DNA of 64,000 nt, taken from contig NZ_CP141059.1 in assembly GCF_034661235.1 (NCBI RefSeq), positions 186,001-250,000 of the forward strand, given 5' to 3'. The notes under the pieces were generated by a model, which made no database searches, was not told the DNA's origin, and saw only the letters and a program-made list of their open reading frames with translations. This stretch comes from Nocardioides bizhenqiangii. Lineage in GTDB: Bacteria; Actinomycetota; Actinomycetes; Propionibacteriales; Nocardioidaceae. Positions 1-64,000 of the stretch are shown one piece after another (position 1 is the first letter of the stretch; every line of letters starts with the position of its first letter). Position numbers and translations under genes: made by a program.

Positions 1-2
1 CC

Positions 3-83
3 ACCGGATGCGGTGGTTGCGCCTCGACCGTGCGCCAGATCCTGGCCGGGCGGTCGAGCTTCACCCCGGAAGGAATTCACTAG
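3..83 (+). CDS. C-terminal end of an Fe-S protein with a BFD-like tail (partial)
   Basis: Only the last 26 codons are in the window, ending in TAG at 81-83, two bases before the nirB ATG. They read T-G-C-G-G-C-A-S-T-V-R-Q-I-L-A-G and so on. This is the C-x2-C-x-S/T-V pattern that closes a bacterioferritin-associated-ferredoxin-like [2Fe-2S] domain. Such domains end assimilatory nitrate reductases and related flavoproteins, so a nitrate reductase encoded upstream of nirB is the likely identity. That is inference from context because the catalytic part lies outside the window. The nirB ribosome binding site (GGAAGGA) sits within the end of this gene, so the two genes are probably one operon. 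Confidence 0.6.
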   Translation, partial: TGCGGCASTVRQILAGRSSFTPEGIH

Positions 84-85
84 CG

Positions 86-2659
86 ATGCCAGCACCGCAC
101 CTCCGCAAGCAGCTCGTCGTGGTCGGCCACGGCATGGTCGGTCACCGGTTCGTCGAGTCCGCGATCTCGCGCGGGCTCACCGAGACCTACGACATCACCG
201 TCCTCGGCGAGGAACCGCGCCCGGCGTACGACCGGGTCGCGCTGACGTCGTACTTCGAAGTGGGCGCCGAGGCGCTGAGCTACCTCCCGTCCGGGCGGTA
301 CGACGACCCGCGGGTGCAGCTGCGCACCAGCGCCGAGGTCGTGGCGATCTCGCCCCGGCACCGGATCGTCACCCTCGCCACCGGTGAGGACCTCCACTAC
401 GACGAGCTGGTGCTCGCCACCGGCGCTGCGCCGTTCGTGCCGCCGGTGCCCGGCCACGACCTCGACGGCTGCTTCGTCTACCGCACCATCGAGGACCTCG
501 AGGCGATCCGGGACGCGTCGAGGAGGGCGAAGGTCGGCGCCGTCATCGGCGGCGGTCTGCTCGGCCTCGAGGCCGCCAACGCGCTGCACCAGCTCGGGAT
601 CGAGACCCACGTCGTCGAGCTCGCGCCGCGGCTGATGGCGGTCCAGATCGACGACATGGGCGGCCGGACGCTCAACCGTCACATCGGCGGTCTCGGCCTC
701 ACCGTGCACACCGGCGCCATGACCGAGGCGGTGCTGGGCGACAAGAAGGGCCGGGTCGACCGGCTCGCGCTCAAGGACCGCAACCCGCTCGACGTCGACA
801 TCGTCGTCTTCTCCGCCGGCATCCGGCCGCGGGACGCGCTCGCGCGCGCCGCCGGCCTCGACGTCGCCGACCGCGGAGGCGTGCTGGTCGACGGGACGCT
901 GCGCAGCTCCGACGAGCACATCTGGGCGATCGGCGAGTGCGCCGCGGTCGAGGGCCGGATGTACGGCCTGGTGGCTCCCGGCTACGAGATGGCCGAGATC
1001 GTCGTCGACCGCCTGCTCGAGGGCGGCGGCGAGTTCAGCGGCGCCGACATGTCCACGAAGCTCAAGCTGCTCGGCGTCGACGTCGCCTCGTTCGGCGACG
1101 CGCACGGCGAGACCGAGGGCTCGCTCGAGCTGACCTACCAGGACGCCGTCTCGGGCGTCTACAAGAAGCTGGTCGTCAGCGAGGATGGCAAACGACTCCT
1201 CGGCGGCGTGCTCGTGGGCGACGCGACGGCGTACGGAATCCTCCGCCCGATGGTGGCGTCGGGGATGGAGCTGCCGGAGAACCCGGAGGAGCTGATCCTC
1301 CCGGCCGGCCGCGGCGGCGTGGACATGGAGCTGCCCGACGACATGCAGGTGTGCTCCTGCAACGACGTCACCAAGGCACAGATCAAGGAAGCGGTCGCTG
1401 AAGAGGCCACGCTCAACGACGGCGGCCCGTGCGTCGACGCAGCGTGCGTCACCACCCACACCCGCGCCGGCTCGACCTGCGGCTCGTGCAAGCCGGTCGT
1501 CAAGAAGATCGTCGAGGACTACTTCGCTGCGACCGGCAAGGAGGTCGACAAGTCCCTCTGCCAGCACTTCAGGATGACCCGCCAGGAGCTCTTCGACGTC
1601 GTCGCGATCCACGGCTACACGCGGTTCGACGACATCGTCGAGGGTCACGGCACCGGCCGCGGGTGCGACATCTGCAAGCCGGCGGTCGCCTCGATCCTCG
1701 CCAGCCTGCTCAACCACCACGTCCTCGAACCGGGCAACCGGCAGCTGCAGGACACCAACGACGCCTACCTCGCCAACATCCAGCGCAACGGCACCTACTC
1801 GGTGGTGCCGCGGGTGCCCGGCGGCGAGATCACGCCGGAGAAGCTGATCGCCATCGGCGAGGTGGCCCGTGACTTCGGGCTCTACACGAAGATCACCGGC
1901 GGCCAGCGGATCGACCTCTTCGGCGCCCGGATGGAGGACCTGCCGGCCATCTGGAAGCGTCTCGTCGACGCCGGCATGGAGTCCGGCCACGCCTACGGCA
2001 AGGCGCTGCGGACCGTTAAGTCGTGCGTCGGCTCGACCTGGTGCCGGTACGGCGTGCAGGACTCGGTCGGTCTCGCGATCGAGCTCGAGCTCCGCTACCG
2101 GGGCCTGCGCTCGCCGCACAAGCTGAAGGGCGGCGTCTCCGGCTGCGCCCGTGAGTGTGCGGAGGCGCGGTCCAAGGACTTCGGGGTCATCGCCACGGAG
2201 AAGGGCTGGAACCTCTACGTCTGCGGCAATGGCGGCGCCATCCCTGCGCACGCCCAGCTGCTGGCCGGCGATCTCGACAAGGACACCCTGATCGCCTACC
2301 TCGACCGGTTCCTCATGTACTACATCCGCACCGCCGACCGGCTGCAGCGGACGGCTTCGTGGATGGACTCGATCGACGGCGGGCTCGAGCGGATCCGCGA
2401 GGTGGTCGTCGACGACGTGCTCGGTCTCGGCGCCGAGCTCGAGGCGTCGATGGACAAGCACGTCGAGTCCTACTTCGACGAGTGGAAGGCCACCATCGAG
2501 GACCCGGAGAAGATGGCCCGGTTCGTGTCCTTCGTGAACGCGCCGGGCGTGCCGGACCCCAACATCTCCTTCCGCGACGAGCGCGGCCAGATCGCTCCCG
2601 AGGACAGCGACGGTCCGGTGTCCCTCGGCTCCACGATCCCGGTCGGGACGCCCGCATGA
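86..2659 (+). CDS. nirB: Assimilatory nitrite reductase [NAD(P)H], large subunit
   Basis: NirB reduces nitrite to ammonium with six electrons from NAD(P)H in the cytoplasm, through FAD, Fe-S centres and siroheme. The 857-residue product has the complete family architecture. An N-terminal FAD site (VVVGHGMVG) is followed by an NAD(P)H-binding fold (GGGLLGLEAANAL near 155). A BFD-type [2Fe-2S] domain follows (CSCNDVTKAQI, then CGSCKP, around 415-475), with a second Cys pair (GRGCDICKP). The C-terminal sulfite/nitrite reductase repeat ends with the siroheme/4Fe-4S cysteines (KSCVGSTWC and GCARECAEA). The ATG at 86 is preferred because it follows GGAAGGA and starts right after the upstream stop; an in-frame ATG at 8 would overlap the upstream gene. 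It overlaps nirD by 4 bp. Confidence 0.95.
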   Translation: MPAPHLRKQLVVVGHGMVGHRFVESAISRGLTETYDITVLGEEPRPAYDRVALTSYFEVGAEALSYLPSGRYDDPRVQLRTSAEVVAISPRHRIVTLATGEDLHYDELVLATGAAPFVPPVPGHDLDGCFVYRTIEDLEAIRDASRRAKVGAVIGGGLLGLEAANALHQLGIETHVVELAPRLMAVQIDDMGGRTLNRHIGGLGLTVHTGAMTEAVLGDKKGRVDRLALKDRNPLDVDIVVFSAGIRPRDALARAAGLDVADRGGVLVDGTLRSSDEHIWAIGECAAVEGRMYGLVAPGYEMAEIVVDRLLEGGGEFSGADMSTKLKLLGVDVASFGDAHGETEGSLELTYQDAVSGVYKKLVVSEDGKRLLGGVLVGDATAYGILRPMVASGMELPENPEELILPAGRGGVDMELPDDMQVCSCNDVTKAQIKEAVAEEATLNDGGPCVDAACVTTHTRAGSTCGSCKPVVKKIVEDYFAATGKEVDKSLCQHFRMTRQELFDVVAIHGYTRFDDIVEGHGTGRGCDICKPAVASILASLLNHHVLEPGNRQLQDTNDAYLANIQRNGTYSVVPRVPGGEITPEKLIAIGEVARDFGLYTKITGGQRIDLFGARMEDLPAIWKRLVDAGMESGHAYGKALRTVKSCVGSTWCRYGVQDSVGLAIELELRYRGLRSPHKLKGGVSGCARECAEARSKDFGVIATEKGWNLYVCGNGGAIPAHAQLLAGDLDKDTLIAYLDRFLMYYIRTADRLQRTASWMDSIDGGLERIREVVVDDVLGLGAELEASMDKHVESYFDEWKATIEDPEKMARFVSFVNAPGVPDPNISFRDERGQIAPEDSDGPVSLGSTIPVGTPA

Positions 2660-3012
2660 GCACCGAGCAGGCGATCTGCCGTCTGGAGCAGATCGACCGG
2701 GAGGGCGGGGTGACCGCGCTGGTCGCGGGCGAGGCGGTCGCGGTGTTCCGGACCCACGAGGACCGGGTGTTCGCGCTGTCGAACTTCGACCCGTTCGGCA
2801 AGGCGTCCGTTCTCGCCCGTGGCATCGTCGGCACCAGGACGGTGTCCGGGGAGGAGGTGCCGTTCGTGGCGAGCCCGCTGCTCAAGCAGGCGTTCGACCT
2901 CCGGACCGGCGTGTGTCTCGACGACCCCTCGGTCGCCGTACCCACCTTCGAGGTCCGTGTTGACGGCGATGTGGTCCTCGTCGGCCCCCGGCGGGGGACA
3001 ATCGACTCGTGA
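2656..3012 (+). CDS. nirD: Nitrite reductase [NAD(P)H], small subunit (Rieske-like)
   Basis: The 118-residue product is the small partner of NirB and has the Rieske-like fold of the NirD family (FRTHEDRVFALSNFDPF, then the region ending in the TFEVRVDGDVVLV strands). NirD proteins usually lack the Rieske cluster ligands, and no CxH...CxxH pattern is visible here. The ATG overlaps the nirB stop in the ATGA arrangement, and the stop overlaps the GTG of the next gene. The pair is therefore translationally coupled, and the regulator that follows belongs to the same transcript. Confidence 0.9.
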   Translation: MSTEQAICRLEQIDREGGVTALVAGEAVAVFRTHEDRVFALSNFDPFGKASVLARGIVGTRTVSGEEVPFVASPLLKQAFDLRTGVCLDDPSVAVPTFEVRVDGDVVLVGPRRGTIDS

Positions 3013-4121
3013 CCGACCTTCCTCTGTCCGGGTTCCGGATCGGAGTGACCGCTGCGCGTCGCGCCGAGGAGCAGATCGCGCTCCTGGAGCGGCGCGGTGC
3101 GACGGTGATCCACGCGCCGGCGCTGTCGGTCGACCCCAACCGGATCGACGAGGTCGCCCTGCTCGCGGCGACCAAGGACGTGTTGTCGGCGCCGGTCGAC
3201 ATCTTCCTGGCGACCACCGGCATCGGCATGAAGTCCTGGCTGACCGCCGCCGATCGCTGGGGCCTGCTCGACGACCTGGTCGCGCACCTCGCGAAGTCGG
3301 AGATCCTGGCGCGCGGACCCAAGAGCGTCGGGGCGCTGCGGCGGTTCGGGCTCCGTGAGCTGTGGGCACCGGAGTCCGAGGAGTTCGAGGACGTGCTGGC
3401 GCACCTGCGCGGCCGCGACCTCGCCGGCCTGCGGATCGTGGTGCAGGAGCACGGCCAGTCGCTGTCGATGGCCGCGCACGCGCTGCGCCGGCTCGGCGCC
3501 GAGGTCACGACCGTGACCGTCTACCGGGTCGACGCGGCCGACGACCTCGAGCCGATGTTCGGGTTGGTCGAGGAGGTGGTGGAAGGCGGCGTCGACGCCG
3601 TCACCTTCACGGCCGCGCCCGCGGTCGCCGCGATGATGGAGGCTGCGGCGACGGCCGGGCACCGCGACGACGTGATCAGCGCCTTCCAGGCCGACGTGAT
3701 CGCGTCCTGCGTGGGTCCGGTGACGGCCGCCGCGTTCGAGATGTGGGGCGTGCCGTCGATCTATCCCGAGCGGTCCCGGCTGGTGGCGATGGTCAAGCAG
3801 CTCGAGACCGAGCTGCCCTCCCGCGCCGGAGGCACCTCGCTCGAGGTCGCCGGGCACACCCTGCTCCTGCACGGCGACGACGTGCTGCTCGACGGCGTCG
3901 TCGTCAAGCTCTCCCCGGCCCCGATGGCCGTCCTGCAGGCGCTCCTCGTCAACCCCGGCACCGTCGTCTCGCGCCGGGACCTGCTCGCAGCCCTGCCCTC
4001 CGGCACCGCCGGCTCCGAGCACGCCGTCGAGATGGCGGTCGCCCGGCTCCGCGCCGCGCTCGGCACCCGCTGCGTCCAGACCGTCGTCAAGCGTGGCTAC
4101 CGACTGGCGGTCACGACCTAG
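3009..4121 (+). CDS. nnaR: HemD-like / winged-helix fusion regulator of nitrogen metabolism (NnaR type)
   Basis: The first ~260 residues match a uroporphyrinogen-III synthase fold (FRIGVTAARRAEEQIALLERRGA, TGIGMKSWL, RGPKSVGALRRFG). The last ~95 residues form an OmpR/PhoB-type winged helix (LSPAPMAVLQALLVNPG, SRRDLLAALP, HAVEMAVARLRAALG, VVKRGYRL). HemD-winged-helix fusions beside nirBD in Streptomyces and Mycobacterium are NnaR-type regulators of nitrate/nitrite assimilation, which fits this position. The GTG start overlaps the nirD stop, so it is co-transcribed with its probable targets. Whether it still makes uroporphyrinogen III cannot be judged from sequence; a genuine HemD would normally sit with other haem genes. 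Confidence 0.8.
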   Translation: MTDLPLSGFRIGVTAARRAEEQIALLERRGATVIHAPALSVDPNRIDEVALLAATKDVLSAPVDIFLATTGIGMKSWLTAADRWGLLDDLVAHLAKSEILARGPKSVGALRRFGLRELWAPESEEFEDVLAHLRGRDLAGLRIVVQEHGQSLSMAAHALRRLGAEVTTVTVYRVDAADDLEPMFGLVEEVVEGGVDAVTFTAAPAVAAMMEAAATAGHRDDVISAFQADVIASCVGPVTAAAFEMWGVPSIYPERSRLVAMVKQLETELPSRAGGTSLEVAGHTLLLHGDDVLLDGVVVKLSPAPMAVLQALLVNPGTVVSRRDLLAALPSGTAGSEHAVEMAVARLRAALGTRCVQTVVKRGYRLAVTT

Positions 4122-4131
4122 GCTTCTCGGT

Positions 4132-4273
4132 GGTCGAGTAGCCCGAGCCGCCAGGCGAGGGCGTATCGAGACCCCGCAACTCGTCTTGCGATCGTCCCCA
4201 CCACCGCTGGCACGTCACTGGGTCTCGATACGCGCGTCGCGGGTTCGTGCCTCACCCGCGGCGCTACTCGACC
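4132..4273. repeat. Dispersed palindromic repeat, copy 1 (paired arms)
   Basis: A 42-bp unit at 4132-4173 starts GGTCGAGTAG and ends GTATCGAGACC. It faces an inverted, longer unit at 4221-4273 that starts GGTCTCGATACG and ends CTACTCGACC. The left unit differs at one base from the left unit of the copy at 10555-10596. The right arm supplies the last codons of the symporter on the minus strand, so the repeat is partly coding. Confidence 0.85.
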
Positions 4274-5828
4274 TTCGCGCCGGTTCGGATCCCGTCCTCG
4301 TTCCTCGGACGGTCTCCGGGCGCTCCAGCACCTCGGGCGTGTGCAGCCGGACGAGGAACCGCCGCGCGTGCGCGGGGGCGCGGGACGCGGTGGCGAGCGA
4401 CACGAGCACCATCGTCGCGAACGCGACCGGGACGCTCCAGGCGGCCGGCTGGGTGAGGAGGGCGCCGAGCCAGCCGGAGGCCTGGACGCCGACCACGTTG
4501 AGGACCGCGGCACCACCCGCGCCGAGCCCGCCCGCGGCCAGGCCGGCGAGGGCACCGGCATCGGTCAGCCCGCGCCACCAGATGCCGAGCATCAGCAACG
4601 GGCAGAAGGTCGACGCCGCCACCGCGAAGGCGAGCCCGACCGACTGCGCGACGCCGACGTTGGTGGCGAACAGCGCGACCAGGACCGGCACCGACACCGC
4701 GAACACGGCGGCCAACCGGAACGCGGACGCGACCGACGCGGTCGGCCCGTGCTCGCCGACGAACCGGCTGGTGATGTCCTGGGTGAGCACACCGGAGACG
4801 GCGATCGCCAGGCCGGACGCGGTCGACAGGAACGCCGCGAACGCGCCCGCGGTCACCAGGCCGGTGAGCAGCTCCCCGCCGATACCGTCGACCATCAGCC
4901 GTGGCAGCTCGAGCACCAGTACGTCGGAGTGTCCCGCGTCGATCAGGTCACCGCCGTAGATCCGGCCGAGCGCGGCGAACACCGGCGGCCAGAGGTAGAA
5001 GAGACCGAGCAGCGCCAGCACGACCAGCGTCGTACGCCGGGCGGCCCGGCCGTCCGGGTTGGTGTAGAACCGCACGACCACGTGCGGCAGGCCCATCGTG
5101 CCGAGGAACAGCGCGATCATCAGCGAGTACGTCGTGTAGAGCCCGATCGCGCCACCGCCGGCGACCGGCACCGACCACCCCTCGCCGGCGCCACCGCCGG
5201 CCGGCCGGCCGTCGCCGACCCAGACGATGAGCAGCACCATCGCGGGGACGAGCAGGGCGGTGAGCTTGAGCCAGTACTGGAACGCCTGCACGAACGTGAT
5301 CGACCGCATCCCGCCGGACATCACGTTGATCAGCACGACGAAGCCGACGATGACCGGCCCGACCCAGCGCGGCGCGCCGATCGCGGACTCCAACGTCAGC
5401 CCGGCGCCCTGGAACTGCGGCAGCAGGTAGAGCCAGCCGACGCCGACAACCAGCACGGAGCATGCCGATCGCACCACCCTGGAGCCCAGCCGGGCCTCGG
5501 CGAAGTCGGGCAGCGTGTAGGCGCCGGAGCGGCGGAGCGGGGCGGCGACCAGCACCAGCAGCACGAGGTAGCCGGCGGTCCAGCCGACGGGGTACCAGAG
5601 CATCTGCGCGCCGCCCACCAGCAGCAGCCCTGCGACGCCGAGGAAGGACGCGGCGGAGAGGTACTCACCGCCGATCGCCGATGCGTTGAGCCGCGGGTTG
5701 ACCGAGCGGGAGGCCACGAAGAAGTCGCTGGTGGTGCGGGAGAACCGCAGCCCCCAGGTGCCGATGGCCAGGGTGGCGACGGTGACCAGGAGCACCGCGA
5801 CCAGGCCGGGTACGGCGTCCGCACTCAT
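4215..5828 (-). CDS. Sodium:solute symporter, acetate/monocarboxylate transporter-like
   Basis: The 537-residue integral membrane protein belongs to the SSS family, close to ActP/MctP-type cation-acetate symporters. It shows the N-terminal helix, the TTSDFFVASRSV loop, the ASAIGGEYLSAASFLG segment that contributes to the sodium site, and about 13 hydrophobic helices. The ATG at 5828 overlaps the upstream DUF485 gene by 4 bp, the classical small-partner-then-symporter order. The last ~10 residues (EARTRDARIETQ) are encoded by the dispersed palindrome at 4221-4273, so the native C-terminus was replaced or extended by repeat DNA. The adjacent LytS/LytR-type system is probably its regulator. The substrate (acetate, pyruvate or propionate) is inference. 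Confidence 0.85.
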   Translation of the reverse strand: MSADAVPGLVAVLLVTVATLAIGTWGLRFSRTTSDFFVASRSVNPRLNASAIGGEYLSAASFLGVAGLLLVGGAQMLWYPVGWTAGYLVLLVLVAAPLRRSGAYTLPDFAEARLGSRVVRSACSVLVVGVGWLYLLPQFQGAGLTLESAIGAPRWVGPVIVGFVVLINVMSGGMRSITFVQAFQYWLKLTALLVPAMVLLIVWVGDGRPAGGGAGEGWSVPVAGGGAIGLYTTYSLMIALFLGTMGLPHVVVRFYTNPDGRAARRTTLVVLALLGLFYLWPPVFAALGRIYGGDLIDAGHSDVLVLELPRLMVDGIGGELLTGLVTAGAFAAFLSTASGLAIAVSGVLTQDITSRFVGEHGPTASVASAFRLAAVFAVSVPVLVALFATNVGVAQSVGLAFAVAASTFCPLLMLGIWWRGLTDAGALAGLAAGGLGAGGAAVLNVVGVQASGWLGALLTQPAAWSVPVAFATMVLVSLATASRAPAHARRFLVRLHTPEVLERPETVRGTRTGSEPARRSSSAAGEARTRDARIETQ

Positions 5829-6202
5829 CTCGCCTCGGGCCCCTCGACGAGGTCGGCGAAGTCGCGTTCGTTGCGCTCGACGCGCCGCACGTAGCGCCAG
5901 CCGACGAGGAGGAGGAACGGGTAGACCAGCCCGCCCAGGACCAGCCAGGCGACCGGGAGCCCGAGCAGGTCGGCGTCGGCCAGCCGCGGCCACAGGTGGA
6001 AGACGAGGGGGAGCAACCCGAGGGTGAGGCCGATCAGGATGAGCGCCCGGATCGCGAGCGCGAGCTGCTCCTTCAGCAGCGAGCGGAGGAAGACGTCGCC
6101 GAGCGGCGTCTGCTCGTGCACGTCGCCGACCCGGTTGCGGGGGCCGGTCGCGTAACGCGGCGGTCCGGTGACCCGGACCCGGTGCGGTCGCTGGTCGCTC
6201 AC
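5825..6202 (-). CDS. DUF485-type small membrane partner of the symporter
   Basis: This 125-residue protein has two hydrophobic segments (ALAIRALILIGLTLGLLPLVF and PVAWLVLGGLVYPFLLLVGW) after a basic, proline-containing N-terminal tail. It ends with a charged RRVERNERDFADL stretch typical of the DUF485/YjcH family. DUF485 genes commonly precede acetate-type SSS symporters, as here, with a 4-bp overlap. It starts at GTG (MSDQRPHRV). Its role is probably assembly or modulation of the transporter; no catalytic residues are visible. Confidence 0.75.
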   Translation of the reverse strand: MSDQRPHRVRVTGPPRYATGPRNRVGDVHEQTPLGDVFLRSLLKEQLALAIRALILIGLTLGLLPLVFHLWPRLADADLLGLPVAWLVLGGLVYPFLLLVGWRYVRRVERNERDFADLVEGPEAR

Positions 6203-6217
6203 GAGGGAGACACGCCC

Positions 6218-6946
6218 TCAGCCCCGCGCCCGCCGGACCAGCACGTCGCGGAGCTCCCGGGTGTGCCGCCGGGCGACGGGCAGCTCGTCGTTGCCGACGA
6301 CCACCGTGCAACGGCCGGCCTCGGTGCGCAGCTCGTCGATGTGGGCGAGCGACACCAGCAGCGACCGGTGGATGCGGTGGAAGCCGGCCGAGCGCCAGTC
6401 CTCCTCGAGCGTCGAGAGCGGGATCCGGACCAGGTAGGCCTCTCCGGACCGGGTGTGCAGCCGGGCGTAGTCGCCGTGCGCCTCGACGTAGGAGATGTCG
6501 CCGCGGTCGACGAACCGGGTGACGCCTCCCCGCTCGACGGCGATCTGGGTGTCCTCGGGGGTCGGCCGGCGGCCGGTGCCCGAGACCACCCGGCGCACCG
6601 CCTCGGCGAGCCGATCCGCGCGGACCGGCTTGAGCACGTAGTCGACGGCGTCGAGGTCGAACGCCTCGACCGCGTGCTGCTCGTGCGCGGTGACGAAGAC
6701 GACCGGCGGTGCCTCCTTGAACCGGCCGAGCACCTCGGCGAGCTCCAGCCCGCTCAGCCCGGGCATCTGGATGTCGAGGAAGACCGCGTCGACGTCGGTC
6801 TCGCGGAGGATCCGCAGCCCCTCGGTCGCGGTGGCCGCGGTGACGACCTCCCGCACGCGGTCGTCGGCGGAGAGCAGGAAGCCGAGCTCGTCGAGCGCCG
6901 GCTGCTCGTCGTCGACCAGCAGCACCCGCAGCCCGGACTGCGTCAT
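6218..6946 (-). CDS. LytTR-family response regulator
   Basis: The 242-residue protein has an N-terminal receiver domain (VLLVDDEQPALDELGFLL, phospho-acceptor in AVFLDIQMPG near residue 55, switch Thr in FVTAHEQ, Lys in DYVLKP). A C-terminal LytTR DNA-binding domain follows (about 140-242; RGDISYVEAHGDYARLHT, HRIHRSLLVSLAHID). LytTR proteins bind direct repeats in promoters. The gene lies downstream of and overlaps its kinase gene by 4 bp, and lies 15 bp upstream of the DUF485-symporter pair, so the probable output is control of transporter expression. No operator repeat was identified. Confidence 0.9.
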   Translation of the reverse strand: MTQSGLRVLLVDDEQPALDELGFLLSADDRVREVVTAATATEGLRILRETDVDAVFLDIQMPGLSGLELAEVLGRFKEAPPVVFVTAHEQHAVEAFDLDAVDYVLKPVRADRLAEAVRRVVSGTGRRPTPEDTQIAVERGGVTRFVDRGDISYVEAHGDYARLHTRSGEAYLVRIPLSTLEEDWRSAGFHRIHRSLLVSLAHIDELRTEAGRCTVVVGNDELPVARRHTRELRDVLVRRARG

Positions 6947-8094
6947 GGCGTGGTCTTCCGCGGTGGGGTGGTGCTCACGCCGGGAGCGAACTTGGGCACG
7001 CGGACGATCACCTTGGTGCCGGCACCGGGGGCGGTCTCCACGACCAGACCGTAGTCGTCGCCGAAGGTCGCCCGCAGCCGGGAGTCGACATTACCGAGGC
7101 CGACCGAGTCGAGGGCGGCGTCACCTGCCAGCGCGCGCCGTACCTTCTCCGGGTCCTCGCCGACGCCGTTGTCCTCGACCTCCACCACGCACTCGTGCCC
7201 ACGGTCGTGGGCCACGATCCGGAGGTGGCCGACCGTTGAGGACGACTCGAGCCCGTGGCGGACGGCGTTCTCGACCAACGGCTGGATGCAGAGGAACGGC
7301 ACGACGACCGGCAGCACCTCCGGCGCGATGTTGAGCGTCACCTGGAGCCGGTCACCGAAGCGGGCCTGCTCGAGCAGCAGGTAGCGCTCGATCGAGCGCA
7401 GCTCGTCGGCCAGGGTCGTGAACTCGCCGTGCCGGCGGAACGAGTAGCGGGTGAAGTCGGCGAACTCGAGCAGCAGCTCGCGGGCCCGGTCGGGGTCGGT
7501 GCGCACGAAGCTGGCGATCGCCCCCAGGGAGTTGTAGATGAAGTGGGGACTGATCTGCGCCCGCAGCGCCTGTACCTCGGCCTCGATCGCCCGGTTGCGG
7601 CTCGCGTCGAGCTCGGCCAGCTCCAGCTGGCCGGACACCCACTGCGCGACCTCCTCGGTGGCGCGGATCAGGCCGGCGGTCGTGGTGGGAGCGAAGGCCT
7701 GGACGGTGCCGACCACCCGCCCGTCGACCACCAGCGGGCTGATCACCCCGGCCCGCACGGGGCACCCGCCCGTGGTGCACGGGAGCTGGGCGGGTTCGAC
7801 GGTGCGCGTCCAGTCGCGGGTGTGGTCGCTGCCGGCCGGGGCCACCAGCATCGCCGCCAGTGCGCCCGCCTGGGCGCGGTGGTGGCTGCCGGTGCCGTCC
7901 CACGCGAGGGTGGTCGCGGTGCCGGTGAGCGCGAGCGCCGGCGTACCGAGCAGGGTGCGCAGGTGCCTGATCGCTCGGTCGGCGCTGTCGGCCGTCAGCC
8001 CCTCCCTGAGTGCCGGGGACGCGAGCGACGCCTGGTGCAGCGCGCGGAACGTGGCGCGGTCGGCTTCGCTCCCGAGGTGCCCGCGCCGTCGCAC
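6943..8094 (-). CDS. LytS/YpdA-type sensor histidine kinase with GAF-like sensor
   Basis: This 383-residue kinase is probably soluble because no membrane helix is evident. It has a GAF-like N-terminal half (VVDGRVVGTVQAFAPTT) and then the His_kinase family core. The phospho-acceptor His lies in ALRAQISPHFIYNSLGAIAS, and the HATPase N-box is in IQPLVENAVRHGLE with the G-box later. The start is GTG. It overlaps the response-regulator gene by 4 bp (ATGA) and begins 2 bp after the stop of the methyltransferase gene, so four or five genes may be co-transcribed. Related kinases next to SSS transporters sense pyruvate or short-chain acids; the ligand here is unknown. Confidence 0.88.
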   Translation of the reverse strand: MRRRGHLGSEADRATFRALHQASLASPALREGLTADSADRAIRHLRTLLGTPALALTGTATTLAWDGTGSHHRAQAGALAAMLVAPAGSDHTRDWTRTVEPAQLPCTTGGCPVRAGVISPLVVDGRVVGTVQAFAPTTTAGLIRATEEVAQWVSGQLELAELDASRNRAIEAEVQALRAQISPHFIYNSLGAIASFVRTDPDRARELLLEFADFTRYSFRRHGEFTTLADELRSIERYLLLEQARFGDRLQVTLNIAPEVLPVVVPFLCIQPLVENAVRHGLESSSTVGHLRIVAHDRGHECVVEVEDNGVGEDPEKVRRALAGDAALDSVGLGNVDSRLRATFGDDYGLVVETAPGAGTKVIVRVPKFAPGVSTTPPRKTTP

Positions 8095-8096
8095 GG

Positions 8097-9008
8097 CTAG
8101 CGGAAGTCGATGAGGAGCATCCCCGAGTCGTCGTCGGCCGGGGGGTCGATGACGGAGGGAAGCTCGGCGGCGTCGGAGAGCGCGACCGGCTCGGTGTCCT
8201 CGCCGACGTACCCGTCACCTTGCCGCTCCTCGGACGCGACCAGCGTCTTGGGAGCCGACTGGGGCTTGATGCCGACGACCGCGCGGTAGCACTGGGTGAG
8301 GTAGGGCAGCTGCATCCCGTCCATGCCGCGGCCGAAGTCGTCGTAGAAGGCGAGCACCTCACGGAGCTTGGCCTCCCGCCCCTCGGCGGGGAGGGTCGCG
8401 ACGCTGGAGCGCGACAGCACGAGGTCCTGGATCGTGGAGCGGTCGATGGCCTGCCAGTGCTTGAAGGTCTCGCGCTCGATCGGCCCGAAGTACGGCGACG
8501 ACTCGAGCTCGTCGCCCGGACCGGTGCCGAGCTCGGGGTTGGCGAGGATCCGTCCGAGCCGCTTGACCCACGGGATCCGCTCGTCGCGGGCGTTCCAGAC
8601 CAGGCTCAGCGAGCCGCCGCGCTTGAGCACGCGCGCGATCTCGGGGAGCGCCTTGTCGTGGTCGAACCAGTGGTAGGCCTGCGCCGCGATCACGATGTCG
8701 AAGGTGCTGTCGGGGACCGGGATCTCCTCGGCCGTGGTCTGGGAGATCCGGGTGACGACGTAGTTGCGGGACAGGATGTCGAGCATCGCCGGGTCCGGGT
8801 CGGTCGCGTGCACGTCGTGGCCGAGCGCGACCAGCTCGCGGGTGAGCTTGCCCGTGCCGGAGCCCAGCTCGAGCACCGAGAGCGGCTCGTCGCCGGTCAG
8901 CCACCGCGCGGCTTCGACCGGATAGCCCGGACGACCGCGCTCGTAGGCGTCGACCACGCTGCCGAAGCAACGGGCGGGATCGGGTGCTGGTGACTCGTTG
9001 GGTGCCAT
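8097..9008 (-). CDS. Class I SAM-dependent methyltransferase
   Basis: The 303-residue protein carries the UbiE/SmtA-type methyltransferase fold. Motif I is VLELGSGTGKLTREL, and the acidic SAM-ribose strand is ATDPDPAMLDIL. It continues with DIVIAAQAYHWFDHDKAL and the helix-strand ARVLKRGGSLSLVWN. The substrate is unknown. It lies upstream of the kinase gene with a 2-bp gap and is divergent from the Fic-like gene, with 36 bp between the starts. The C-terminal ~50 residues (after GIKPQSAPKTLVASE) are low in conservation and acidic. Confidence 0.8.
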   Translation of the reverse strand: MAPNESPAPDPARCFGSVVDAYERGRPGYPVEAARWLTGDEPLSVLELGSGTGKLTRELVALGHDVHATDPDPAMLDILSRNYVVTRISQTTAEEIPVPDSTFDIVIAAQAYHWFDHDKALPEIARVLKRGGSLSLVWNARDERIPWVKRLGRILANPELGTGPGDELESSPYFGPIERETFKHWQAIDRSTIQDLVLSRSSVATLPAEGREAKLREVLAFYDDFGRGMDGMQLPYLTQCYRAVVGIKPQSAPKTLVASEERQGDGYVGEDTEPVALSDAAELPSVIDPPADDDSGMLLIDFR

Positions 9009-9044
9009 CGGGTCTCACCGTAGTCGCTCGATAGTGTTCTTCCG

Positions 9045-9773
9045 GTGAGCGTGGACCCGTTGGCATGGTTGGTGTCGCTGGAAGGGGTCCCCTCGGCGTT
9101 CGCCGGGGCCCGTGACGGCATCGACGCGGTGCTGCGGGACCGCGGGCTGCGTCGTACCAGCCCCGAGATGACGGCGGAGTCGTTGCTGCGGGGTGCGCAC
9201 GCCAGCGCCGTCCTCGAGGGATCGGCGTCGACGCTGGCCGAGGTCCGGGCAGGGGAGGGCGACGAGATCTCCGTGGACGCGGTCCGGGTGTCGACCGAGC
9301 TGCTGGCGCTGGTCCCCGTCGTACGACGCACGCCCCTGCAGGCGCTCGCCCGTCTGCACGCCCTGGCCGGCCACGGCTCCCTGCCCGCCGACCGGCTCGG
9401 CCGGCCGCGCGACGCCGAGTCCGCCGGGCTGCTGCGCACCGTCTCCGACCTGATCACGGCCACGACCGAGGCGCCGGCACTCGCGCTCGCGGCCGTCGTC
9501 CACGCCGAGCTGGTCGTGAACGCGCCGTTCCCCTCCCACAACGGCATCGTCGCCCGCGCCGCGGAGCGGCTCCTCGTGGCCGCGAAGGGCGTGGACGAGA
9601 AGTCCCTCGTCGTCCCCGAGGCAGCCCACCTCGCGCTGAGGGCGGAGTACGAGTCCAACCTCCGCGGCTACTCCAGCGGCAAGTCGTCCGGCATCCACTC
9701 CTGGCTGCTCTATGCGGCAGAGGCGTACGCCGCGGCGGCGGAGGCGAGCCCGCTGGTGCGCGCCGCGGAGTAG
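9045..9773 (+). CDS. Fic/DOC-fold protein with degenerate active-site motif
   Basis: The 242-residue product resembles the Fic-fold proteins found beside actinobacterial Tad pilus loci. The region corresponding to the catalytic HPFx(D/E)GNGRxxR motif reads NAPFPSHNGIVARAAERL. The catalytic His is replaced by Ala, and the G-N-G-R is degraded to H-N-G-I. An AMP-transferase activity is therefore unlikely. An N-terminal SAVLEGS segment resembles the (S/T)xxxE(G/N) inhibitory helix of Fic proteins. It starts at GTG and is separated from the HAD phosphatase and TadZ genes by a TetR gene and a repeat-rich spacer. Function is unknown; the assignment rests on motif pattern and synteny. Confidence 0.6.
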   Translation: MSVDPLAWLVSLEGVPSAFAGARDGIDAVLRDRGLRRTSPEMTAESLLRGAHASAVLEGSASTLAEVRAGEGDEISVDAVRVSTELLALVPVVRRTPLQALARLHALAGHGSLPADRLGRPRDAESAGLLRTVSDLITATTEAPALALAAVVHAELVVNAPFPSHNGIVARAAERLLVAAKGVDEKSLVVPEAAHLALRAEYESNLRGYSSGKSSGIHSWLLYAAEAYAAAAEASPLVRAAE

Positions 9774-9785
9774 CGGCTACCCGCT

Positions 9786-9821
9786 GGTCGAGGAGCTCTC
9801 TCTAGCGAGCGTCTCGAGACC
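9786..9821. repeat. Dispersed palindromic repeat, short copy
   Basis: A shortened version of the GGTCGAG...TCGAGACC family reads GGTCGAGGAGCTC at one end and GTCTCGAGACC at the other. It overlaps the 3' end of the TetR gene, so that protein's last residues (SRSRDAR) and stop codon lie in repeat DNA, as for the symporter at 4215. Confidence 0.6.
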
Positions 9822-10497
9822 TGCTCGCCCGCTCCAGCCCGTCGAGCAGCAGGTCGAGCGTGAACTCGAACTCGGTCTGGCTGTCGCACCAGCCGAGCAC
9901 CTCGTCGCCGGCGTCGTGGACCTCGGACGCCACCATCGCGGCGAGATGGGGGAACGCGCCCGCCATCGCCGCCATCTCCTCCTCCTCCGCGGCCGGGTCG
10001 ACGTCCTCGCCGCCGGGCGGCGCGAACAGCTCCTGGGCGAAGCCCAGCGCCATGCTCCCGAACGCGTGGAGGCCACGGTGGGCGAGGTGGTAGGAGAGAC
10101 CGCCGTCGACCATGGTCCCGAGCACCCGGTCGTAGTAGCCGTAGACCGAGGCCGGCACCGACGTACGGCTGGTGATGAGCTGCGGGGCCCACGGGTGGCG
10201 CAGCATCGCGCTGCGCGCGGTGAGGAACCGGCGGCGCAGAGCACGTCGCCAGTCCGGCTCCGGTGACCGGCGCTCGACGGCGGCCACGCTCTCGTCGACC
10301 TCGGCCATCAGCGCCTCGAGGAGACCGTCGAGGAGGGCCTCCTTGTTGGCGACGTGGTGGTAGAGCGACATCGCCTCGACGCCGAGCTCGCCCGCGACCC
10401 GGCGCATCGTGACGTGGGCCAGCCCGTCCGCGTCGGCGACGGCGACGGCCGCGGCGAAGACGCGTTCCCGGCTGAGCGGTGTGCGGGTACGGCTCAC
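9802..10497 (-). CDS. TetR-family transcriptional regulator
   Basis: The 231-residue protein has the TetR helix-turn-helix at residues ~10-55 (LSRERVFAAAVAVADADG, TMRRVAGELGVEAMSLYHHVANKEALL). Its ligand-binding domain is of the TetR_C type seen in TetR itself and many antibiotic regulators (AMLRHPWAPQLITSR, LGFAQELFAPP). It starts at GTG. Its target is not evident because no transporter lies divergently; it faces a repeat-rich spacer and may be autoregulatory only. The 3' end overlaps a dispersed repeat. Confidence 0.88.
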   Translation of the reverse strand: MSRTRTPLSRERVFAAAVAVADADGLAHVTMRRVAGELGVEAMSLYHHVANKEALLDGLLEALMAEVDESVAAVERRSPEPDWRRALRRRFLTARSAMLRHPWAPQLITSRTSVPASVYGYYDRVLGTMVDGGLSYHLAHRGLHAFGSMALGFAQELFAPPGGEDVDPAAEEEEMAAMAGAFPHLAAMVASEVHDAGDEVLGWCDSQTEFEFTLDLLLDGLERASRSRDAR

Positions 10498-10554
10498 GGT
10501 TCGACCTTACGACGTACGGCGGCATCCGCTCGTCGAGTAGCGCGGTCGTTCGTT

Positions 10555-10686
10555 GGTCGAATAGCCCGAGCCGCCAGGCGAGGGCGTATCGAGACCCCTG
10601 CCCGTGGTCGCTGTCGGCGTTCGCCTCACCGGGTCTCGATACGTCCGGTCTCGGCCTCGCAAGCTCGGCCGAGCGGACACTCGACC
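10555..10686. repeat. Dispersed palindromic repeat, copy 2 (paired arms)
   Basis: The left unit 10555-10596 is identical to that at 4132-4173 apart from one base (GGTCGAATAG instead of GGTCGAGTAG). The right unit 10632-10686 begins GGTCTCGATACG and ends CACTCGACC. A further half-unit (CGTCGAGTAGCGCG) lies just upstream near 10531. The two near-identical units about 6.4 kb apart suggest recent mobilisation or gene conversion. Confidence 0.85.
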
Positions 10687-11007
10687 TCCTCGCCGAGCAT
10701 GTCTCTCCTCGTTCCTCGGAGCGACATCGGCCCGGACATGCAGGTGGCACCCGAGTCAATGAAGTCTCTCGGGTGCCACCGCTGACACATGATCCCGTGG
10801 CTACCAGGCGTGCATCTCTAATTGCCGCTCCGGAAGTTTTCCGGTGACGTGCGCCCTGTTAGGAAGGGTGGATCGCCGCGTGGGTACCTGGGCCATGTGT
10901 TGATCTGGAGTTGTCGGTCTTGCTGACCTTTGTACGCCGGTTGGGGACCACGTTCAAGGGTTGACTTTTCGGGTCCGCGGGAAACCCTCAGGGGTCGGGT
11001 GAGACCT
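10687..11007. other. Gene-free spacer with a perfect 13-bp hairpin; possible insertion-element scar
   Basis: No convincing gene is present. Bases 10743-10755 (GGTGGCACCCGAG) and 10768-10780 are a perfect 13-bp inverted repeat around a 12-base loop. On the minus strand the sequence entering this hairpin reads TGTCAGCGGTGGCACC, which resembles the outer end of an IS21-type element. No transposase remains and no second end was found, so this is a weak suggestion. The rest (10800-11000) shows no recognisable signal and is lower in GC than its neighbours. Confidence 0.4.
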
Positions 11008-11805
11008 TCAGGCGCTGGCCGCGCCGCGGCGTTTCGCGCCGAGCCAGACGGCGGCACCGACGGCCACCGCACCCCCCACGGCGAGGGCGGCGAGCGTCGG
11101 CTTCGGCGGGGGCAGCGGCACCCGGCTCCGCAGGGTGACCGGTCTGCTGAAGGTCAGCACCGGCCAGCCGTGCGTCGCGGCGAACTTGCGCAGCTCGCGG
11201 TCGGGGTTGACCACGTGCGGGTGTCCGACCGCCTCGAGCATCGGGATGTCGGTGGACGAGTCGCTGTAGGCATAGCTGGCCGCGAGGTCGTAGCCACGCT
11301 CCTCGGCGAGCGCCAGGATCGCGTTGGCCTTCTCCTCGGCATAGGCGTAGTACTCGATCTCGCCGGTGTACTTGCCCTCGACGATCTCGAGCCTCGTCGC
11401 CACCACCCGGTCGGCGCCGAGCATCGCGCCGATCGGCTCGACGACGTCGGTGCCCGACGAGGAGACGATCACGACGTCACGCCCCGCGGCGTGGTGCTCC
11501 TCGATCAGCTGGACGGCCTCGTCGTAGACCAACGGGTCCATGATGTTGTGGAGCGTCTCGGCGACGATCTCCTTGACCGTGGCGACGTCCCAGCCGGCGA
11601 CGAGCTGCGACATGAACTGCCGCATCTTCTCCATCTGGTCGTGGTCGGCGCCGCCGACGAGGAAGACGAACTGGGCGTACGCCGACCTCAGCACCGCGCG
11701 CCGGGAGATCAGCCCGCCGGCCTGGAACGGCTTGCTGAACGCAAGCGCACTCGACTTGGCGATGATCGTCTTGTCGAGGTCGAAGAACGCCGCCTCGGAG
11801 CCCAT
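11008..11805 (-). CDS. HAD-superfamily SerB/CicA-like phosphatase
   Basis: The 265-residue protein is a HAD hydrolase of the SerB/HAD-IB branch. Motif I is AFFDLDKTII, motif II is VVIVSSSGTD, and motif III/IV is YAYSDSSTDIPML. The alpha-helical cap covers roughly 40-120. The C-terminus has a hydrophobic helix (LAALAVGGAVAVGAAVWL) followed by basic residues, suggesting membrane tethering. The natural substrate is unknown. Genes of this family sit beside ssd/tadZ in many actinobacterial Tad loci, as here. It is divergent from ssd, with 156 bp between the starts. Confidence 0.85.
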   Translation of the reverse strand: MGSEAAFFDLDKTIIAKSSALAFSKPFQAGGLISRRAVLRSAYAQFVFLVGGADHDQMEKMRQFMSQLVAGWDVATVKEIVAETLHNIMDPLVYDEAVQLIEEHHAAGRDVVIVSSSGTDVVEPIGAMLGADRVVATRLEIVEGKYTGEIEYYAYAEEKANAILALAEERGYDLAASYAYSDSSTDIPMLEAVGHPHVVNPDRELRKFAATHGWPVLTFSRPVTLRSRVPLPPPKPTLAALAVGGAVAVGAAVWLGAKRRGAASA

Positions 11806-11961
11806 GTCCCCAATCGTAGGGGCGGTCCGCGCACCACCGTGGCTCAACCTCGGCATCGGCGCGGCCCCGCAACCGTCCACAGCCGACGGCCGCAACGCCG
11901 TCCTCCACAGGGCGTCGGCCGGCAGGCATGGGCGTGCGACGACCCGGCGACATCCTCGGAC

Positions 11962-13035
11962 ATGACCACCCTCACCGCCCCGACCGTGGGCCCTCCCGAA
12001 CCACTCATCCTCACCGCCGACCAGAGCCTGCTCGGCGAGCTGCTGCCCCTCGCCGCCGCGGCCGACATCACACCGGTCGCGGCACACGAACCACTCGCGG
12101 CGCTGGCGTCGTGGAGCCGCGCGCCGGTCGTACTCGTCGGCGCCGACCTCGCCCCCGACGTCGCGCGGCTCGCCCCGGAGAAGCGGCCGCACGTCTACGT
12201 CGTGTCGCACCAGCGGGCACCGGACGACCTGTTCCGGACCGCGCTGCAGATCGGTGCCGAGCAGGTGGTCGAGATCGCCGGGTCGTCGGCCTGGCTGGTC
12301 GAGATGCTCGCCGACCTGACCGAGCGGCGTACCGCCCGGGGCCGGGTGATCGGCGTCATCGGGGGCTCCGGCGGGGCGGGCGCCACGACGTTCGCGTGCG
12401 CACTGGGACAGGGCGCGGCCCGTGCCGGCGACGCGGTCGTGATCGACTGCGACCCGCAGGGACCGGGCCTCGACCGGATGCTCGGGCTCGAGCGCACCGA
12501 CGGCTTCCACTGGGACGCGTTGTGCCAGACCACCGGCCGGCTCAGCGCCCGGGCACTGCGGGACGCGCTACCGCGCGCGGGTTCGCTGGGCGTGCTGTCG
12601 TGGTACGTCGGCGCAGGGGCGCAGACCCTGCAGGCGTTCGCCGTGCGGGAGGCACTCTCGGCCGCACGCCGTGGCCACGACACCGTCGTCGTCGACCTGC
12701 CCCGCACCTCCGACCGTCTCGTCGACGAGATCGCCGCCCGCTGCGACCGGCTCCTCGTCGTGACCATCGGCACCGTTCTCGGCGTCAGCGCCGCCGCCCG
12801 GATGCGGGCCCGGTTAGCCGGCCACCCGGACGTCGGCGTGGTGCTCCGCGGCGATGCCGTCGACCCGGCCGACGTGGAGTCGGTGGTGCGGATGCCGGTG
12901 GTGGTGCAGATGCGCGACCAACCCCGGTTGTCCGAGGCGCTCGACCTCGGGCTCGGGCCGCTGCGGTCGCGGCGCGGACCGCTCGCGCGTGCGGTCGCCA
13001 CGGTGCTCGGCGCGCCCGAGAGCGCCGTCGCATGA
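11962..13035 (+). CDS. ssd: Ssd/TadZ/CpaE-like ATPase of the Tad pilus locus
   Basis: The 357-residue protein has an N-terminal pseudo-receiver region (about 1-120) and then a MinD/ParA-type ATPase domain. Its deviant Walker A is GGSGGAGATTFACAL, where the usual signature Lys before G-T-T is absent, as in several Ssd/TadZ proteins. The next acidic motif is VVIDCDPQGPGLDRM, and Walker B is DTVVVDLPR. TadZ/CpaE proteins place Tad machinery at the pole or septum; Ssd is also described as a septum-site protein in mycobacteria. The ATG is 26 bp after a run in which no other start is better. Its stop overlaps the tadA start by 4 bp. Confidence 0.85.
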   Translation: MTTLTAPTVGPPEPLILTADQSLLGELLPLAAAADITPVAAHEPLAALASWSRAPVVLVGADLAPDVARLAPEKRPHVYVVSHQRAPDDLFRTALQIGAEQVVEIAGSSAWLVEMLADLTERRTARGRVIGVIGGSGGAGATTFACALGQGAARAGDAVVIDCDPQGPGLDRMLGLERTDGFHWDALCQTTGRLSARALRDALPRAGSLGVLSWYVGAGAQTLQAFAVREALSAARRGHDTVVVDLPRTSDRLVDEIAARCDRLLVVTIGTVLGVSAAARMRARLAGHPDVGVVLRGDAVDPADVESVVRMPVVVQMRDQPRLSEALDLGLGPLRSRRGPLARAVATVLGAPESAVA

Positions 13036-13730
13036 CGAACGACCTGATCGACGAGGTCGCCGGCCTGGTGGAAGAGGTACGCCGTCGGCTGGCCCGGACG
13101 CCGGGCGAGCTGACACCGCACCGGGTCGCCGAGGCGCTCCGCGCCGCGGGACGCCCGGTGGGGGATGCGACGGTGCTCGCCGTCTACGAGGCGCTGCGGC
13201 GCGACGTGGTCGGTGCCGGGCCGCTCGACCCGCTGTTGCGACAGCCGGGCGTCACCGACGTGCTCGTCAACGGCGCCGGCGACGTCTACGTCGACCGCGG
13301 GTCGGGGCTGGAGCGGACCGACGTGCGACTCGGGTCGGAGGACGCCGTACGACGGCTCGCGCAGCGGCTGGTCGCCACCGGCGGCCGGCGTCTCGACGAC
13401 GCGGCGCCGTACGCCGACGTGCGGCTGCCTGACGGCACCCGCTGCCACGCGGTGCTGGCGCCGCTGGCGCGGCCCGGCACCGCGATCTCGTTGCGGGTGC
13501 CGCGTCGGGGCGGGTTCAGCCTGGCGCAGCTGCGGGACGCCGGCACGCTCACCGACGAGTCGCTCGAGCTGGTGCGGCTGGTGGTCGGCGCCCGGCTGGC
13601 GTTCCTCGTGACCGGCGGGACCGGCAGCGGGAAGACCACGCTGCTGTCGGCGCTCCTCGGTGCCGTCGACCCCGCCGAGCGGATCGTCGTGGTCGAGGAC
13701 GCCACCGAGCTGCGCCCGGACCAGCAGCAC
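13032..13730 (+). pseudogene. tadA: tadA (cpaF) 5' half, interrupted after codon 233 by an integrative element
   Basis: This is the N-terminal half of the secretion ATPase that powers the Tad pilus. It holds the N-domain (VTDVLVNGAGDVYVDRG), the Walker A site (LVTGGTGSGKTTLLSALLGAVDP) and the Asp box (RIVVVEDATELRPDQQH). At the His codon 13728-13730 the sequence switches to element DNA. Translation would continue through ~107 unrelated residues to a stop at 14052-14054. Joining 13730 to 27282 restores the frame exactly and gives H-VVGLEARPANLEG..., the normal continuation. The intact protein would have 392 residues, the usual length. As integrated, the gene lacks the Walker B/His-box half and cannot be functional. 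Confidence 0.92.
13727..13730. other. Left attachment junction (core GCAC)
   Basis: The tadA sequence GACCAGCAGCAC runs into element sequence ATTCCTCTAGTACG. GCAC is the only stretch shared with the other junction. That is consistent with the short crossover core of serine integrases, in which a central dinucleotide is exchanged. Confidence 0.75.
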
Positions 13731-13774
13731 ATTCCTCTAGTACGTTTCAGCCTGGCGACACTAGGATCCATTCC

Positions 13775-15367
13775 ATGCGTCCGCTCGCAGCGATCTACGT
13801 GCGCATCTCCCGCGACAAGGAGGGCAAGGGTCTCGGCGTCGGACGACAGGAAGCTGACTGCCGCCTGCTGGCCGAGAAACTTGGGTTCGACGTCGCCGAC
13901 GTCTACGACGACAACGACTTCAGTGCGACTAAGACGAAGCCGCGGCCGCGCTTCGAGCAACTCATGGAGGACGCCAAGTCAGGCAAGTTCTCAGCCGTCC
14001 TCACGTGGCACACAGACCGCCTCTACCGTCGGCCAGCTGATCTACACCGTTTGATAGCTGTGCTGAAGCCACGTGACATCCCGGTCTACACGGTGAAGGC
14101 CGGCGCTCTTGACCTCACGACATCGAGTGGGCGGATGCAGGCGGGCATCTTCGCCGAGATCGCGCAGCACGAGGTCGAGCTGAAAGCAGAACGACAGAAG
14201 CGCAAAGAGCTAGAGCTGGCTCAGAGCGGCGAGCCCCGCACCAGTTCCCGCGCGTTCGGATTCGAGCCGGATGGAAGAACCTGGCGGCAGCCAGAAGCAG
14301 AGATGATCCAGCAGGCGACCGCCGACGTGCTGGCAGGGACCTCACTCGCCGAGATCATCCGACGCTGGAACGCATCGGGCTACAAGACGGCTCGGGGACG
14401 TGACGACTGGACGCATGGACGAGTCCGGGCAGTTCTCACGCGGTGGAAGAACGCAGGAGTGCGCGAGCGCAATATCTACGACGGCAACAAGATCGTCGAC
14501 ACCGAGCTGTACCCAGGGACGTGGGAGCCGCTGGTCTCCCGCGCTGAGTTGGAGGCCGTACGGAATCTCCTGTTCGACCCGAAGCGCCGGACCGGGCCGG
14601 GCAACCACGTCAGGAAGCATCTCCTCTCGTTCTTCCTCACGTGCGGAGCCTGCGGGCACCCCCTCCGAGCTGGCAACACTCAGTCCTATGGGAAGCGACA
14701 TCTGACCTATCAGTGCGGCGGCAAGCACACGACGGCCGAGGGCAAGACGTGCTGGTCCTCGATCTCCTACGCGGTCGCAGAGGAGACCGTGCGCGACCAC
14801 ATCGCGAAGCGCCTCGCTCTCCCTGACGCCAGTCTCTTCCGCGCCACCAACGAGGACCGCGAGGCGTTCGAAGCCAACCACGAGGCGCGGGCAAGGCTAG
14901 AGAGCGATCGCGCCCGAATCCATGAGCTGAAGCTCGACCGGGTGGACAAGGCCGTGCTGCTCGCAGAGGTGGCCGCTGAACTCGACGCCCTTGCCGAGCA
15001 GTTCGAGCGCCTCGCGCAGCGCGGAGCCCTGGCAGAGACCATGCGGGGATTCACTCGAATCGAAGACGCGGAGGTCCCCGAAGAAGACTCGTCCACCGGC
15101 AAGGCAGTGGACCTCACCAAGCTCATCGGCAACATCAAGGCCGCTCGGTCTGCCGCACGCGAGCGGTTCGACGCGCTGGAGCTGTCGACACAACGCCAGA
15201 TCCTCGAGGCGCTGGTCCGCGTCATCATCCTGCCCGCAACTCCGGGACGCCAGTACCGCGGCAACCGCGAACTCTCCGCCGAACGAGTGGAGATCGTGGA
15301 CCTGGACCCGAAGACCGGCGAGCCGCTCCCCGAGGAACTGCTCGCCACTGCTTGGACGCTGCGGTAG
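13775..15367 (+). CDS. int: Large serine recombinase (site-specific integrase)
   Basis: The 530-residue protein has the resolvase catalytic domain at residues 1-150. The nucleophile Ser is in AAIYVRISRDKEG; the arginine-containing motifs include LTWHTDRLYRRPADL and GALDLTTSSGRMQAGIFAEIAQHEVE. A Recombinase domain follows (~165-280), and then a zinc ribbon (FFLTCGACGHPLRAG with a second Cys pair in QCGGKHT...KTC). A coiled-coil-like C-terminal region runs about 350-470. This is the full architecture of phiC31/Bxb1-type integrases, which need no host factor. It lies 44 bp from the left junction, reading inward, so in the circular form its promoter would come from the opposite end of the element or the att region. 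It is the enzyme expected to have targeted tadA. Confidence 0.95.
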   Translation: MRPLAAIYVRISRDKEGKGLGVGRQEADCRLLAEKLGFDVADVYDDNDFSATKTKPRPRFEQLMEDAKSGKFSAVLTWHTDRLYRRPADLHRLIAVLKPRDIPVYTVKAGALDLTTSSGRMQAGIFAEIAQHEVELKAERQKRKELELAQSGEPRTSSRAFGFEPDGRTWRQPEAEMIQQATADVLAGTSLAEIIRRWNASGYKTARGRDDWTHGRVRAVLTRWKNAGVRERNIYDGNKIVDTELYPGTWEPLVSRAELEAVRNLLFDPKRRTGPGNHVRKHLLSFFLTCGACGHPLRAGNTQSYGKRHLTYQCGGKHTTAEGKTCWSSISYAVAEETVRDHIAKRLALPDASLFRATNEDREAFEANHEARARLESDRARIHELKLDRVDKAVLLAEVAAELDALAEQFERLAQRGALAETMRGFTRIEDAEVPEEDSSTGKAVDLTKLIGNIKAARSAARERFDALELSTQRQILEALVRVIILPATPGRQYRGNRELSAERVEIVDLDPKTGEPLPEELLATAWTLR

Positions 15368-15382
15368 GCGAGGAGCGGGAGT

Positions 15383-15406
15383 GGCCCGGTGAGGCCTCTC
15401 CGGGCC
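15383..15406 (+). terminator. Hairpin after the integrase gene
   Basis: GGCCCGG at 15383-15389 pairs with CCGGGCC at 15400-15406 around a 10-base loop, 16 bp after the integrase stop. There is no U-run, as is common for hairpin terminators in high-GC actinobacteria. Confidence 0.55.
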
Positions 15407-15902
15407 CGTTCCGGCAATCGCTGGCTACTGGCTGGGGGGCGCTGGGCTGAGTGATCCCTCGGCCGCCCTGGGGCAGGCGAAAAATGTCGTCACGCACCAT
15501 TGAGTCACGCGGTGGCGTGGGTCATGATTCTCCTGAGAACGGCGGGCCATCGCGGTGATGCAGGGTCCGTGCAGCTCCCCTCCGAGCGTGAGTCCCACAG
15601 CTCCCTACCGCGTTTCAGACTTGGCCGCAGAACCCATCCCGTAAGCGATCGCCAAGGCGCCAGTACTCAAGGGCATCGGCAACCCGCAGGCCCCTGGTCG
15701 GGCAAACACCTGGCCAGGGGTAACTAACAGTCTCTCCGCTAGGCGTGGCTGAAACCTTGTCGAGGCTGCATGAATCCGAGTAGTCACATTGCGTCCTCCT
15801 TGGCGGGAGAGCATGGGCAGGAGGGGTCCCGTTCTCTGGGACCCCTCCTCAACCCAAAGCTGACCCGGCCTGGAGGACTCCCGCCACCTGCAGGAGGACC
15901 CC
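15407..15902. other. Non-coding control-like region with several hairpins
   Basis: No gene was found in about 500 bp. CCCCTGG at 15691-15697 pairs with CCAGGGG at 15714-15720. AGGAGGGGTCCC at 15819-15830 pairs perfectly with 15838-15849 around a 7-base loop, 53 bp before the next start. Bases 15420-15475 resemble, imperfectly, the stretch at 18838-18900 of the same element. The RBS of the next gene is GCAGGAGGACCCC just before its ATG. The density of structure suggests a replication, transfer or regulatory region; which of these cannot be decided from sequence. Confidence 0.45.
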
Positions 15903-16913
15903 ATGGGTCTTGTCCCTTCCGAGGACGCCGCCCGAGCCGCCATGAGCGAGGCGTGTTCCTACGTCCGCCGTTATCCCAAGCTGGTCCATTGGATGCAGAC
16001 CGGCGACGTCGAGGCAGAACGGATCCTCGACAACTTCCGCAATCGAACCCCGGTCACGGTCTGGCTCCGCCGTGTGTCTTATCGGCGTCACGAGGATGTT
16101 CTGGTCGAGCTGCTCGACGCCGCCGACGTCTTTGTGAACCGCAGTGGACAGGCTGCTCGCATCATGGAGACGTACCGTCAGCAGCGGGACAGCGCCAAGC
16201 TTGACGAGCTGAGTTCCTCTGCTCGGGCCGTCCATCGCGCTGTGTACTCCCTCGGCATCTATCAGGGCGCCCCAGTGCTCGGTTCCCTGCGTTATGTCCA
16301 GACCACGGTCGCGGCTCAGTCGCAGAACCGCATCCGGTTGTCTCCCAGGGCGGTGCAGAAGCACATCGAGAAGCTAGTTGAGCGTGGCCTTTTCCTCAGC
16401 TACGACCCGGGTCGGCGCAGCACCTACGGCAACGAGTCCGGGACCATTGATCTCGAGCTGAGCCCCGTCGCCAGCGAGCCCGACGTTGACATGGTCCTTC
16501 TTCTGTCGCTCACCCTGGACCAGCGTCTCGCGCTCTCGGACTACGTCATCGCGTCGCAGGAGCGTCGCAAGAAGGTTCTCGCCGACCTTGACGACCGCAG
16601 GTCTCGGATGCATGCCGCCCTGATCGATCTGAGCGACGTCCTGCGAGGCATCGATCTCGACGCCGACTGGATCGAGGTTCCGACGATTACCGGCAGCAGC
16701 GTGTGCCTTCCGCACCACCCGATCGACGGTTATGTGTTGTTGGAGGACGGCTCTCGTGTGGACTACTTCTTCGCCCTCGCGCTTGTGCACGAGTGTTCTT
16801 GCGAGTCCTCGCACCTGCCGCCGTTGATGTGCCCCTGCGCCTCGGCCAAGATCGAAGAGGCATGCGCCTGGGTGTCCTGGGGCAATGCTCCGGTGTCTCA
16901 CGTGGTGGGGTAA
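15903..16913 (+). CDS. Element protein of unknown function with winged-helix-like segment
   Basis: The 336-residue protein is not recognised. Residues ~140-180 (RIRLSPRAVQKHIEKLVERGLFLSYDPGRRSTYGN) look like a helix-turn-helix plus wing, suggesting DNA binding. A helical region follows (LTLDQRLALSDYVIASQERRKKVLADLDDRRSRMH), and a Cys/His-rich C-terminus (HECSCESSHLPPLMCPCASAKIEEACAW) could bind metal. It has a strong RBS (GGAGGA) and sits directly after a hairpin-rich spacer. Replication initiator or transcriptional regulator of the element are both possible; the evidence does not separate them. Confidence 0.6.
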   Translation: MGLVPSEDAARAAMSEACSYVRRYPKLVHWMQTGDVEAERILDNFRNRTPVTVWLRRVSYRRHEDVLVELLDAADVFVNRSGQAARIMETYRQQRDSAKLDELSSSARAVHRAVYSLGIYQGAPVLGSLRYVQTTVAAQSQNRIRLSPRAVQKHIEKLVERGLFLSYDPGRRSTYGNESGTIDLELSPVASEPDVDMVLLLSLTLDQRLALSDYVIASQERRKKVLADLDDRRSRMHAALIDLSDVLRGIDLDADWIEVPTITGSSVCLPHHPIDGYVLLEDGSRVDYFFALALVHECSCESSHLPPLMCPCASAKIEEACAWVSWGNAPVSHVVG

Positions 16914-17037
16914 CACCCCAGTCTTTGGAGGTAACAAAGAGTCTTTCCGCAACAGGAGCGACAGCGACTCAACCAGAGACACAAGCCTCGCGAATATGTA
17001 CGCCGGGTTGGTACGCCGTGCGGTCGATAGGCCTTCT

Positions 17038-17601
17038 ATGCCTCGTCACTGTGGGATGTGCGGACACCCTCGCCGAGCCGAGTTGGAAGCTCGGATCCTC
17101 CGCAATGAACCGATCGTTCTGGTGGCGAGCGACGCGGGCTTTTCGGTCGCCGCTGTCAACAGGCATCGGCGTGCCCACCTGCGTCCTGAGCTGCGCGCCC
17201 AGCTCGCCACCCGCGCACCCGCTCATATCGCGGACTTCGCGGACCAGCTAGCGGAGCTGGCCGACGACGCGAACAGCGTCCGTGACTTCGCCCGCGAGTC
17301 CGACAACCCGGACCTGCTCCTCCGAGCCTCGGCAAGCAAGCGCGACACGATCCTCACGCTGATCCATCATCTCGGCGTCGACTCCACCGAGACGGTTGAG
17401 TCCCTGCGTGAGGCCATTGCCCTGGCGGCGGCATGCGTTCGAGTACTGCCATCGCATCCCGACGTCGTGACGCAGGTGGTCGCGGACCTCCGCACCCAGG
17501 GCCAAGACCGCCTCGCAGACGAACTCGCGAGCGCAGTAGGCAACGTCCGCGGGCTGCCAGGCATCCAAGCGAATCGAGCCCTGAAGGAGGCGTCTCGATG
17601 A
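17038..17601 (+). CDS. Cys-His-containing helix-turn-helix protein (phage/element type)
   Basis: The product (187 residues from the ATG at 17038) begins PRHCGMCGHPRRAELEA. A helix-turn-helix follows (ILRNEPIVLVASDAGFSVAAVNRHRRAHL). The C-x2-C-x-H opening with an SxxAVxRHxxxHL recognition helix is common in small phage and island proteins that resemble terminase small subunits or regulators. The remainder is helical and acidic-basic (LAELADDANSVRDFARESDNPDLLLRASASKRDTI). An in-frame ATG at 16996 is possible, but neither start has a clear RBS. It overlaps the next gene by 4 bp. Its function is probably DNA binding. Confidence 0.6.
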   Translation: MPRHCGMCGHPRRAELEARILRNEPIVLVASDAGFSVAAVNRHRRAHLRPELRAQLATRAPAHIADFADQLAELADDANSVRDFARESDNPDLLLRASASKRDTILTLIHHLGVDSTETVESLREAIALAAACVRVLPSHPDVVTQVVADLRTQGQDRLADELASAVGNVRGLPGIQANRALKEASR

Positions 17602-17840
17602 CGACTCACAACCCGCCCGAGACTCAGACCGCTCTCGACCTGCTCAACGAGGTGGTGCTGACGGCGACGCTCCACAAGCTCGACCTGGCGGATACGCCCG
17701 ACGACATCCTGACCCTCGCGGGACCGAGCAGAGTCGACCTGCTCGCCCTGGCCGGATCCAGCCCCGACGACCTCATGGTCGCGGCCGAGCGCGGAACCGT
17801 CAGCGTCGCGCCAACGGACCCCGACATCACCATCTACTGA
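17598..17840 (+). CDS. Small acidic hypothetical protein
   Basis: The 80-residue, acidic, Leu-rich product starts at the ATG overlapping the previous stop (ATGA). The RBS GGAGGC is in the preceding gene. No motif is recognised. Tight coupling with the HTH gene upstream and the 145-residue gene 18 bp downstream indicates one transcript. A helical structure is likely (LDLLNEVVLTATLHKLDL). Confidence 0.55.
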   Translation: MTTHNPPETQTALDLLNEVVLTATLHKLDLADTPDDILTLAGPSRVDLLALAGSSPDDLMVAAERGTVSVAPTDPDITIY

Positions 17841-17858
17841 TCAGGAGAACCACCGATC

Positions 17859-18296
17859 ATGCCTAACGCACCCATGCCCAAGCCCGGTGACATCCTCCAC
17901 TTCCTGCGGAGCGGCCAGACCTACCACGACATCCGGCGCGGCCAGTTCGCGGCGTTCGTCTCGCGCCGAGGGCAGGAGCTGGTCGTGACGGCGGACCTCA
18001 TCGAGGCCAGCAAGGACCGCAACGGACTGGTCGCGCCGTGGCTCGCTCTCGCCCACGACCCTGAGGCCCAGGTCCGGCGCTTCGATGAGCAGATCGTCGG
18101 CACCGGCCCGTGGCCATCGGACCTTGTGAAGCAGGAGCCGGGATCCACTGAGCACGACGACGCCCGCCGCGCTGCGGTCCGTGAGGCCAACGCCCTGCCC
18201 ACCAAGGGAGAGCGCGCCCGGGCCCTGGCTGAGGTCGAGCGCCGCTACGGCCCCTCGCAGCCCACCAGTCGGACCAACGCGGTCTACAGCCGGTGA
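17859..18296 (+). CDS. Hypothetical protein of the element
   Basis: The 145-residue protein starts at an ATG 18 bp after the previous gene, behind CAGGAGAACC. The N-terminal half reads like a small beta-barrel (GDILHFLRSGQTYHDIRRGQFAAFVSRRGQELVVTADLIEAS), and the C-terminal half is helical and charged. No family is recognised. Phage-derived elements often carry such a protein before an endonuclease-like gene, which is the case here (4-bp overlap with the next gene). Confidence 0.55.
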   Translation: MPNAPMPKPGDILHFLRSGQTYHDIRRGQFAAFVSRRGQELVVTADLIEASKDRNGLVAPWLALAHDPEAQVRRFDEQIVGTGPWPSDLVKQEPGSTEHDDARRAAVREANALPTKGERARALAEVERRYGPSQPTSRTNAVYSR

Positions 18297-18676
18297 CCGA
18301 GATGTCCACCGGCGCCCCTCACCGCAACAAGGCCCGAGGCAGCGAGTTCAAAGGCGAGGTCGCGGACTTCCTCCGCAGCGCTGGCCATTCCGAGGCGAAG
18401 CCCGAGACGCCCGTCACGATCGGGGAGGAGCTGCGGTCCCCTGGCGACATCGGCGGCATCCCGTTCGTGCTCGCGGTCCGGACCTCCCAGCGCCACGACA
18501 TCTCGACCCAACTCGATCAAGCCAGCAATACGGCGTTCTTCCTCGGCCGGCGGTGGTTCGGCGCTGTCCTCTCCCGCCGTGGCCGTCCGATCGGTGAGAG
18601 CTACGTCGTCGTCGATCTCGCGACCTTCGCGGACCTGATGCAGTACCTCCCCGCCGACGTTCCCGACGAAGACTGA
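18293..18676 (+). CDS. Nuclease-like (PD-(D/E)XK-type) small protein
   Basis: The 127-residue product has the layout of small phage/plasmid Holliday-junction-resolvase-like or endonuclease-like proteins. It starts with GSEFKGEVADFLRSAGH, goes on to an acidic-Gly motif (SPGDIGGIPFVLAVRTSQRHD), and ends with a strand-helix (ESYVVVDLATFADLM). In active enzymes the second strand usually reads (E/Q)xK; here it is V-R-T, so catalysis is doubtful or the residue has migrated. The start is GTG at 18293 overlapping the previous stop, or ATG at 18302. It is the last gene before the 23-bp inverted repeat. Confidence 0.55.
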   Translation: MTEMSTGAPHRNKARGSEFKGEVADFLRSAGHSEAKPETPVTIGEELRSPGDIGGIPFVLAVRTSQRHDISTQLDQASNTAFFLGRRWFGAVLSRRGRPIGESYVVVDLATFADLMQYLPADVPDED

Positions 18677-18679
18677 TCT

Positions 18680-18772
18680 GGTCCTGCCTCCTGGGGGTGC
18701 CGTCGCGCCACTCCATAACCTCGATAGCTCGTGGGTGACTACGACGTGGCGGCACCCCCAGGAGGCAGGACC
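18680..18772. repeat. Perfect 23-bp inverted repeat with 47-bp spacer
   Basis: Bases 18680-18702 (starting GGTCCTGCCTCC) are the exact reverse complement of 18750-18772. The arms extend imperfectly inward through GCCAC/GTGGC. It begins 4 bp after the nuclease-like gene's stop and lies between convergent genes (18676 plus, 18944 minus). A bidirectional terminator is the simplest reading, but a 23-bp perfect stem is longer than is usual for that. An origin of transfer or replication is an alternative. Confidence 0.85.
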
Positions 18773-18837
18773 CGAGCTGGCCGGTACCGCGGCTCAGCTC
18801 GGCCATGACAAGTCACCCGGGCCATCGTCAGACGAGA

Positions 18838-18900
18838 CTGGCTCGGTTGCTGGGGGCGCAGGGCTGAGGGACTCCTGGGCCGCCCAGGAGGGTCAGGCTG
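18838..18900. repeat. Diverged second copy of a GC-rich motif, with hairpin 18872-18890
   Basis: The stretch CTGGGGGCGCAGGGCTGAG matches CTGGGGGGCGCTGGGCTGAG near 15432 with few differences, and similarity continues into GGCCGCCC. Here CTCCTGGG (18872-18879) pairs with CCCAGGAG (18883-18890) around CCG, forming a tight hairpin 54 bp downstream of the minus-strand gene's stop codon. Both copies lie downstream of element genes and may be terminators. Confidence 0.5.
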
Positions 18901-18943
18901 GCCGCGGCTGGCGAAGTCCTCCGACTGCTGGGCGAGGTTCCGC

Positions 18944-21136
18944 TCATCCTGCCTCTTGCTCAAGTTCCGACAGTCGTCGAGCAATAGCCCGATCTCTTGC
19001 GTCGTTGATCCACTCGACGGCGCTCTTGCCCCACATGAGCGTCACGCCGCTGGCGACCAGCGCGACTGTCGAAGCACTGCTCAACCACACCCATGTAGGG
19101 CCCGGAAGAAGGTCTCTCGAGCTCGGGAACAGCGATACGACTCCCACGACGATGGAGCAAGCAATGATCAGGCCGGCAGCGACCTTGGCTGCCAGAGCTC
19201 CCCACCTGTAATGCTTGGTAACTTGCTTTCTGATCTGTGCCTCTGATCTGCTCAGTCGCTGCTCGACGTCGTCGAGTCTCTTCGTCAGGCCTTCGCTCTC
19301 GGCTTTGCGAGTCTCCGCATCGAATCTGGACTGAGCTTCGATGCGCTCCAGCTCCTCGGCGCGAGCGAGGGCGGCATCCCTTGCTCGTTCTGCGGGTTCC
19401 GCGGCTTCCTTGCGAGCCTTCGCCAGCGCCTCTTGAACGGTCCGCTCGGAGACCCTCTGCGGGTCGCCAAGCGTGACGTCCATTATCGCTCGCTCGGCCT
19501 CGTGTGAATATCGCAGGAAGGCGATTCCCTCTTCGTCAACCGAGGCCGCTCGACCGAGCCGCTCTACTTCCTCGGACACCTTCGACCAAAGATTTGGCGA
19601 GGGGGACATTGCCGCGAAACAGTCAGCGACTATCTGCTGCTTGGGGAGGTTAGGCGACACGGTCGGTGCCTTCACCCACAACAGCGTTGCGAGACCTGCG
19701 TCGTCCATGGCCAGCGGCCACTCGTGCTCACCAGAGTCGAAGAAGGACCTGCTAGCCCGAACCAAGCTGGTGTTGTTGGTGATAAAGACTGCACGGCACT
19801 CTTCAACATGCGGTGCGCTTCGGCCGCCGCGGAGTCGATGAATCGCTGTCAGTGACTTCAGGTCATGAATCAACGCTCGCTGATTGAAATATCGGACCTG
19901 TTCCTGAAGTACGGCCTCCAGTGCGTCCTCGTCCACGCCCAACGCGTGGCTGTAGTGGGGAGAAGGTCGAACCTCGATCCGATTCGCGCGAAGGTCTCGG
20001 TCGAGGGTGGCGAGAGCCATCTCAATCTCGGCCGCCGTCAAGCCTGAACTGCGGTAGTGGGCGACCACGCCCCGTGTCCCTGCCTCAGAGCCAGGACTGC
20101 GCCTGAGCGTATCGCCTGCAGCTGCCAGTACACCGCGCAGTTCCGAGACCGTATGTTCGAAACATGCGACCTCCGCCTTCTGATCCAATGCGATGTGGAC
20201 GAGTGATTGGGCCGCCTGTTGAGCTTCCGGTCCCTCGTGGCCGAGGACCCGAAGACAGACTGAGGTATCGAGATACAGAGTCGTGCGCTTAAACTTTCGC
20301 TCCACCACATGACCTGATGTGTCTACGTAAAGCGCCGCTGCCAGCATCGATCCCTTGATCATCTCGTCGAGGTACTCGAAGCCAGTCGGATCGCTCTCGA
20401 TGGTGTCCGCGATGAAGGTGGCGACCACATAGCCTTGACCTTGTGCAGGACTGCCGAGCCCGGTCACCGGGCCGCCTCCTACGGTTGACTGGAGGAGAGG
20501 GAGAACGTGAGCTTCGACGAACTCGAAGAGCGCCTTCTGTGCCTTCGGCTCGTCCCAATCAAGATCGAATCTCGCCCGCGTGAAATCGACTAGCGACCGG
20601 ACTAGGCGGTTCTGGCGCCGAGCGCATTCGCGCTGCTGGGACGAGATATCTGGTAGACGGTCGACCACGTCCGGCGCGAGTTCAACTTCCTGAGATCGAG
20701 GTAGCCGTCGGACCTGTCTCGTGCGCACTGCACGCGCTATCAGCGATCGAACAACGTTGGTTGGAAAGTCCAGCCCGAATCGGTTCTGGACCTGTGCCGC
20801 CACGCCCTCCGCGGTTAGGGTGGCCGGCGCTTCTCGCAGGACCTCCAGCACAAACGGTACGAAGTTGTCGAGATAGCTTCTACGGCCGTGCTCCCAGGTG
20901 ACGTTGATGTAGGCCAGAGAGGCCAACGCCCTGTCAGGGTGGCGCGCCACCGAGCCGTCAGGGAGTAGAGGTTCTTGTGCCATCAGCCGCTGCCGGTCCG
21001 AGCCATGTGGGAAACGTACCGACTGCGCGGCACCGTGCTCCACAACCTGACCAGTCATTTCGACGATCTTCGGAGTGCGCGAGTCCCTCGCGTGGTCGCG
21101 GAACACGAACCGGAATGATGCTGCAGGCTCACGCAT
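18944..21136 (-). CDS. PIN-like domain, coiled-coil and two-helix membrane protein
   Basis: The ~730-residue protein is not a recognised family member. In order it has a helical/HTH-like N-terminal third (ALASLAYINVTWEHGRRSYLDNF, then LTAEGVAAQVQNRFGLDF) and a PIN-like core. The PIN acidic residues would be in TTLYLDTSVCLRVLG (Asp near 290), FEHTVSELRGVL (Glu near 332) and CRAVFITNNTSLV, where the usual last Asp is Asn. A long charged coiled coil (about 560-635) and two C-terminal membrane helices follow (LAAKVAAGLIIACSIVVGVV and VWLSSASTVALVASGVTLMW). This suggests a membrane-anchored ribonuclease. It is the last gene of a minus-strand operon. Starts at 21058 or 20983 are also possible; none has a strong RBS. 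Confidence 0.65.
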   Translation of the reverse strand: MREPAASFRFVFRDHARDSRTPKIVEMTGQVVEHGAAQSVRFPHGSDRQRLMAQEPLLPDGSVARHPDRALASLAYINVTWEHGRRSYLDNFVPFVLEVLREAPATLTAEGVAAQVQNRFGLDFPTNVVRSLIARAVRTRQVRRLPRSQEVELAPDVVDRLPDISSQQRECARRQNRLVRSLVDFTRARFDLDWDEPKAQKALFEFVEAHVLPLLQSTVGGGPVTGLGSPAQGQGYVVATFIADTIESDPTGFEYLDEMIKGSMLAAALYVDTSGHVVERKFKRTTLYLDTSVCLRVLGHEGPEAQQAAQSLVHIALDQKAEVACFEHTVSELRGVLAAAGDTLRRSPGSEAGTRGVVAHYRSSGLTAAEIEMALATLDRDLRANRIEVRPSPHYSHALGVDEDALEAVLQEQVRYFNQRALIHDLKSLTAIHRLRGGRSAPHVEECRAVFITNNTSLVRASRSFFDSGEHEWPLAMDDAGLATLLWVKAPTVSPNLPKQQIVADCFAAMSPSPNLWSKVSEEVERLGRAASVDEEGIAFLRYSHEAERAIMDVTLGDPQRVSERTVQEALAKARKEAAEPAERARDAALARAEELERIEAQSRFDAETRKAESEGLTKRLDDVEQRLSRSEAQIRKQVTKHYRWGALAAKVAAGLIIACSIVVGVVSLFPSSRDLLPGPTWVWLSSASTVALVASGVTLMWGKSAVEWINDARDRAIARRLSELEQEAG

Positions 21137-21229
21137 GCTTCGACGGCAACGCCGCTGGTACGGCGGCACGGATCGGCGATGATGAGTTACACAGGTCAGC
21201 GTCGGGCCTGGCAGTTGGCCGGGGTGCTT

Positions 21230-22453
21230 CTATGTAAGCTCCAGAATGCGTGCAACGTCGTGCTGCTGCCAGACATCGACTGCGCGCGAGTCGCTGTGGC
21301 CAACAAACCACTTCGGCAAGTGAAACTCGGCAACAGGGAGATCGAAGATCTGGCGGCGACGCGCAGTTAGCAGCACAAGGTCCACGTGAATCCGCAGGGA
21401 GCGGATGCGGCCCGCTGCAGACCAGTTAGTCTCGACTCTCTCCGCGGGTGTGCTGAGAAGTACGAGATCCTCGACCTTCAGGCCAAGTCCTAGGGCTCTT
21501 AAGGCGATGACTCCTCCGTAACTGTGGGCGAACAAGCGCCGGATTCGTCCGTCGTAGGGTGCCGCCCAGTCCAGAAGGCGTTGAGCGGCGACGTCACGAT
21601 GTCTGGCTGAGTACTTGCCGCTCCATTGGAAGTACTGCCCATTGCTATACAAGTCCGGGTTGATGGTGCCCCTGATGAACTCGTGAAAGTCGCCACGTGG
21701 CGTCCACCAGGTGCCCACGTAGGCGCCGGTGCCGTGGACAATCGTCGAAGGTGGATGAGGGCCGGTGCCGCTCTCGACCCGCTGTCGGTCCTCGACGAGA
21801 TCGGCGGTGTCTTCCCCGAGAGCTACAGACGCCAGCTCCTTCGCTAGAAGGCCAGCTGCGGTCGTGACGGCCCTGAGTACGCTCGCATTGATGCTGTTCT
21901 GTGGCGGTTCGACTGCAGCCTGCGAGAGGACCGTGCGCGCCGCTGCCAGCGTGTCCGCGGCGTCTATCGTCCCGGTCACGGTTGGCGGGTCTGTTGCGGT
22001 GGGCTGAAGAGCTGCGGCGGCGGCCACCTGCCGCAGACCAGCGTCAGTCGCCTGCATGGTGCGTAGCCAACTGACTGCGGCGACGGGATCACCTGCCGCA
22101 GCTTGCGTCCACAAGACACCTCCCTGCGGTCGCACGGATTGGGATCTCGAGGGTTGCCACCCAGGGCGGCGCTCTCTGCGGGAGACCAACTGTCCTAGGC
22201 CGTAGTCAGCAAGTAGGTCGTTCGAGTCTCTGAGCAACGCCAGGTAGCCGCTGCTGTCGACCGGCGGTGGGAGGTCGCGGAAACCCATGGCAGTCGCGTC
22301 CTCGTCAAGACCTTCGGTCGCCTCCGGCGAGTGCAGAGCCGCCCCGAGAGTGAGCGCACGAGCGGCGACGTTCAAGTCGGCTGACAGGCTGTCATCGAAG
22401 GTGAGGTCCGGCTCATCTGTCGGCTGCGGTCCGGAAGGCAGTTCTGTGGGCAC
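21230..22453 (-). CDS. Alpha/beta-hydrolase-like protein with unusual N-terminal half
   Basis: The 407-residue protein has a helical, Ala-rich N-terminal half (~1-215) with no recognised domain. The C-terminal half looks like a lipase/esterase fold. An oxyanion-type HGTG motif (STIVHGTGAYVGTWW) is followed by a nucleophile elbow AHSYGGVIALRALG (the family consensus is GxSxG; here Ala replaces the first Gly). Then come the strand LVLLSTPAE and a possible catalytic His in GHSDSRAVDVWQQHD. No signal peptide is present, so it acts in the cytoplasm or with the membrane-anchored protein encoded 93 bp downstream. Together with the gene at 22541 it forms a three-gene minus-strand operon whose products have no assigned role. 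Confidence 0.65.
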   Translation of the reverse strand: MPTELPSGPQPTDEPDLTFDDSLSADLNVAARALTLGAALHSPEATEGLDEDATAMGFRDLPPPVDSSGYLALLRDSNDLLADYGLGQLVSRRERRPGWQPSRSQSVRPQGGVLWTQAAAGDPVAAVSWLRTMQATDAGLRQVAAAAALQPTATDPPTVTGTIDAADTLAAARTVLSQAAVEPPQNSINASVLRAVTTAAGLLAKELASVALGEDTADLVEDRQRVESGTGPHPPSTIVHGTGAYVGTWWTPRGDFHEFIRGTINPDLYSNGQYFQWSGKYSARHRDVAAQRLLDWAAPYDGRIRRLFAHSYGGVIALRALGLGLKVEDLVLLSTPAERVETNWSAAGRIRSLRIHVDLVLLTARRRQIFDLPVAEFHLPKWFVGHSDSRAVDVWQQHDVARILELT

Positions 22454-22540
22454 CCTTTATCTTGATCGATCGGGGCGCGCCTCGCGTGGCTCTTGCCCGA
22501 AGGCATGTGAAACCACCGCGATACATGCGCCTGAGCGCCA

Positions 22541-23011
22541 TCACTCGTAGCGCGCGTAAACCGCTGTGACCTGCTGTGTCCAGAACGTCAGGCGCTGGTC
22601 CGCTGTTGGCTTCGTCGGCAGCATTCCAAGTGCACTAGCGAGGCGGTAGAAGCCGCCTCCTGCGTCATTCTCGTTGAGATATAGGACGATGGCCGAGATC
22701 AGCGCGCCCACATCCTCGCGCATTCTGACGGCAACTTCGCCTAGCATCGCGCCCATCGCCGCCCGCTCACTTTCTTTATCGAAGTCAAACGGGCGGGCAT
22801 CCGTTCGTTGTGCAAGCACTGCGTTCAGTTCTGTGTAGGAAGTCGTTCGCTGGAGCGACGCCTGTTCGACCAGGAAGTCGGCAGTCGCGTCCACTAGCTC
22901 GGCCCATTCGAGGTCGTCGCGTCCCCACTTCACGGGCACATGATGCACCCTCGCGAAGCGCTTCGAAAGACGTCGACAGTGTTGTTGCGCCGACGTCCAC
23001 AAGCAGGCCAT
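22541..23011 (-). CDS. Hypothetical protein, first gene of the minus-strand operon
   Basis: The product is ~156 residues from the ATG at 23011, which follows GGGAGGG at suitable distance; GTG codons at 22948 or 22939 would give ~130 residues starting near VPVKWGRDDLEW. The body is a compact alpha-helical protein (LVDATADFLVEQASLQRTTSYTELNAVLA, then ERAAMGAMLGEVAVRM, ALISAIVLYLNENDAGGGFYRLA). Proteins of this kind recur near actinobacterial islands, to my recollection, without assigned function. It lies 87 bp upstream of the hydrolase gene and is divergent from the gene at 23205. Confidence 0.6.
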   Translation of the reverse strand: MACLWTSAQQHCRRLSKRFARVHHVPVKWGRDDLEWAELVDATADFLVEQASLQRTTSYTELNAVLAQRTDARPFDFDKESERAAMGAMLGEVAVRMREDVGALISAIVLYLNENDAGGGFYRLASALGMLPTKPTADQRLTFWTQQVTAVYARYE

Positions 23012-23204
23012 TGAGACTCGCCCTCCCAACGCGCCGAGCTTCCCTCAGAGACGTCCACTCTCTGACTCTCAAGGTGCTGTCCGCTGCGTCGTCATCCGCC
23101 GACCTTTGAGACCATTCGGCTCCTCGGTTGACACCCGTCTACCGCTGGGCTCTCTGCTGTCTGGGTCGGGACTCTCCGGCCCTCAAACGGCAGGAGACAC
23201 CGCA

Positions 23205-23501
23205 ATGCCCGCATCAACCAAGCACATCCTCATCAACGTTGAGCGCATGGCCGCCGACGACGAGCTGCTCAAGCTCTGGAACGAGATCGCACAGGCCAAG
23301 AACGACGACGGCACCGAGCGCACGCTAAACCAGTCCTGGACCGCGTTCGTCGCGGCCGCCGACGCCGCTCACATCGCCGACAGGATCCCCGGCACGGTCG
23401 GCCGGACCTTCAAGACCAAGTACGCCGCCGAGCCCCAGCCCAAGAAGCCCGCCGCCAAGCGGACCACCACCCGCAAGACCACCACCAAGGCGGCCAAGTG
23501 A
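23205..23501 (+). CDS. Small protein with basic Lys/Thr-rich tail
   Basis: The 98-residue product starts at the ATG behind GGCAGGAGACACC. The first ~70 residues are helical (LINVERMAADDELLKLWNEIAQAKNDD, LNQSWTAFVAAADAAHIAD). The tail (PKKPAAKRTTTRKTTTKAAK) resembles the nucleic-acid-binding tails of actinobacterial DNA-binding proteins. It is first in a four-gene plus-strand run ending with the methyltransferase. A TTGACA at 23128-23133 could be a -35 element, but no good -10 follows. Function is unknown. Confidence 0.6.
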   Translation: MPASTKHILINVERMAADDELLKLWNEIAQAKNDDGTERTLNQSWTAFVAAADAAHIADRIPGTVGRTFKTKYAAEPQPKKPAAKRTTTRKTTTKAAK

Positions 23502-23704
23502 TGAGCCTCGTCGCCGCGCGTGACCTCACAGCACCTGTGACCGTGGTCCTGACCCTCCCGTGGAGGTCCGCACCGATCACGCTCCACGCAATCAGCGTTC
23601 GTGTCGACCCTGATGACCGCGTGCTCCTAGTCGGTGAGGGCGGTCGCGGCCTGGTCGCACTCGACGGCGGCGAGCTGGTCCTCACGGTGGAGGCTGACCG
23701 GTGA
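23501..23704 (+). CDS. Very small hypothetical protein
   Basis: The 67-residue product is mostly beta-strand-like (APVTVVLTLPWRSAPITLHAISVRV, RVLLVGEGGRGLVAL). Its ATG overlaps the previous stop (TGATG), and its own stop overlaps the GTG of the resolvase gene. It therefore belongs to the same transcript. No family is recognised. Confidence 0.5.
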   Translation: MSLVAARDLTAPVTVVLTLPWRSAPITLHAISVRVDPDDRVLLVGEGGRGLVALDGGELVLTVEADR

Positions 23705-24264
23705 CCGCCGCGACCTACGGCTACGCCCGCGTCTCGACCGGTCAGCAGACCACCGACCAGCAGGACGACGCCCTCCGCGCCGCTGGCTGCTCCAAGGTGT
23801 TCGGCGACAAGCTGTCCGGAGCCAAGGCCGACCGGCCCGGACTCGCGGCCTGCCTCGATCAGCTCCGACCCGGCGACACTCTCGTGATCGTCGCCCTCGA
23901 CCGGCTGGGGCGCTCAACGCTCCAAGTCCTATCGACGCTCCAAGAGCTGCACCAGCGCGGTGTGATCGTGAAGTCGCTCCGAGAGTCCCTGGACTTCTCC
24001 ACCCCGCTCGGGCAGGCCGTCGCCACGATCATGTCGGCACTCGCTGAGATGGAGTTGGCTCTCATCCGCGAGCGAGCCGCTGCCGCTCGCGAGGCCGCCC
24101 GCGCACGTGGCAAGCAGACAGGCCGGCCCCGTGTCCTCGACGCATCCGCAGCTGCCCTAGCGAGGAGGATGCGTGCCAACGGCGAGCCCATAGCCGTGAT
24201 CGCCAAGACCCTCGGCGTCTCACGTGCGAGCGTCTACCGCTACACGGAGGCGATTACCCCGTGA
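23701..24264 (+). CDS. Small serine recombinase (resolvase/invertase family)
   Basis: The 187-residue protein is complete. The catalytic Ser is in YGYARVSTGQQTTDQQ, with D-R-L-G-R-S at ~68 and the E-helix IMSALAEMELALIRERAAAA. A linker RGKQTGRPRVLD and a C-terminal helix-turn-helix (IAVIAKTLGVSRASVYRY) follow. This is the Tn3-resolvase/Hin size class and is distinct from the large integrase of the same element. It could resolve dimers of a circular intermediate or invert a segment. No pair of matching inverted sites was found nearby. Confidence 0.92.
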   Translation: MTAATYGYARVSTGQQTTDQQDDALRAAGCSKVFGDKLSGAKADRPGLAACLDQLRPGDTLVIVALDRLGRSTLQVLSTLQELHQRGVIVKSLRESLDFSTPLGQAVATIMSALAEMELALIRERAAAAREAARARGKQTGRPRVLDASAAALARRMRANGEPIAVIAKTLGVSRASVYRYTEAITP

Positions 24265-24367
24265 GCCGCTCGACACGCGCATCCCGTACCGAGCGCCCGA
24301 CTGTTGAGCAGTACCGTATCCGAAGGGGTGGGCAGCACCTCTCCTTGATCGAGCCGGGCGCAGCGCC

Positions 24368-26482
24368 GTGACCGCCGAGGGCCTGTTCACGGTTCTGCTC
24401 AGTCACTACGGAACGAGCGCGAGCGAGCAGGAGACGTTGCAAGTGAAAGGCATCGCCGAAGCTCTGGTCGCAGCAGACCTGGCATCGAGCGATCGCGAGA
24501 TCGCTCTGGCTGAGCGGTTCGACCAACTCCACACGATGCTCTACATGCGCGGTGGCATTAGACCCACCAACGCCGCCGTCGAGGAGTTGGCCAAGCTCCT
24601 GTTGTTGCGCGTCTGGCTAGCCCGCGAGCCAAACGCGTTCGTGCAAGGCGTAGGTCGTCTGTCGGATCTGCTGGAACTATCTGACCCTGCTGATGTCTAC
24701 CTGGACGGCGTAAAGGCGGCCTTCCGCCAAGCGATTGCAGAGCCCGACCTCGCGGCGTCGCTGCCGGACGGTACGACTCAGACCGTGTGGCCTCTCGATG
24801 AACCGTTGAGAATCGGACGAGCCGACGTGCTAGCTGAAGCGCTGTCGGTACTCGCCGAGGCAGTGCCGATGGAGTCCAAGTCAGCGCCAGGAGACATCCT
24901 CGGTTCAGCGTTCGACATCTTCCTTCGTGGTCGCTACGACCATGCGGGCGGACTCGCGACGTACTTGACCCCTACGGTCGTGACCTCGGCCGCCGCTGAT
25001 ATCGCACTCAGTCTCGTCGATCCTTGGTCGTTCAAGGGCATGTCGTTCGGGGATCCATGCAGCGGCACAGGCCGATTCCTCGTGGCTCTCCTCGACCGCC
25101 TGAAGACCTTCTATGGTGACTCGGCAAGGGGCAAGGCCAAGTTTCAGGAAATGCTGTCCGCGGGCGTGTTTGGGGCAGATCAGTCGGCAAGCTCCATCGC
25201 CAAGGCTCGTGTGAACCTGCTCCTGTACGGAGCGCACCACCCTCGCCTGTTCACCGTCGAGGACTCAGTCACTGACCCTGCTCTCGACAAGATGCGCGAC
25301 ACGCTGTCACTAATACTCACGAACCCCCCATTCGGGGAGGGGAAGTACGACAGCGTCGAAGGGATCCGTAGGACGGAGGAAGACCTCTCCTCTATGAGTG
25401 GAGGCGCGCGACGAATCGACCCAGCACTCGCGTTCGTAGCTCGATGCGCCAACCTGTTGCGGCCAGGAGGCGTGCTTGGAATCGTCCTGCCGGACGGGCT
25501 CGTAGACGGTCCAGTTCTGCGGGAGGAGTTGTTCGGCGCGTCGAGTCGGGGTAGCCAACTGACGGTCGAGGCGAGCATCAGTCTGCCGACCGCAACGTTC
25601 GCCCTAAGCGGGACTGTCGCTAGGACCAGCTTGCTGTTCCTGCGCAAGGGCGAGTCGACGTCAGAGCGAATCTTCCTCGCGCGCGCTGAGCACATCGGGT
25701 ACCTCAAGCAGTCCGGTCGGGCCGTGCCAGACCCTAAGGGGAGCGATCTACCTCTGATCGTCGCTTCAGGCATTGACGCACTCGTGACGAAGGCACGCAC
25801 CCGAACGCCGCTCGTCGCGTCCGAGGCGCCGCTGATCGCTGCGATTCCGCGTCAAGACGTCACGTCTCTTGATCCGGCGGCATGGGATCCGGGCAGCATG
25901 AAGGCGCGCAAGGAGCTCAAGTCCAGCGGCGCGAGCATGGCGGTCTACCTAGCTCCACAGTCGAGGCGGCGGTTGGCTCGCGCTGCTGACGAGGTCTCTG
26001 CTTTCGTGTCAGTGCTTCATGTCGATCCGTTCGGCTCTGTGGCCTGGCATGAGGCCGCTTCGTACGCGCCAGCAACCCCTGGCCAGACGGCTACAGCGGG
26101 CCAGGTGCTCGTCTCGTTGCTCAACCCCAGCAAGCTTCGCGCGTTCGTCGTGCCCGACGCGTTCCCGCTAATCGAGTGCTCGATGGAGTTCGGAGTCTTC
26201 GACGCCTTAGATGTCGATCCCTACTACGTCCTGGCCCTCCTACACGATCCGCGCGTGAAAAGTCAGCTAGCTCCGCTGGGCCGAGGAACCTCTAGCTCGC
26301 GGCGGCGCATCACGTCGGCGGATGTGCTTGGCCTTCGCGTGCCGAAGGCAAGCATGCGCGCGGTCGCGAGTGTCGGGCGAGAGACTCGTGAGCGTATCGA
26401 GGCCATCCGAATCAGTCAGTCAGGCCTAGCTGCGATATACGAGTCGCAGCGCCCAGTCACGGCGCGAACAATTCGACCGTAA
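24368..26482 (+). CDS. N6-adenine DNA methyltransferase of a type II R-M system
   Basis: The 704-residue enzyme has a gamma-class order: SAM-binding motif I FGDPCSGTGRFLVALLDRL (about 225-245), motif X-like region before it, and catalytic motif IV LTNPPFGEGKYD (about 318). The N-terminal helical domain resembles HsdM-type proteins. The C-terminal ~230 residues probably form the target-recognition domain. It protects host DNA from the nuclease encoded convergently, and the two coding regions overlap by 26 bp at their 3' ends. It starts at GTG at 24368, 103 bp after the resolvase gene. Confidence 0.85.
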   Translation: MTAEGLFTVLLSHYGTSASEQETLQVKGIAEALVAADLASSDREIALAERFDQLHTMLYMRGGIRPTNAAVEELAKLLLLRVWLAREPNAFVQGVGRLSDLLELSDPADVYLDGVKAAFRQAIAEPDLAASLPDGTTQTVWPLDEPLRIGRADVLAEALSVLAEAVPMESKSAPGDILGSAFDIFLRGRYDHAGGLATYLTPTVVTSAAADIALSLVDPWSFKGMSFGDPCSGTGRFLVALLDRLKTFYGDSARGKAKFQEMLSAGVFGADQSASSIAKARVNLLLYGAHHPRLFTVEDSVTDPALDKMRDTLSLILTNPPFGEGKYDSVEGIRRTEEDLSSMSGGARRIDPALAFVARCANLLRPGGVLGIVLPDGLVDGPVLREELFGASSRGSQLTVEASISLPTATFALSGTVARTSLLFLRKGESTSERIFLARAEHIGYLKQSGRAVPDPKGSDLPLIVASGIDALVTKARTRTPLVASEAPLIAAIPRQDVTSLDPAAWDPGSMKARKELKSSGASMAVYLAPQSRRRLARAADEVSAFVSVLHVDPFGSVAWHEAASYAPATPGQTATAGQVLVSLLNPSKLRAFVVPDAFPLIECSMEFGVFDALDVDPYYVLALLHDPRVKSQLAPLGRGTSSSRRRITSADVLGLRVPKASMRAVASVGRETRERIEAIRISQSGLAAIYESQRPVTARTIRP

Positions 26483-27146
26483 CCGTGCCGCTGCGGTCCT
26501 CCTCTGCGTGAAAGATCTTCTCCGCCCCGACGCCGTCTTCAAGCTCGATCATGAGCGCAGGGAGCCCGTTCTCCACGTTTCCACCGCCGTGACGAGCGTA
26601 GGTGTGGTCCAGTGCAGGGCGAGGCGGGAAGACCTGAAAGTTCGCGTTCGGTCTTCTCGGGTCGGCGAGCTTTGGTTTCCCGAAGTCTTCGATCCAGCGG
26701 ATGTACCGTTCCGCGAAGATCCGGTGCTCCGCGGGTCTGAGCCGCCAGACCCGAACACGCACTTTGTCGTTGAGGTTCACATCGATGCTGCAGAGATAGA
26801 TCGCAGGCACATCGAGCAAAGCCTCCATTGCCGGCAAGTTGTTGGCTTGGAAGTTCCACCGCGGTGCGGCAGCTCCGCGACGGTCGAGAGAGTCGAGGAA
26901 GTTCGCTGACTTGATCTCCGACCCGTCCTCCATGTCGAGGCCTTTGCCTCTCATGCCTCCTCCGACGAGACCGGTAACGAGCGAGACCAACATCTGACCG
27001 ATGTAGCCGGTGTCGATCTGAGCTGGCTGGAGGGTGAGATCTCGCCAGTAATGCAGGAAGCGTCGCTGGTCGACGACCTGCTGCTGCAGCAGTCGGGCGC
27101 ATAACCGCTCACGTTCGCTGTCTGCCAGGTCCCGCACCGTCTCCAT
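26457..27146 (-). CDS. Type II restriction endonuclease, MamI-like
   Basis: The 229-residue protein has a PD-(D/E)XK-type core in GKGLDMEDGSEIKSANFLDSL, where Asp, Glu and Lys fit D...ExK. It also has GYIGQMLVSLVTGLVGGG upstream and a strand IYLCSIDVNLNDKVRVRVWRL downstream. From memory this pattern matches the MamI restriction-endonuclease family; without a search that name is tentative. It is convergent with the methyltransferase and ends 135 bp before the right junction. A TTG at 27164 is an alternative start. As for most R-M pairs, methyltransferase expression must precede nuclease expression; no control (C) gene is visible. Confidence 0.65.
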   Translation of the reverse strand: METVRDLADSERERLCARLLQQQVVDQRRFLHYWRDLTLQPAQIDTGYIGQMLVSLVTGLVGGGMRGKGLDMEDGSEIKSANFLDSLDRRGAAAPRWNFQANNLPAMEALLDVPAIYLCSIDVNLNDKVRVRVWRLRPAEHRIFAERYIRWIEDFGKPKLADPRRPNANFQVFPPRPALDHTYARHGGGNVENGLPALMIELEDGVGAEKIFHAEEDRSGTVTVELFAP

Positions 27147-27277
27147 GGCACGACTATCGGGCAAGTCTCCGCATGATCCAAGCGGTAGGCAGCGAGTCGG
27201 CAGTTGACACGCAGTCGGAGTAGTGGTGTCTGCTACTCATGATCAAAGACACGTATTACATGAACATGCGGACACCC
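27147..27277. other. Right-end non-coding segment of the element
   Basis: The 131 bp between the endonuclease start and the right core holds no gene. A TTGACA (27203-27208) reads toward tadA, with only a weak -10. ATGs at 27239, 27260 and 27266 are all out of frame with the tadA fragment. If this promoter works it could also transcribe the downstream tad genes, or the integrase gene in the circular form. Confidence 0.4.
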
Positions 27278-27281
27278 GCAC
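27278..27281. other. Right attachment junction (core GCAC)
   Basis: Element sequence GCGGACACCC runs into GCAC and then the tadA continuation GTCGTCGGGCTCGAG. The reconstructed uninterrupted site would read GACCAGCAGCAC joined to GTCGTCGGG. Confidence 0.75.
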
Positions 27282-27761
27282 GTCGTCGGGCTCGAGGCGC
27301 GGCCGGCCAACCTCGAGGGCACGGGCGCGGTGGCGCTCCGCGACCTGGTGGGGCAGGCGCTGCGGATGCGGCCGGACCGGCTCGTCGTCGGCGAGGTGCG
27401 GGATGGCGCGGTGGTCGACCTGATGGCGGCGATGAACACCGGCCACGAGGGCGGTTGCGGCACCCTGCACGCCAACTCGGCAGCCGACCTGCCGGCACGG
27501 ATCGAGGCGCTCGCGCTCGCGGCCGGTCTCGGGCGGGCGGCAGCACACAGCCAGCTCGCGTCCGCGCTCGAGGTCGTGCTCCACATGAGCCGCGACCGTG
27601 ACGGGCAGCGCCGGCTCAGCGAGGTCGCCGTGCTCGAGCGTGACCAGGCAGGGCTGGTCCGGACGTCGACGGCGACCCGGATCGACCGGGCCGGTGCGCT
27701 GATGGCCGGCCCGGCAGCGGGGCGGCTGCTCGACCTGATCGAGTCGCGGCGGCGGCGGTGA
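27282..27761 (+). pseudogene. tadA: tadA (cpaF) 3' half
   Basis: The 159 codons from VVGLEARPANLEG to the stop complete the secretion ATPase. They include the Walker B region (RPDRLVVGEVRDGAVVDL), the His box (MNTGHEGGCGTLHANS) and the C-terminal helical part. There is no start codon in frame with an RBS before 27330 (GTG), so alone it cannot yield an active ATPase. The frame matches codon 233 of the 5' half exactly. No frameshift or stop is seen in either half, which indicates a recent insertion or selection for restoration by excision. The stop overlaps the tadB GTG. Confidence 0.92.
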
Positions 27762-28543
27762 CCGGCTGGACGCTGGTCGCGTGCCTCCTGGCCGGTTGCG
27801 CGGCACTGCTGCTGACGCCCGGCCCGCCGGCACCGCCGGGCCGGACCCGACAGCGCGGGCGGGCGTCGTACGGCGTCGTCGCGGCGGGGGTCGCCGGCGT
27901 CGGCTGGTGGCTGGTCGACGAGCCCCGCCTGCTCGTGCTCGGTGTCGTCGGCGGTGCGGCGGTCCTCGCGGCGGGTCGTCTGGTCGCGCGGCGTCGCGCG
28001 GACCGGGCCGCAGCGCAGGTTCGAGGCCAGGTGGTGGAGCTGTGCGACGGGCTGCAGGCCGAGCTCGCGGCCGGACAGACGGCGCCGACCGCGCTCGAGC
28101 GGGTCGCCGCGGAGTGGCCCGCGCTGCAACCGGCCACCCGATCGGCCGCGGCGGGGGGCGACGTGCCCACCGCGCTGCGAGAGCTGGCCTCCGCACCGGG
28201 CGCCGGCGACCTCAGGGTCGTCGCCGCGGCCTGGCAGGTCGCCCATCGCACCGGTCACGGGCTCGCCGACGCGCTCGCCCGGGTCGCCCAGGAGCTGCGG
28301 GACGCCGAGCAGACGCGGCGGGTGGTCACCGGCGAGCTGGCATCCGCGAGGGCGACCGCCCGACTGGTCGCGTGTCTGCCGCTGGTGGCGCTGCTGATGG
28401 GCAGCGGAGCCGGTGCCGATCCGTGGGCGTTCCTGCTCGGACACCCGGTCGGGCTCGCGTGCCTGGCCGGCGGCGTCGGGTGCGGCATCGCCGGTCTGGC
28501 CTGGATCGAGGCGCTCGCCCGTGACGTCGAGCGGGGGCGGTGA
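27758..28543 (+). CDS. tadB: TadB-like inner-membrane pilus platform protein
   Basis: The 261-residue protein has two N-terminal hydrophobic stretches (TLVACLLAGCAALLL and YGVVAAGVAGVGWWL). A type II secretion F-domain follows (VVELCDGLQAELAAGQTAPTALE, DLRVVAAAWQVAHRTGHGLADAL), and two C-terminal helices (LVACLPLVALLMGSG and GLACLAGGVGCGIAGLAWI). TadB and TadC form the platform on which TadA acts. The GTG start overlaps the tadA stop, so its translation was coupled to tadA. With tadA interrupted, expression depends on the element's right end. Confidence 0.85.
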   Translation: MTGWTLVACLLAGCAALLLTPGPPAPPGRTRQRGRASYGVVAAGVAGVGWWLVDEPRLLVLGVVGGAAVLAAGRLVARRRADRAAAQVRGQVVELCDGLQAELAAGQTAPTALERVAAEWPALQPATRSAAAGGDVPTALRELASAPGAGDLRVVAAAWQVAHRTGHGLADALARVAQELRDAEQTRRVVTGELASARATARLVACLPLVALLMGSGAGADPWAFLLGHPVGLACLAGGVGCGIAGLAWIEALARDVERGR

Positions 28544-28544
28544 C

Positions 28545-29264
28545 GTGGTCGTCGTCGCGGCCGGGCTCGCGGCCCTGGCGGTCGCGCTCCTCGTGCCGGG
28601 CACCGTGCGGCCGGCGCTGGAGAGCGGGCCGCGCTCCGCCCCGCGACCGCCGGACCGTGCTGGTGGCCTTCGCCGCTGGCGGGTGCCGTGCGCGCTCCTC
28701 GCCGGAGCCGGAGCCGCCGTCGTCCTCGGGGGTCCGGCGGCGCCGCTCGCCGGTGTGGTGGCGGGCGTCGCGACCTGGGTCGCCGCCGGCAGGATCGAAC
28801 CGAGGTCGACCCGGCTCCGGCGGGAGGAGGTACGTCGCGACCTCCCGCACGTCGTGACCCTGCTCGGAGCCGCGCTGCGGTCAGGTGCCGCTCCGGGCGC
28901 CGCCATCGACACGGTCTGCCGGGCACTGCCCGGAGCGGCGGCCGACCTGCTCGCTCCGGTGGCAGCCCGACTGGCGCTCGGTGGGGACCCGTTCGTCGTC
29001 TGGTCCGCGGTCGCCGACGATCCGGTGATCGGACCGCTGGGGCGGACCATGGCGCGCGCCCACCGTTCGGGCGCACCGGTCGTCGCCGCCGTCGACCGGT
29101 TGTCCGACGAGCTGGCCCGCCGGTCGCGCGCCGACGTCGAGGACCGGGCGCGGGCGGTCGGCGTCCGGGCCGCCGTGCCGCTCGGCGTGTGTCTGCTGCC
29201 GGCCTTCCTGCTCCTCGGGATCGTGCCGCTGGTGGTCGGCCTCGCGCGTTCGATCGCCTGGTGA
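28545..29264 (+). CDS. tadC: TadC-like inner-membrane pilus platform protein
   Basis: The 239-residue protein is the second platform component. An N-terminal hydrophobic region (VVVVAAGLAALAVALLV, LLAGAGAAVVLGG, GVVAGVATWVAAG) precedes the T2SS F domain (DLPHVVTLLGAALRSGAAPGAAIDTV, MARAHRSGAPVVAAVDRLSDEL). A final helix follows (VPLGVCLLPAFLLLGIVPLVVGLA). GTG at 28545 is one base after the tadB stop and in the correct frame; the GTG at 28540 is not. Confidence 0.83.
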   Translation: MVVVAAGLAALAVALLVPGTVRPALESGPRSAPRPPDRAGGLRRWRVPCALLAGAGAAVVLGGPAAPLAGVVAGVATWVAAGRIEPRSTRLRREEVRRDLPHVVTLLGAALRSGAAPGAAIDTVCRALPGAAADLLAPVAARLALGGDPFVVWSAVADDPVIGPLGRTMARAHRSGAPVVAAVDRLSDELARRSRADVEDRARAVGVRAAVPLGVCLLPAFLLLGIVPLVVGLARSIAW

Positions 29265-29434
29265 GAGCGCGTCGTCGCGGACCGGGAAGCCCCGAACCGT
29301 CCACCGGCAGGTTGCGACACGCCGGTCCTTCCACAGGCCGGTGCCCGCCAGGCCTGCTCGGTCGGTCCGGTCCCGCAGTCTCTCCCTCGCCGGCGGGCCG
29401 CACCGGGCGGCCCGCCCCCGACCAGGAGGCCGAC

Positions 29435-29623
29435 ATGACCCGATTCCCGACCCTGCAGCGCCGCACCGAGCAGCGCGGCATCACCACCGCCGAGTACGCC
29501 GTCGGCACCGCGGCCGGAGCCGGCCTCGCCGGCCTGCTCTACAAGCTGCTCACCGGCGGCTTCGGCGACCGGATGCTGCGGACCCTCTTCGACCACGTCT
29601 TCGGTCTGCTCGGCATCGGATGA
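29435..29623 (+). CDS. Flp-type pilin / DUF4244 protein
   Basis: The 62-residue protein starts at an ATG behind CCAGGAGGC. It has a basic leader (TRFPTLQRRTEQRG) and then ITTAEYAVGTAAGAGLAGLLYKLL, the Flp-pilin pattern of a hydrophobic helix with conserved Glu-Tyr (the usual E5-Y6 of mature Flp). Leader cleavage would occur after the Gly preceding ITTAEYA. It is the likely major subunit of the Tad pilus. A 170-bp spacer separates it from tadC, which leaves room for its own promoter. It overlaps tadE by 4 bp. Confidence 0.85.
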   Translation: MTRFPTLQRRTEQRGITTAEYAVGTAAGAGLAGLLYKLLTGGFGDRMLRTLFDHVFGLLGIG

Positions 29624-29988
29624 CCTCCCCGCGCCAACGGACCGGGCGCGGGGCGGTCACCGCCGAGCTGGCTCTCGGGCTGCCGGTGCTGATGGCAGTC
29701 ACGGTCGGACTGGTGTGGCTGCTCTCCGTCGGTGCCGCGCAGGTCCGCACCGTCGACGCGGCCCGGGAGACCGCGCGGGCGGTAGCGCGAGGTGACGACG
29801 AGGGCGCCGCAGTCGCCGTCGGTGAGCGGGTGGCGCCCGACGGCGTCCGGGTGGAGGTCGTCTCCTCCGAGGGAAGGGTGGTCGTCCGTGCGGCCGGCCA
29901 CGTGTCCGGCCCGGGCGGCATCTTCTCGTTCCTGCCCGGCGCCGACGTCGGCGCGGAGGCGGTCGCCGTCGCCGAGGAGGAGCCATGA
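29620..29988 (+). CDS. tadE: TadE-like minor pilin
   Basis: The 122-residue protein has a short basic leader (SPRQRTGRGAVTAELALGLPVLM) with the TadE signature A-V-T-A-E-L-A, and a single membrane helix (LPVLMAVTVGLVWLLSVG). An exported domain follows (QVRTVDAARETARAVARGDD, then beta-strands). TadE is processed like Flp and takes part in pilus assembly at the membrane. The ATG overlaps the pilin stop. Confidence 0.85.
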   Translation: MTSPRQRTGRGAVTAELALGLPVLMAVTVGLVWLLSVGAAQVRTVDAARETARAVARGDDEGAAVAVGERVAPDGVRVEVVSSEGRVVVRAAGHVSGPGGIFSFLPGADVGAEAVAVAEEEP

Positions 29989-30374
29989 CCATCGGCCGTC
30001 GCGGCTCGACCGACACCGAGCGCGGCGCGGCCACGGTCCTGGTGACCGCGTGTCTCGGCCTGCTCCTTCTTGTCGGCTGCGCGCTGGCGGTGGTCGCGGC
30101 GATGATCGCCGCCCATCGCTCCGCGCAGGCGGCGGCCGACCTCGCCGCCCTCGCCGGCGCGGTGGCGGCGCGCGACGGCGACGATCCGTGCGCCGCTGCC
30201 GGCTCGGTCGCCGCCGCCAACGGCGCCCGACTGACCCGGTGCACGACGGCGGGGACCGAGGTGACCGTCGAGGTCGTGGCTCCCGGACCGCGTTGGCTGG
30301 GCCAGACCCACGACCTGGCGGCCACCGCCCGAGCCGGACCGGCCGAGGTGCCGGCCGCTGTCGAGCCGGGATAG
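29985..30374 (+). CDS. TadE/TadG-like pilus-locus protein (Rv3654c type)
   Basis: The 129-residue protein starts RRGSTDTERGAATVLVTACLGLLLLVGCALAVVAAMIAAHRSAQAAADLAALAGA. This is the pattern of the short TadG-like proteins of the helicase/secretion neighbourhood in actinobacteria. It has one membrane helix and a periplasmic/exported remainder. It ends the tad operon and is 4 bp overlapped with tadE. A helicase of the matching type lies 1.8 kb downstream on the other strand. Confidence 0.8.
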   Translation: MTIGRRGSTDTERGAATVLVTACLGLLLLVGCALAVVAAMIAAHRSAQAAADLAALAGAVAARDGDDPCAAAGSVAAANGARLTRCTTAGTEVTVEVVAPGPRWLGQTHDLAATARAGPAEVPAAVEPG

Positions 30375-30419
30375 CCTCTCGATGTTACGAGGACCATCCG
30401 GACGGGTACGGGGGACTTC

Positions 30420-30953
30420 ATGAGACGCCTGACGGGCACGGCGGCCCCAGCGATCGCGCTGTTGCTGACGATGACCGCGTGCAGCGATTCCGGCGACGAC
30501 GGTGACGCGGGTGGGGACGAGCCGTCCCTCGGGTCGCCGACGACGTCGGTGGCCTCGGTCGACGACAAGGCCGAGATCAAGGCGGCCGTCGCTGCCTACG
30601 ACCGCGCTCTGGTCACGATCAACCGCGAGAAGGAAGTGACGCCGGAGTTCACGGCGGTGGCGACCGAGACCTGGGCCGACCGCCTGCTGACCACCTACAA
30701 CGACAACGTCTTCTCCAAGGGGCTGGTCATGGTCGGTCGGTGGCGCACCATGGTCGAGACCGTGAAGGTCGACGGCGACACCGCCGAGGCCGACGTCTGC
30801 ATCGACGGCAACCAGGTCTACGTCGTCGAGGACGGCGAGAGCGTCGGCAGCGGCGCCCAGAGCCAGGGGCGCTTCCCGGGCTCCATCTCCCTCGTCCGGG
30901 ACTCGGGTGGATGGAAGGTCGACGGCGCAGACAGCACGGAGGGATCATGTTGA
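30420..30953 (+). CDS. Lipoprotein of unknown function
   Basis: The 177-residue product has a lipoprotein signal peptide with lipobox L-L-T-M-T-A-C near residue 20. An acidic linker follows (SDSGDDGDAGGDEP), then a ~120-residue domain of the NTF2-like type (VDDKAEIKAAVAAYDRALVTINREKEV, RWRTMVETVKVDGDTAEADVCID, SISLVRDSGGWKVDG). It would be anchored on the outer face of the membrane. The stop overlaps the next gene by 7 bp, so the two probably form a pair. Confidence 0.7.
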   Translation: MRRLTGTAAPAIALLLTMTACSDSGDDGDAGGDEPSLGSPTTSVASVDDKAEIKAAVAAYDRALVTINREKEVTPEFTAVATETWADRLLTTYNDNVFSKGLVMVGRWRTMVETVKVDGDTAEADVCIDGNQVYVVEDGESVGSGAQSQGRFPGSISLVRDSGGWKVDGADSTEGSC

Positions 30954-31825
30954 GCCGACTTCTCGGGATCGTGGTGCTGGTCGCAGGTCTGTTCGTAGCG
31001 ACCGTGCCCACGGCTGACGCCGACGAGCCGATCTGCCACTGGACACCCGACGGCAAGTACGTGTGCACCGACACGGACAGCGGTGGCGATCCTGGCGACG
31101 ACGGCTCGGGGGACGGCGGGTCGACCGAGCCGACCTGTCAGCTGTGGGGGCAGTTCACCTACTGCGTCGGCACCCAGGCGTGCCGCAACATCCCTTGGCA
31201 TCCCCCTTACCGGCTGCCCGACGGGCCCAAGCCCCAGCCCGACTCCGAGCCGTTGATCCGCCAGTGCGACCTCGGCGAGCCGGGTGTCCTCGGCCCCTAT
31301 CGGCTGACCATCTACTGGTCCGACTCCGGCGAGCCCGAGCCGCCGTCGCTCTACGAGCAGGCGCTGACCGCGATCGGCGAGATCGACACCACGATCCCGG
31401 CCCTGGAGACCAGCCCCGACGGCCGCACCCTCGTCTACATCCCGGTCTGGTACTGGCTCGCCGGCGGAGCCGGCGACCGCACCGGCAGCTCGGCGTTCGG
31501 TCTGGTCGCCACCGCCGCCCTCGACCACGTCGAGGTCGACCCCGGTGACGGGTCGGACTCGATCGCGTGCCCGTGGGTGACGAGCGCGGAGCAGGCGGAG
31601 CAGGAGTGCAACCACACCTACGACCGCGCCTCGGACGACGGCACGGCGCGCTGGAACGGCCGACCGGCCCACCTCGCGAGCGTCACCGCGGTCTGGAACC
31701 TGTCCTTCGAGATCAACGGCACGCCGGTCACGATCCCGAACGCGCCGGCGACGCTCACCAGCGAGGCGAGCACGGCGCCGGTCCGGGTCGACGAGCAGGG
31801 CAGCGTCGTCACCGACGTCCGCTGA
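30947..31825 (+). CDS. Secreted hypothetical protein
   Basis: The 292-residue protein has a Sec signal peptide (SRLLGIVVLVAGLFVATVPTADA, cleavage near A-D-A). A Cys-containing extracellular domain follows (CHWTPDGKYVC, CQLWGQFTYCVG, CRNIPW), with an acidic-Gly linker near 40. The domain resembles the uncharacterised actinobacterial proteins that pair with an NTF2-like lipoprotein. Function is unknown. Translation starts within the end of the lipoprotein gene, behind CGGAGGGATC. Confidence 0.7.
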   Translation: MLSRLLGIVVLVAGLFVATVPTADADEPICHWTPDGKYVCTDTDSGGDPGDDGSGDGGSTEPTCQLWGQFTYCVGTQACRNIPWHPPYRLPDGPKPQPDSEPLIRQCDLGEPGVLGPYRLTIYWSDSGEPEPPSLYEQALTAIGEIDTTIPALETSPDGRTLVYIPVWYWLAGGAGDRTGSSAFGLVATAALDHVEVDPGDGSDSIACPWVTSAEQAEQECNHTYDRASDDGTARWNGRPAHLASVTAVWNLSFEINGTPVTIPNAPATLTSEASTAPVRVDEQGSVVTDVR

Positions 31826-31844
31826 GTTGGATGGCGCGAGCGCG

Positions 31845-32168
31845 CTAGCTGGTGGCGCTGCCTTCCTCGTCGTCCTGCCGTCGCTTCTCGAGCTCGACCT
31901 TGTCGAGCTTCTCGGACAGCTCGTTGAGCCGCTTCTGCTCCTTGCGGTGCTTCCAGCCCATCTTGGCGCCGAGCTTGATCGCCCACAGCCCGACCAGGAT
32001 CAAGGCCGCGGCGAGGACGCCGGCGAGGAAGACGCCTTCGATCGACAGGTCGACGTTCCAGATCTCGAGCGTCGCTTCGCCGTCCACCACCTTCACATCG
32101 GAGGCGAACAGACCCAGCAGGACCAGGAGCGCGCCGAGTGCGACCAGGACCAGACCGAAGATCACCAT
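31845..32168 (-). CDS. Small two-helix membrane protein
   Basis: The 107-residue protein has two membrane helices (FGLVLVALGALLVLLGLFAS and GVFLAGVLAAALILVGLWAIKLG). A short exported loop separates them and a highly charged helical cytoplasmic tail follows (HRKEQKRLNELSEKLDKVELEKRRQ). No family assignment is made. It is convergent with the secreted-protein gene and 9 bp from the end of the helicase gene, on the same strand. Confidence 0.65.
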   Translation of the reverse strand: MVIFGLVLVALGALLVLLGLFASDVKVVDGEATLEIWNVDLSIEGVFLAGVLAAALILVGLWAIKLGAKMGWKHRKEQKRLNELSEKLDKVELEKRRQDDEEGSATS

Positions 32169-32177
32169 GTCCGCACG

Positions 32178-34535
32178 CTACCGCCGGCGGGACTGTCCGG
32201 CGAGCAGCACGTCGAGCAACAGCACGGCTCCCGCTTTGTCGAGCGGGTCGTTGCCGTTGCCGCACTTGGGCGACTGGATGCACGACGGACAGCCGCTCAC
32301 GCACTCGCAGGCGGCGATCGTGGCGCGGGTCGCGGTGAGCCAGTCGTGGGCGGTCGCGTAGCCCCGCTCGGCGAAGCCCGCGCCCCCTGGGTGGCCGTCG
32401 TGGACGAACACCGTGAGCAGGCCGGTGTCGGGATGCCGTGCGGTCGAGACGCCGCCGATGTCCCACCGGTCGCACGTCGCGAACAGCGGGAGCAGCCCGA
32501 TCGAGCAGTGCTCGGCGGCGTGCGCCGCGCCGGGCAGGTCCGCCCGGTCGAGGCCGGTGTCCGCGAGCACGTCGTCCGGCACCGTCCACCAGACCGCACT
32601 GGTGCGCAGCGTGCGCACGGGTAGGTCGAGCGGCGTCTCATCGATCACCTCGCCGGTGCGGGTGCGGCGGCGGAGGTAGGACGTCACCTGGTTGCTCACG
32701 TCCACCGCCCCGAACGACACCCGGCACCTGCCCCACATCCGGTGGTCGCGTTCGGCGACGATCGCGATGTCAGCGACGTCGCGGGCGGTCGTGGTGTAGC
32801 CGACGTCGGCGCGGCGGATCTCGGCGACCTGGTCGTCGAGGTCGAGCCGCTCGACCTGCCAGGTCTCGCCGCGGTGGACGTAGATCGCGCCGGTGTGGGC
32901 AGTGGTGTGCGCCCGCCCGCCGTCGACGGTGCCGACCACCCGACCGGTGGCGGCCTCGACCAGCTGGACCTGCGCCCCACCGGTCGAGCGGATGTCGGCC
33001 AGGTCGGCCGCCCGCCGGCGGTCGGTCCAGTACCAGCCGGACGGCCGGCGGCGCAGCAGACCGGCCTCCACCAGGTCGTCGAGCAGACCGCGGGCGGTCG
33101 GCCCGAACAGCGCCAGGTCGGCGGTGGTGATCGGCTGCTCCTGCGCGGCGGCGCACAGGTGCGGGCCCAGGACGTAGGGATTGTCGGGGTCGAACACGGT
33201 GCCTTCGACCGGCCGGCCGAGCAGGGCCTCCGGATGGTGCACGAGATAGGTGTCGAGCGGGTCGTCGCGCGCGATCAGCATGCCGAGCGCGCCGCCGCCC
33301 GTGCGGCCGGCCCGCCCCACCTGCTGCCAGAACGCCGCGCGGGTGCCGGGGAACCCGGTCACGAGCACGGCGTCGAGACCGCTGACGTCGATGCCGAGCT
33401 CGAGAGCGTTGGTCGCCGCCATCCCGAGCAACCGGCCGCTGCGCAGGTCGTCCTCGAGCGCGCGTCGCTCCTCCGGCAAGTAGCCGCCGCGGTAGGAGTC
33501 AACCCGGGCCGCCAGCCCGGGCTCGACCTCGGCGAGCAGGTCGGACGCCCGCTGCGCCACCTGTTCGACGCCGCGGCGGGACCGGACGAACGCCAGCGTG
33601 CGCACGCCCTCGACCACGAGGTCCGCGAGCAGGTCGGCGGTCTCGGCGGACGCCGGGCGGCGTACGGGCGCGCCGTGCTCGCCGGCGTAGGACGTCAGCG
33701 GCGGCTCCCACAGCCCCACCGCGACCTCGCCGCGGGGTGAGTCGTCGTCGGCGACCGCCACGACGTCGAGACCGGTGAGCCGGCGGGCCGCCACCTCCGG
33801 CTCGGCCACGGTCGCCGACGCCAGGACGAAGGTCGGGGACGCACCGTGGGCAGCGCACACCCGCCGGAGCCGGCGGAGCACCTGCGCGACATGGGCGCCG
33901 AACACCCCGCGGTAGTGGTGGCACTCGTCGACGACGACGTAGTCGACCGTCGCGAGGAACCGCGCCCACCGGTCGTGGGTCGGCAGCATCGACCGGTGCA
34001 GCATGTCGGGGTTGGTCAGGACGTACTCGGCGTGGTCGCGTGTCCAGTCGCGCTGCTCCTGCGTGCTGTCGCCGTCGTGGGTGGCGACCCGCACGTCGAG
34101 CCCCAGCGCGGCGATCGAGGACCGCTGGTCCTGGGCGAGGGCCTTGGTGGGTGCGAGGTAGAGCGTGCTCGAGCCCCGTTGGCCGCGCGGGCCCCGACCC
34201 GCACGAATCGCACTGAGAGCAGGCAGCAGGTAGCCCAGCGACTTGCCCGACGCCGTCCCCGTCGCGAGCACGACGTGCTCGCCCGCGTGGGCGTGCTCGG
34301 CAGCGCGGACCTGGTGCCGCCAGGGTTGGGTCACTCCGCGGGAGGAGTACGCCGCGACCACGGTCGGGTCCGCCCACACGGGCCATGCCTCGGTGACCGC
34401 CGGGCGCGCCGGGATCCGCTCCAGGTGGGTGAGCCGGTCGGCCCTGGTGGCCCCGGCCGCGAGTCGTCGGACCAGCGCCACCGGGTCGACGCCTGACCCG
34501 GGACCCGGGCGGGCGACGGCGGGGGAGGCGGTCAT
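32178..34535 (-). CDS. DEAD/DEAH-box helicase with DUF1998 Fe-S/Zn domain (MrfA-like)
   Basis: The ~785-residue SF2 helicase has motif [18 protein letters not shown], motif Ia [13 protein letters not shown], motif [13 protein letters not shown], motif [12 protein letters not shown], and motifs V/VI in the second RecA domain ([30 protein letters not shown]). The C-terminal DUF1998 region ends in [20 protein letters not shown], with four Cys that bind metal. This architecture matches MrfA-type proteins involved in mitomycin-lesion repair. The ATG at 34535 is chosen because GAGGAGA precedes it at good distance. Helicases of this type frequently neighbour tad loci in actinobacteria. Confidence 0.85.
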
Positions 34536-34669
34536 GGATGCCATTCTCCTCGCCCGGGCCGACACATTCCGCAGCCGCCGCCGACACGGCCCGACACCGT
34601 GCGCTCGTGCGCGGTTGGGTCGGTCGTGGTTTGATATCGACGACGAAACTCTATTGCGGGGATGGACTA

Positions 34670-35002
34670 GTGGACCTGACACTTTCGACGCGCGAAGTCG
34701 GTGGGCGCACCGTCGTTGCCGTGAGTGGAGAGATCGACGTCTACACCGCGCCGAAGCTGCGCGACACCATCACCGAGCTGGTCGCCGCCGGCACTTACGA
34801 CATCGTCATCGACATGGAGCGGGTCGAGTTCCTCGACTCCACCGGTCTCGGCGTGCTGGTGGGCGGCCTGAAGAAGGTCCGTGCCCACGAGGGCTCGCTC
34901 CAGCTGATCTGCAACCAGGACCGGCTGCTCAAGATCTTCCGGATCACCGGGCTCGCGAAGGTCTTCACGATCCACGCCTCCGCTGACGCTGCGTTGACCT
35001 GA
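34670..35002 (+). CDS. STAS-domain anti-sigma-factor antagonist
   Basis: The 110-residue protein is a stand-alone STAS domain of the SpoIIAA/RsbV/BldG type. It has the strand-helix [20 protein letters not shown] and the phosphorylation site [19 protein letters not shown], in which the Ser is the kinase target. The unphosphorylated form would bind an anti-sigma kinase and free a sigma factor. No kinase gene is adjacent. The GTG at 34670 is the best start, and the gene is divergent from the helicase gene across 134 bp. Confidence 0.88.
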
Positions 35003-35076
35003 CGACACGGGACCGAACCACACGGGGTCCGAGTCCAGTCGACCGCGAGGTACGAGCGGTCGGCGTCGGACGAGGA

Positions 35077-35131
35077 GGTCGAGTAGCGCCCGCGAGCGAG
35101 GAACGAGCTCGCGCTGGCGCGTATCGAGACC
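35077..35131. repeat. Dispersed palindromic repeat, single-unit copy
   Basis: The unit starts GGTCGAGTAGCGCC and ends GCGTATCGAGACC, with internal GAGCGAGGAACGAGCTCGC. It lies in the intergenic region between the STAS gene and hppA. It shares both end motifs with the copies at 4132 and 10555 but has a different centre, as expected for a stem-loop repeat family with variable loops. Confidence 0.75.
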
Positions 35132-35246
35132 CAGTGATCCCGCTCACACCCGTTGTGTGTTGCGCGACACACCGTGCGTAGACTCCGGCGCGTTCCCTGC
35201 GTGGGTCGGTCGACCCATCCCTGAATCTCCCCTTTGGAGGAAACGC

Positions 35247-37532
35247 ATGCCCGGGATTCTTCCCGCTGTCGTCGAGGTCGAAGGCGGTGACTTCGTGCTG
35301 GTCGCCCTGGTGACGGTGATCGCGCTCGGATCGCTCGCGATGGCCGTCATCTTCCGCCAGCAGGTCCTCGCCGCCGGCGAAGGCACCGAGAACATGCGCC
35401 GCATCGCGCAGGCCGTGCAGGAGGGCGCCAACGCCTACCTCACCCGGCAGTTCCGGACCCTCGCGGTCTTCGCCGCGATCGCCTTCTTCGCGCTGATGGT
35501 CCTGCCGGCCGACGACGCGACCGTCCGGATCTTCCGCTCGGTCTTCTTCCTCGTCGGCGCCGGCTTCTCAGCGGCGATCGGCTACCTGGGCATGTCGCTG
35601 GCCGTCCGCGCCAACCTGCGCGTCGCAGCAGCGGCCAACGAGGTCGGACGCGACCCGGCGATGAACATCGGCTTCCGCACCGGCGCCTTCGTCGGCATGG
35701 CCACTGTCGGTCTCGGCCTGCTCGGCGCCAGCGTCGTCGTGCTCGCGTTCCAGGACGAGGCGCCGCACGTGCTCGAAGGCTTCGGCTTCGGCGCCGCGCT
35801 GCTCGCCATGTTCATGCGTGTCGGCGGCGGCATCTTCACCAAGGCGGCCGACGTGGGCGCCGACCTGGTCGGCAAGGTCGAGCAGGGCATCCCCGAGGAC
35901 GACCCCCGCAACGCGGCGACGATCGCCGACAACGTGGGCGACAACGTCGGCGACTGCGCCGGCATGGCAGCCGACCTCTTCGAGTCGTACGCCGTGACCC
36001 TCGTCGCGGCGCTGATCCTCGGCTCGCAGGCGTTCGGCGACCAGGGCCTGGTCTTCCCGCTGATCGTCCCCGCGATCGGCGCCCTGTCCGCGATCGCCGG
36101 CGTCTTCCTCACCAAGCCCCGCGCCGGTGAGAACGGCCTCAAGACGATCAACCGAGCCTTCTACATGTCGGCCGCCGTCGGTGCTGTCGCCAGCGCGATC
36201 GCCGCGTTCGTCTACCTCCCCGGCGAGTGGAGCGAGTTCGGCACCGGCGTCGACGCAGAGCTGTCCCCGCCGGTCTTCGCCGCGGGTGCGGTGGTCATCG
36301 GCATCGTGCTCGCTGCCGCGATCCTCGCGCTCACCGGCTACTTCACCGGCACCGACCACCGCCCGGTCAAGGACGTCGCCAGGACCTCCCTCACCGGCCA
36401 CGCGACGGTGATCCTCTCGGGTCTGTCGGTCGGCTTCGAGTCGGCCGTCTACACCGCGATCGTCATCGGCGCCGCGGTCTTCGGTGCAGCACTACTTGCC
36501 GGCGGCACGACGAGCCTCGCGCTGTTCGCGGTCGCGCTCGCCGGTTGCGGTCTGCTCACGACGGTCGGCGTGATCGTCGCGATGGACACCTTCGGGCCGG
36601 TCTCCGACAACGCGCAGGGCATCGCCGAGATGTCCGGCGACGTCAGCCCGGAGGGCGCACAGATCCTCACCGAGCTGGACGCGGTCGGCAACACCACCAA
36701 GGCGATCACCAAGGGCATCGCGATCGCGACCGCCGTCCTCGCGGCGAGCGCGCTGTTCGCGTCGTACACGCAGAGCGCGTTCGAGGAGGTCGGCGACGCC
36801 GGTTCTCTCGACCTGCTGAGCGAGTTCCTCGTCTACGACGCCAAGCTGATCGTCGGTGCGCTGCTCGGCGCCGGCGTGGTGTTCCTCTTCTCCGGTCTCG
36901 CGATCAACGCGGTCGGTCGCGCGGCCGGCGCCGTGGTGATGGAGGTCCGCCGCCAGTTCCGCGAGATCCCCGGGATCATGGAGGGCACCGGTCGTCCGGA
37001 GTACGGCAAGGTCGTCGACATCGTGACCCGCGACTCGCTCCGCGAGCTGGCCACGCCGGGCATCCTCGCCATCCTGGCGCCCGTCGCCGTCGGCTTCGGC
37101 CTCGGTGTCGGCCCGCTGGCTGGCTTCCTGGTCGGCGCCATCGCCTCCGGCACGCTGATGGCGGTGTTCCTCGCGAACGCCGGCGGTGCCTGGGACAACG
37201 CCAAGAAGCTGGTCGAGGACGGCCACTACGGCGGCAAGGGCTCGGAGGCGCACGCCGCGACGGTCACCGGCGACACGGTCGGCGACCCGTTCAAGGACAC
37301 CGCCGGCCCGGCGATCAACCCGCTGCTCAAGGTGATGAACCTGGTCTCGCTGCTCATCGTGGGAGCGATCGTCAGCCTCTCCTACGGCGAGGACGAGAAC
37401 GACTTCCTGCGGATCCTGATCGCCGTCCTCGCTGCGGCAGGCATCGCGATCGCGGTCTACGTCTCGAAGCAGCGGCAGTCGTCGATGGGAGACGACGTCG
37501 ACACTCCCGCGGCACCGATCGAAGCGTCCTGA
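35247..37532 (+). CDS. hppA: Membrane-bound proton-translocating pyrophosphatase, K+-independent type
   Basis: The 761-residue, ~16-helix enzyme couples pyrophosphate hydrolysis to proton export or acidification. The substrate site lies in KAADVGADLVGKVEQGIPEDDPRN and DNVGDNVGDCAGMAADLFESYAVT, with a second acidic site near the C-terminus (TVTGDTVGDPFKDTAGPAINPLLK). The diagnostic position in GNTTKAITKG is Lys, the K+-independent form; K+-dependent enzymes have Ala there. The ATG at 35247 follows TTTGGAGG. A hairpin terminator follows the stop. Confidence 0.95.
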   Translation: MPGILPAVVEVEGGDFVLVALVTVIALGSLAMAVIFRQQVLAAGEGTENMRRIAQAVQEGANAYLTRQFRTLAVFAAIAFFALMVLPADDATVRIFRSVFFLVGAGFSAAIGYLGMSLAVRANLRVAAAANEVGRDPAMNIGFRTGAFVGMATVGLGLLGASVVVLAFQDEAPHVLEGFGFGAALLAMFMRVGGGIFTKAADVGADLVGKVEQGIPEDDPRNAATIADNVGDNVGDCAGMAADLFESYAVTLVAALILGSQAFGDQGLVFPLIVPAIGALSAIAGVFLTKPRAGENGLKTINRAFYMSAAVGAVASAIAAFVYLPGEWSEFGTGVDAELSPPVFAAGAVVIGIVLAAAILALTGYFTGTDHRPVKDVARTSLTGHATVILSGLSVGFESAVYTAIVIGAAVFGAALLAGGTTSLALFAVALAGCGLLTTVGVIVAMDTFGPVSDNAQGIAEMSGDVSPEGAQILTELDAVGNTTKAITKGIAIATAVLAASALFASYTQSAFEEVGDAGSLDLLSEFLVYDAKLIVGALLGAGVVFLFSGLAINAVGRAAGAVVMEVRRQFREIPGIMEGTGRPEYGKVVDIVTRDSLRELATPGILAILAPVAVGFGLGVGPLAGFLVGAIASGTLMAVFLANAGGAWDNAKKLVEDGHYGGKGSEAHAATVTGDTVGDPFKDTAGPAINPLLKVMNLVSLLIVGAIVSLSYGEDENDFLRILIAVLAAAGIAIAVYVSKQRQSSMGDDVDTPAAPIEAS

Positions 37533-37562
37533 CAGGCAGCACTCGCAGCACTCGTCGCGGTT

Positions 37563-37594
37563 CCGGCCCGGTCTCCCGATGGAGTCCGGGCCGG
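37563..37594 (+). terminator. Terminator of hppA
   Basis: CCGGCCCGG (37563-37571) pairs perfectly with CCGGGCCGG (37586-37594). The inner CTCC/GGAG pair extends the stem, and TCCGTTCTC follows. It lies 30 bp after the hppA stop. Confidence 0.7.
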
Positions 37595-37668
37595 TCCGTT
37601 CTCGGATACGATCAGCCCGCGAGGGACGTCGCGCAACAGGCGCGGATCGATCGGGAGACGGTGGAGTG

Positions 37669-38937
37669 ATGAGGGCACGCATGGGGGCCATCCGAGGCCT
37701 GTGCGCAGGTGTGATGGTCGCAGGGCTGACCGCAGCGCTGGGCACGGCGTCACCCACCGCGGAGGCTGCCCTTCCCGGGCCGGACAGCGGCAGCTGGATC
37801 GCGGTCAAGAAGGCGGGCACGACCGCGACCGACGGCGCGGGTGACCTCGCCACCGCCCATCTCGACCTGACGGCGGCCGGAGGCACGCTCGGTCCGGCGA
37901 CGGTCTTCGTCGCCGCGGACCTCGTGCACGCCTCCTTCCGGTTCCACGTCGCCGCGCTGCCTGCTGACGCGGCCGGCGGTTACGTGGTCCAGTTCGACAC
38001 CGATGACAACCCCGCAGGCTGGGAAGCCGCGCTCCGCTACGACCCCTCCGCCGACACGGTCACGTTCTTCACGGCGGGGCCCAACGCCGGGGTGAAGATC
38101 GCCGGGACCTCCGCAGGCTCTCCGGTGGCGATGTCCCCGTCGACCGCCACCAGCTACCCGGGAGCCGACGGGGGAGCGTACGTCGCGTTCGCCGTGCCCC
38201 GATCGAGACTGACCTCTGCCGGCATCACCCTCGGCGCGCCGATGGTGATCGGCACCACGACCGGCACCGGTGCGGCGCTCGACGCCGGCGGGCTTCTGGC
38301 CGCGGCGAAGGCCGACGTGCTGGGTACCCCGAAGTTCGGTGGTCTGAACCCACCCGCCTGGAACACCCTCGACACCGACCGGATCGAGTTCGACAGCGAC
38401 GGCGACGGCATCGCCGACGACCTCGACAACTGCCCGGTCCATTCCAATCCCGGCCAGGAGGACGACGACGCCGCGGTCGACAACAGCCTCCCGCCCGGCA
38501 CCACCGGGATGCCGGACGGTACCGAGGGCAAGGGCAACGCCTGTGACCGGACCCCGCGGGGCTACGACCTCGACAAGGACGGCGTCGGCCACATGGACGA
38601 CCGGTGCCCGGAGCGCCCCGGGCTGGGGTCCGACGGGTGTCTCGCGCGGTCGACCACCTCTGCGATCCTCCGGTACGTGCCGAGGGCGAAGGCCTTCGTG
38701 GGCAGCGTCCGGGCCGACTACGACGTGTGCGTGCCGCGCCGCAACGTGACGGTCTTCAAGCTCGTCTCGGGTCCCGACCGCAAGCTCGGCACGGTCAAGA
38801 CGGACGCCGCCGGGAAGTACCGCCTGGCCAAGCGTGCATCCAGCGGCAAGTACTACGCCCAGGTCGACACCAAGCTGATCTGGACCGAGGGCGCACGCTG
38901 CTACGCGGTGAAGTCACCGAGGATCCAAGTCCGCTGA
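37669..38937 (+). CDS. Secreted protein with thrombospondin-type-3-like calcium repeats
   Basis: The 422-residue protein starts at an ATG behind GGTGGAGTG. It has a signal peptide (MGAIRGLCAGVMVAGLTAALG, cleavage near A-E-A-A) and a beta-rich N-terminal domain (~35-240). A calcium-binding DxDxDG segment follows (FDSDGDGIADDLDNCPVHSNPGQEDDD and YDLDKDGVGHMDDRCPERPG), matching TSP type 3 repeats. The C-terminal domain holds two possible Cys pairs. It would fold outside the cell with calcium. Function is unknown. Confidence 0.75.
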   Translation: MRARMGAIRGLCAGVMVAGLTAALGTASPTAEAALPGPDSGSWIAVKKAGTTATDGAGDLATAHLDLTAAGGTLGPATVFVAADLVHASFRFHVAALPADAAGGYVVQFDTDDNPAGWEAALRYDPSADTVTFFTAGPNAGVKIAGTSAGSPVAMSPSTATSYPGADGGAYVAFAVPRSRLTSAGITLGAPMVIGTTTGTGAALDAGGLLAAAKADVLGTPKFGGLNPPAWNTLDTDRIEFDSDGDGIADDLDNCPVHSNPGQEDDDAAVDNSLPPGTTGMPDGTEGKGNACDRTPRGYDLDKDGVGHMDDRCPERPGLGSDGCLARSTTSAILRYVPRAKAFVGSVRADYDVCVPRRNVTVFKLVSGPDRKLGTVKTDAAGKYRLAKRASSGKYYAQVDTKLIWTEGARCYAVKSPRIQVR

Positions 38938-40415
38938 ACCCCACGCTTGCTGCGCCGCTCCGCGACGCGTTGCTGACCGCGGACTTCACCTACGACGCGG
39001 TCGCCGAGCTGCTCGGCACGGAGGCGCACGCCGCGTTGTCGCGCAACGAGACCACCCCGGCGGTACGACGGACGGCGGACGGCGGTCCGCTCGCGTCGCT
39101 GGTCCGGCTGTTCCTGCTCCAGCGCCCGGTGCCACTGGCCGAGGCGGAGCGGGCGCTCCCCGGACTGGTCGAGCAGCTGACCGCCGACGGCATGCTCGCG
39201 CGCTCGGTCGGCGAGGTGTCCGCCCGGCTCGACTGCCGGCCCTACGGCAACGACGGGACCGACCTATGGGTCGTCAGCGACCTGACGCCGGGCCTGGACG
39301 GTCGTCCGCAGCAGGTCACCCCGGACTACGTGCTCGGGATCAGCCCTGCCTCCACCTCGCTCGCCCAGCTCACCGTGCGGCGCGACGTCGGCAAGGCCCT
39401 CGACCTCGGCACCGGCTGCGGGGTACAGGCGCTGCACCTCGCCGGGCACGCGGACCGGGTGGTCGCGACGGACGTCAACCCGCGGGCGCTCGACCTGGCC
39501 AGGTTCAACGCCGCGCTCAACGAGGTCGGCGCGCGGGTCGACCAGCGGTCCGGGTCGTTCTTCGATCCGGTCGCCGGGGAGCGCTTCGACCTGATCAGCA
39601 CCAACCCGCCGTTCGTGATCTCCCCGGGCGACGACGGCAGCGACGAGCACCGGTTGGTCTACCGCGACTCGGGCCTGCCCGGCGACCAGGCGGTCGAGCA
39701 CATCGTGCGCACGGCGCCCGCGCACCTCACCGACGGCGGCTGGTGCCAGGTGCTCGCCAGCTGGGTGGTCCTGACCGACCGTCCGTGGGACGAGCGGCTC
39801 GCCGAGTGGCTCCCCGACGGGTGCGACGCCCTCGTCGTCCAGCGCGAGGTGATCGACCCCGCCGGCTACGTCGAGCTGTGGCTCAGGGACTCCGGGCACC
39901 ACCCCTCGACCGGCGGGGGGCGAGCAGACGACTACGTCCGGCGTTACGACGCCTGGCTGTCCTGGCTGCAGGAGCAGGGCGTCGCCGGCATCGGCTTCGG
40001 CTGGATCAACCTGCACCGCACCGGCGGTGGGACGATCGAGCTCCTCGACTGGCCCTACGACGTGGAGCAGCCGATCGCACCGGCGGTGGAGGCGTGGGGG
40101 ACCGCGCAGGGCCAGGCAGTCGTGCCCACCTCTCGTCTCGTGCTGCGTTCGGACGTCGTGCAAGAGACGAGCGGCCCGGTCGGCGCGGAGCACCCGGCCA
40201 CGATCCTCCTCCGTCAGCAACGCGGGTTCCGGCGCGCCCGGCAGGTCGACACCGTCGTCGCCGCGGTGGTCGGCGCCTGCGACGGGGAACTGCCGGTCGG
40301 CGCGATCGTCGACGCGGTCGCCCAGCTCCTCGAGCTCGACCCTGCGGGGACCCGGGAGCGGTACCTGCCCGAGCTGACCGCCCTGGTGGCCGAGGGATAC
40401 CTGGAAAGTCGCTAG
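38934..40415 (+). CDS. Class I methyltransferase, N5-glutamine MTase-like (HemK/RlmG relative)
   Basis: The ~493-residue protein has an N-terminal helical domain and a methyltransferase core: motif I KALDLGTGCGVQALHLAGHA, ribose-binding RVVATDVNPRALDLARFNAAL, and catalytic NPPF in FDLISTNPPFVISPG. NPPF indicates methylation of a planar amide or exocyclic amine. The C-terminal ~100 residues form an accessory winged-helix-like region. No ATG/GTG in frame precedes the conserved N-terminus. The best start is CTG at 38934, overlapping the preceding stop by 4 bp (CTGA); TTG at 38970 is the alternative. Confidence 0.8.
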   Translation: MNPTLAAPLRDALLTADFTYDAVAELLGTEAHAALSRNETTPAVRRTADGGPLASLVRLFLLQRPVPLAEAERALPGLVEQLTADGMLARSVGEVSARLDCRPYGNDGTDLWVVSDLTPGLDGRPQQVTPDYVLGISPASTSLAQLTVRRDVGKALDLGTGCGVQALHLAGHADRVVATDVNPRALDLARFNAALNEVGARVDQRSGSFFDPVAGERFDLISTNPPFVISPGDDGSDEHRLVYRDSGLPGDQAVEHIVRTAPAHLTDGGWCQVLASWVVLTDRPWDERLAEWLPDGCDALVVQREVIDPAGYVELWLRDSGHHPSTGGGRADDYVRRYDAWLSWLQEQGVAGIGFGWINLHRTGGGTIELLDWPYDVEQPIAPAVEAWGTAQGQAVVPTSRLVLRSDVVQETSGPVGAEHPATILLRQQRGFRRARQVDTVVAAVVGACDGELPVGAIVDAVAQLLELDPAGTRERYLPELTALVAEGYLESR

Positions 40416-40430
40416 GGCAGACTGGGAATC

Positions 40431-41585
40431 ATGACCCAAGCCGGCTGGTACCCCGACCCCGCTGGTCAGCCCCAGACCTACCGCTACTGGGACGGCACGT
40501 CCTGGAGCCAGGACACGACCGGCGACCCCTACGCACCTCCGCCTGCACCGGCCGCGCCGCCCCCGGCCGCGCCGCCCCCGCCCGCGTGGTCGTCCTCGCA
40601 GGAGCCGCCGACCGTGGTCACCGGAGGCAACGCGCCGCCGCCGCCGTCGTACGGCCAGGTCCCGGCGCCCGGGTACGGCGCCGTCACGCCGCCGCCCGCC
40701 GGTGGCTACGGCCGGCAGCCTCCCCCCGGAGGCGGCTTCCCGCCCGCGCCGCCGTCCGGAGGCTCGCGCGGGTCGGGGCTGACGATCCTGCTCGTCGTGG
40801 TCGCGGTGCTCGCCCTGATCGGGCTCAGCGTCGGCGGGTTCTTCGGCTACCGGGCGCTCGCCGGCGACGACGACAACGACAGCGACGCCGGCGACGCCAC
40901 CAGCGCGACCGACACCGCGACCGACCCGAGCACGCCGACGGAGTCGACCGACTCGACGGACTCGACGGACTCGACGGACTCGACGGAGCCCACCGAGACC
41001 ACGACGACCGGCGGCACCACGGTCACCGACCAGCAGTGCCGCGGTGGCCGACCGACGCCGTCGGTCCCGCCCGGCGACGACGCCGAGCAGGTCAGCGGCG
41101 GTGCGCTTACGATCCCGGTCCCGCCCGGCTACACCGCGGACACGACGTACTCGACCGCGTTCACCTGGGCCGACGACTTCACGCCGCTCCAGAAGGTGAT
41201 CGAGGAGGGTGAGAACCAGGGCTGGGTGGCGGTCTACGGCGTCGGCGCGCTGCGCAAGGCCAACGGGTTCGACGACCCGGCGCAGGCCGCCGAGGTCGTG
41301 ATGACCTGCATGGCGCAGTCGACAGACCTCTACAGCCACTTCACCGGACGCGAGGACCTGAGCTCAGGAACGATCACGATCGACGGCAACGACGCCTACC
41401 AGATCACCTCCGAGCTGAGGGTCGACGACCCCGAGCTGGCGGTCGAGGGCGACGTCGCGCAGGTGATCGTCGTCGACATGGGCGACCCGGACAGGTTCGG
41501 CCTCTACATCACCGTCGTGCCCATCGGCGACCAGAAGCTGATCCGTCAGCAGGAGGCGATGGTCGGCCGGATCACGGTCGACTGA
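40431..41585 (+). CDS. DUF2510 membrane protein with proline-rich and DST-repeat linkers
   Basis: The 384-residue protein opens with a DUF2510 motif (AGWYPDPAGQPQTYRYWDGTSWSQ). A ~95-residue proline-rich stretch and one membrane helix follow (LTILLVVVAVLALIGLSVGGFFGY). The low-complexity DSTDSTDSTDSTDSTEPTET is encoded by a 9-bp repeat (GACTCGACG) near 40950-40990. An extracellular ~180-residue domain ends the protein (GALTIPVPPGYTADTTYSTAF...). Such proteins are common in actinobacteria; function is unknown. It starts 15 bp after the methyltransferase. Confidence 0.75.
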   Translation: MTQAGWYPDPAGQPQTYRYWDGTSWSQDTTGDPYAPPPAPAAPPPAAPPPPAWSSSQEPPTVVTGGNAPPPPSYGQVPAPGYGAVTPPPAGGYGRQPPPGGGFPPAPPSGGSRGSGLTILLVVVAVLALIGLSVGGFFGYRALAGDDDNDSDAGDATSATDTATDPSTPTESTDSTDSTDSTDSTEPTETTTTGGTTVTDQQCRGGRPTPSVPPGDDAEQVSGGALTIPVPPGYTADTTYSTAFTWADDFTPLQKVIEEGENQGWVAVYGVGALRKANGFDDPAQAAEVVMTCMAQSTDLYSHFTGREDLSSGTITIDGNDAYQITSELRVDDPELAVEGDVAQVIVVDMGDPDRFGLYITVVPIGDQKLIRQQEAMVGRITVD

Positions 41586-41603
41586 CCGACCACCCGACCG
41601 ACA

Positions 41604-41615
41604 ACCCAATTGGGT
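41604..41615. other. 12-bp perfect palindrome upstream of topA
   Basis: ACCCAATTGGGT at 41604-41615 is a perfect palindrome, ~100 bp before topA, just after the DUF2510 gene. It could be an operator or part of a terminator; nothing else links it to a regulator. Confidence 0.35.
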
Positions 41616-41717
41616 CCATTCCTGCCCCTCGGGGGGTCGGGGGCTAGACAGCACGCGCTACCGTCTTGGCCCGGAACGTCCGGAAATACCCTCGAGCGCA
41701 TTGAGAAGTAGGTCTGA

Positions 41718-44417
41718 GTGGCACACAAGTTGGTGATCGTCGAGTCACCGGCCAAGGCCCGCACGATCGGCGGGTACCTCGGCGACGGCTATGTCGTCGA
41801 GTCCTCGATCGGTCACATCCGCGACCTCCCGAACAACGCCGCGGACACTCCGGCGAAGATCAAGGACAAGCCGTGGGGGCGGCTCGCCATCGACGTCGAC
41901 AACGACTTCACGCCCTACTACGTCGTGCCCCGCGACAAGAAGTCCCACATCTCCAAGCTCAAGGGTTTGCTCAAGGACGCGGACGAGCTCTTCCTCGCCA
42001 CCGACGAGGACCGCGAGGGGGAGGCGATCGCCTGGCACCTCCTCGACGAGCTGAAGCCGAAGGACATCCCCGTGCGGCGGATGGTCTTCCACGAGATCAC
42101 CAAAGCCGCCATCCAGGAGGCCGCCGCCAACCCGCGGGACCTCGACATGGACCTGGTCGAGGCGCAGGAGACCCGTCGGATCCTCGACCGCCTCTACGGT
42201 TACGAGGTCTCCCCGGTGCTGTGGCGCAAGGTCATGTCCGGCCTGTCCGCGGGCCGCGTGCAGTCGGTGGCAACCCGCCTGGTCGTGGACCGGGAGAAGG
42301 AGCGGATGGCGTTCCGGGTCGCGTCTTACTGGGACCTCGAGGGCACCTTCGACGCCGGGTCGAAGCACGAGCAGCGGATGTTCCCGGCCAAGCTCCACTC
42401 GCTCGACGGCACCCGCGTCGCCTCCGGCAGCAATTTCGGACCCGACGGGCTGCTGAAGGGACGCGCCGACGTCGTCCACCTGGACCGGAATCGCGCCGAG
42501 TCGCTGGTCGCGGCGCTCGCCGACGCGTCGTTCGAGGTGCGCTCGGTCGAGTCCAAGCCCTACAAGCGGTCGCCGTACCCGCCGTTCCGGACGACCACCC
42601 TCCAGCAGGAGGCCAGCCGCAAGCTCGGCATGGGGGCCAGCATGACCATGTCGGTCGCGCAGCGCCTCTACGAGAACGGCTTCATCACCTACATGCGGAC
42701 CGACTCGACCACGCTCTCCGGCAGCGCCGTCGGCGCGGCCCGGTCGCAGGTGCGCGAGCTGTACGGCGCGGAGTACCTCCCCGACGCGCCGCGCACCTAC
42801 ACCAGCAAGGTCAAGAACGCCCAGGAGGCGCACGAGGCGATCCGGCCCGCCGGCGACTCGTTCCGCACGCCGGCGCAGACCGGCCTCACCGGCGACCAGT
42901 TCCGGCTGTACGAGCTGATCTGGATGCGCACCGTCGCCTCCCAGATGAAGGACGCGGTCGGCCAGTCCGTGTCGGTGCGGATCGGCGGCGGCGCCGCGAC
43001 GGGCGAGGACGTCGTCTTCTCGGCGTCCGGCAGGGTGATCACCTTCCACGGCTTCCTCAAGGCGTACGTCGAGGGCACCGACGAGGGTGCCGCCAAGGAC
43101 GACCAGGAGACCCGGCTGCCCGCGCTCGTCGAGGGCGACCCGGTCTCCGCGGCGTCCCTCAGTGCCAGCGGTCACGAGACCAAGCCGCCGTCCCGCTACA
43201 CCGAGGCCACCCTGATCAAGGAGCTCGAGGACCGCCAGATCGGCCGGCCGTCGACGTACGCCTCGATCATCGGGACCATCCTCAACCGCGGCTACGTCTA
43301 CAAGAAGGGCACCGCGCTGGTGCCGGCCTGGATCGCGTTCTCCGTGGTCCGGCTGCTCGAGGAGCACTTCACCCGGCTGATCGACTACGACTTCACCGCG
43401 CTGATGGAGACCGTCCTTGACGACATCGCCGGCGGCGAGAAGGACCGGGTCACCGAGCTCCAGGAGTTCTACTACGGATCGGAGCGGCTGGCCGGCCTCA
43501 AGCCGCTGGTCGACGGTCTCGGCGACATCGACGCCAAGGCGCTCGCGACCTTCCCTATCGGCGACCCCGACGAGGGGATCGCCCTGCGGGTCGGCAAGTA
43601 CGGCCCCTACTTGGAGACCACTGCGGGGCCGGACGACGACGGGTCCTTCGTGTCCCAGCGCGCCAACGTGCCCGAGGACCTGCCGCCGGACGAGCTCACG
43701 CTCGCCAAGGCCAAGGAGCTGCTGGCCAACCCGGCGGGCGAGGAGATCGAGCTCGGCTCCCACCCGGAGACGGGCCTGCGGGTCGTGGCCAAGAACGGCC
43801 GCTACGGGCCGTTCGTCACCGAGGAGCTCCCCGAGGACGCTCCCAAGAGTGCCAAGCCACGCACCGGCTCGCTCTTCAAGTCGATGTCCCTCGACACCAT
43901 CACCCTGGCCGACGCGGTCATGCTGCTGTCCCTGCCGAGGGTCGTCGGCGAGGATCCCGCAACCGGTGAGGAGATCACCGCCCAGAACGGCCGCTACGGG
44001 CCCTACCTCAAGAAGGGCACCGACTCCCGGTCGCTCCAGACCGAGGACCAGCTCTTCACGGTGACCCTCGAGGAGGCGCTGGCGATCTACGCCCAGCCCA
44101 AGCAGCGCGGCCGGGCTGCCGCGGCGCCGCCGCTGAAGGAGCTCGGCAACGACCCGGTCTCCGGCCAGCCGATCGTGGTGAAGGCCGGCCGGTTCGGCGA
44201 GTACGTCACCGACGGTGAGTACAACGCCACCCTCCGCAAGGACGACTCGGTCGAGGCGATCACCCTCGCGCGCGCCGCCGAGCTGCTCGCCGAGCGCCGC
44301 GAGAAGGGTCCGGCCAAGAAGGCCGCCAAGCGCGGCGCGAAGAAGACGGCCAAGAAGACCACCAAGAAGGCCACGGCCAAGAAGACGACCAAGAAGAGCG
44401 CGGCCAAGAAGAAGTGA
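41718..44417 (+). CDS. topA: DNA topoisomerase I
   Basis: The 899-residue type IA topoisomerase relaxes negative supercoils. The Toprim domain is at 1-140 (KLVIVESPAKARTIGGYLG, FLATDEDREGEAIAWHL with the metal-binding DxD-type acids). The catalytic Tyr is in ENGFITYMRTDSTTLS (about 325). The C-terminal region has repeated GRYGPFV/GRYGPYL/GRFGEYV modules, the actinobacterial form that replaces zinc fingers. It ends with a Lys-rich tail (AKKTAKKTTKKATAKK and so on) that enhances processivity. GTG start. Confidence 0.97.
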   Translation: MAHKLVIVESPAKARTIGGYLGDGYVVESSIGHIRDLPNNAADTPAKIKDKPWGRLAIDVDNDFTPYYVVPRDKKSHISKLKGLLKDADELFLATDEDREGEAIAWHLLDELKPKDIPVRRMVFHEITKAAIQEAAANPRDLDMDLVEAQETRRILDRLYGYEVSPVLWRKVMSGLSAGRVQSVATRLVVDREKERMAFRVASYWDLEGTFDAGSKHEQRMFPAKLHSLDGTRVASGSNFGPDGLLKGRADVVHLDRNRAESLVAALADASFEVRSVESKPYKRSPYPPFRTTTLQQEASRKLGMGASMTMSVAQRLYENGFITYMRTDSTTLSGSAVGAARSQVRELYGAEYLPDAPRTYTSKVKNAQEAHEAIRPAGDSFRTPAQTGLTGDQFRLYELIWMRTVASQMKDAVGQSVSVRIGGGAATGEDVVFSASGRVITFHGFLKAYVEGTDEGAAKDDQETRLPALVEGDPVSAASLSASGHETKPPSRYTEATLIKELEDRQIGRPSTYASIIGTILNRGYVYKKGTALVPAWIAFSVVRLLEEHFTRLIDYDFTALMETVLDDIAGGEKDRVTELQEFYYGSERLAGLKPLVDGLGDIDAKALATFPIGDPDEGIALRVGKYGPYLETTAGPDDDGSFVSQRANVPEDLPPDELTLAKAKELLANPAGEEIELGSHPETGLRVVAKNGRYGPFVTEELPEDAPKSAKPRTGSLFKSMSLDTITLADAVMLLSLPRVVGEDPATGEEITAQNGRYGPYLKKGTDSRSLQTEDQLFTVTLEEALAIYAQPKQRGRAAAAPPLKELGNDPVSGQPIVVKAGRFGEYVTDGEYNATLRKDDSVEAITLARAAELLAERREKGPAKKAAKRGAKKTAKKTTKKATAKKTTKKSAAKKK

Positions 44418-44445
44418 CGTCGGGCCCGTCGTCTAGGTTTCATCC

Positions 44446-45111
44446 GTGAGTACGTCCCCGTCGCCCGGCCGCTACACCGAGACCGGGGTCTTCGTGTGCT
44501 TCGAGGGCGGCGAGGGATCGGGCAAGTCGACCCAGTCACTGCTGCTGAGAGACGCGCTGGTCGCCGAGGGGTACGCCGTACGCCTCACGTTCGAGCCGGG
44601 CGACACCGCGGTCGGCAAGGAGGTACGCCGGATCGTGCTCAGCCCCGAGACCGGCGACCTGGACGACCGCACCGAGGCCCTGCTCTACGCCGCCGACAAG
44701 GCCGAGCACGTCGAGACCGTCGTGCTGCCGGCTCTCGCCCGGGGTGAGGTGGTCATCACCGACCGCTACGTCGACTCCGCGCTGGCCTACCAGGGCGTCG
44801 GCCGCGGCCTCGACGCCGCCGAGCTCGAGCGCGTCGCTCGGTGGGCGACCGGCGACCTGCGACCGCACCTGACCGTGGTGCTCGACCTCGCGCCGGAGGC
44901 CGGGCTGGGGCGCTTCGACGAGCGCGACCGCATCGAGGGGGAGTCGCTCGAGTTCCACCAGCGGGTGCGGCAGGCGTTCCTCGACCTGGCCGCGGCCGAC
45001 CCCGACCACTACCTGGTGCTGGACGCCAGGTCCGGCGTCGCCGCCATCGCCGCCGCGGTCCGGGAGCGGGTCGCGCCCCTGCTCGGCCAGGCCCTCCGGG
45101 ACCGGCCATGA
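44446..45111 (+). CDS. tmk: Thymidylate kinase
   Basis: The 221-residue enzyme phosphorylates dTMP to dTDP. The P-loop is VFVCFEGGEGSGKSTQSLLL, the DR(Y/H) motif is VITDRYVDSALAYQGVGRGL, and the LID region with Arg/Asp is LGRFDERDRIEGE. GTG start. It overlaps holB by 4 bp, and the topA-tmk-holB order is the conserved actinobacterial arrangement. Confidence 0.97.
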   Translation: MSTSPSPGRYTETGVFVCFEGGEGSGKSTQSLLLRDALVAEGYAVRLTFEPGDTAVGKEVRRIVLSPETGDLDDRTEALLYAADKAEHVETVVLPALARGEVVITDRYVDSALAYQGVGRGLDAAELERVARWATGDLRPHLTVVLDLAPEAGLGRFDERDRIEGESLEFHQRVRQAFLDLAAADPDHYLVLDARSGVAAIAAAVRERVAPLLGQALRDRP

Positions 45112-46262
45112 CGATCTGGGACAGCCTGGTCGGTCAGCGCGTCGCGATCGAGGCGCTGCAGACGGCCGCGCGCGGGCACGGCATGAGCCACGCCTGGCTG
45201 TTCACCGGCCCGCCGGGGTCCGGGCGTTCCAACACCGCCGTGGCCTTCGCCGCCGCGCTCCAGTGCGAGCACCAGGGACTCGGACCCGACTGCCCGCAGG
45301 GCTGTCACGACTGCCGCACGGTCCTCGCCGGCAGTCACGCCGACGTCGCGGTCATCCGCACCGAGAAGCTGACCATCGGCGTCAAGGAGGTCCGCGACCT
45401 CGTCCGGCGCGCCTCGCTGACGCCAATGGGCCGGCGCTGGCAGATCCTCATCGTCGAGGACGCCGACCGGCTCACCGAGCAGGCGTGCAACGCGCTCCTC
45501 AAGGCGATCGAGGAGCCCACCCCACGCACCGTCTGGATGCTGTGCACCCCGACCGTCGAGGACGTCTTGCCGACCATCCGTTCGCGATGCCGGCTGGTGG
45601 CGCTGAGCACGCCGACGGCCGCCCAGGTGGCAGGGTTCCTGGTGTCGCTCGGCTGCGACCCCGAGCGGGCGTCGTACGCCGCCCGAGCCAGTCAGGGCCA
45701 CATCGGACGTGCCCGCGCGCTCGCGTTCGACGACGCGGTGCGTGACCGACGGCAGGACGTCGTCGGGATGCCCGCCCGGCTCACGTCGCTCGGCGCGTGC
45801 CTGGCGTCGGCGACCCGCCTGGCCGAGGTCGCGAAGGCGGAGGCCGACGAGATCACCGCCCAGCTCGACGCCCGGGAGAAGGCCGACCTCGACGCGGCGT
45901 ACGGCGTCGTCGAGCGCGGGCGCCGGCCACGGGACTACGGCCCCGCCCTGCGTGACCTCGAGGGCGCACAGAAGACCCGGGCCAAGCGGCGCCAGCTCGA
46001 CGTCGTCGACCGCGGGCTGATCGACCTGATCTCGGTCTACCGCGACGCGATCGCGGTCGCCACCGGGGCGCCGGCCGAGCTGGTCAACGAGGACATCCGG
46101 ACCGACGTCGAGCGGATCGTGCAGACGTCGTCGCCCGAGCTCAACCTGCAACGCATCGGTTGGATCTTCGAGGCGAGGGAACAGATGCTGGAGTTCAACG
46201 TGCCCATCGCCCTGGCGCTGGAGTCGATGATGGTGGCGCTGCGCGTCCCCACGCCGCGTTGA
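45108..46262 (+). CDS. holB: DNA polymerase III delta-prime subunit
   Basis: The 384-residue clamp-loader subunit has an AAA+ core (WLFTGPPGSGRSNTAVAFAAAL, a P-loop-like site in which Arg replaces the catalytic Lys, as in delta-prime). It has a zinc module (CEHQGLGPDCPQGCHDC) and the sensor/SRC-like region (ILIVEDADRLTEQACNALLKAIEEP, then LPTIRSRCRLV). The C-terminal domain mediates clamp-loader assembly. The ATG overlaps the tmk stop. Confidence 0.95.
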   Translation: MTIWDSLVGQRVAIEALQTAARGHGMSHAWLFTGPPGSGRSNTAVAFAAALQCEHQGLGPDCPQGCHDCRTVLAGSHADVAVIRTEKLTIGVKEVRDLVRRASLTPMGRRWQILIVEDADRLTEQACNALLKAIEEPTPRTVWMLCTPTVEDVLPTIRSRCRLVALSTPTAAQVAGFLVSLGCDPERASYAARASQGHIGRARALAFDDAVRDRRQDVVGMPARLTSLGACLASATRLAEVAKAEADEITAQLDAREKADLDAAYGVVERGRRPRDYGPALRDLEGAQKTRAKRRQLDVVDRGLIDLISVYRDAIAVATGAPAELVNEDIRTDVERIVQTSSPELNLQRIGWIFEAREQMLEFNVPIALALESMMVALRVPTPR

Positions 46263-46293
46263 TCGTGGTGAACCGAACCGAGGAGACGGACCC

Positions 46294-47865
46294 GTGAAGA
46301 AGTGGATCGTGGCGATCATCGTCATCTGGGCGCTCGTGATCGCCGCCGGCGTCACGGTCGGGGTCGTCCTGGTGACCGGCGACGACGACGAGGATGCCGG
46401 GGACGAGTCGTCGCCCGGGTCGGAGTCGACGTCGGAGACAGCACCCGGCACGTCACCGCCGGCGGACATCGGCACGGTCCCTCCCGGCCTGGAGTCCTTC
46501 TACGGGCAGCAGGTCGCGTGGGAGGCGTGCGGAGCCAACCAGTGCGGCACCCTCGAGGTGCCGCTCGACTACGCGGAGCCCGACGGCGAGTCGATCGAGA
46601 TCGCCCTCGAGATGGCGCCGGCGACCGGCGAGCGGATCGGCTCGATGGTGGTCAACCCCGGCGGCCCCGGGGCGCCCGGCACCGACGTCGCGGCACAGGC
46701 GGACGCGTACTTCGCCCCGGCACTCCTGGAGCGCTACGACATCGTCGGGTTCGACCCGCGCGGCACCGGTGACTCCAGTCCGGTCGACTGCGTGACCGAC
46801 AGCGAGCTCGACGCGTACGTCGCCGGCGACCCCGATCCCGACAACCGCAGGGAGGTCCGTGACTTCGTCGAGACGCAGGAGAGCTTCTGGGCCGGGTGCG
46901 AGGAGAAGTCCGGTGACCTGGGGTCGCACGTCAGCACGATCGAGGTCGCTCGCGACATGGACGTCCTCCGGGCCGTGCTCGGCGAGGAGAAGCTGCCCTA
47001 CTTCGGGTTCTCCTACGGCACCCGCCTTGGCGCGACGTACGCCGAGCTGTTCCCCGACAACGTCGGCCGGTTCGTCCTCGACGGCGCCGTCGACCCGAGC
47101 CTGCCCACCCTCGAGGGTTCGCTGAGCCAGGCCGAGGGCTTCGAGACCGCGCTGCGGGCCTACCTCGAGAACTGCGTCGACGACGGCGACTGCTTCCTCG
47201 GCGACACCGTCGACGAGAGCCTGCAGACCATCGACGACCTCCTGGCGGAGATCGAGTCCGAACCGCTGCCGACCGACGAGGACCGCGACCTCGCGATCGG
47301 CAACGCGTTCTACGGCATCGTCCTGCCGCTCTACTCCGAGACCAACTGGCCGTTGCTCGACCAGGGGCTCCAGGAGGCGCTCGACGGCAAGGGCGACACC
47401 CTGCTCTTCCTCTCCGACTTCTACGGCTCGCGGGAGGGAGGCGAGTACGTCGACAACAGCCTCGAGGCGATCAGCGTGATCAACTGCCTCGACGACCCGT
47501 GGTCGATCTCCGCGGAGGAGGTCCCCGACTACTACGACGAGTTCGAGGAGGCCTCGCCCACCTTCGGCCGGGTCTTCGCCTGGGGCCTGGTCGGCTGCCA
47601 CGACACCCCGTTCCAGACCACCGAGCCGGAGATCGAGATCGACGGCTCCGGCGCCGACCCGATCGTCGTCATCGGTACGACGCGCGACCCCGCGACGCCG
47701 TACGAGGAAGCAGTGGCGATGGCCGAGCAGCTCGAGTCCGCTGTCCTGCTCAGCCGCGACGGCGACGGCCACACGGCCTACAACAAGGGCAACGCCTGCA
47801 TCGACGACGCCGTCCACTCCTACTTCATCGACGGCGCCGTCCCCGCCGACGGCAAGGAGTGCTGA
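46294..47865 (+). CDS. Secreted/anchored tripeptidyl-aminopeptidase-like alpha/beta hydrolase
   Basis: The 523-residue protein begins with a membrane anchor (WIVAIIVIWALVIAAGVTVGVVLV) and an acidic linker. An alpha/beta-hydrolase follows: nucleophile FGFSYGTRLGATYAELFPDNV (Ser near 236), Asp in VVIGTTRDPATPYEEAV, and His in GDGHTAYNKGNACIDD. The ending matches the TAP-like C-terminal domain, typical of SlpD/SlpE- and Tap-type exopeptidases. The Cys residues probably form disulfides outside the cell. Its physiological substrate is unknown. GTG start. Confidence 0.85.
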   Translation: MKKWIVAIIVIWALVIAAGVTVGVVLVTGDDDEDAGDESSPGSESTSETAPGTSPPADIGTVPPGLESFYGQQVAWEACGANQCGTLEVPLDYAEPDGESIEIALEMAPATGERIGSMVVNPGGPGAPGTDVAAQADAYFAPALLERYDIVGFDPRGTGDSSPVDCVTDSELDAYVAGDPDPDNRREVRDFVETQESFWAGCEEKSGDLGSHVSTIEVARDMDVLRAVLGEEKLPYFGFSYGTRLGATYAELFPDNVGRFVLDGAVDPSLPTLEGSLSQAEGFETALRAYLENCVDDGDCFLGDTVDESLQTIDDLLAEIESEPLPTDEDRDLAIGNAFYGIVLPLYSETNWPLLDQGLQEALDGKGDTLLFLSDFYGSREGGEYVDNSLEAISVINCLDDPWSISAEEVPDYYDEFEEASPTFGRVFAWGLVGCHDTPFQTTEPEIEIDGSGADPIVVIGTTRDPATPYEEAVAMAEQLESAVLLSRDGDGHTAYNKGNACIDDAVHSYFIDGAVPADGKEC

Positions 47866-47965
47866 GTTGAATGGCGCGAGTGCGTCGCTCCTCCGTCGCG
47901 CCGCGCTGCCGCGCCGCGGTTGACGCGGTCATCGGTTGAACACGACTGGCGGCTCACGAGTCGGC

Positions 47966-48043
47966 GTCGCGAAAGCCCGACCGCACTCGGCTCCGGTCGC
48001 TCCTTCGTCGCTCCCTCCGCCTCGTCGGTCGGGTTTTCGCGAC
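47966..48043. repeat. 17-bp inverted repeat upstream of tRNA-Thr
   Basis: GTCGCGAAAGCCCGACC (47966-47982) pairs with GGTCGGGTTTTCGCGAC (48027-48043) with one mismatch, around a 44-base loop. It lies ~100 bp before the tRNA, after the peptidase gene; a terminator for the peptidase gene is plausible. The whole spacer 47866-48147 contains no gene. Confidence 0.6.
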
Positions 48044-48147
48044 CGGCCGACCGACTCTGAGGAAGGTGGCGCCGCCGGTTTCGTGGGGCCGGTCGCCCGC
48101 CGGTATGCTTCCGCAGGTTGTTGCCAGGCTGATCGGTCGGGCAGCAC

Positions 48148-48220
48148 GCCGCCTTAGCTCAGTCGGTAGAGCGGCTCACTCGTAATGAGCAGGTCATCGG
48201 TTCGATTCCGATAGGCGGCT
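48148..48220 (+). tRNA. tRNA-Thr (anticodon CGT)
   Basis: The cloverleaf reads: acceptor GCCGCCT pairs with AGGCGGC, D-loop TAGCTCAGTCGGTAGAG, and anticodon stem GCTCA/TGAGC with loop CTCGTAA giving anticodon CGT (Thr, codon ACG). The T-arm is ATCGG-TTCGATT-CCGAT. No CCA is encoded; the discriminator is T. The gene stands alone; no integrase or att repeat was seen at its 3' end. Confidence 0.97.
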
Positions 48221-48345
48221 CCGACGACCGTTGCCCTGAACAGCAGACTTGCTGGCCAGGGCCGATGTCCGTTCGATGTCCACCAGCCCGATCGACACGA
48301 CTGTGACACGTTTCCCGGGATGGGATCGACGCCTCAACGCAGGCA

Positions 48346-49890
48346 TTACGAAAAGAACAGGGCGGCCAGGGCTTCCGGAGTGGCGGACGCCTCGCCGTCG
48401 GGACCGTAGGCCTCGAGGTAGCATCGGCACTTCGCGTCGTCGATGTAGAACACAGCGTTCTCATCGGCCGTGCCGTCTTGTATGAGATAGCCGTGCTGCC
48501 GACCCTCGTTGACGTCCGGGGTTTCCGTGAAGTTCCAGTTGCCGCCTTCGTAGACGGCGTCCTCGTCCTCCCACTCGGCTGTGTCGCTGCGGTAGGCGAG
48601 GAAATCACGGCCGGTACGGAAGGTCGAGACGTAGACGTTCAGCTCGCCCCACCGACGGCTGCGATACGAGCACCAGTTCGCCTCGAGCTCGCCTTCGATA
48701 AAGGTGAACTGGCGCTCACAGCCCTTGATCTTCGGCCAGGTCCTGATGAATTCGATCAAGCGCGGCAACCCGGGTTCCGTCGGCGCTTCGACCGTGGGAG
48801 AGGTGAGACCGTACTGGGTCTCCACGTCGGCGTACTCGGAGCCAGCCGACGCGGTCAGGTGCGCGGCGACCCTGGCGAACTTCGAGTCCCAGTAGATCTC
48901 GGCGGTACCGGGTTCATGGGGCGTGAAGAGCTTCGGGTCGAACGCATAGAAGAGTTGACCCTGGTCCTGGCCCGACAGCGTGTAGGGCCGCGTCGCGTCG
49001 ACCACCCGAACCCGTCCGACCGAGAGGTCGTCCGTGCTCGCGTACGTCGTCAGCCGGAGCGTCCCGACCGGGACGGTGCACTCCAGCATCTCCTCCGCGC
49101 CAGCCGGCGGGTCGACGTCGACACAGGACGTGGCCCCCACAGTGATGTTCTCGGCGAGGTACCTGTACCGCGTGTCGACGTCCTCGAGGTCGATCCCCCC
49201 ATCGCCCTCGCCGCTGCCGTCGTCGGTGCTGCCGTCGTCGGTGCTGCCGTCGTCCTCGGTGCCGTCCTCACCACCGTTCTCCTCCTCGGACTGACTCGCG
49301 GACGCGGTGTCGTCGTCGGAGCTGAGCTGCCACCACGCAACACCGCCGCCCGTGGCAAGCAGGAGCACCAGGACGACCGCGACGACGAACGGCCATCGCT
49401 TGCGAGCCGCAGGGGCAGGCGGCGGGGGTGCGGGTGGAAACTGGGGTGCGAATGCAGTTGTCCGCGAGTGCACGTCCGCCCGTGGCAACGGCGGCAGAGA
49501 CGACGGAGGAGGTGGTGGCGGGGGCGGCGGAGCAGGCAGGTGCCGCGACGAGAAGGCTGCCACTGTCGCCTCGTCGATCCTTCCCACGCCGTATCCCAGC
49601 ACTGCGCAGGCCCACCCGCACATCGCCGGGTCGCCGCCGCCGCGCGCCAGCGCGAAGCGCTGGCCGGCGTCGCGAACCGCGGAGACAGGGTCGGCGCCGT
49701 TGTCGACGTTGTGCACCACCAACCAGACGGCCTGGTTGCGCACAGCATCGACGAGCAGGTTGATGAGACCGGTCGGCAGGGACTCGTCACCGAGCAGGTC
49801 CTCGAGACCTGCACGGAAACCCATCGGGTCCTCCAGGATCGCGGGCCCGTTCGACCGGATCAGGTCTCGGATGTCCTTGTGCAGCTCCAT
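48346..49890 (-). CDS. Membrane-anchored hypothetical protein with Pro-rich linker
   Basis: The 514-residue protein has an N-terminal helical cytoplasmic domain (DIRDLIRSNGPAILEDPMGFRAGLEDLLG, then LLVDAVRNQAVWLVVHNVDNGADPVSAV; about 1-110). A poly-proline linker and one membrane helix follow (WPFVVAVVLVLLLATGGGVAWW). After an acidic/Thr/Ser linker there is a ~270-residue extracellular domain. The N-terminal part resembles domains found in uncharacterised actinobacterial signalling-like proteins. It is convergent with the tRNA and alone on its strand. Function is unknown. Confidence 0.65.
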   Translation of the reverse strand: MELHKDIRDLIRSNGPAILEDPMGFRAGLEDLLGDESLPTGLINLLVDAVRNQAVWLVVHNVDNGADPVSAVRDAGQRFALARGGGDPAMCGWACAVLGYGVGRIDEATVAAFSSRHLPAPPPPPPPPPSSLPPLPRADVHSRTTAFAPQFPPAPPPPAPAARKRWPFVVAVVLVLLLATGGGVAWWQLSSDDDTASASQSEEENGGEDGTEDDGSTDDGSTDDGSGEGDGGIDLEDVDTRYRYLAENITVGATSCVDVDPPAGAEEMLECTVPVGTLRLTTYASTDDLSVGRVRVVDATRPYTLSGQDQGQLFYAFDPKLFTPHEPGTAEIYWDSKFARVAAHLTASAGSEYADVETQYGLTSPTVEAPTEPGLPRLIEFIRTWPKIKGCERQFTFIEGELEANWCSYRSRRWGELNVYVSTFRTGRDFLAYRSDTAEWEDEDAVYEGGNWNFTETPDVNEGRQHGYLIQDGTADENAVFYIDDAKCRCYLEAYGPDGEASATPEALAALFFS

Positions 49891-50255
49891 GGCAACGCCT
49901 TCATTCGATGAACGGGTGCCGTCAGCTCACCGACGCGGTGAAGGTGAACGGCTCGGTGGGCACGACGCGTCCGCGCGTGCCGCCGGGCCGACAGAGGATG
50001 CGAAGGGTCATTCCACGACGATAAGGAGCACTGAGCCGGCCTGGCGGGGAATCGCCAAAGTAGCGACAAGTGGTAACGGAGGGGTCCACCACGGCTGCGC
50101 CGTGGGGCTGGCCCGCGTCCACAAGGACCCGGTCGGAACCAGCTTCAACCGTGCGACGGAGGTCCGTTGGAGCCGGTCCTTCACGCGGCTCCTGGAGCCG
50201 AAGCACGTCACCCCCCGGCGGGCGTTTCGTCGGACCCCCGTGGCAGGCTTTTGCC
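49891..50255. other. Gene-poor spacer
   Basis: No convincing gene is present in this ~365-bp gap. A short minus-strand reading frame ending at 49922 (RVVPTEPFTFTASVS) could be a remnant C-terminus. The sequence otherwise shows only GC-rich runs such as CACCCCCCGGCGGG before the DUF3263 gene. Confidence 0.3.
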
Positions 50256-50498
50256 ATGGCCCTGACCGACACCGACCTGGCGATGCTCGAGCTCGAGCGC
50301 TCGTGGTTCACCTTTGCCGCCACCAAGGACGAGGCGATCGCGGAGCGGTTCGGCATGACCACGACTGCCTACTACCGCGCGCTCAACAAGCTGATCGACC
50401 GGCCGGACGCGGTGGCAGCCGACCCGCTGACCGTGCGCCGCCTGGTGCGGATGCGTGACCGCCGTCGCGCGGAGCGCGTCGCCCGCCGCGTCATGTGA
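50256..50498 (+). CDS. DUF3263 small HTH-like protein
   Basis: The 80-residue protein (LTDTDLAMLELERSWFTFAATKDEAIAERFGMTTTAYYRALNKLIDRP...) belongs to DUF3263. This is a small actinobacterial family with a sigma-like helix-turn-helix (EAIAERFGMTTTAYYRAL). It is probably a DNA-binding protein and is conserved in actinobacteria. The start is ATG at 50256, chosen over longer frames because the family begins here. No strong RBS is visible. Confidence 0.75.
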   Translation: MALTDTDLAMLELERSWFTFAATKDEAIAERFGMTTTAYYRALNKLIDRPDAVAADPLTVRRLVRMRDRRRAERVARRVM

Positions 50499-50527
50499 TT
50501 CCCGTTCGGCCGTCTTCGGCGTACCTT

Positions 50528-50553
50528 CGAAGGAGGACGACGAAGGAGGACGA
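50528..50553 (+). other. Tandem 13-bp duplication carrying the ribosome binding site
   Basis: CGAAGGAGGACGA occurs twice without a gap (50528-50540 and 50541-50553), immediately before the ATG at 50555. Each copy carries a perfect GGAGG. Slippage of such a repeat would change the number of SD sequences. Confidence 0.7.
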
Positions 50554-50554
50554 G

Positions 50555-50752
50555 ATGACTGACGACCAGTACGTCCTGGGGTTCATCCTGATGGCCATCG
50601 CGATCGCTCTGATCCTGGGGCTCGGCACGCTGCGGATGGCCGGGATGCTGCAGCGCCACCAACGCACGGAGGCCGACGAGCAGCAGCGCCGCGGGCACAA
50701 GGCGGAGCACCACCACTGGTACGACCGCTTCCACCTGCACGGCGCTGCCTGA
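50555..50752 (+). CDS. Small single-helix membrane protein
   Basis: The 65-residue protein has one membrane helix (VLGFILMAIAIALILGLGTL) and a His/charged tail (EADEQQRRGHKAEHHHWYDRFHLHG) that could bind metal. It starts at ATG behind the duplicated GGAGG. No family is assigned; it follows DUF3263 by ~56 bp. Confidence 0.55.
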   Translation: MTDDQYVLGFILMAIAIALILGLGTLRMAGMLQRHQRTEADEQQRRGHKAEHHHWYDRFHLHGAA

Positions 50753-50776
50753 GCGGCCCGGCGCCAGTGCGACTCC

Positions 50777-51988
50777 TTAGTCGGCGAACAGGTCGCACCG
50801 GTCGGGGTCGATGTCGGGCCGCTCCGTGAGGACATCGAAGTGGCGCACGTACTGGCGGTGCACGTCGCGGCCCGCGATCCCGACCACGGTCTGGTCCGAG
50901 TTCATGGTGTGCGTCGTCCAGTTGTCCGAGCCGATCCAGGTCCAGTAACGGCGCTCGCCGCGAGCGACGTACGTCGCGCTCATGGCCTTGTCGTGCACGA
51001 AGGTCTCGTCCGCCGGCCAGCAGCCGCCCTCGACCCGGACTCCGGCGGCGAGCAGCTCCGCGCGCGGCAGCCGGCCGACCAGCGGCCCGGCGACGAACGT
51101 GACCCGGGCACCTCGTCGCGCCATCGCGGCCAGTCGGTCGGCGATCCACTCGCCGCGGGAGTCCCACATCGTGAACATCGCGATCCGGACGACCGTGTCC
51201 CGGCGGGCGGGGATGGAGCGCAGCGCCTTCATGACCGGGTCATGGTCGGCGCTCTGGATGCTCGACGGCAAGGCGTACGACGACCAGCCGTTGCCGCGGA
51301 ACTCCCGCATCGGGTTGGCGCCCGCCGGGCGGTCGCGCCGGCTCTCCTGGAACGTCTGCTCGATCGCGTCGTACACCGGTGGCAGTGCCAGCGACCACAT
51401 CATGCTGAAGGCGTGGGTGTCGGAGTAGTCGGTGTTGTTGTAGGACCCGACGACGGTCACCCAGCGACGATCGCCGACCCGCGAGAAGCGCCAGATCTTG
51501 TTGTGGTTGATCGACAGCACGCCCTCGGGGCCGCGCGCCGACAGGTCGGTGAACACGACCCATGACCGGTCCGTCCGATCCGCATTCAGCACGGTCGCCA
51601 GCCGCAGCCCCTGCGGGAAGCGGTACCGGCTCGAGCCGTTGAGGATCACCTGCACGTGGACGCCACGCCGGAACGCACGCACCAGTGCGGGATAGGTGAT
51701 CCGCGACCCGAGGAAGTACGTCTCGACCTTGATGAACTCGCCTGTTGGGACGGCGTCGACGTACCTGGCGAGCGCGCGGGCGATCGCATGTGGCCGGCTC
51801 CGCGGGTCGTTGGCCAGGATCGCGCGGCGGGGCGGGCTGAATGCTTCCGATGCGGCTTGCTCGGCAGCAGACCGGGCAGGTAGGTCCGGGTCCGATCGAT
51901 CCGGGGAGGTGGCGTGGAACGCCGCGCCGACGACCAGTGGGACGAGGACTGCGACGAGCAGGCTGCGGTGCGTCTCGCTGGAGATCAC
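50777..51988 (-). CDS. Secreted phospholipase D-like protein (first copy)
   Basis: The 403-residue protein has an N-terminal signal/anchor (SLLVAVLVPLVVGAAFHATS). The two PLD half-sites are SINHNKIWRFSRVGDRRWVTVVGSYNNTD (first HxK with D replaced by a longer spacing) and VHDKAMSATYVARGERRYWTWIGSDNWT (HDK, then GSDN). The fold is clearly PLD-like and the second site is canonical. It shares architecture with the gene at 62221. Substrate is unknown; secreted PLDs of actinobacteria act on phospholipids or cell-surface polymers. Confidence 0.75.
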   Translation of the reverse strand: MISSETHRSLLVAVLVPLVVGAAFHATSPDRSDPDLPARSAAEQAASEAFSPPRRAILANDPRSRPHAIARALARYVDAVPTGEFIKVETYFLGSRITYPALVRAFRRGVHVQVILNGSSRYRFPQGLRLATVLNADRTDRSWVVFTDLSARGPEGVLSINHNKIWRFSRVGDRRWVTVVGSYNNTDYSDTHAFSMMWSLALPPVYDAIEQTFQESRRDRPAGANPMREFRGNGWSSYALPSSIQSADHDPVMKALRSIPARRDTVVRIAMFTMWDSRGEWIADRLAAMARRGARVTFVAGPLVGRLPRAELLAAGVRVEGGCWPADETFVHDKAMSATYVARGERRYWTWIGSDNWTTHTMNSDQTVVGIAGRDVHRQYVRHFDVLTERPDIDPDRCDLFAD

Positions 51989-52133
51989 GTACTACGACGT
52001 TGTCGGGGCGCGGTGAACCGGTTGTGACCACGGATCCGCGGTCACGCGAACGGCGCGCGGATTCACCGGACAAGGTGGCGACGGCCGTCACAGCAAAGGT
52101 GGATACGTCAACCAACTCGGCTAGCATGGAGGC

Positions 52134-52679
52134 ATGACAGCGCCGCGGTGGCTCGACGACGAGCAGCAGGAGGTCTGGCGAGCCTGGCTCGAGGTCAACG
52201 CCCAGCTCTTCGCGCGGATCAGCCGCGAGCTCCAGGCCAACAGCGGGTTGTCGCTCCAGGACTACGACGTGCTGGTGGCGCTGACCGACGTGCCCGACGG
52301 CAGCGTGCGGATGCGCGACCTCGGCGTGAAGCTGCAGTGGGAGAAGAGCCGGCTCTCCAAGCACCTGACCCGGATGGCGGCTCGCGGCCTGGTGGCGCGG
52401 CGCGAGTGCCACGACGACCGGCGTGGCTCCTTCGTCGAGCTGACCGACGACGGGCTGGCGGCGATCCGGGCTGCCGCGCCGGACCATGCCGCGCTGGTCA
52501 AGGACATCTTCTTCGACGGGCTGAGCCGCGAGCAGGTGCGCGACCTCGGCAAGGTCTGCGCGATCGTGCTGGAGCGCCTCGGTGCCGCGGAGACGGCTCA
52601 GGTCTCGCCCAGCAGGTCGCGGACGGCGAGCGAGCCGAAGACCATCGCCGCACCGAGCGGCGCGCCCGGACCCGGGTAG
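52134..52679 (+). CDS. MarR-family transcriptional regulator
   Basis: The 181-residue protein has the MarR winged helix (ELQANSGLSLQDYDVLVALTDVPDGSVRMRDLGVKLQWEKSRLSKHLTRMAARGLVARRECHDDRRGSFVELTDDG described in pieces here; recognition helix KSRLSKHLTRM, wing CHDDRRGSFVELT). The ATG follows CATGGAGGC. Its 3' end overlaps the convergent dehydrogenase gene by 82 bp. Residues after ~150 (AAETAQVSPSRSRTASEP) may just be that overlap being read. The regulated gene is not evident. Confidence 0.88.
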   Translation: MTAPRWLDDEQQEVWRAWLEVNAQLFARISRELQANSGLSLQDYDVLVALTDVPDGSVRMRDLGVKLQWEKSRLSKHLTRMAARGLVARRECHDDRRGSFVELTDDGLAAIRAAAPDHAALVKDIFFDGLSREQVRDLGKVCAIVLERLGAAETAQVSPSRSRTASEPKTIAAPSGAPGPG

Positions 52680-54139
52680 CGCGACCCGAAGACCGACGTG
52701 ACCGAGTTGCTGGTGGCGTACAGGCCCGGGATCGCGGCCTCGGTCGCGGCGTCGAGCACGCGACCGGCAGAGTCGGTGACCAGGCCGCCCTTGGTGCCGA
52801 GGTCGGACAGCACGAACCGCGCGGCGTAGTAGGGCGGCTGGTCGGTCGGCGTCAGCGCCTTGTTGGGGCCGGTGCCGCCCGCGAAGAAGGTGTCGTACTC
52901 GTCCTCGCCCCGGCCGAAGTCGTCGTCGACGCCGGCAGCGGCGAAGCCGTTGAAACGGCCGACGGTCTCCGTCAGCACGGCTGGCTCGACACCGATGGCC
53001 TCCGCCAGGTCCTCGATCGACTCCGCGGTGACCCAGGTGCCGGCCGCCAGGTGCTCGGCCGGGTCACCTTCCGGCATCGCGATCGCCGGGAGCCGGCCGC
53101 CCTCCCGGTTGTCGAAGACGAACCAGGAAGGGATCCGCTCCGGCGCGGCCGCCATGATCCGGCCGAACCGGTCGTAGGGCAGGCACTCGTTGGCGTAGCG
53201 ACGGCCGGTCTGGTCGACCATCAGCCCGCCGCGGAAGCCGAGGGTGAAGGTGCCGCTGCCGTCGGGCTGGGCCAGGCCCGGGCAGAACCAGCCCTCCCCC
53301 GAGTAGTCGGTCGCCGCACCGGCCTTCGCGCAGGCCTCGATCAGGTCACCGGTGTTGGTGCCCCGCGGGGCCATCGTCCACGCGGCGCTGCCGGGAGTGC
53401 CGTGCAGCTCGCGCAGCTCGGGGCTCCCCTCGTAGCCACCGGCGGCGACGATCACGCCTCGGTGGGCGCCCACGTCGACCGGTCCCGTGGGCGTGTCCAC
53501 GACCACCGCGGTCACCCGGCCGGCGCCGTCACGCCGTACGTCGACGACGTGGTGCTCGGTCGCGAGGGTGCCGCCGTCACGGACCACGATCGCGGCCAGC
53601 CGCCCGATCAGCGCCTGGCCGCCCGACAGGGTCGACCGGCCGGCCGCGCCGGCCCGGTCCCGCTCGACCGGCGGCCGCAACAGCGCCGTCACCGCCGGGT
53701 CGAGGCCGGCCCGGGCGATCGAGACCGGCTGGATCGAGCGGCCCATCGGCACCCGGCCGGGCGCGTCGTAGTACTCGGAGAACGGGATCCACTCGAAGTC
53801 CATCAGCTCGTCGGCCTCGAGCACCGCCACCAGCGCGGGTGCCTGCTGCAGGAACGCCTCGACCCGCGCGGGGTCCGGCTGGTCCAGGACGGCTGCGAGG
53901 TAGGCGCGGGCGCCGTCGGTGGAGTCGGGGAGGCCGGCCCGCTGCTGGACGTCGCTGCCCGGCAGCCAACAGGCGCCGCCGGAGTACGCCGACGTACCGC
54001 CGATCAAGGGGGTGCGCTCGAGCACGACCGTCGACAGGCCGGCCTTCGCGGCGAGCGCGGCCGCGGTCATGGCGCCGCCGCCGGATCCGACCACCACGAT
54101 GTCGTAGGAGGACTGCAGAGGAGCGGGCACCGTGGTCAC
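52598..54139 (-). CDS. FAD-dependent 3-ketosteroid-delta1-dehydrogenase-like oxidoreductase
   Basis: The 513-residue flavoprotein has the FAD Rossmann motif YDIVVVGSGGGAMTAAALAAKAG and then GGTSAYSGGACWLPG. Its C-terminal motif PPYYAARFVLSDLGTKGGLVTDSAGRVLD is typical of KstD-type enzymes, where the Tyr in PYYA is catalytic. A role in steroid or related alicyclic substrate oxidation is likely but not certain. GTG start (TTVPAPLQSSYD follows). It overlaps the MarR gene by 82 bp on the opposite strand. Confidence 0.82.
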   Translation of the reverse strand: MTTVPAPLQSSYDIVVVGSGGGAMTAAALAAKAGLSTVVLERTPLIGGTSAYSGGACWLPGSDVQQRAGLPDSTDGARAYLAAVLDQPDPARVEAFLQQAPALVAVLEADELMDFEWIPFSEYYDAPGRVPMGRSIQPVSIARAGLDPAVTALLRPPVERDRAGAAGRSTLSGGQALIGRLAAIVVRDGGTLATEHHVVDVRRDGAGRVTAVVVDTPTGPVDVGAHRGVIVAAGGYEGSPELRELHGTPGSAAWTMAPRGTNTGDLIEACAKAGAATDYSGEGWFCPGLAQPDGSGTFTLGFRGGLMVDQTGRRYANECLPYDRFGRIMAAAPERIPSWFVFDNREGGRLPAIAMPEGDPAEHLAAGTWVTAESIEDLAEAIGVEPAVLTETVGRFNGFAAAGVDDDFGRGEDEYDTFFAGGTGPNKALTPTDQPPYYAARFVLSDLGTKGGLVTDSAGRVLDAATEAAIPGLYATSNSVTSVFGSRYPGPGAPLGAAMVFGSLAVRDLLGET

Positions 54140-54183
54140 GGCGAAACTGTAACGCGTTCTAGTTTCGGCGGCAGTACGACGAT

Positions 54184-55254
54184 CTACGCGGCGTCGCGGA
54201 TCGGCCCGAGCCACGGCTCGAAGCCGTCCTCGCCCATGTCCGATCCTCTGTGCCAGGTCTCGCCGGGCTGCACGAGCATGGCGGCGAACGCAGCGCGGGC
54301 GTGCTCGGGCGCCACGCCCACGCCCGTCATCACGATTCGCGTGAACGGCTCCTGGTCGCCCCACGGTCCGTGGTGGCCGATGCTCAGCTGGCCGCCGGCG
54401 CCGTCCCAGGCGATGACCCGACCGGGGCGGGTGGGGAGCCAGAAGCAGCCGCGGGAGCGATGGTGTCCCGTGCCGAGCTGCTCCAGCGAGTCAAGGAGGC
54501 GGCCGGGGTGGAACGGAAAGGAGGACCGGAGGTCGAGCTGCCAGATCCCCTCCGCCCCGGTCAGCGGCAGGTCGTGGGCACGCGTCGGAGCGGTCCACGC
54601 CTCGGTGCGGGAGTGGTGGTGGAGCCGACCGGTGAGTGTCGCGTCGTCGAGATCGCTGGCGCCGGTCACGATCGTCGCGTCGGGCCGGGCGAGCGTGCGC
54701 ACCAGGCCGCGCGCGACCGGATCCGTGGCGCCGTCGAAGGCGATCACGTCGGCATGCTCGACCAGCGCGCCGAGCACCTCGCCCACGCCGCGCCGGTCGT
54801 CGTGGGAGCTGTGCACGCCCCGCTCGGCCAGCAGGTCGGCACCCAACAGGGCTTGCACCGGATCCTGGCCGCTCACGGCCGCGACCACGGCGGTCACCCG
54901 CAACAGCCGGGCCAACCCGTTCTCCCGGGCGAGCACCCAGCAGACCTGACCAGCCTCGCCGCCCACCGGCAGGTGGGCGACGATGCTCTGCCAGCGGCCG
55001 TCTCGCGCCAGCCGCTCGAGAGTGGGCAGGACGTCCTCCCGGATTGCGCAGCTGACGCAGGCGTGCTCGAGGGTGATCTCGTGCTGCTCCAGCACCCCTG
55101 TGAGGTCGCTGACGGTCCGGGTGAGGACCTGCCGTTCGACGTCGATGTGATGGCGGACGGCGACCGCTCCGGGCAGGCCGAACTGCAGACCAACCATCGT
55201 CGTCGCCATCGCGTCGGGATCGACACCCGTGACCAACACGACCGGAGTCTGCAT
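54184..55254 (-). CDS. CobW/YciC-like zinc-homeostasis protein lacking a P-loop
   Basis: The 356-residue protein aligns in order with CobW/COG0523 proteins. The start PVVLVTGVDPDAMATTMVGLQ stands where other members have GxxGxGKT, so the P-loop is degraded. The metal motif HACVSCAIREDVLPTLERL, normally CxCC, is here C-V-S-C. The His-containing HHHSRTEAW and the C-terminal CobW_C region (GCFWLPTRPGRVIAWDGAGG) follow. GTP hydrolysis looks unlikely; metal handling remains plausible. It is divergent from the YibE/F gene, with a Zur-box-like palindrome between the two. Confidence 0.75.
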   Translation of the reverse strand: MQTPVVLVTGVDPDAMATTMVGLQFGLPGAVAVRHHIDVERQVLTRTVSDLTGVLEQHEITLEHACVSCAIREDVLPTLERLARDGRWQSIVAHLPVGGEAGQVCWVLARENGLARLLRVTAVVAAVSGQDPVQALLGADLLAERGVHSSHDDRRGVGEVLGALVEHADVIAFDGATDPVARGLVRTLARPDATIVTGASDLDDATLTGRLHHHSRTEAWTAPTRAHDLPLTGAEGIWQLDLRSSFPFHPGRLLDSLEQLGTGHHRSRGCFWLPTRPGRVIAWDGAGGQLSIGHHGPWGDQEPFTRIVMTGVGVAPEHARAAFAAMLVQPGETWHRGSDMGEDGFEPWLGPIRDAA

Positions 55255-55277
55255 GTGGCGGACCTCTCTGGATAGGA

Positions 55278-55292
55278 TGAGAACGATTCTCA
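55278..55292. promoter_or_regulatory. Zur-box-like perfect palindrome
   Basis: TGAGAACGATTCTCA is a perfect palindrome around a 3-base centre. It matches the actinobacterial Zur (zinc uptake repressor) operator pattern TGAnAAnnnTTnTCA. It lies 23 bp before the CobW-like start (minus) and 30 bp before the YibE/F start (plus), so one operator could control both divergent genes. Confidence 0.7.
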
Positions 55293-55322
55293 ACTCTACA
55301 GCCAGAGAGGCAGTGGTGACGC

Positions 55323-56525
55323 GTGGGCCACGGACACGCACATCGAGCCCCTGCGGGCGTCGACGAGGCGGTCGAGGTGGGTGGTCCGGGACGGACCGCG
55401 CTGCTGGTCGCCCTGGGGATGGCGGCGGTGGCCACCGTCGTCGGGCTGGTCGTCTGGTGGCCGTCCGGCGACGCCTCGGAGGTCGAGTCCGCGCAGTACG
55501 CCGCCGACGGCGTGACCTTCCCGGTCGGCGAGGTGCGCGACGTCGGTGAGCCGTGCCCGTTCGACGAGGCGCCCCCGGAGGGCTGCGGGCTGGTGACGGT
55601 CGAGGTCGACGGCCGCGACGTCGACGTCCAGGTGCCGCCGGAGGTCATCAACGCCGGCCTCGCCCGCGGTGACTCGGTCGAGCTTCTGAAGACTCCGGCC
55701 GCTGACGGGGCGGAGTCGACGTACTCCTACTTCGCCACGGACCGGGACGGCACGCTGGTCTGGCTGCTGCTCCTCTTCCTCGTCGTCGTGCTCGCGATCG
55801 CGCGCTGGCGCGGTCTCTTCGCCCTGATCGGCCTCGCCTTCGGTGCGGCAGTGGTGTGGTGGTTCCTGCTGCCCGCGCTGCTGGACGGCGCCTCGGGCGT
55901 CGGCGTGGCGCTCACCGGTGCGTCGGCCATCATGTTCGTGGTCCTCTACATGACGCACGGACTGTCCATGCGGACGAGCACAGCGCTCGCCGGGACCCTG
56001 GTCGGCATCGCGATCACCGGGTTGCTGTCCGTGGTCGCCGTCGCCGACGCGCGGCTGACCGGCATCTCCGACGACGCCGGCGGCGTGCTGCGGGCCTACG
56101 GCGACGGCCTCGACTTCCCGTCCCTGCTGGGCTGCGCCCTGGTGATCGCGGGGCTCGGCGTGCTCAACGACGTCACGATCACGCAGGCGTCGGCGGTCTG
56201 GGAGCTGCGCGCGGCGTCACCCCAGGCCTCGCGATGGGAGATCTACGCCGGCGCGATGCGGATCGGGCGCGACCACATCGCGTCCACGATCTACACGATC
56301 GTCTTCGCCTACGTCGGGACGGCGCTGCTGGTGCTGATGCTGCTCAGCATCTACGACCGTTCGCTCCTCGAGCTCCGCTCGACCGAGCAGCTCGCGGAGG
56401 AGATCGTGCGCACCCTGGTCACGTCGATCGGGCTGGTGCTCGCGGTGCCGGCGACGACCGCGCTGGGCGTCCTCATCGTGGCACCCACGCGACCTGGAGC
56501 ACCACCGTCCCCCGGTCACGAGTGA
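55323..56525 (+). CDS. YibE/F-family multi-spanning membrane protein
   Basis: The 400-residue protein has a membrane segment near residue 30, a ~110-residue exported loop, and six or so helices (LVWLLLLFLVVVLAIARWRGLFALIGLAFGAAVVWW given in parts; LAGTLVGIAITGLLSVVAV; ALVIAGLGVLNDVTITQA; IYTIVFAYVGTALLVLML; LVLAVPATTALGVLIV). It belongs to the YibE/F family. Function is unknown; the divergent zinc-type gene and Zur box suggest metal stress. GTG start. The 3' end overlaps eccC by 53 bp. Confidence 0.8.
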   Translation: MGHGHAHRAPAGVDEAVEVGGPGRTALLVALGMAAVATVVGLVVWWPSGDASEVESAQYAADGVTFPVGEVRDVGEPCPFDEAPPEGCGLVTVEVDGRDVDVQVPPEVINAGLARGDSVELLKTPAADGAESTYSYFATDRDGTLVWLLLLFLVVVLAIARWRGLFALIGLAFGAAVVWWFLLPALLDGASGVGVALTGASAIMFVVLYMTHGLSMRTSTALAGTLVGIAITGLLSVVAVADARLTGISDDAGGVLRAYGDGLDFPSLLGCALVIAGLGVLNDVTITQASAVWELRAASPQASRWEIYAGAMRIGRDHIASTIYTIVFAYVGTALLVLMLLSIYDRSLLELRSTEQLAEEIVRTLVTSIGLVLAVPATTALGVLIVAPTRPGAPPSPGHE

Positions 56526-59500
56526 CCAGCCGCGCCCGACCCGGCGCGGCCGGCGTCGGCCGCACCGTCCCGACGAGCGGGCCCTCCTCCCGGCTGCCGC
56601 TGAGCAGCACGCCGGGCACGGCCAGGTCGCGCAGCGACTGGATCACCGGTTCGTAGAGCGCGCGGGCGGCTCCGCCACTGCGACGGGCCACGACCAGGTG
56701 CAGGCCGACGTCGGCGGCCTGGGCGAGCAGCGGCTGGAGCGCGGCGACGGGGGAGCCCTGCGGCGTCGCGACCAGGTCGTAGTCGTCGACGACGACGAAC
56801 ACCTCCGCCCCGCTCCACCACGACCGCCCGCGCAGCTGGTCGGGCGTGACGTCGGGTCCGGGGAGCCGCGTGCGGAGGTAGGACGCCAGCTCCTCCAGCG
56901 CGGGCCGGGCCTGGTCGGCGGAGGTCAGGTAGTGCAGCAGCTGCCGGTCGGGCACCTCGCCGAGCAGGGAGCGGCGGTAGTCGACGAGGACCACCTGGGC
57001 CTGCGCGGGCGTGCGGGTGCGGACCACCTCGTGCAGGTAGGTCCGCAGCAGCCCGCTCTTGCCGGACCGGCCGTCGCCGAACACCAGCAGGTGCGGTTCG
57101 ACCCCGGGATCGAGCGCGACCGGCGCCAGCCGTGCCTCGTCGATGCCGAGCAGCAACCCGGGTACGTCGGCGCCGGCCTGGCGTCGGACGACGTCGAGGC
57201 CGACCGTGCTGGGCAGCAACCGCAGCGGCGCCGCCTCCTGGCCGGGCCATGCGGCCCGCGCCGCCGCGACCAGCCGCTCGTCCTCGGGTGGGAGCGCGGC
57301 CAGGAAGTGCAGCGGACCCGGCACCAGTCCGCGGCCGGGACGGTCGGTCGGCACCGCCGCCGCGACCCGACGGTCCACCTCCGAGTCGACCGGATCTCCG
57401 AGCCGCAGCTCGAGCCGGGTGCCGAGCTGGTCACGGAGCGCGGCCCTGAAGTCCGACCACCGGGCGCTGGCCGCCACCAGGTGGATGCCCAGGCCGAGCC
57501 CGCGCTGCGCCAGCTGTTGGAGCGTGGGCTCGAGGTCGTCGAACTCGGCGCGCAACGTGCCCCAGCCGTCGACGCAGAGGAAGACGTCGCCGCGTCCGTC
57601 GTCGACGTCGCCCGCGTCGCGGTCGTCGGCGATGGCCTGGACCTCGGCCACGATCCGGCGTACGACGTCGCGGTCTTTGCGCCCGGCAATGCCGGACACG
57701 TGCGGGAGACCGGCCAGGGAGCCGAAGCCGCCGCCGCCCAGGTCGAGCACGTACCACTGCGTCTGCCTCGGGCTGCCCGAGAGCGCCGCCGCTGCCAGGA
57801 TGGTGCGCAGCAGCGTGCTCTTGCCGCTCCGGGGACCGCCGACCACCGCCACGTGGCCACCGGCCCCGGTCAGGTCGAGCACCAGTGGGTCGCGGCGCTG
57901 CTCCCGCGGGCGGTCCACGATCCCGACCGCGATCCGGAGCGGGCCGGCCGCCGCCGGGGCGAGCTGCTCGAGCCGTGGAGGCTCGGCGAGCGGCGGCAGC
58001 CAGACCCGGTGCGCGGCGGGGCCGAGACCACGCATCCGGGCCACCGCGAGGTCGAGGATCGACGGCCCGTCCTGCCGATCCGCGACGTGGGTCGTCGGCG
58101 CAGGTGAGGCCGCGCGCACCTCGCGGGCCACGAACGGCAGCACCAGCGGTCCACGGCGGTCGGGGCGCCGTCGTACGGCGCGGCCGACAGGTGGTCCGGA
58201 GACGTACGCCGCCTGGAACCGGGTCAGCGTCGCCGGGCCCTGCTTGAGGTAGCCGAGACCGGGGACGGACGGCAGCTCGTAGGCGTCGGGCACGCCGAGG
58301 ACGGTGCGGGACTCCTGCGCGCTGAAGGTGCGCAGGCCGACGCGGTAGGAGAGGTGCGACTCGAGCCCACGCAGCCGGCCCTCCTCGAGCCGCTGGGAGG
58401 CGAGCAGCAGGTGCAGCCCGAGCGAGCGGCCGACGCGCCCGATCGCGACGAACAGCTCGGTGAGCTCCGGTTTCGCCGCCAGCAGCTCGGAGAACTCGTC
58501 GACCACGACGAGCAGCGAGGGCAGCGGCGGCAGGTCCGCCCCCTGTTCCCGGGCGCGCGCGTGGTCGCGCATCGACGCAAGATTGCCCGCGCTGCGCAGG
58601 ACCTCCTGACGGCGCACCATCTCGCCCGCGAGGGCGTCGTGCATCCGGTCGACGAGGGCGAGCTCGCCCGCCAGGTTGGTGATCACGGCCGAGACGTGCG
58701 GCAGGTCCGCCATGCCGGCGAACGTCGCGCCGCCCTTGAAGTCGACGAGCACCAGGTTGAGCTGCTCGGGCGGGTGGGTCATCGCCAGCCCGAGCACGAG
58801 CGTGCGGAGGAACTCCGACTTGCCGCTCCCCGTCGCGCCGACGACCAGCCCGTGCGGGCCCATGCCCTGCTGTGCCGATTCCTTGAGGTCGAGGTACACC
58901 TTGGTCCCTGAGCCTGTCGAAGGGTCGGGGCCGACACCGACCGGCACCCGCATCCGGTCGCGGGCGGGTCGCGGACGCCAGCCGGTCGCCGGGTCGAACG
59001 CGTCGATGCCGTCGATCCCCAGCAGCTCGGGGAGCCCGGCGGGCGCTGCCGGTGCAGCGTCTCCCGCGTCGGCGGGGACCTGTCGGGGCAGCAGGCGGCG
59101 CGCCACCGCTTCCGCCGTCGCCGCGTCGCACTGGTCGGCTCGGACCTCGCCCGCGCCCGGGACGTCGATCCGCAGGGTGCCCGCCGCCGGCGGGTCGTCC
59201 GCGGCGCCGACCTCGATGACGGTGGCGCCGCGCTGCCCGCGCACCGGACTGCCCGGCTCGGCGCCGTCGACCAGGAGCAGCAGGTGGGCGGTGCCGGGGA
59301 GGTCGGAGAGGACCTCGGTCAGGGCCGCAGGAGAGGAGCTGACCAACCGGACCGGACCGACCGCGTCGGATCGTGCCGCGCTCTGCGCGTGCGGGAGCCA
59401 CTTGACCCACTCCCACGCGTCGAGCGCGTCGTCGGCCGCGAGCACGGCCAGGGCGAGGTGGTCGGGTACGTGGAGGGTGGCGGCGGAGCAGACCAGGGCG

Positions 59501-60159
59501 CGGGCCAGGCCGCGGGCAGCCTCGTGCGGTCCCACGACCGCGATCCGGTGGTGCCGGCGGAGGTCGACGGTGACCGGGAGGTCGGGAATCGTCCGGTGGG
59601 CCTCGAGGAGTCGGCGCACGGCCGACACTGCTGCCGGATCGGCGTCGTCCGCGGACAGGTCGGCCGGTGCCGCGAGCTCGGCGGAGAGCGGCTGGGGAGC
59701 GACGCCGTACCTCACCTGCAGGAAGGCCGGATCGTCCGGCCGCCGCTCCCACACCCGGTCGCCCTCCGTCGCGACCGCGGGCAGCGCAGCCGGATCCGGG
59801 TGCAGCCAGAGCAGGGCCCGGCGCTGGCCATCGGCGGCGTCGCGGACGGCGACCCGCACGCCGGCCAGGTGACGCAGGTAGCTGCGCCGGGCGCTGGTCA
59901 GCCGGCGCCGGCGCTGTCCCCGTTGCCGGTCGAGCTGGATGCCGAGGTAGGCGACCGTCGTGAGGAGGAACAGTCCGGCCGCGACCACCCGGACCTCCGA
60001 GCTGCCGCCCCCGAGCGACGCGACCAGCATCACCGAGCCGAGGCTCCCGAGCATGGGGATCGCGGTCATCGCCACACCGCCGGCGCCCTCGGCAGCTGGC
60101 AGCCGCGGCGGCTCCTCGAGCGGGATCCGGCCCGAGGGCAGGTCGGGAGGCACCGTCAT
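56473..60159 (-). CDS. eccC: Type VII secretion FtsK/SpoIIIE-type ATPase
   Basis: The 1228-residue protein has two N-terminal membrane helices (about 30-75: PMLGSLGSVMLVASLGG and VVAAGLFLLTTVAYLGI). Three ATPase modules follow, each with a Walker A: VVGATGSGKSEFL (about 435), VVGGPRSGKSTLL (about 755) and VFGDGRSGKSGLL (about 1030). The three-module, single-chain form is the EccC core motor that recognises WXG100 substrates through its C-terminal module. It is divergent from the two esx genes, separated by a 164-bp spacer. The end overlaps yibE/F convergently. Confidence 0.93.
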   Translation of the reverse strand: MTVPPDLPSGRIPLEEPPRLPAAEGAGGVAMTAIPMLGSLGSVMLVASLGGGSSEVRVVAAGLFLLTTVAYLGIQLDRQRGQRRRRLTSARRSYLRHLAGVRVAVRDAADGQRRALLWLHPDPAALPAVATEGDRVWERRPDDPAFLQVRYGVAPQPLSAELAAPADLSADDADPAAVSAVRRLLEAHRTIPDLPVTVDLRRHHRIAVVGPHEAARGLARALVCSAATLHVPDHLALAVLAADDALDAWEWVKWLPHAQSAARSDAVGPVRLVSSSPAALTEVLSDLPGTAHLLLLVDGAEPGSPVRGQRGATVIEVGAADDPPAAGTLRIDVPGAGEVRADQCDAATAEAVARRLLPRQVPADAGDAAPAAPAGLPELLGIDGIDAFDPATGWRPRPARDRMRVPVGVGPDPSTGSGTKVYLDLKESAQQGMGPHGLVVGATGSGKSEFLRTLVLGLAMTHPPEQLNLVLVDFKGGATFAGMADLPHVSAVITNLAGELALVDRMHDALAGEMVRRQEVLRSAGNLASMRDHARAREQGADLPPLPSLLVVVDEFSELLAAKPELTELFVAIGRVGRSLGLHLLLASQRLEEGRLRGLESHLSYRVGLRTFSAQESRTVLGVPDAYELPSVPGLGYLKQGPATLTRFQAAYVSGPPVGRAVRRRPDRRGPLVLPFVAREVRAASPAPTTHVADRQDGPSILDLAVARMRGLGPAAHRVWLPPLAEPPRLEQLAPAAAGPLRIAVGIVDRPREQRRDPLVLDLTGAGGHVAVVGGPRSGKSTLLRTILAAAALSGSPRQTQWYVLDLGGGGFGSLAGLPHVSGIAGRKDRDVVRRIVAEVQAIADDRDAGDVDDGRGDVFLCVDGWGTLRAEFDDLEPTLQQLAQRGLGLGIHLVAASARWSDFRAALRDQLGTRLELRLGDPVDSEVDRRVAAAVPTDRPGRGLVPGPLHFLAALPPEDERLVAAARAAWPGQEAAPLRLLPSTVGLDVVRRQAGADVPGLLLGIDEARLAPVALDPGVEPHLLVFGDGRSGKSGLLRTYLHEVVRTRTPAQAQVVLVDYRRSLLGEVPDRQLLHYLTSADQARPALEELASYLRTRLPGPDVTPDQLRGRSWWSGAEVFVVVDDYDLVATPQGSPVAALQPLLAQAADVGLHLVVARRSGGAARALYEPVIQSLRDLAVPGVLLSGSREEGPLVGTVRPTPAAPGRARLVTRDRGTVVLQVAWVPR

Positions 60160-60323
60160 GCCGGGGAGTCAACCCGGCACGGGCGGCATACGGAACCACC
60201 GCCGCCGCTGCCTGTGGACAACGCCGACCCCCGGTTTCCCGCCGTCCGCGGCGAGGGCACATGCGGGTTCGTCGGCACCGCCCGGTGCCGCCCGCCGACC
60301 CGATTCGAAAGAGGAGCACCACC

Positions 60324-60641
60324 ATGGCGCAGCCCGATGAGTTCGGCCAGGGAGACGGCACCCTGAGCCACGCGGCCGGTCTCGTGACCGATGCCCGGAC
60401 CGACTTCACCTCCTACAGCGCCCGTCTCGACGGCCAGATCGCCGGGGTGCAGGGCCGGTGGGGTGGCCGCGGCGCGCAGGCCTTCTTCCTCCTCCACCAG
60501 GCGTGGACGGAGAAGCAGCGGACGATCGTCAACGCCCTCGACGACTTCGCCGCGTCGCTGACCTCGACCGAGCAGGACAACACCGCCACCGACGACGAGA
60601 TCGGCGGGAGCTACGCCCAGCTCCGCAGCCGGCTCGGCTGA
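60324..60641 (+). CDS. WXG100-family secreted protein (first)
   Basis: The 105-residue protein forms a helical hairpin of the WXG100 family with the turn motif in QGRWGGRGAQAFFLLHQ. The motif is W-G-G rather than W-x-G with a bulky x. The longer N-terminus (AQPDEFGQGDG) matches EsxB/CFP-10-like members. It is predicted to be exported by the T7SS as a dimer with the protein encoded 19 bp downstream. The C-terminal YxxxD/E export signal is not clear (GGSYAQLRSRLG). The ATG is behind GAGGAGCACC. Confidence 0.88.
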   Translation: MAQPDEFGQGDGTLSHAAGLVTDARTDFTSYSARLDGQIAGVQGRWGGRGAQAFFLLHQAWTEKQRTIVNALDDFAASLTSTEQDNTATDDEIGGSYAQLRSRLG

Positions 60642-60660
60642 CCCCCGAAGGAGAGACGAG

Positions 60661-60963
60661 ATGGGCACCAACCTCGACGGCCTGCGCGTCCAGCACGGCG
60701 CGCTCGACCAGGCCGCTTCCGACATGTTCCAGACGGTCAAGGACATCGACGAGCGGATGAACCGGCTCGAGTCCGAGCTCGAGCCGCTGCGCAGCGAGTG
60801 GGCGGGCCACGCCCAGCTGGCCTACGTCCACGCCAAGGCGACGTGGGACCGCGCCATCCAGGAGATGCGCGACCTGCTGGACGAGAGCCACCGCACCGTC
60901 TACCAGTCCAACGCGGAGTACCAAGCGGTCGACCGCCGCGGCGCCGCGCGCTTCGAGTTCTGA
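60661..60963 (+). CDS. WXG100-family secreted protein (second)
   Basis: The 100-residue WXG100 protein has the turn motif in LRSEWAGHAQLAYVHAKATWDRAI (W-A-G). It probably forms the heterodimer with the first WXG100 protein. The C-terminus (NAEYQAVDRRGAARFEF) carries a YxxxD element, matching the T7SS export signal. It starts behind AAGGAGAGACG. Confidence 0.9.
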   Translation: MGTNLDGLRVQHGALDQAASDMFQTVKDIDERMNRLESELEPLRSEWAGHAQLAYVHAKATWDRAIQEMRDLLDESHRTVYQSNAEYQAVDRRGAARFEF

Positions 60964-61016
60964 GGCGGAGGCAGAGGCGGGGGCAGAGGCAGAAGTAGGG
61001 GCAGAGGTAGAGGCAG
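60964..61016 (+). repeat. Purine-rich degenerate tandem repeat
   Basis: Between the second WXG100 gene and eccD the plus strand reads GGCAGAGGCG, GGGGCAGAGGC, GGGGCAGAGGT and AGGCAG in succession, i.e. four or more copies of a GGCAGAGG-like unit without any pyrimidine run. It serves as the eccD leader, with no classic SD other than the repeat itself. Confidence 0.7.
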
Positions 61017-62036
61017 ATGCCGGTCGCCGACGGACTGCTGCGGGTCACCGCCGTCGCCGGGGGACGGCGGAGCGACCTCGCTGTGCCGGGCGGGGTCGCC
61101 GTCGCCGAGCTGCTGCCCGACCTCGCCCGGGCGGTCGGGCTGCTCGACCCGGCCGCGGTCTACGCGGGCTACCGGGTCCACGCCCACGGTCGGAGGCTCC
61201 GACCCGACCGGGGGCTGCGCGAGCAGGGCGTCGAAGACGGCGCCCTGCTCGCCGTGGCCGTGGGGGCCGACGCTCCGGCGCCCGCCGTCCACGACGACCT
61301 CGCCGACGCGACCGCTGCCGCAGTGGAGCGGCAGCGAGCGTGGCGACCGGCCGAGACCCGTCGGACGACGCTGGTGGCCGGCCTGCTCGCCGTCGTCGTG
61401 GGTCTGATCGCGCTCGGGTGGGAGCTGGTGCCCCGGACGACGGCGGACGGGTCCCTTCCCGGTCCGCGGTTGGATCCGGGGGTGGTCGCGGCCGTCGTGC
61501 TCGCCCTGGTGGTGCTCGCCGGCCATGCGCTCCCGGCAGCGGCGGTCGCGCTCGGCGTCGCTCGGGCGGACTCAGTGCCGGTCGACCCCGACCGGTTGCA
61601 GGCGATGGTCGCGCGGTCGGCCCGGGTCCTCCTCATCGGCTCCGCGGCGGTCGGGGTCGTCGCCACGCTGGCCGTGCCGGTCGTCGTCGACGGCAGCGCC
61701 GGCGCGGTGCTCGCCGTCGACTGCTGCGTCGTGCTGCTGCTCCGCGCCCGCCGGCACCGCGCGGCGGCGCAGGTGGCGGTCGACGTAGGCGGGGGCCTGG
61801 CCGGGCTGTTCGCGGCCGTGGTCGCCTTGCTGGCGCGTCACCCCGAAGACAGGTCGGCGGTCGCCGCCGGCGTCCTCCTGCTCGGCGCTCTCAACTGCGC
61901 GCTGACCAGGCTGCCGGCGGTCCCGAGCGTGCTGCGCGCCCGGCTCCTCGACGTCCTCGAGGTGCTCGTCCTGGTCGCGCTGGCGCCGCTGTTGCTGGTC
62001 GCCACCGACGGCCTGGCCCGGATCCCGGAGATGTGA
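61017..62036 (+). CDS. eccD: EccD-like type VII secretion channel protein, short form
   Basis: The 339-residue protein has the N-terminal ubiquitin-like domain of EccD (about 1-85: LLRVTAVAGGRRSDLAVPGGVAVAELLPDL, LRPDRGLREQGVEDGALLAV). About seven membrane helices follow (e.g. LVAGLLAVVVGLIALGWEL, VVAAVVLALVVLAGHALP, LDVLEVLVLVALAPLLLVATDG). EccD usually has 11 helices and more than 440 residues, so this is a short or truncated form. It is followed after 1 bp by the eccB remnant. Confidence 0.8.
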   Translation: MPVADGLLRVTAVAGGRRSDLAVPGGVAVAELLPDLARAVGLLDPAAVYAGYRVHAHGRRLRPDRGLREQGVEDGALLAVAVGADAPAPAVHDDLADATAAAVERQRAWRPAETRRTTLVAGLLAVVVGLIALGWELVPRTTADGSLPGPRLDPGVVAAVVLALVVLAGHALPAAAVALGVARADSVPVDPDRLQAMVARSARVLLIGSAAVGVVATLAVPVVVDGSAGAVLAVDCCVVLLLRARRHRAAAQVAVDVGGGLAGLFAAVVALLARHPEDRSAVAAGVLLLGALNCALTRLPAVPSVLRARLLDVLEVLVLVALAPLLLVATDGLARIPEM

Positions 62037-62037
62037 C

Positions 62038-62373
62038 GTGGCCACCAACAAGGAGCTGCTCGAGGCTGCCGCGTTCCACCGGCGTCGCCTGGTCGCGACG
62101 TTCCTCCGAGGCTCGGCTGACGACGACCAGCCCGGTGTGCTGCGGACCGTGGTCGTCGGCGTGCTCCTGGCCGTGCTGGCGGTGACGGGTGACGTCGTTG
62201 CCGGCTGGCTCGGGGCAGGCTCAGTCGTCGGTGCAGTCGATCGGCGGGTCCGGCTGGTCGTGGGTCCAGGTGAGGCTGCTGTGCGACCTGACGACCCGCC
62301 AGCGCTGGACGTACCTGTTGTAGAGGCTGGCGCTCCGGATGTTCACGGTGTTCTCGTCACCCTTGGTCAGTGA
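62038..62373 (+). pseudogene. eccB: eccB remnant (5' ~60 codons)
   Basis: The first ~60 codons (ATNKELLEAAAFHRRRLVATFLRG, then VLRTVVVGVLLAVLAVTGDVVAGWLGAG) match the N-terminus of EccB: a cytoplasmic basic segment and one membrane helix. The extracellular core (normally ~400 residues) is missing. From ~62217 the reading frame runs antisense through the opposing phospholipase D gene (stop at 62371-62373). The GTG start is 2 bp after the eccD stop. The T7SS as encoded here lacks a functional EccB unless another copy exists elsewhere. Confidence 0.75.
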
Positions 62374-63612
62374 ACCGGTCGCCCAGTTGGCCGTCCCGGT
62401 CCACACGCCGGCGTACCTGCGGTTCGTGCCGTAGGTGCCCCGGATGGCGACGTTCTTCATGTGGGTGCGGGTGTTGACGCAGCCGTCGACGTCCGCGCTG
62501 TCCCACCGGCTGTCCCAGATCTCGAAGTTGTTCGAACGCGCAGCCTTCATCCGCCTCAGCAGGCCGCTGTCGACGGCACCGAAGATGACGTGCACCTTGC
62601 AGCCGTTGCGTGCCAGGCTGTGGATCTTGTCCCAGATGTAGTTGCCGCGGCGACCGTTCCACCAGAACTGCTGGATGTAGATCTGCGTCGGACCGAAGGC
62701 GCTCGAGCACTTCACCTTCCGCAGGTCGACCATCAGCGGGTCGCGTTCCTTCCCGACGCCGATCATCGGGAAGATGCGCGTCGTGTACGGGCCGTCCTTG
62801 AGCTCGACGAGCCTGCGCCCGGCGCGCTTCTGGGCGGTCATCAGCTTGTGGATGCGGTTGATGAACTGGAAGGTCTTGGGCCGGTTCTTGATCACGACCA
62901 GGTCGTTCCAGCCGGCGTTCGTGCCGCCGGAGTTGAGGTTGGACGACGACATCATGACGACGTTGTTGGCCGTGCCGCTGTGCGACATCGCGTAGATCTT
63001 GGAGTGCATGTTCGCCTCGGCGCCGCCTCGGCAGGCTCCGGAGCACTTGAGGACGTAGCTCCCGTCCTTGCCCCAGGTGACCTCCCGGCCGGTGGGCTCC
63101 CTGATGCTCCGGTTGGCCTGCCGGGCGGTCATGGTCGGGATCGCCTCGCGGTCGCCGCGCTGGCGGAGACCGCCCTGGTCGGCCGGGAGTGCCCGGTTGC
63201 AGCGCCCGGCCCGGGGGTCGTTGTCGGCGATGCCGTTGCGGTCCCGGTCGCGGACGTTGTCGGCGTTCAGCGTCGTGATCAGCTTGCGGGAAGGCGCAGA
63301 GGCCACGTCCCGGTCGATGATCACGCGCACCGAGACGCCGCGGCGGCAGGCGTCGATCAGGGCGGCGGCGCTGATCTTGCGGTCGAAGAGATAGCCGGTC
63401 ACCAAGATCACCGGGTGCGGGTCCCGCCGGGTTGGCCGGACGTTCCTGAACGCCTGCTCGACGGTCCGCACGATCCGCGTGTTGTCCGTGGTCGAGCCCC
63501 ACGGGTCCGGCTCGTTGAAGGTCGCGCCGCCGTCGGGCTCGTAGCCACTCGCTGACAGCGGTACCAGGGTCACCGACAGCAGGGCTGCCACGAGGGCGAC
63601 GGCTCGACGCAT
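62221..63612 (-). CDS. Secreted phospholipase D-like protein (second copy), inserted in the T7SS locus
   Basis: The 463-residue protein starts MRRAVALVAALLSVTLVPLSASG, a Sec signal peptide with cleavage near S-A-S-G. The PLD half-sites are EANMHSKIYAMSHSGTANNVVMMSSSNLNSGG (HxK...) and RTHMKNVAIRGTYGTNRRYAGVWTGTANWATGS (HxK, then GTANW). It also has an EF-hand-like DRDRNGIADND loop. Its stop codon abuts the break in eccB. It shares the domain order of the copy at 50777 but is clearly diverged. Export by the Sec route, not T7SS, is predicted. Confidence 0.8.
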   Translation of the reverse strand: MRRAVALVAALLSVTLVPLSASGYEPDGGATFNEPDPWGSTTDNTRIVRTVEQAFRNVRPTRRDPHPVILVTGYLFDRKISAAALIDACRRGVSVRVIIDRDVASAPSRKLITTLNADNVRDRDRNGIADNDPRAGRCNRALPADQGGLRQRGDREAIPTMTARQANRSIREPTGREVTWGKDGSYVLKCSGACRGGAEANMHSKIYAMSHSGTANNVVMMSSSNLNSGGTNAGWNDLVVIKNRPKTFQFINRIHKLMTAQKRAGRRLVELKDGPYTTRIFPMIGVGKERDPLMVDLRKVKCSSAFGPTQIYIQQFWWNGRRGNYIWDKIHSLARNGCKVHVIFGAVDSGLLRRMKAARSNNFEIWDSRWDSADVDGCVNTRTHMKNVAIRGTYGTNRRYAGVWTGTANWATGSLTKGDENTVNIRSASLYNRYVQRWRVVRSHSSLTWTHDQPDPPIDCTDD

Positions 63613-63743
63613 GGATTCACTTCCCCCATATCCGGGTCGTGGGCGGCGGGAGCGCCCCCACGAGCACAGTGATGGTAACTGCCGATCCGTGACCATCTGT
63701 GACAGATACCGAAGTCCGGCGCTAACGAACGGAAAACGATGCT
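63613..63743. other. Upstream region of the second PLD gene
   Basis: No gene is seen. The stretch includes CATCTGTGACAGATAC and the PLD gene's own leader. Confidence 0.3.
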
Positions 63744-63910
63744 CCTAGGAGTGCGCTGAACAATCCGGCCGTCGCGAGCGGCGCATCCGCGGGATGCTCC
63801 GCAAGGCGCGGTCGCGACGGCGCTGTCGGCCCATCTCCGAGCGGCCGCAACGCCGCGGAGCGCCCGCGGGGCGTCGCGCAGCAGGGCGGATTGTTCAGCG
63901 GACTCCTAGG
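63744..63910. repeat. 167-bp structure bounded by 24-bp inverted repeats (MITE-like or terminator)
   Basis: CCTAGGAGTGCGCTGAACAA at 63744 onward (24 bases to 63767) is inverted at 63887-63910 with one mismatch. Between the arms the sequence contains further imperfect complementarity (e.g. CCGCGGGATGCTCCGC against GCGGAGCGCCCGCGG), so the whole can fold as one long hairpin. The right arm overlaps the stop codon of the next minus-strand gene (63906-63908). Confidence 0.75.
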
Positions 63911-63998
63911 GCACGGTCACCCGGTCCGCCACGGCCTCGCGCACCATCGCGTCGAGCAGCTCGGGGTACGACGTCCCGACGGCGGCGAACATCCGCGG
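63906..63998 (-). CDS. C-terminal fragment of a minus-strand gene running out of the window
   Basis: The last 30 codons (PRMFAAVGTSYPELLDAMVREAVADRVTVP) are in the window; the rest lies beyond base 64000. The stretch reads like the helical end of an enzyme, but no family can be assigned. Its stop codon is in the right arm of the 24-bp inverted repeat. Confidence 0.5.
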   Translation of the reverse strand, partial: PRMFAAVGTSYPELLDAMVREAVADRVTVP

Positions 63999-64000
63999 CA

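Follow-up and report, generated by a model that had tools for sequence, protein, structure and literature searches.

Islands in tadA and in DNA-uptake genes suggest self-protection of mobile elements by switching off host DNA uptake

INTRODUCTION

In the skin/sigK element, the nifD element and the comK prophage, a recombinase-bearing insert splits a gene in frame, and excision of the insert restores the gene. Phage satellites of the PICI/PLE type are about 10–15 kb long, with an integrase and without an autonomous virion gene set. The genes comM and comEC belong to natural transformation.

Disruption of competence genes by mobile elements has been both modelled and documented (Croucher et al. 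2016, PMC4774983; this and the other papers are cited from the parts of their text that were available). The elements described there resemble the one reported here in that integrases, of diverse kinds, insert recurrently into transformation coding sequence (comYC, comFA, comM, comEC); their hosts are streptococci, bacilli and Gram-negatives, whereas the lineage considered here enters an actinobacterial gene for the Tad-pilus ATPase. Neither ‘tad’ nor ‘Actinobacteria’ occurs in the available main text of that paper. Targets of large serine recombinases (LSRs) were found to be enriched in competence genes, with one target common to distantly related LSRs, as in our data (Durrant et al. 2022, PMC10083194); the available main text does not contain ‘secretion’, ‘ATPase’, ‘T2SSE’, ‘pilus’ or ‘pili’. 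The comM islands of Acinetobacter also sit in a transformation gene and often carry defence systems, as described in the available text (PMC11472951), but they are largely Tn7-like AbaR elements, not LSR-bearing ones. DNA uptake in Actinobacteria was dissected in Micrococcus luteus, where transformation requires both tad clusters (Angelov 2015, PMC4322843). The literature searched did not yield any description of serine integrases that target tadA/cpaF.

Here we describe an LSR island within tadA of the soil bacterium Nocardioides bizhenqiangii. The DNA analysed (‘the window’) is a stretch of 64,000 nt from NZ_CP141059.1; coordinates are window positions.

RESULTS

The split tadA gene

The tadA gene (plus strand, start at 13032) is broken in frame by the island and resumes near 27280. 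The two pieces are each open and together make 392 codons, which bears out an earlier note on this DNA that had described halves with neither stop nor frameshift. The 5′ host part (13032..13723) ends in the CA core of the crossover, inside the His codon of an HPH motif; the 3′ host part (27275..27761, also plus strand) holds the VGEVRD and TLHANS motifs. In the joined protein Walker A begins at residue 195, VGEVRD is at 269 and TLHANS at 294. Thus, the break does part Walker A from the later motifs, as had been claimed, and at the level of the reading frame the claim that excision restores tadA holds as well, since precise removal would rejoin the frame. The cut is observed, and from it we infer a loss of function: a Tad pilus with a split ATPase should be disabled.

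The two halves show similar identities to the sequences of relatives. In relative-rate tests on the whole TadA protein the window gene showed no acceleration; unequal rates came mostly from the N part, and in such cases it was the window tadA that had changed less. Similar identities and lack of acceleration together rule out decay of tadA.

A gene for an Ssd/TadZ-like protein (10930..13035, plus strand) with weak, below cut-off matches to ParA/CbiA-type P-loop proteins lies upstream of tadA. Downstream, on the same strand, are tadB (T2SSF; 27758..28543) and a frame with a second T2SSF protein, tadC (28413..29264), both uninterrupted, a frame with DUF4244 at its end (28688..29623, the domain at about 29456–29587), and genes for a TadE-like protein (29341..29988) and a TadE/G-like protein (29985..30374).

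The earlier note had named a second intact tadA as one of the findings that would speak against it. No second ortholog was found in the window genome; on the other hand, three TadA/CpaF-family paralogs (about 42, 38 and 36% identity) are uninterrupted, so that the cell still has ATPases of this kind. The genes comEC, comM and dprA are present as long open frames. The same genome has a second LSR island, which splits tadB of another Tad cluster; its LSR (locus L224), near an intact cpaF, is unrelated to the window LSR (24% identity).

Crossover and attachment sites

The crossover was located at a CA dinucleotide, 13722..13723 in attL and 27273..27274 in attR, 7 bp upstream of the junction proposed earlier. 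The motif (D/x)HP(H/Q/N) is found at this site in all 28 uninterrupted orthologs from other genomes (two of which, L037 and L057, have one TGA each within the matched stretch). The right flank retains CAC CCG CAC (HPH), and CAG CAG CAC (QQH) of the left flank is island sequence. When the window circle site (attP) is centred on CA, 16 of 24 arm positions are complementary, so that CA is the dyad centre; none of the other 26 centres tried (−13 to +13) gave more than 8. The same test gave 9 at CA for island G223, along with 9 at three other centres, and no peak at CA for the empty site.

Ortholog alignment and attP symmetry rule out the previously proposed junction, with codon 233 ending at 13730, resumption at 27282 and GCAC shared; the shared GCAC is a chance match. 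Since the crossover is at CA, the circle sequence given earlier, GCGGACACCCGCACATTCC, is wrong too and the corrected reading is ATGCGGA-CA-GCAGCACATTCC.

Gene content of the island

The island (13724..27274) is 13,551 bp long, with G+C of 0.60–0.69 versus about 0.72–0.79 in the flanking tad genes. The integrase had correctly been placed at one end: a gene for a 530-aa LSR (13775..15367, plus strand) starts ∼50 bp from the CA core, inside the left end, and its Resolvase, Recombinase and Zn_ribbon_recom domains (PF00239, PF07508 and PF13408) all score above the Pfam cut-off. Further genes on the plus strand encode a 336-aa protein (15903..16913), a 238-aa backbone protein (16885..17601) common to islands G223 (66%) and G023 (45%), a 79-aa reading (17601..17840) also present in G223 (47% over 70 aa, in a comparison run with the longer frame 17433–17840), a 145-aa backbone protein (17859..18296; G223, 58%; G023, 39%) and a 127-aa protein (18293..18676; G223, 58%; G023, 34%) with a weak match to RusA-like PHROG 244. 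The minus strand encodes a 741-aa protein with a PIN-like match below the Pfam cut-off (18944..21169), a 407-aa protein with a weak alpha/beta-hydrolase match, also below cut-off (21230..22453), and a 162-aa protein (22541..23029). A 131-aa backbone protein (23106..23501; G223, 66% over 95 aa) and a 187-aa small serine resolvase/invertase (23701..24264; G223, 63%; G023, 70%) are again on the plus strand. The cargo is a restriction-modification system composed of a type II-like N-6 DNA methyltransferase (24368..26482, plus strand) and a MamI-type restriction endonuclease (26457..27164, minus strand).

Pfam and PHROGs detected no phage structural families in the scanned island proteins and no packaging or helper-hijacking genes. 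By its size, its LSR and the lack of recognisable virion genes the island fits the satellite pattern. The PLE of Vibrio cholerae (PMC6002521) and mycobacterial PICIs (PMC10654092) are, according to the available texts, likewise satellite-sized and have an LSR and defence cargo. The related island G241 has matches to terminase, portal, capsid and scaffold proteins, with homologs in G160, and in this it is like phage satellites, whereas no structural gene can be recognised in the window island; its relatives suggest that it, too, may be a satellite.

Related islands

Of 29 relatives searched, 28 have an uninterrupted tadA ortholog and one has paralogs only; the nearest LSR in the genomes covered (66% identity) lies in a different paralog. 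Thus, there is no stable, lineage-wide association of the island with a split tadA. The window island shares with the skin/sigK, nifD and comK elements (PMC5025042, available text) the in-frame split by a recombinase-bearing insert; unlike the skin/sigK or nifD elements, it is not fixed in its lineage. In islands G223, G241, G160 and G023, which lie in another paralog, both ends fall at this CA in the same codon, and the single available end of the G033 island fits it as well. The cargo varies among the related islands.

Targets of the LSR lineage

A narrow search of genome contigs with the single window LSR confirmed nothing. With a profile of 12 LSRs, we took the best 80 of 92 loci. Among these named loci tadA/cpaF adjoins the LSR at 22, comM at 19 and comEC at 5; the three gene types together account for 46 of the 80, and none of them adjoins the LSR at the other 34. 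The tadA/cpaF share is biased upward because 5 of the 12 rows of the query alignment were already in tadA/cpaF (20 of 78 when the two loci also in the alignment are left out); comM and comEC played no part in the choice. The loci are not independent, given that related LSRs inherit targets. Random positions at the same loci, with genes not matched for conservation, gave an expectation of 0.9 of 80. In a decoy control, 21 window genes adjoined the LSR at 1 of 80 loci; this control is weak, because a single genome stretch supplied all the decoys, which may just be missing near many loci. Both gene halves are present in 13 rows, 6.7–13.5 kb apart, which together with the two controls rules out chance proximity. 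Locus L140 was counted despite a cut LSR of 139 aa. Near misses, which were not counted, are tadA/cpaF pieces further off at L066, L103, L116 and L128, and comEC at 462 bp at L117.

Abutting tadA/cpaF pieces make up 31 rows (28 distinct loci); the best match is to the window-tadA type in 5 and to the L004 type in 26, and the L001, L002, L003 and L005 ATPase types of the window genome are the best match in none of the 31. The insertions, found in many Actinobacteria, fall at about six codon positions, with different positions targeted by separate LSR clades. In a Pfam flank scan (without L089, L105, L112 and L129, which had too little flank), three of 56 flanks had a DtxR-type regulator.

As a background control we used 30 PF07508 loci from 60 genomes with about 1.5 kb of flank. 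The 15 loci resembling the window LSR enough to score included one with tadA/cpaF (L226) and one with comEC (L230); among all 30, the tadA/cpaF matches were only L226 and L224. When 14 control flanks were scanned with Pfam, no competence family turned up, but a different frame had been chosen at L230 and its comEC piece was thus overlooked. Viral contigs yielded 62 loci, 41 of them with at least 300 bp upstream, and 5 matches.

The LSR tree was built without the duplicates L010, L013 and L143, without LSRs under 380 aa and without weakly similar viral or control LSRs lacking a tadA match; L016 was labelled TadA by hand because a gene half lies 537 bp from its LSR. Targeting of tadA requires 13 changes on this tree, at least nine of them forced by supported branches (none of 500 shuffles was as low), and targeting of comM requires 10, at least eight of them forced. 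Recurrent, convergent targeting of competence genes is thus seen outright for comM and comEC; for tadA/cpaF, the status of competence gene depends on M. luteus. A secretion ATPase had been considered an unusual target; for this LSR lineage tadA/cpaF is a frequent one, beside comM and comEC.

DISCUSSION

Disruption of competence genes by mobile elements is itself already known; new here, by the literature searched, is the Tad-pilus ATPase among the targets. Islands in tadA or in DNA-uptake genes of many bacteria suggest self-protection by switching off host DNA uptake. The window island is probably an anti-competence island, which would break a likely DNA-uptake pilus and so avoid removal by transformation. 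This reading, in which loss of transformation is predicted, is favoured because 46 of the best 80 of 92 loci fall in three gene types, versus 0.9 of 80 at random, and because tadB of a further Tad cluster is also split in this genome, by the second island. Its limits are that M. luteus is the one species behind the presumed Tad role in DNA uptake, and that sequence comparison gave no assignment of the window’s clusters to tad-1 and tad-2 of M. luteus.

In the proposed mechanism, the LSR of a mobile, satellite-sized island, from a lineage favouring natural-transformation genes, would recognise the sequence that encodes the conserved HP motif in TadA/CpaF-type ATPases, crossing over at CA in the His codon. 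Insertion severs Walker A of the ATPase from the motifs that follow it and presumably disables the Tad pilus, which in Actinobacteria is probably the DNA-uptake pilus, on the M. luteus precedent. With DNA uptake stopped, the island would escape homologous recombination with incoming island-free DNA, and its restriction-modification cargo may defend the cell. The LSR and a directionality factor would excise the island; the return of tadA would then be a by-product of mobility, not a pilus switch under host control.

Alternatively, the targets could be chosen for convenience alone: conserved, dispensable and often multi-copy genes would offer the LSR lineage reliable attachment sites in their motifs, and loss of uptake would have no selective role. 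The strongly conserved motif at the attachment site, the several TadA/CpaF paralogs of the window genome, the DtxR-type regulator among the other flanks (3/56) and the 34 of the best 80 of 92 loci with none of tadA/cpaF, comM and comEC adjoining agree with this explanation. Still, we hold it to be unlikely, as the three gene types at the other 46 loci are all linked to natural transformation, separate LSR clades target different positions of one gene, and no abutting piece has its best match among the remaining TadA/CpaF paralog types or the GspE/PilT types of the window genome.

The earlier note had proposed a dedicated excision-controlled pilus switch, that is, a regulated element of the skin/sigK or nifD kind, excised under defined conditions to turn the pilus on. 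An in-frame insertion with intact halves, a dedicated LSR at one end and no accelerated evolution of the halves is what such an element would show, but a recent insertion would leave the halves intact as well. The uninterrupted tadA of 28 of 29 relatives, the nearest LSR in a different paralog and the mobile cargo, restriction-modification here and different from island to island, make this switch very improbable. We give even less credence to superinfection exclusion, in which a disabled pilus would mean a lost phage receptor and a gain for the satellite-like island. Conflict with phages is plausible, given the packaging and capsid genes of G241 with homologs in G160 and the restriction cargo in islands; yet exclusion would leave the targeting of comM and comEC by related LSRs unexplained, and no report of Tad pili as phage receptors in Actinobacteria was found in the literature searched.

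The anti-competence reading may extend further, though we offer the extension tentatively: Tad/CpaF pili would be general DNA-uptake machines of Actinobacteria, and a serine-integrase lineage of small satellite-like islands would have evolved repeatedly, at about six positions, an anti-competence strategy that consists in breaking the ATPase of these pili. In the window host two Tad clusters would have been broken in this way by two unrelated islands, and excision would return DNA uptake, not adhesion.

Competence genes are common insertion sites for small defence-carrying islands, and the loci described here provide LSRs whose attachment sites are mapped. If the extended reading is true, island-bearing strains should be non-transformable and loss of the island should restore uptake; the insertions would then be natural evidence for the Tad ATPase as part of the transformation machinery across the phylum.

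Split tadA and its insertion site

The tadA gene of the window is present on the forward strand in two parts: the 5′ part starts at 13032, 692 bases before the cut, and the rest occupies 27275-27761. The 13,551-bp insert between them (13724-27274) has a G+C content of 0.60-0.69, lower than that of the tad genes on either side (about 0.72-0.79). An Ssd/TadZ-like gene lies upstream; tadB, tadC, a DUF4244 frame and the TadE and TadE/G-like genes follow downstream, all uninterrupted. Rejoined tadA has 392 codons with a single stop at the end, in agreement with the in-frame split without internal stop proposed in an earlier note.

The same note joined the halves at 13730/27282 with GCAC in common; this join keeps the frame but misplaces the crossover point. 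In the alignment, all 28 of 28 uninterrupted orthologs carry at the site an HP motif followed by H, Q or N. HPH is retained on the right flank, and QQH on the left flank is island sequence; the in-register common core is CA, at 13722-13723 and 27273-27274. With CA as the centre, 16 of 24 arm positions of the window circle site are complementary (at most 8 at other centres tried). For the island of G223, a family genome with a related large serine recombinase (LSR), the same test gave 9 at CA and likewise 9 at three other centres. A complementarity peak at CA was also looked for in the window empty site, and none was found.

Intact tadA in related genomes, a check advised earlier, proved to be the rule: with orthology defined by best match, 28 of 29 other genomes (18 congeneric and 11 from the same order) have no insert at the site, and the remaining one, 87% complete, has TadA/CpaF paralogs only. 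A single TGA occurs inside the tadA match in two relatives. The window genome encodes three further uninterrupted TadA/CpaF paralogs (42, 38 and 36% identity), as well as GspE/PilT-type ATPases. Acceleration of the split tadA was sought by relative-rate tests and none was found, which would be compatible with an insertion that is recent and just as well with one that is reversible.

Related recombinases in the family

At E ≤ 1e-60, relatives of the island LSR were detected in 8 of 294 family genomes, including that of the window. In G223, G241, G160 and G023 the island is flanked by both halves of a CpaF paralog of L004 type (L004 being the intact cpaF of the window genome), and the sequence that the two island ends share includes CA of the corresponding codon; in G241 and G160 it extends a few letters beyond CA. 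Island lengths with the CA core are 12,108 bp (G223), about 11,325 bp (G241), 10,880 bp (G160) and about 12,370 bp (G023). In G033 the C half of L004-type cpaF adjoins the LSR, and the one available island end is consistent with the same-codon CA. In G156 the tadA ortholog is in two pieces, split at a different codon, with matches overlapping by about 30 residues; in G234 a comM piece adjoins the LSR. The G160 cpaF on contig C3 (L019/L020) was apparently struck twice, as its C half stops at about L004 residue 416, adjoining a second LSR match (27% identity).

Survey of target genes

A profile of 12 LSRs was used to collect 80 loci (the best 80 of 92), and a target was scored if a gene piece lay upstream of the LSR, at most 450 bp from its start. 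Among these best 80 of 92 loci, targets were tadA/cpaF in 22, comM in 19, comEC in 5 and none in 34. The tadA/cpaF share is inflated because five of the 12 rows of the query alignment were already known to lie in tadA/cpaF (two of the 22 loci, L063 and L135, are themselves rows of it); comM and comEC were outside that choice. The loci are also not independent, since related LSRs have common ancestry. Positions drawn at random from these loci, LSR excluded, would be expected to satisfy the rule in 0.9 of 80. Decoys, 21 other window genes, gave one positive among the 80 (L104), a weak control because the neighbourhood of many loci may lack such genes altogether.

An independent Pfam scan of the 56 flanks not scored as tadA detected ChlI (ComM) in eight, Competence (ComEC) in one and DprA in one; none of these three was detected in 14 control flanks, and protein matching did place a comEC piece at control L230. 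Protein-level matching added further comM and comEC cases, and in several of them both halves of the gene were located. In 3 of the 56 flanks there is a gene for a DtxR/iron-dependent repressor, which may likewise be targeted repeatedly.

At L104 the related LSR adjoins an FtsK/SpoIIIE-type (EccC-like) gene. The window itself encodes at 56473-60159 (−) a 1228-aa protein with FtsK/SpoIIIE domains, which we take to be EccC-like (type VII secretion). In Micrococcus luteus, an FtsK/SpoIIIE gene next to tad-1, possibly of another type than the L104 gene, influences transformation, according to PMC8467076.

The tadA/cpaF pieces (31 rows, 28 distinct loci) end, in L004 numbering, at about 177-182, 220-221, 288-306, 324-353, 383-397 and 415-428; some of these stretches contain well-known motifs such as Walker A. 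Both halves were found in 13 rows, 6.7-13.5 kb apart, the window and one G160 duplicate among them. The best-matching ATPase was of the window type in 5 of 31 rows and of L004 type in 26; no row matched best any of the other four ATPase types of the window genome, L001, L002, L003 and L005.

In a tree of 101 LSRs, a single supported clade unites those of the window, G223, G160, G023 and G241, all at the same codon; the G033 LSR is placed apart despite sharing that codon. The tadA label requires 13 changes (at least 9 forced), with a shuffled mean of 24.1 and none of 500 shuffles as low. The comM and comEC labels require 10 (at least 8 forced) and 4 (at least 3 forced).

Island gene content

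The LSR (530 aa) is the first gene of the window island and reads inward. The interior encodes a small serine resolvase, a protein with weak resemblance to RusA and several proteins of unknown function; at the far end (24368-27164) are an N-6 methyltransferase gene and then a MamI-type restriction enzyme gene, which are convergent, with 3′ ends overlapping by 26 bp. Islands of the window, G223 and G023 have a common backbone (LSR, 238-aa protein, 145-aa protein, RusA-like protein, resolvase) on which cargo varies: MamI restriction-modification in the window, a GmrSD restriction protein in G223 (L017 8863-10551), to which a G023 protein is 85% identical. The GmrSD-type gene occupies the cargo slot at the LSR-distal end.

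A different backbone is common to the G241 and G160 islands. In G241 (L024) its proteins have matches to families of terminase, portal, capsid and scaffold; HNH is also matched in this island, and G160 (L019/L020) has homologs of these proteins. These ~11-kb cpaF islands resemble capsid-forming phage satellites with serine integrases. From its size and kin, one might guess that the window island is a phage satellite too.

Another LSR, 24% identical to that of the window, lies directly downstream of intact L004-type cpaF, inside tadB of that cluster, whose N part ends near 1066493 and C part starts near 1085431 (contig C1). This second island (L235/L236) of about 19 kb encodes a primase/polymerase-type protein and an LSR unrelated to the window type; its ends have 7 bp in common, CGGTGGC. 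Thus, different islands interrupt two Tad clusters of the genome, one in each.

Competence genes as targets

On sequence grounds, the tadA split, the CA core, the recurrence and the standing of comM and comEC as fellow targets can be taken as demonstrated. Mobile elements in competence genes, and LSRs in comM, are of a kind already known. Competence genes are enriched among LSR targets and a magnesium-chelatase-like gene is the target of 12.4% of site-specific integrases (PMC10083194); escape from removal by transformation has been argued for mobile elements breaking such genes (PMC4774983). In M. luteus, Flp pili and transformation both require both tad clusters, and transformation was lost on deletion of each tad gene, save for one tadB (>100-fold lower), as stated in PMC4322843; a later competence screen found TadA1/CpaF missense changes among mutants (PMC8467076).

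No report of tadA/cpaF as a recurrent LSR target was found in the literature searched, largely main texts of open-access journal articles. As far as these searches show, this recurrent targeting and its connection with DNA uptake through Tad pili in Actinobacteria appear to be new. The host retains comEC, comM and dprA, each in a long open frame, and may therefore have a transformation pathway for the island to block. By analogy with M. luteus, the window island would disable a DNA-uptake pilus and may thereby gain persistence.
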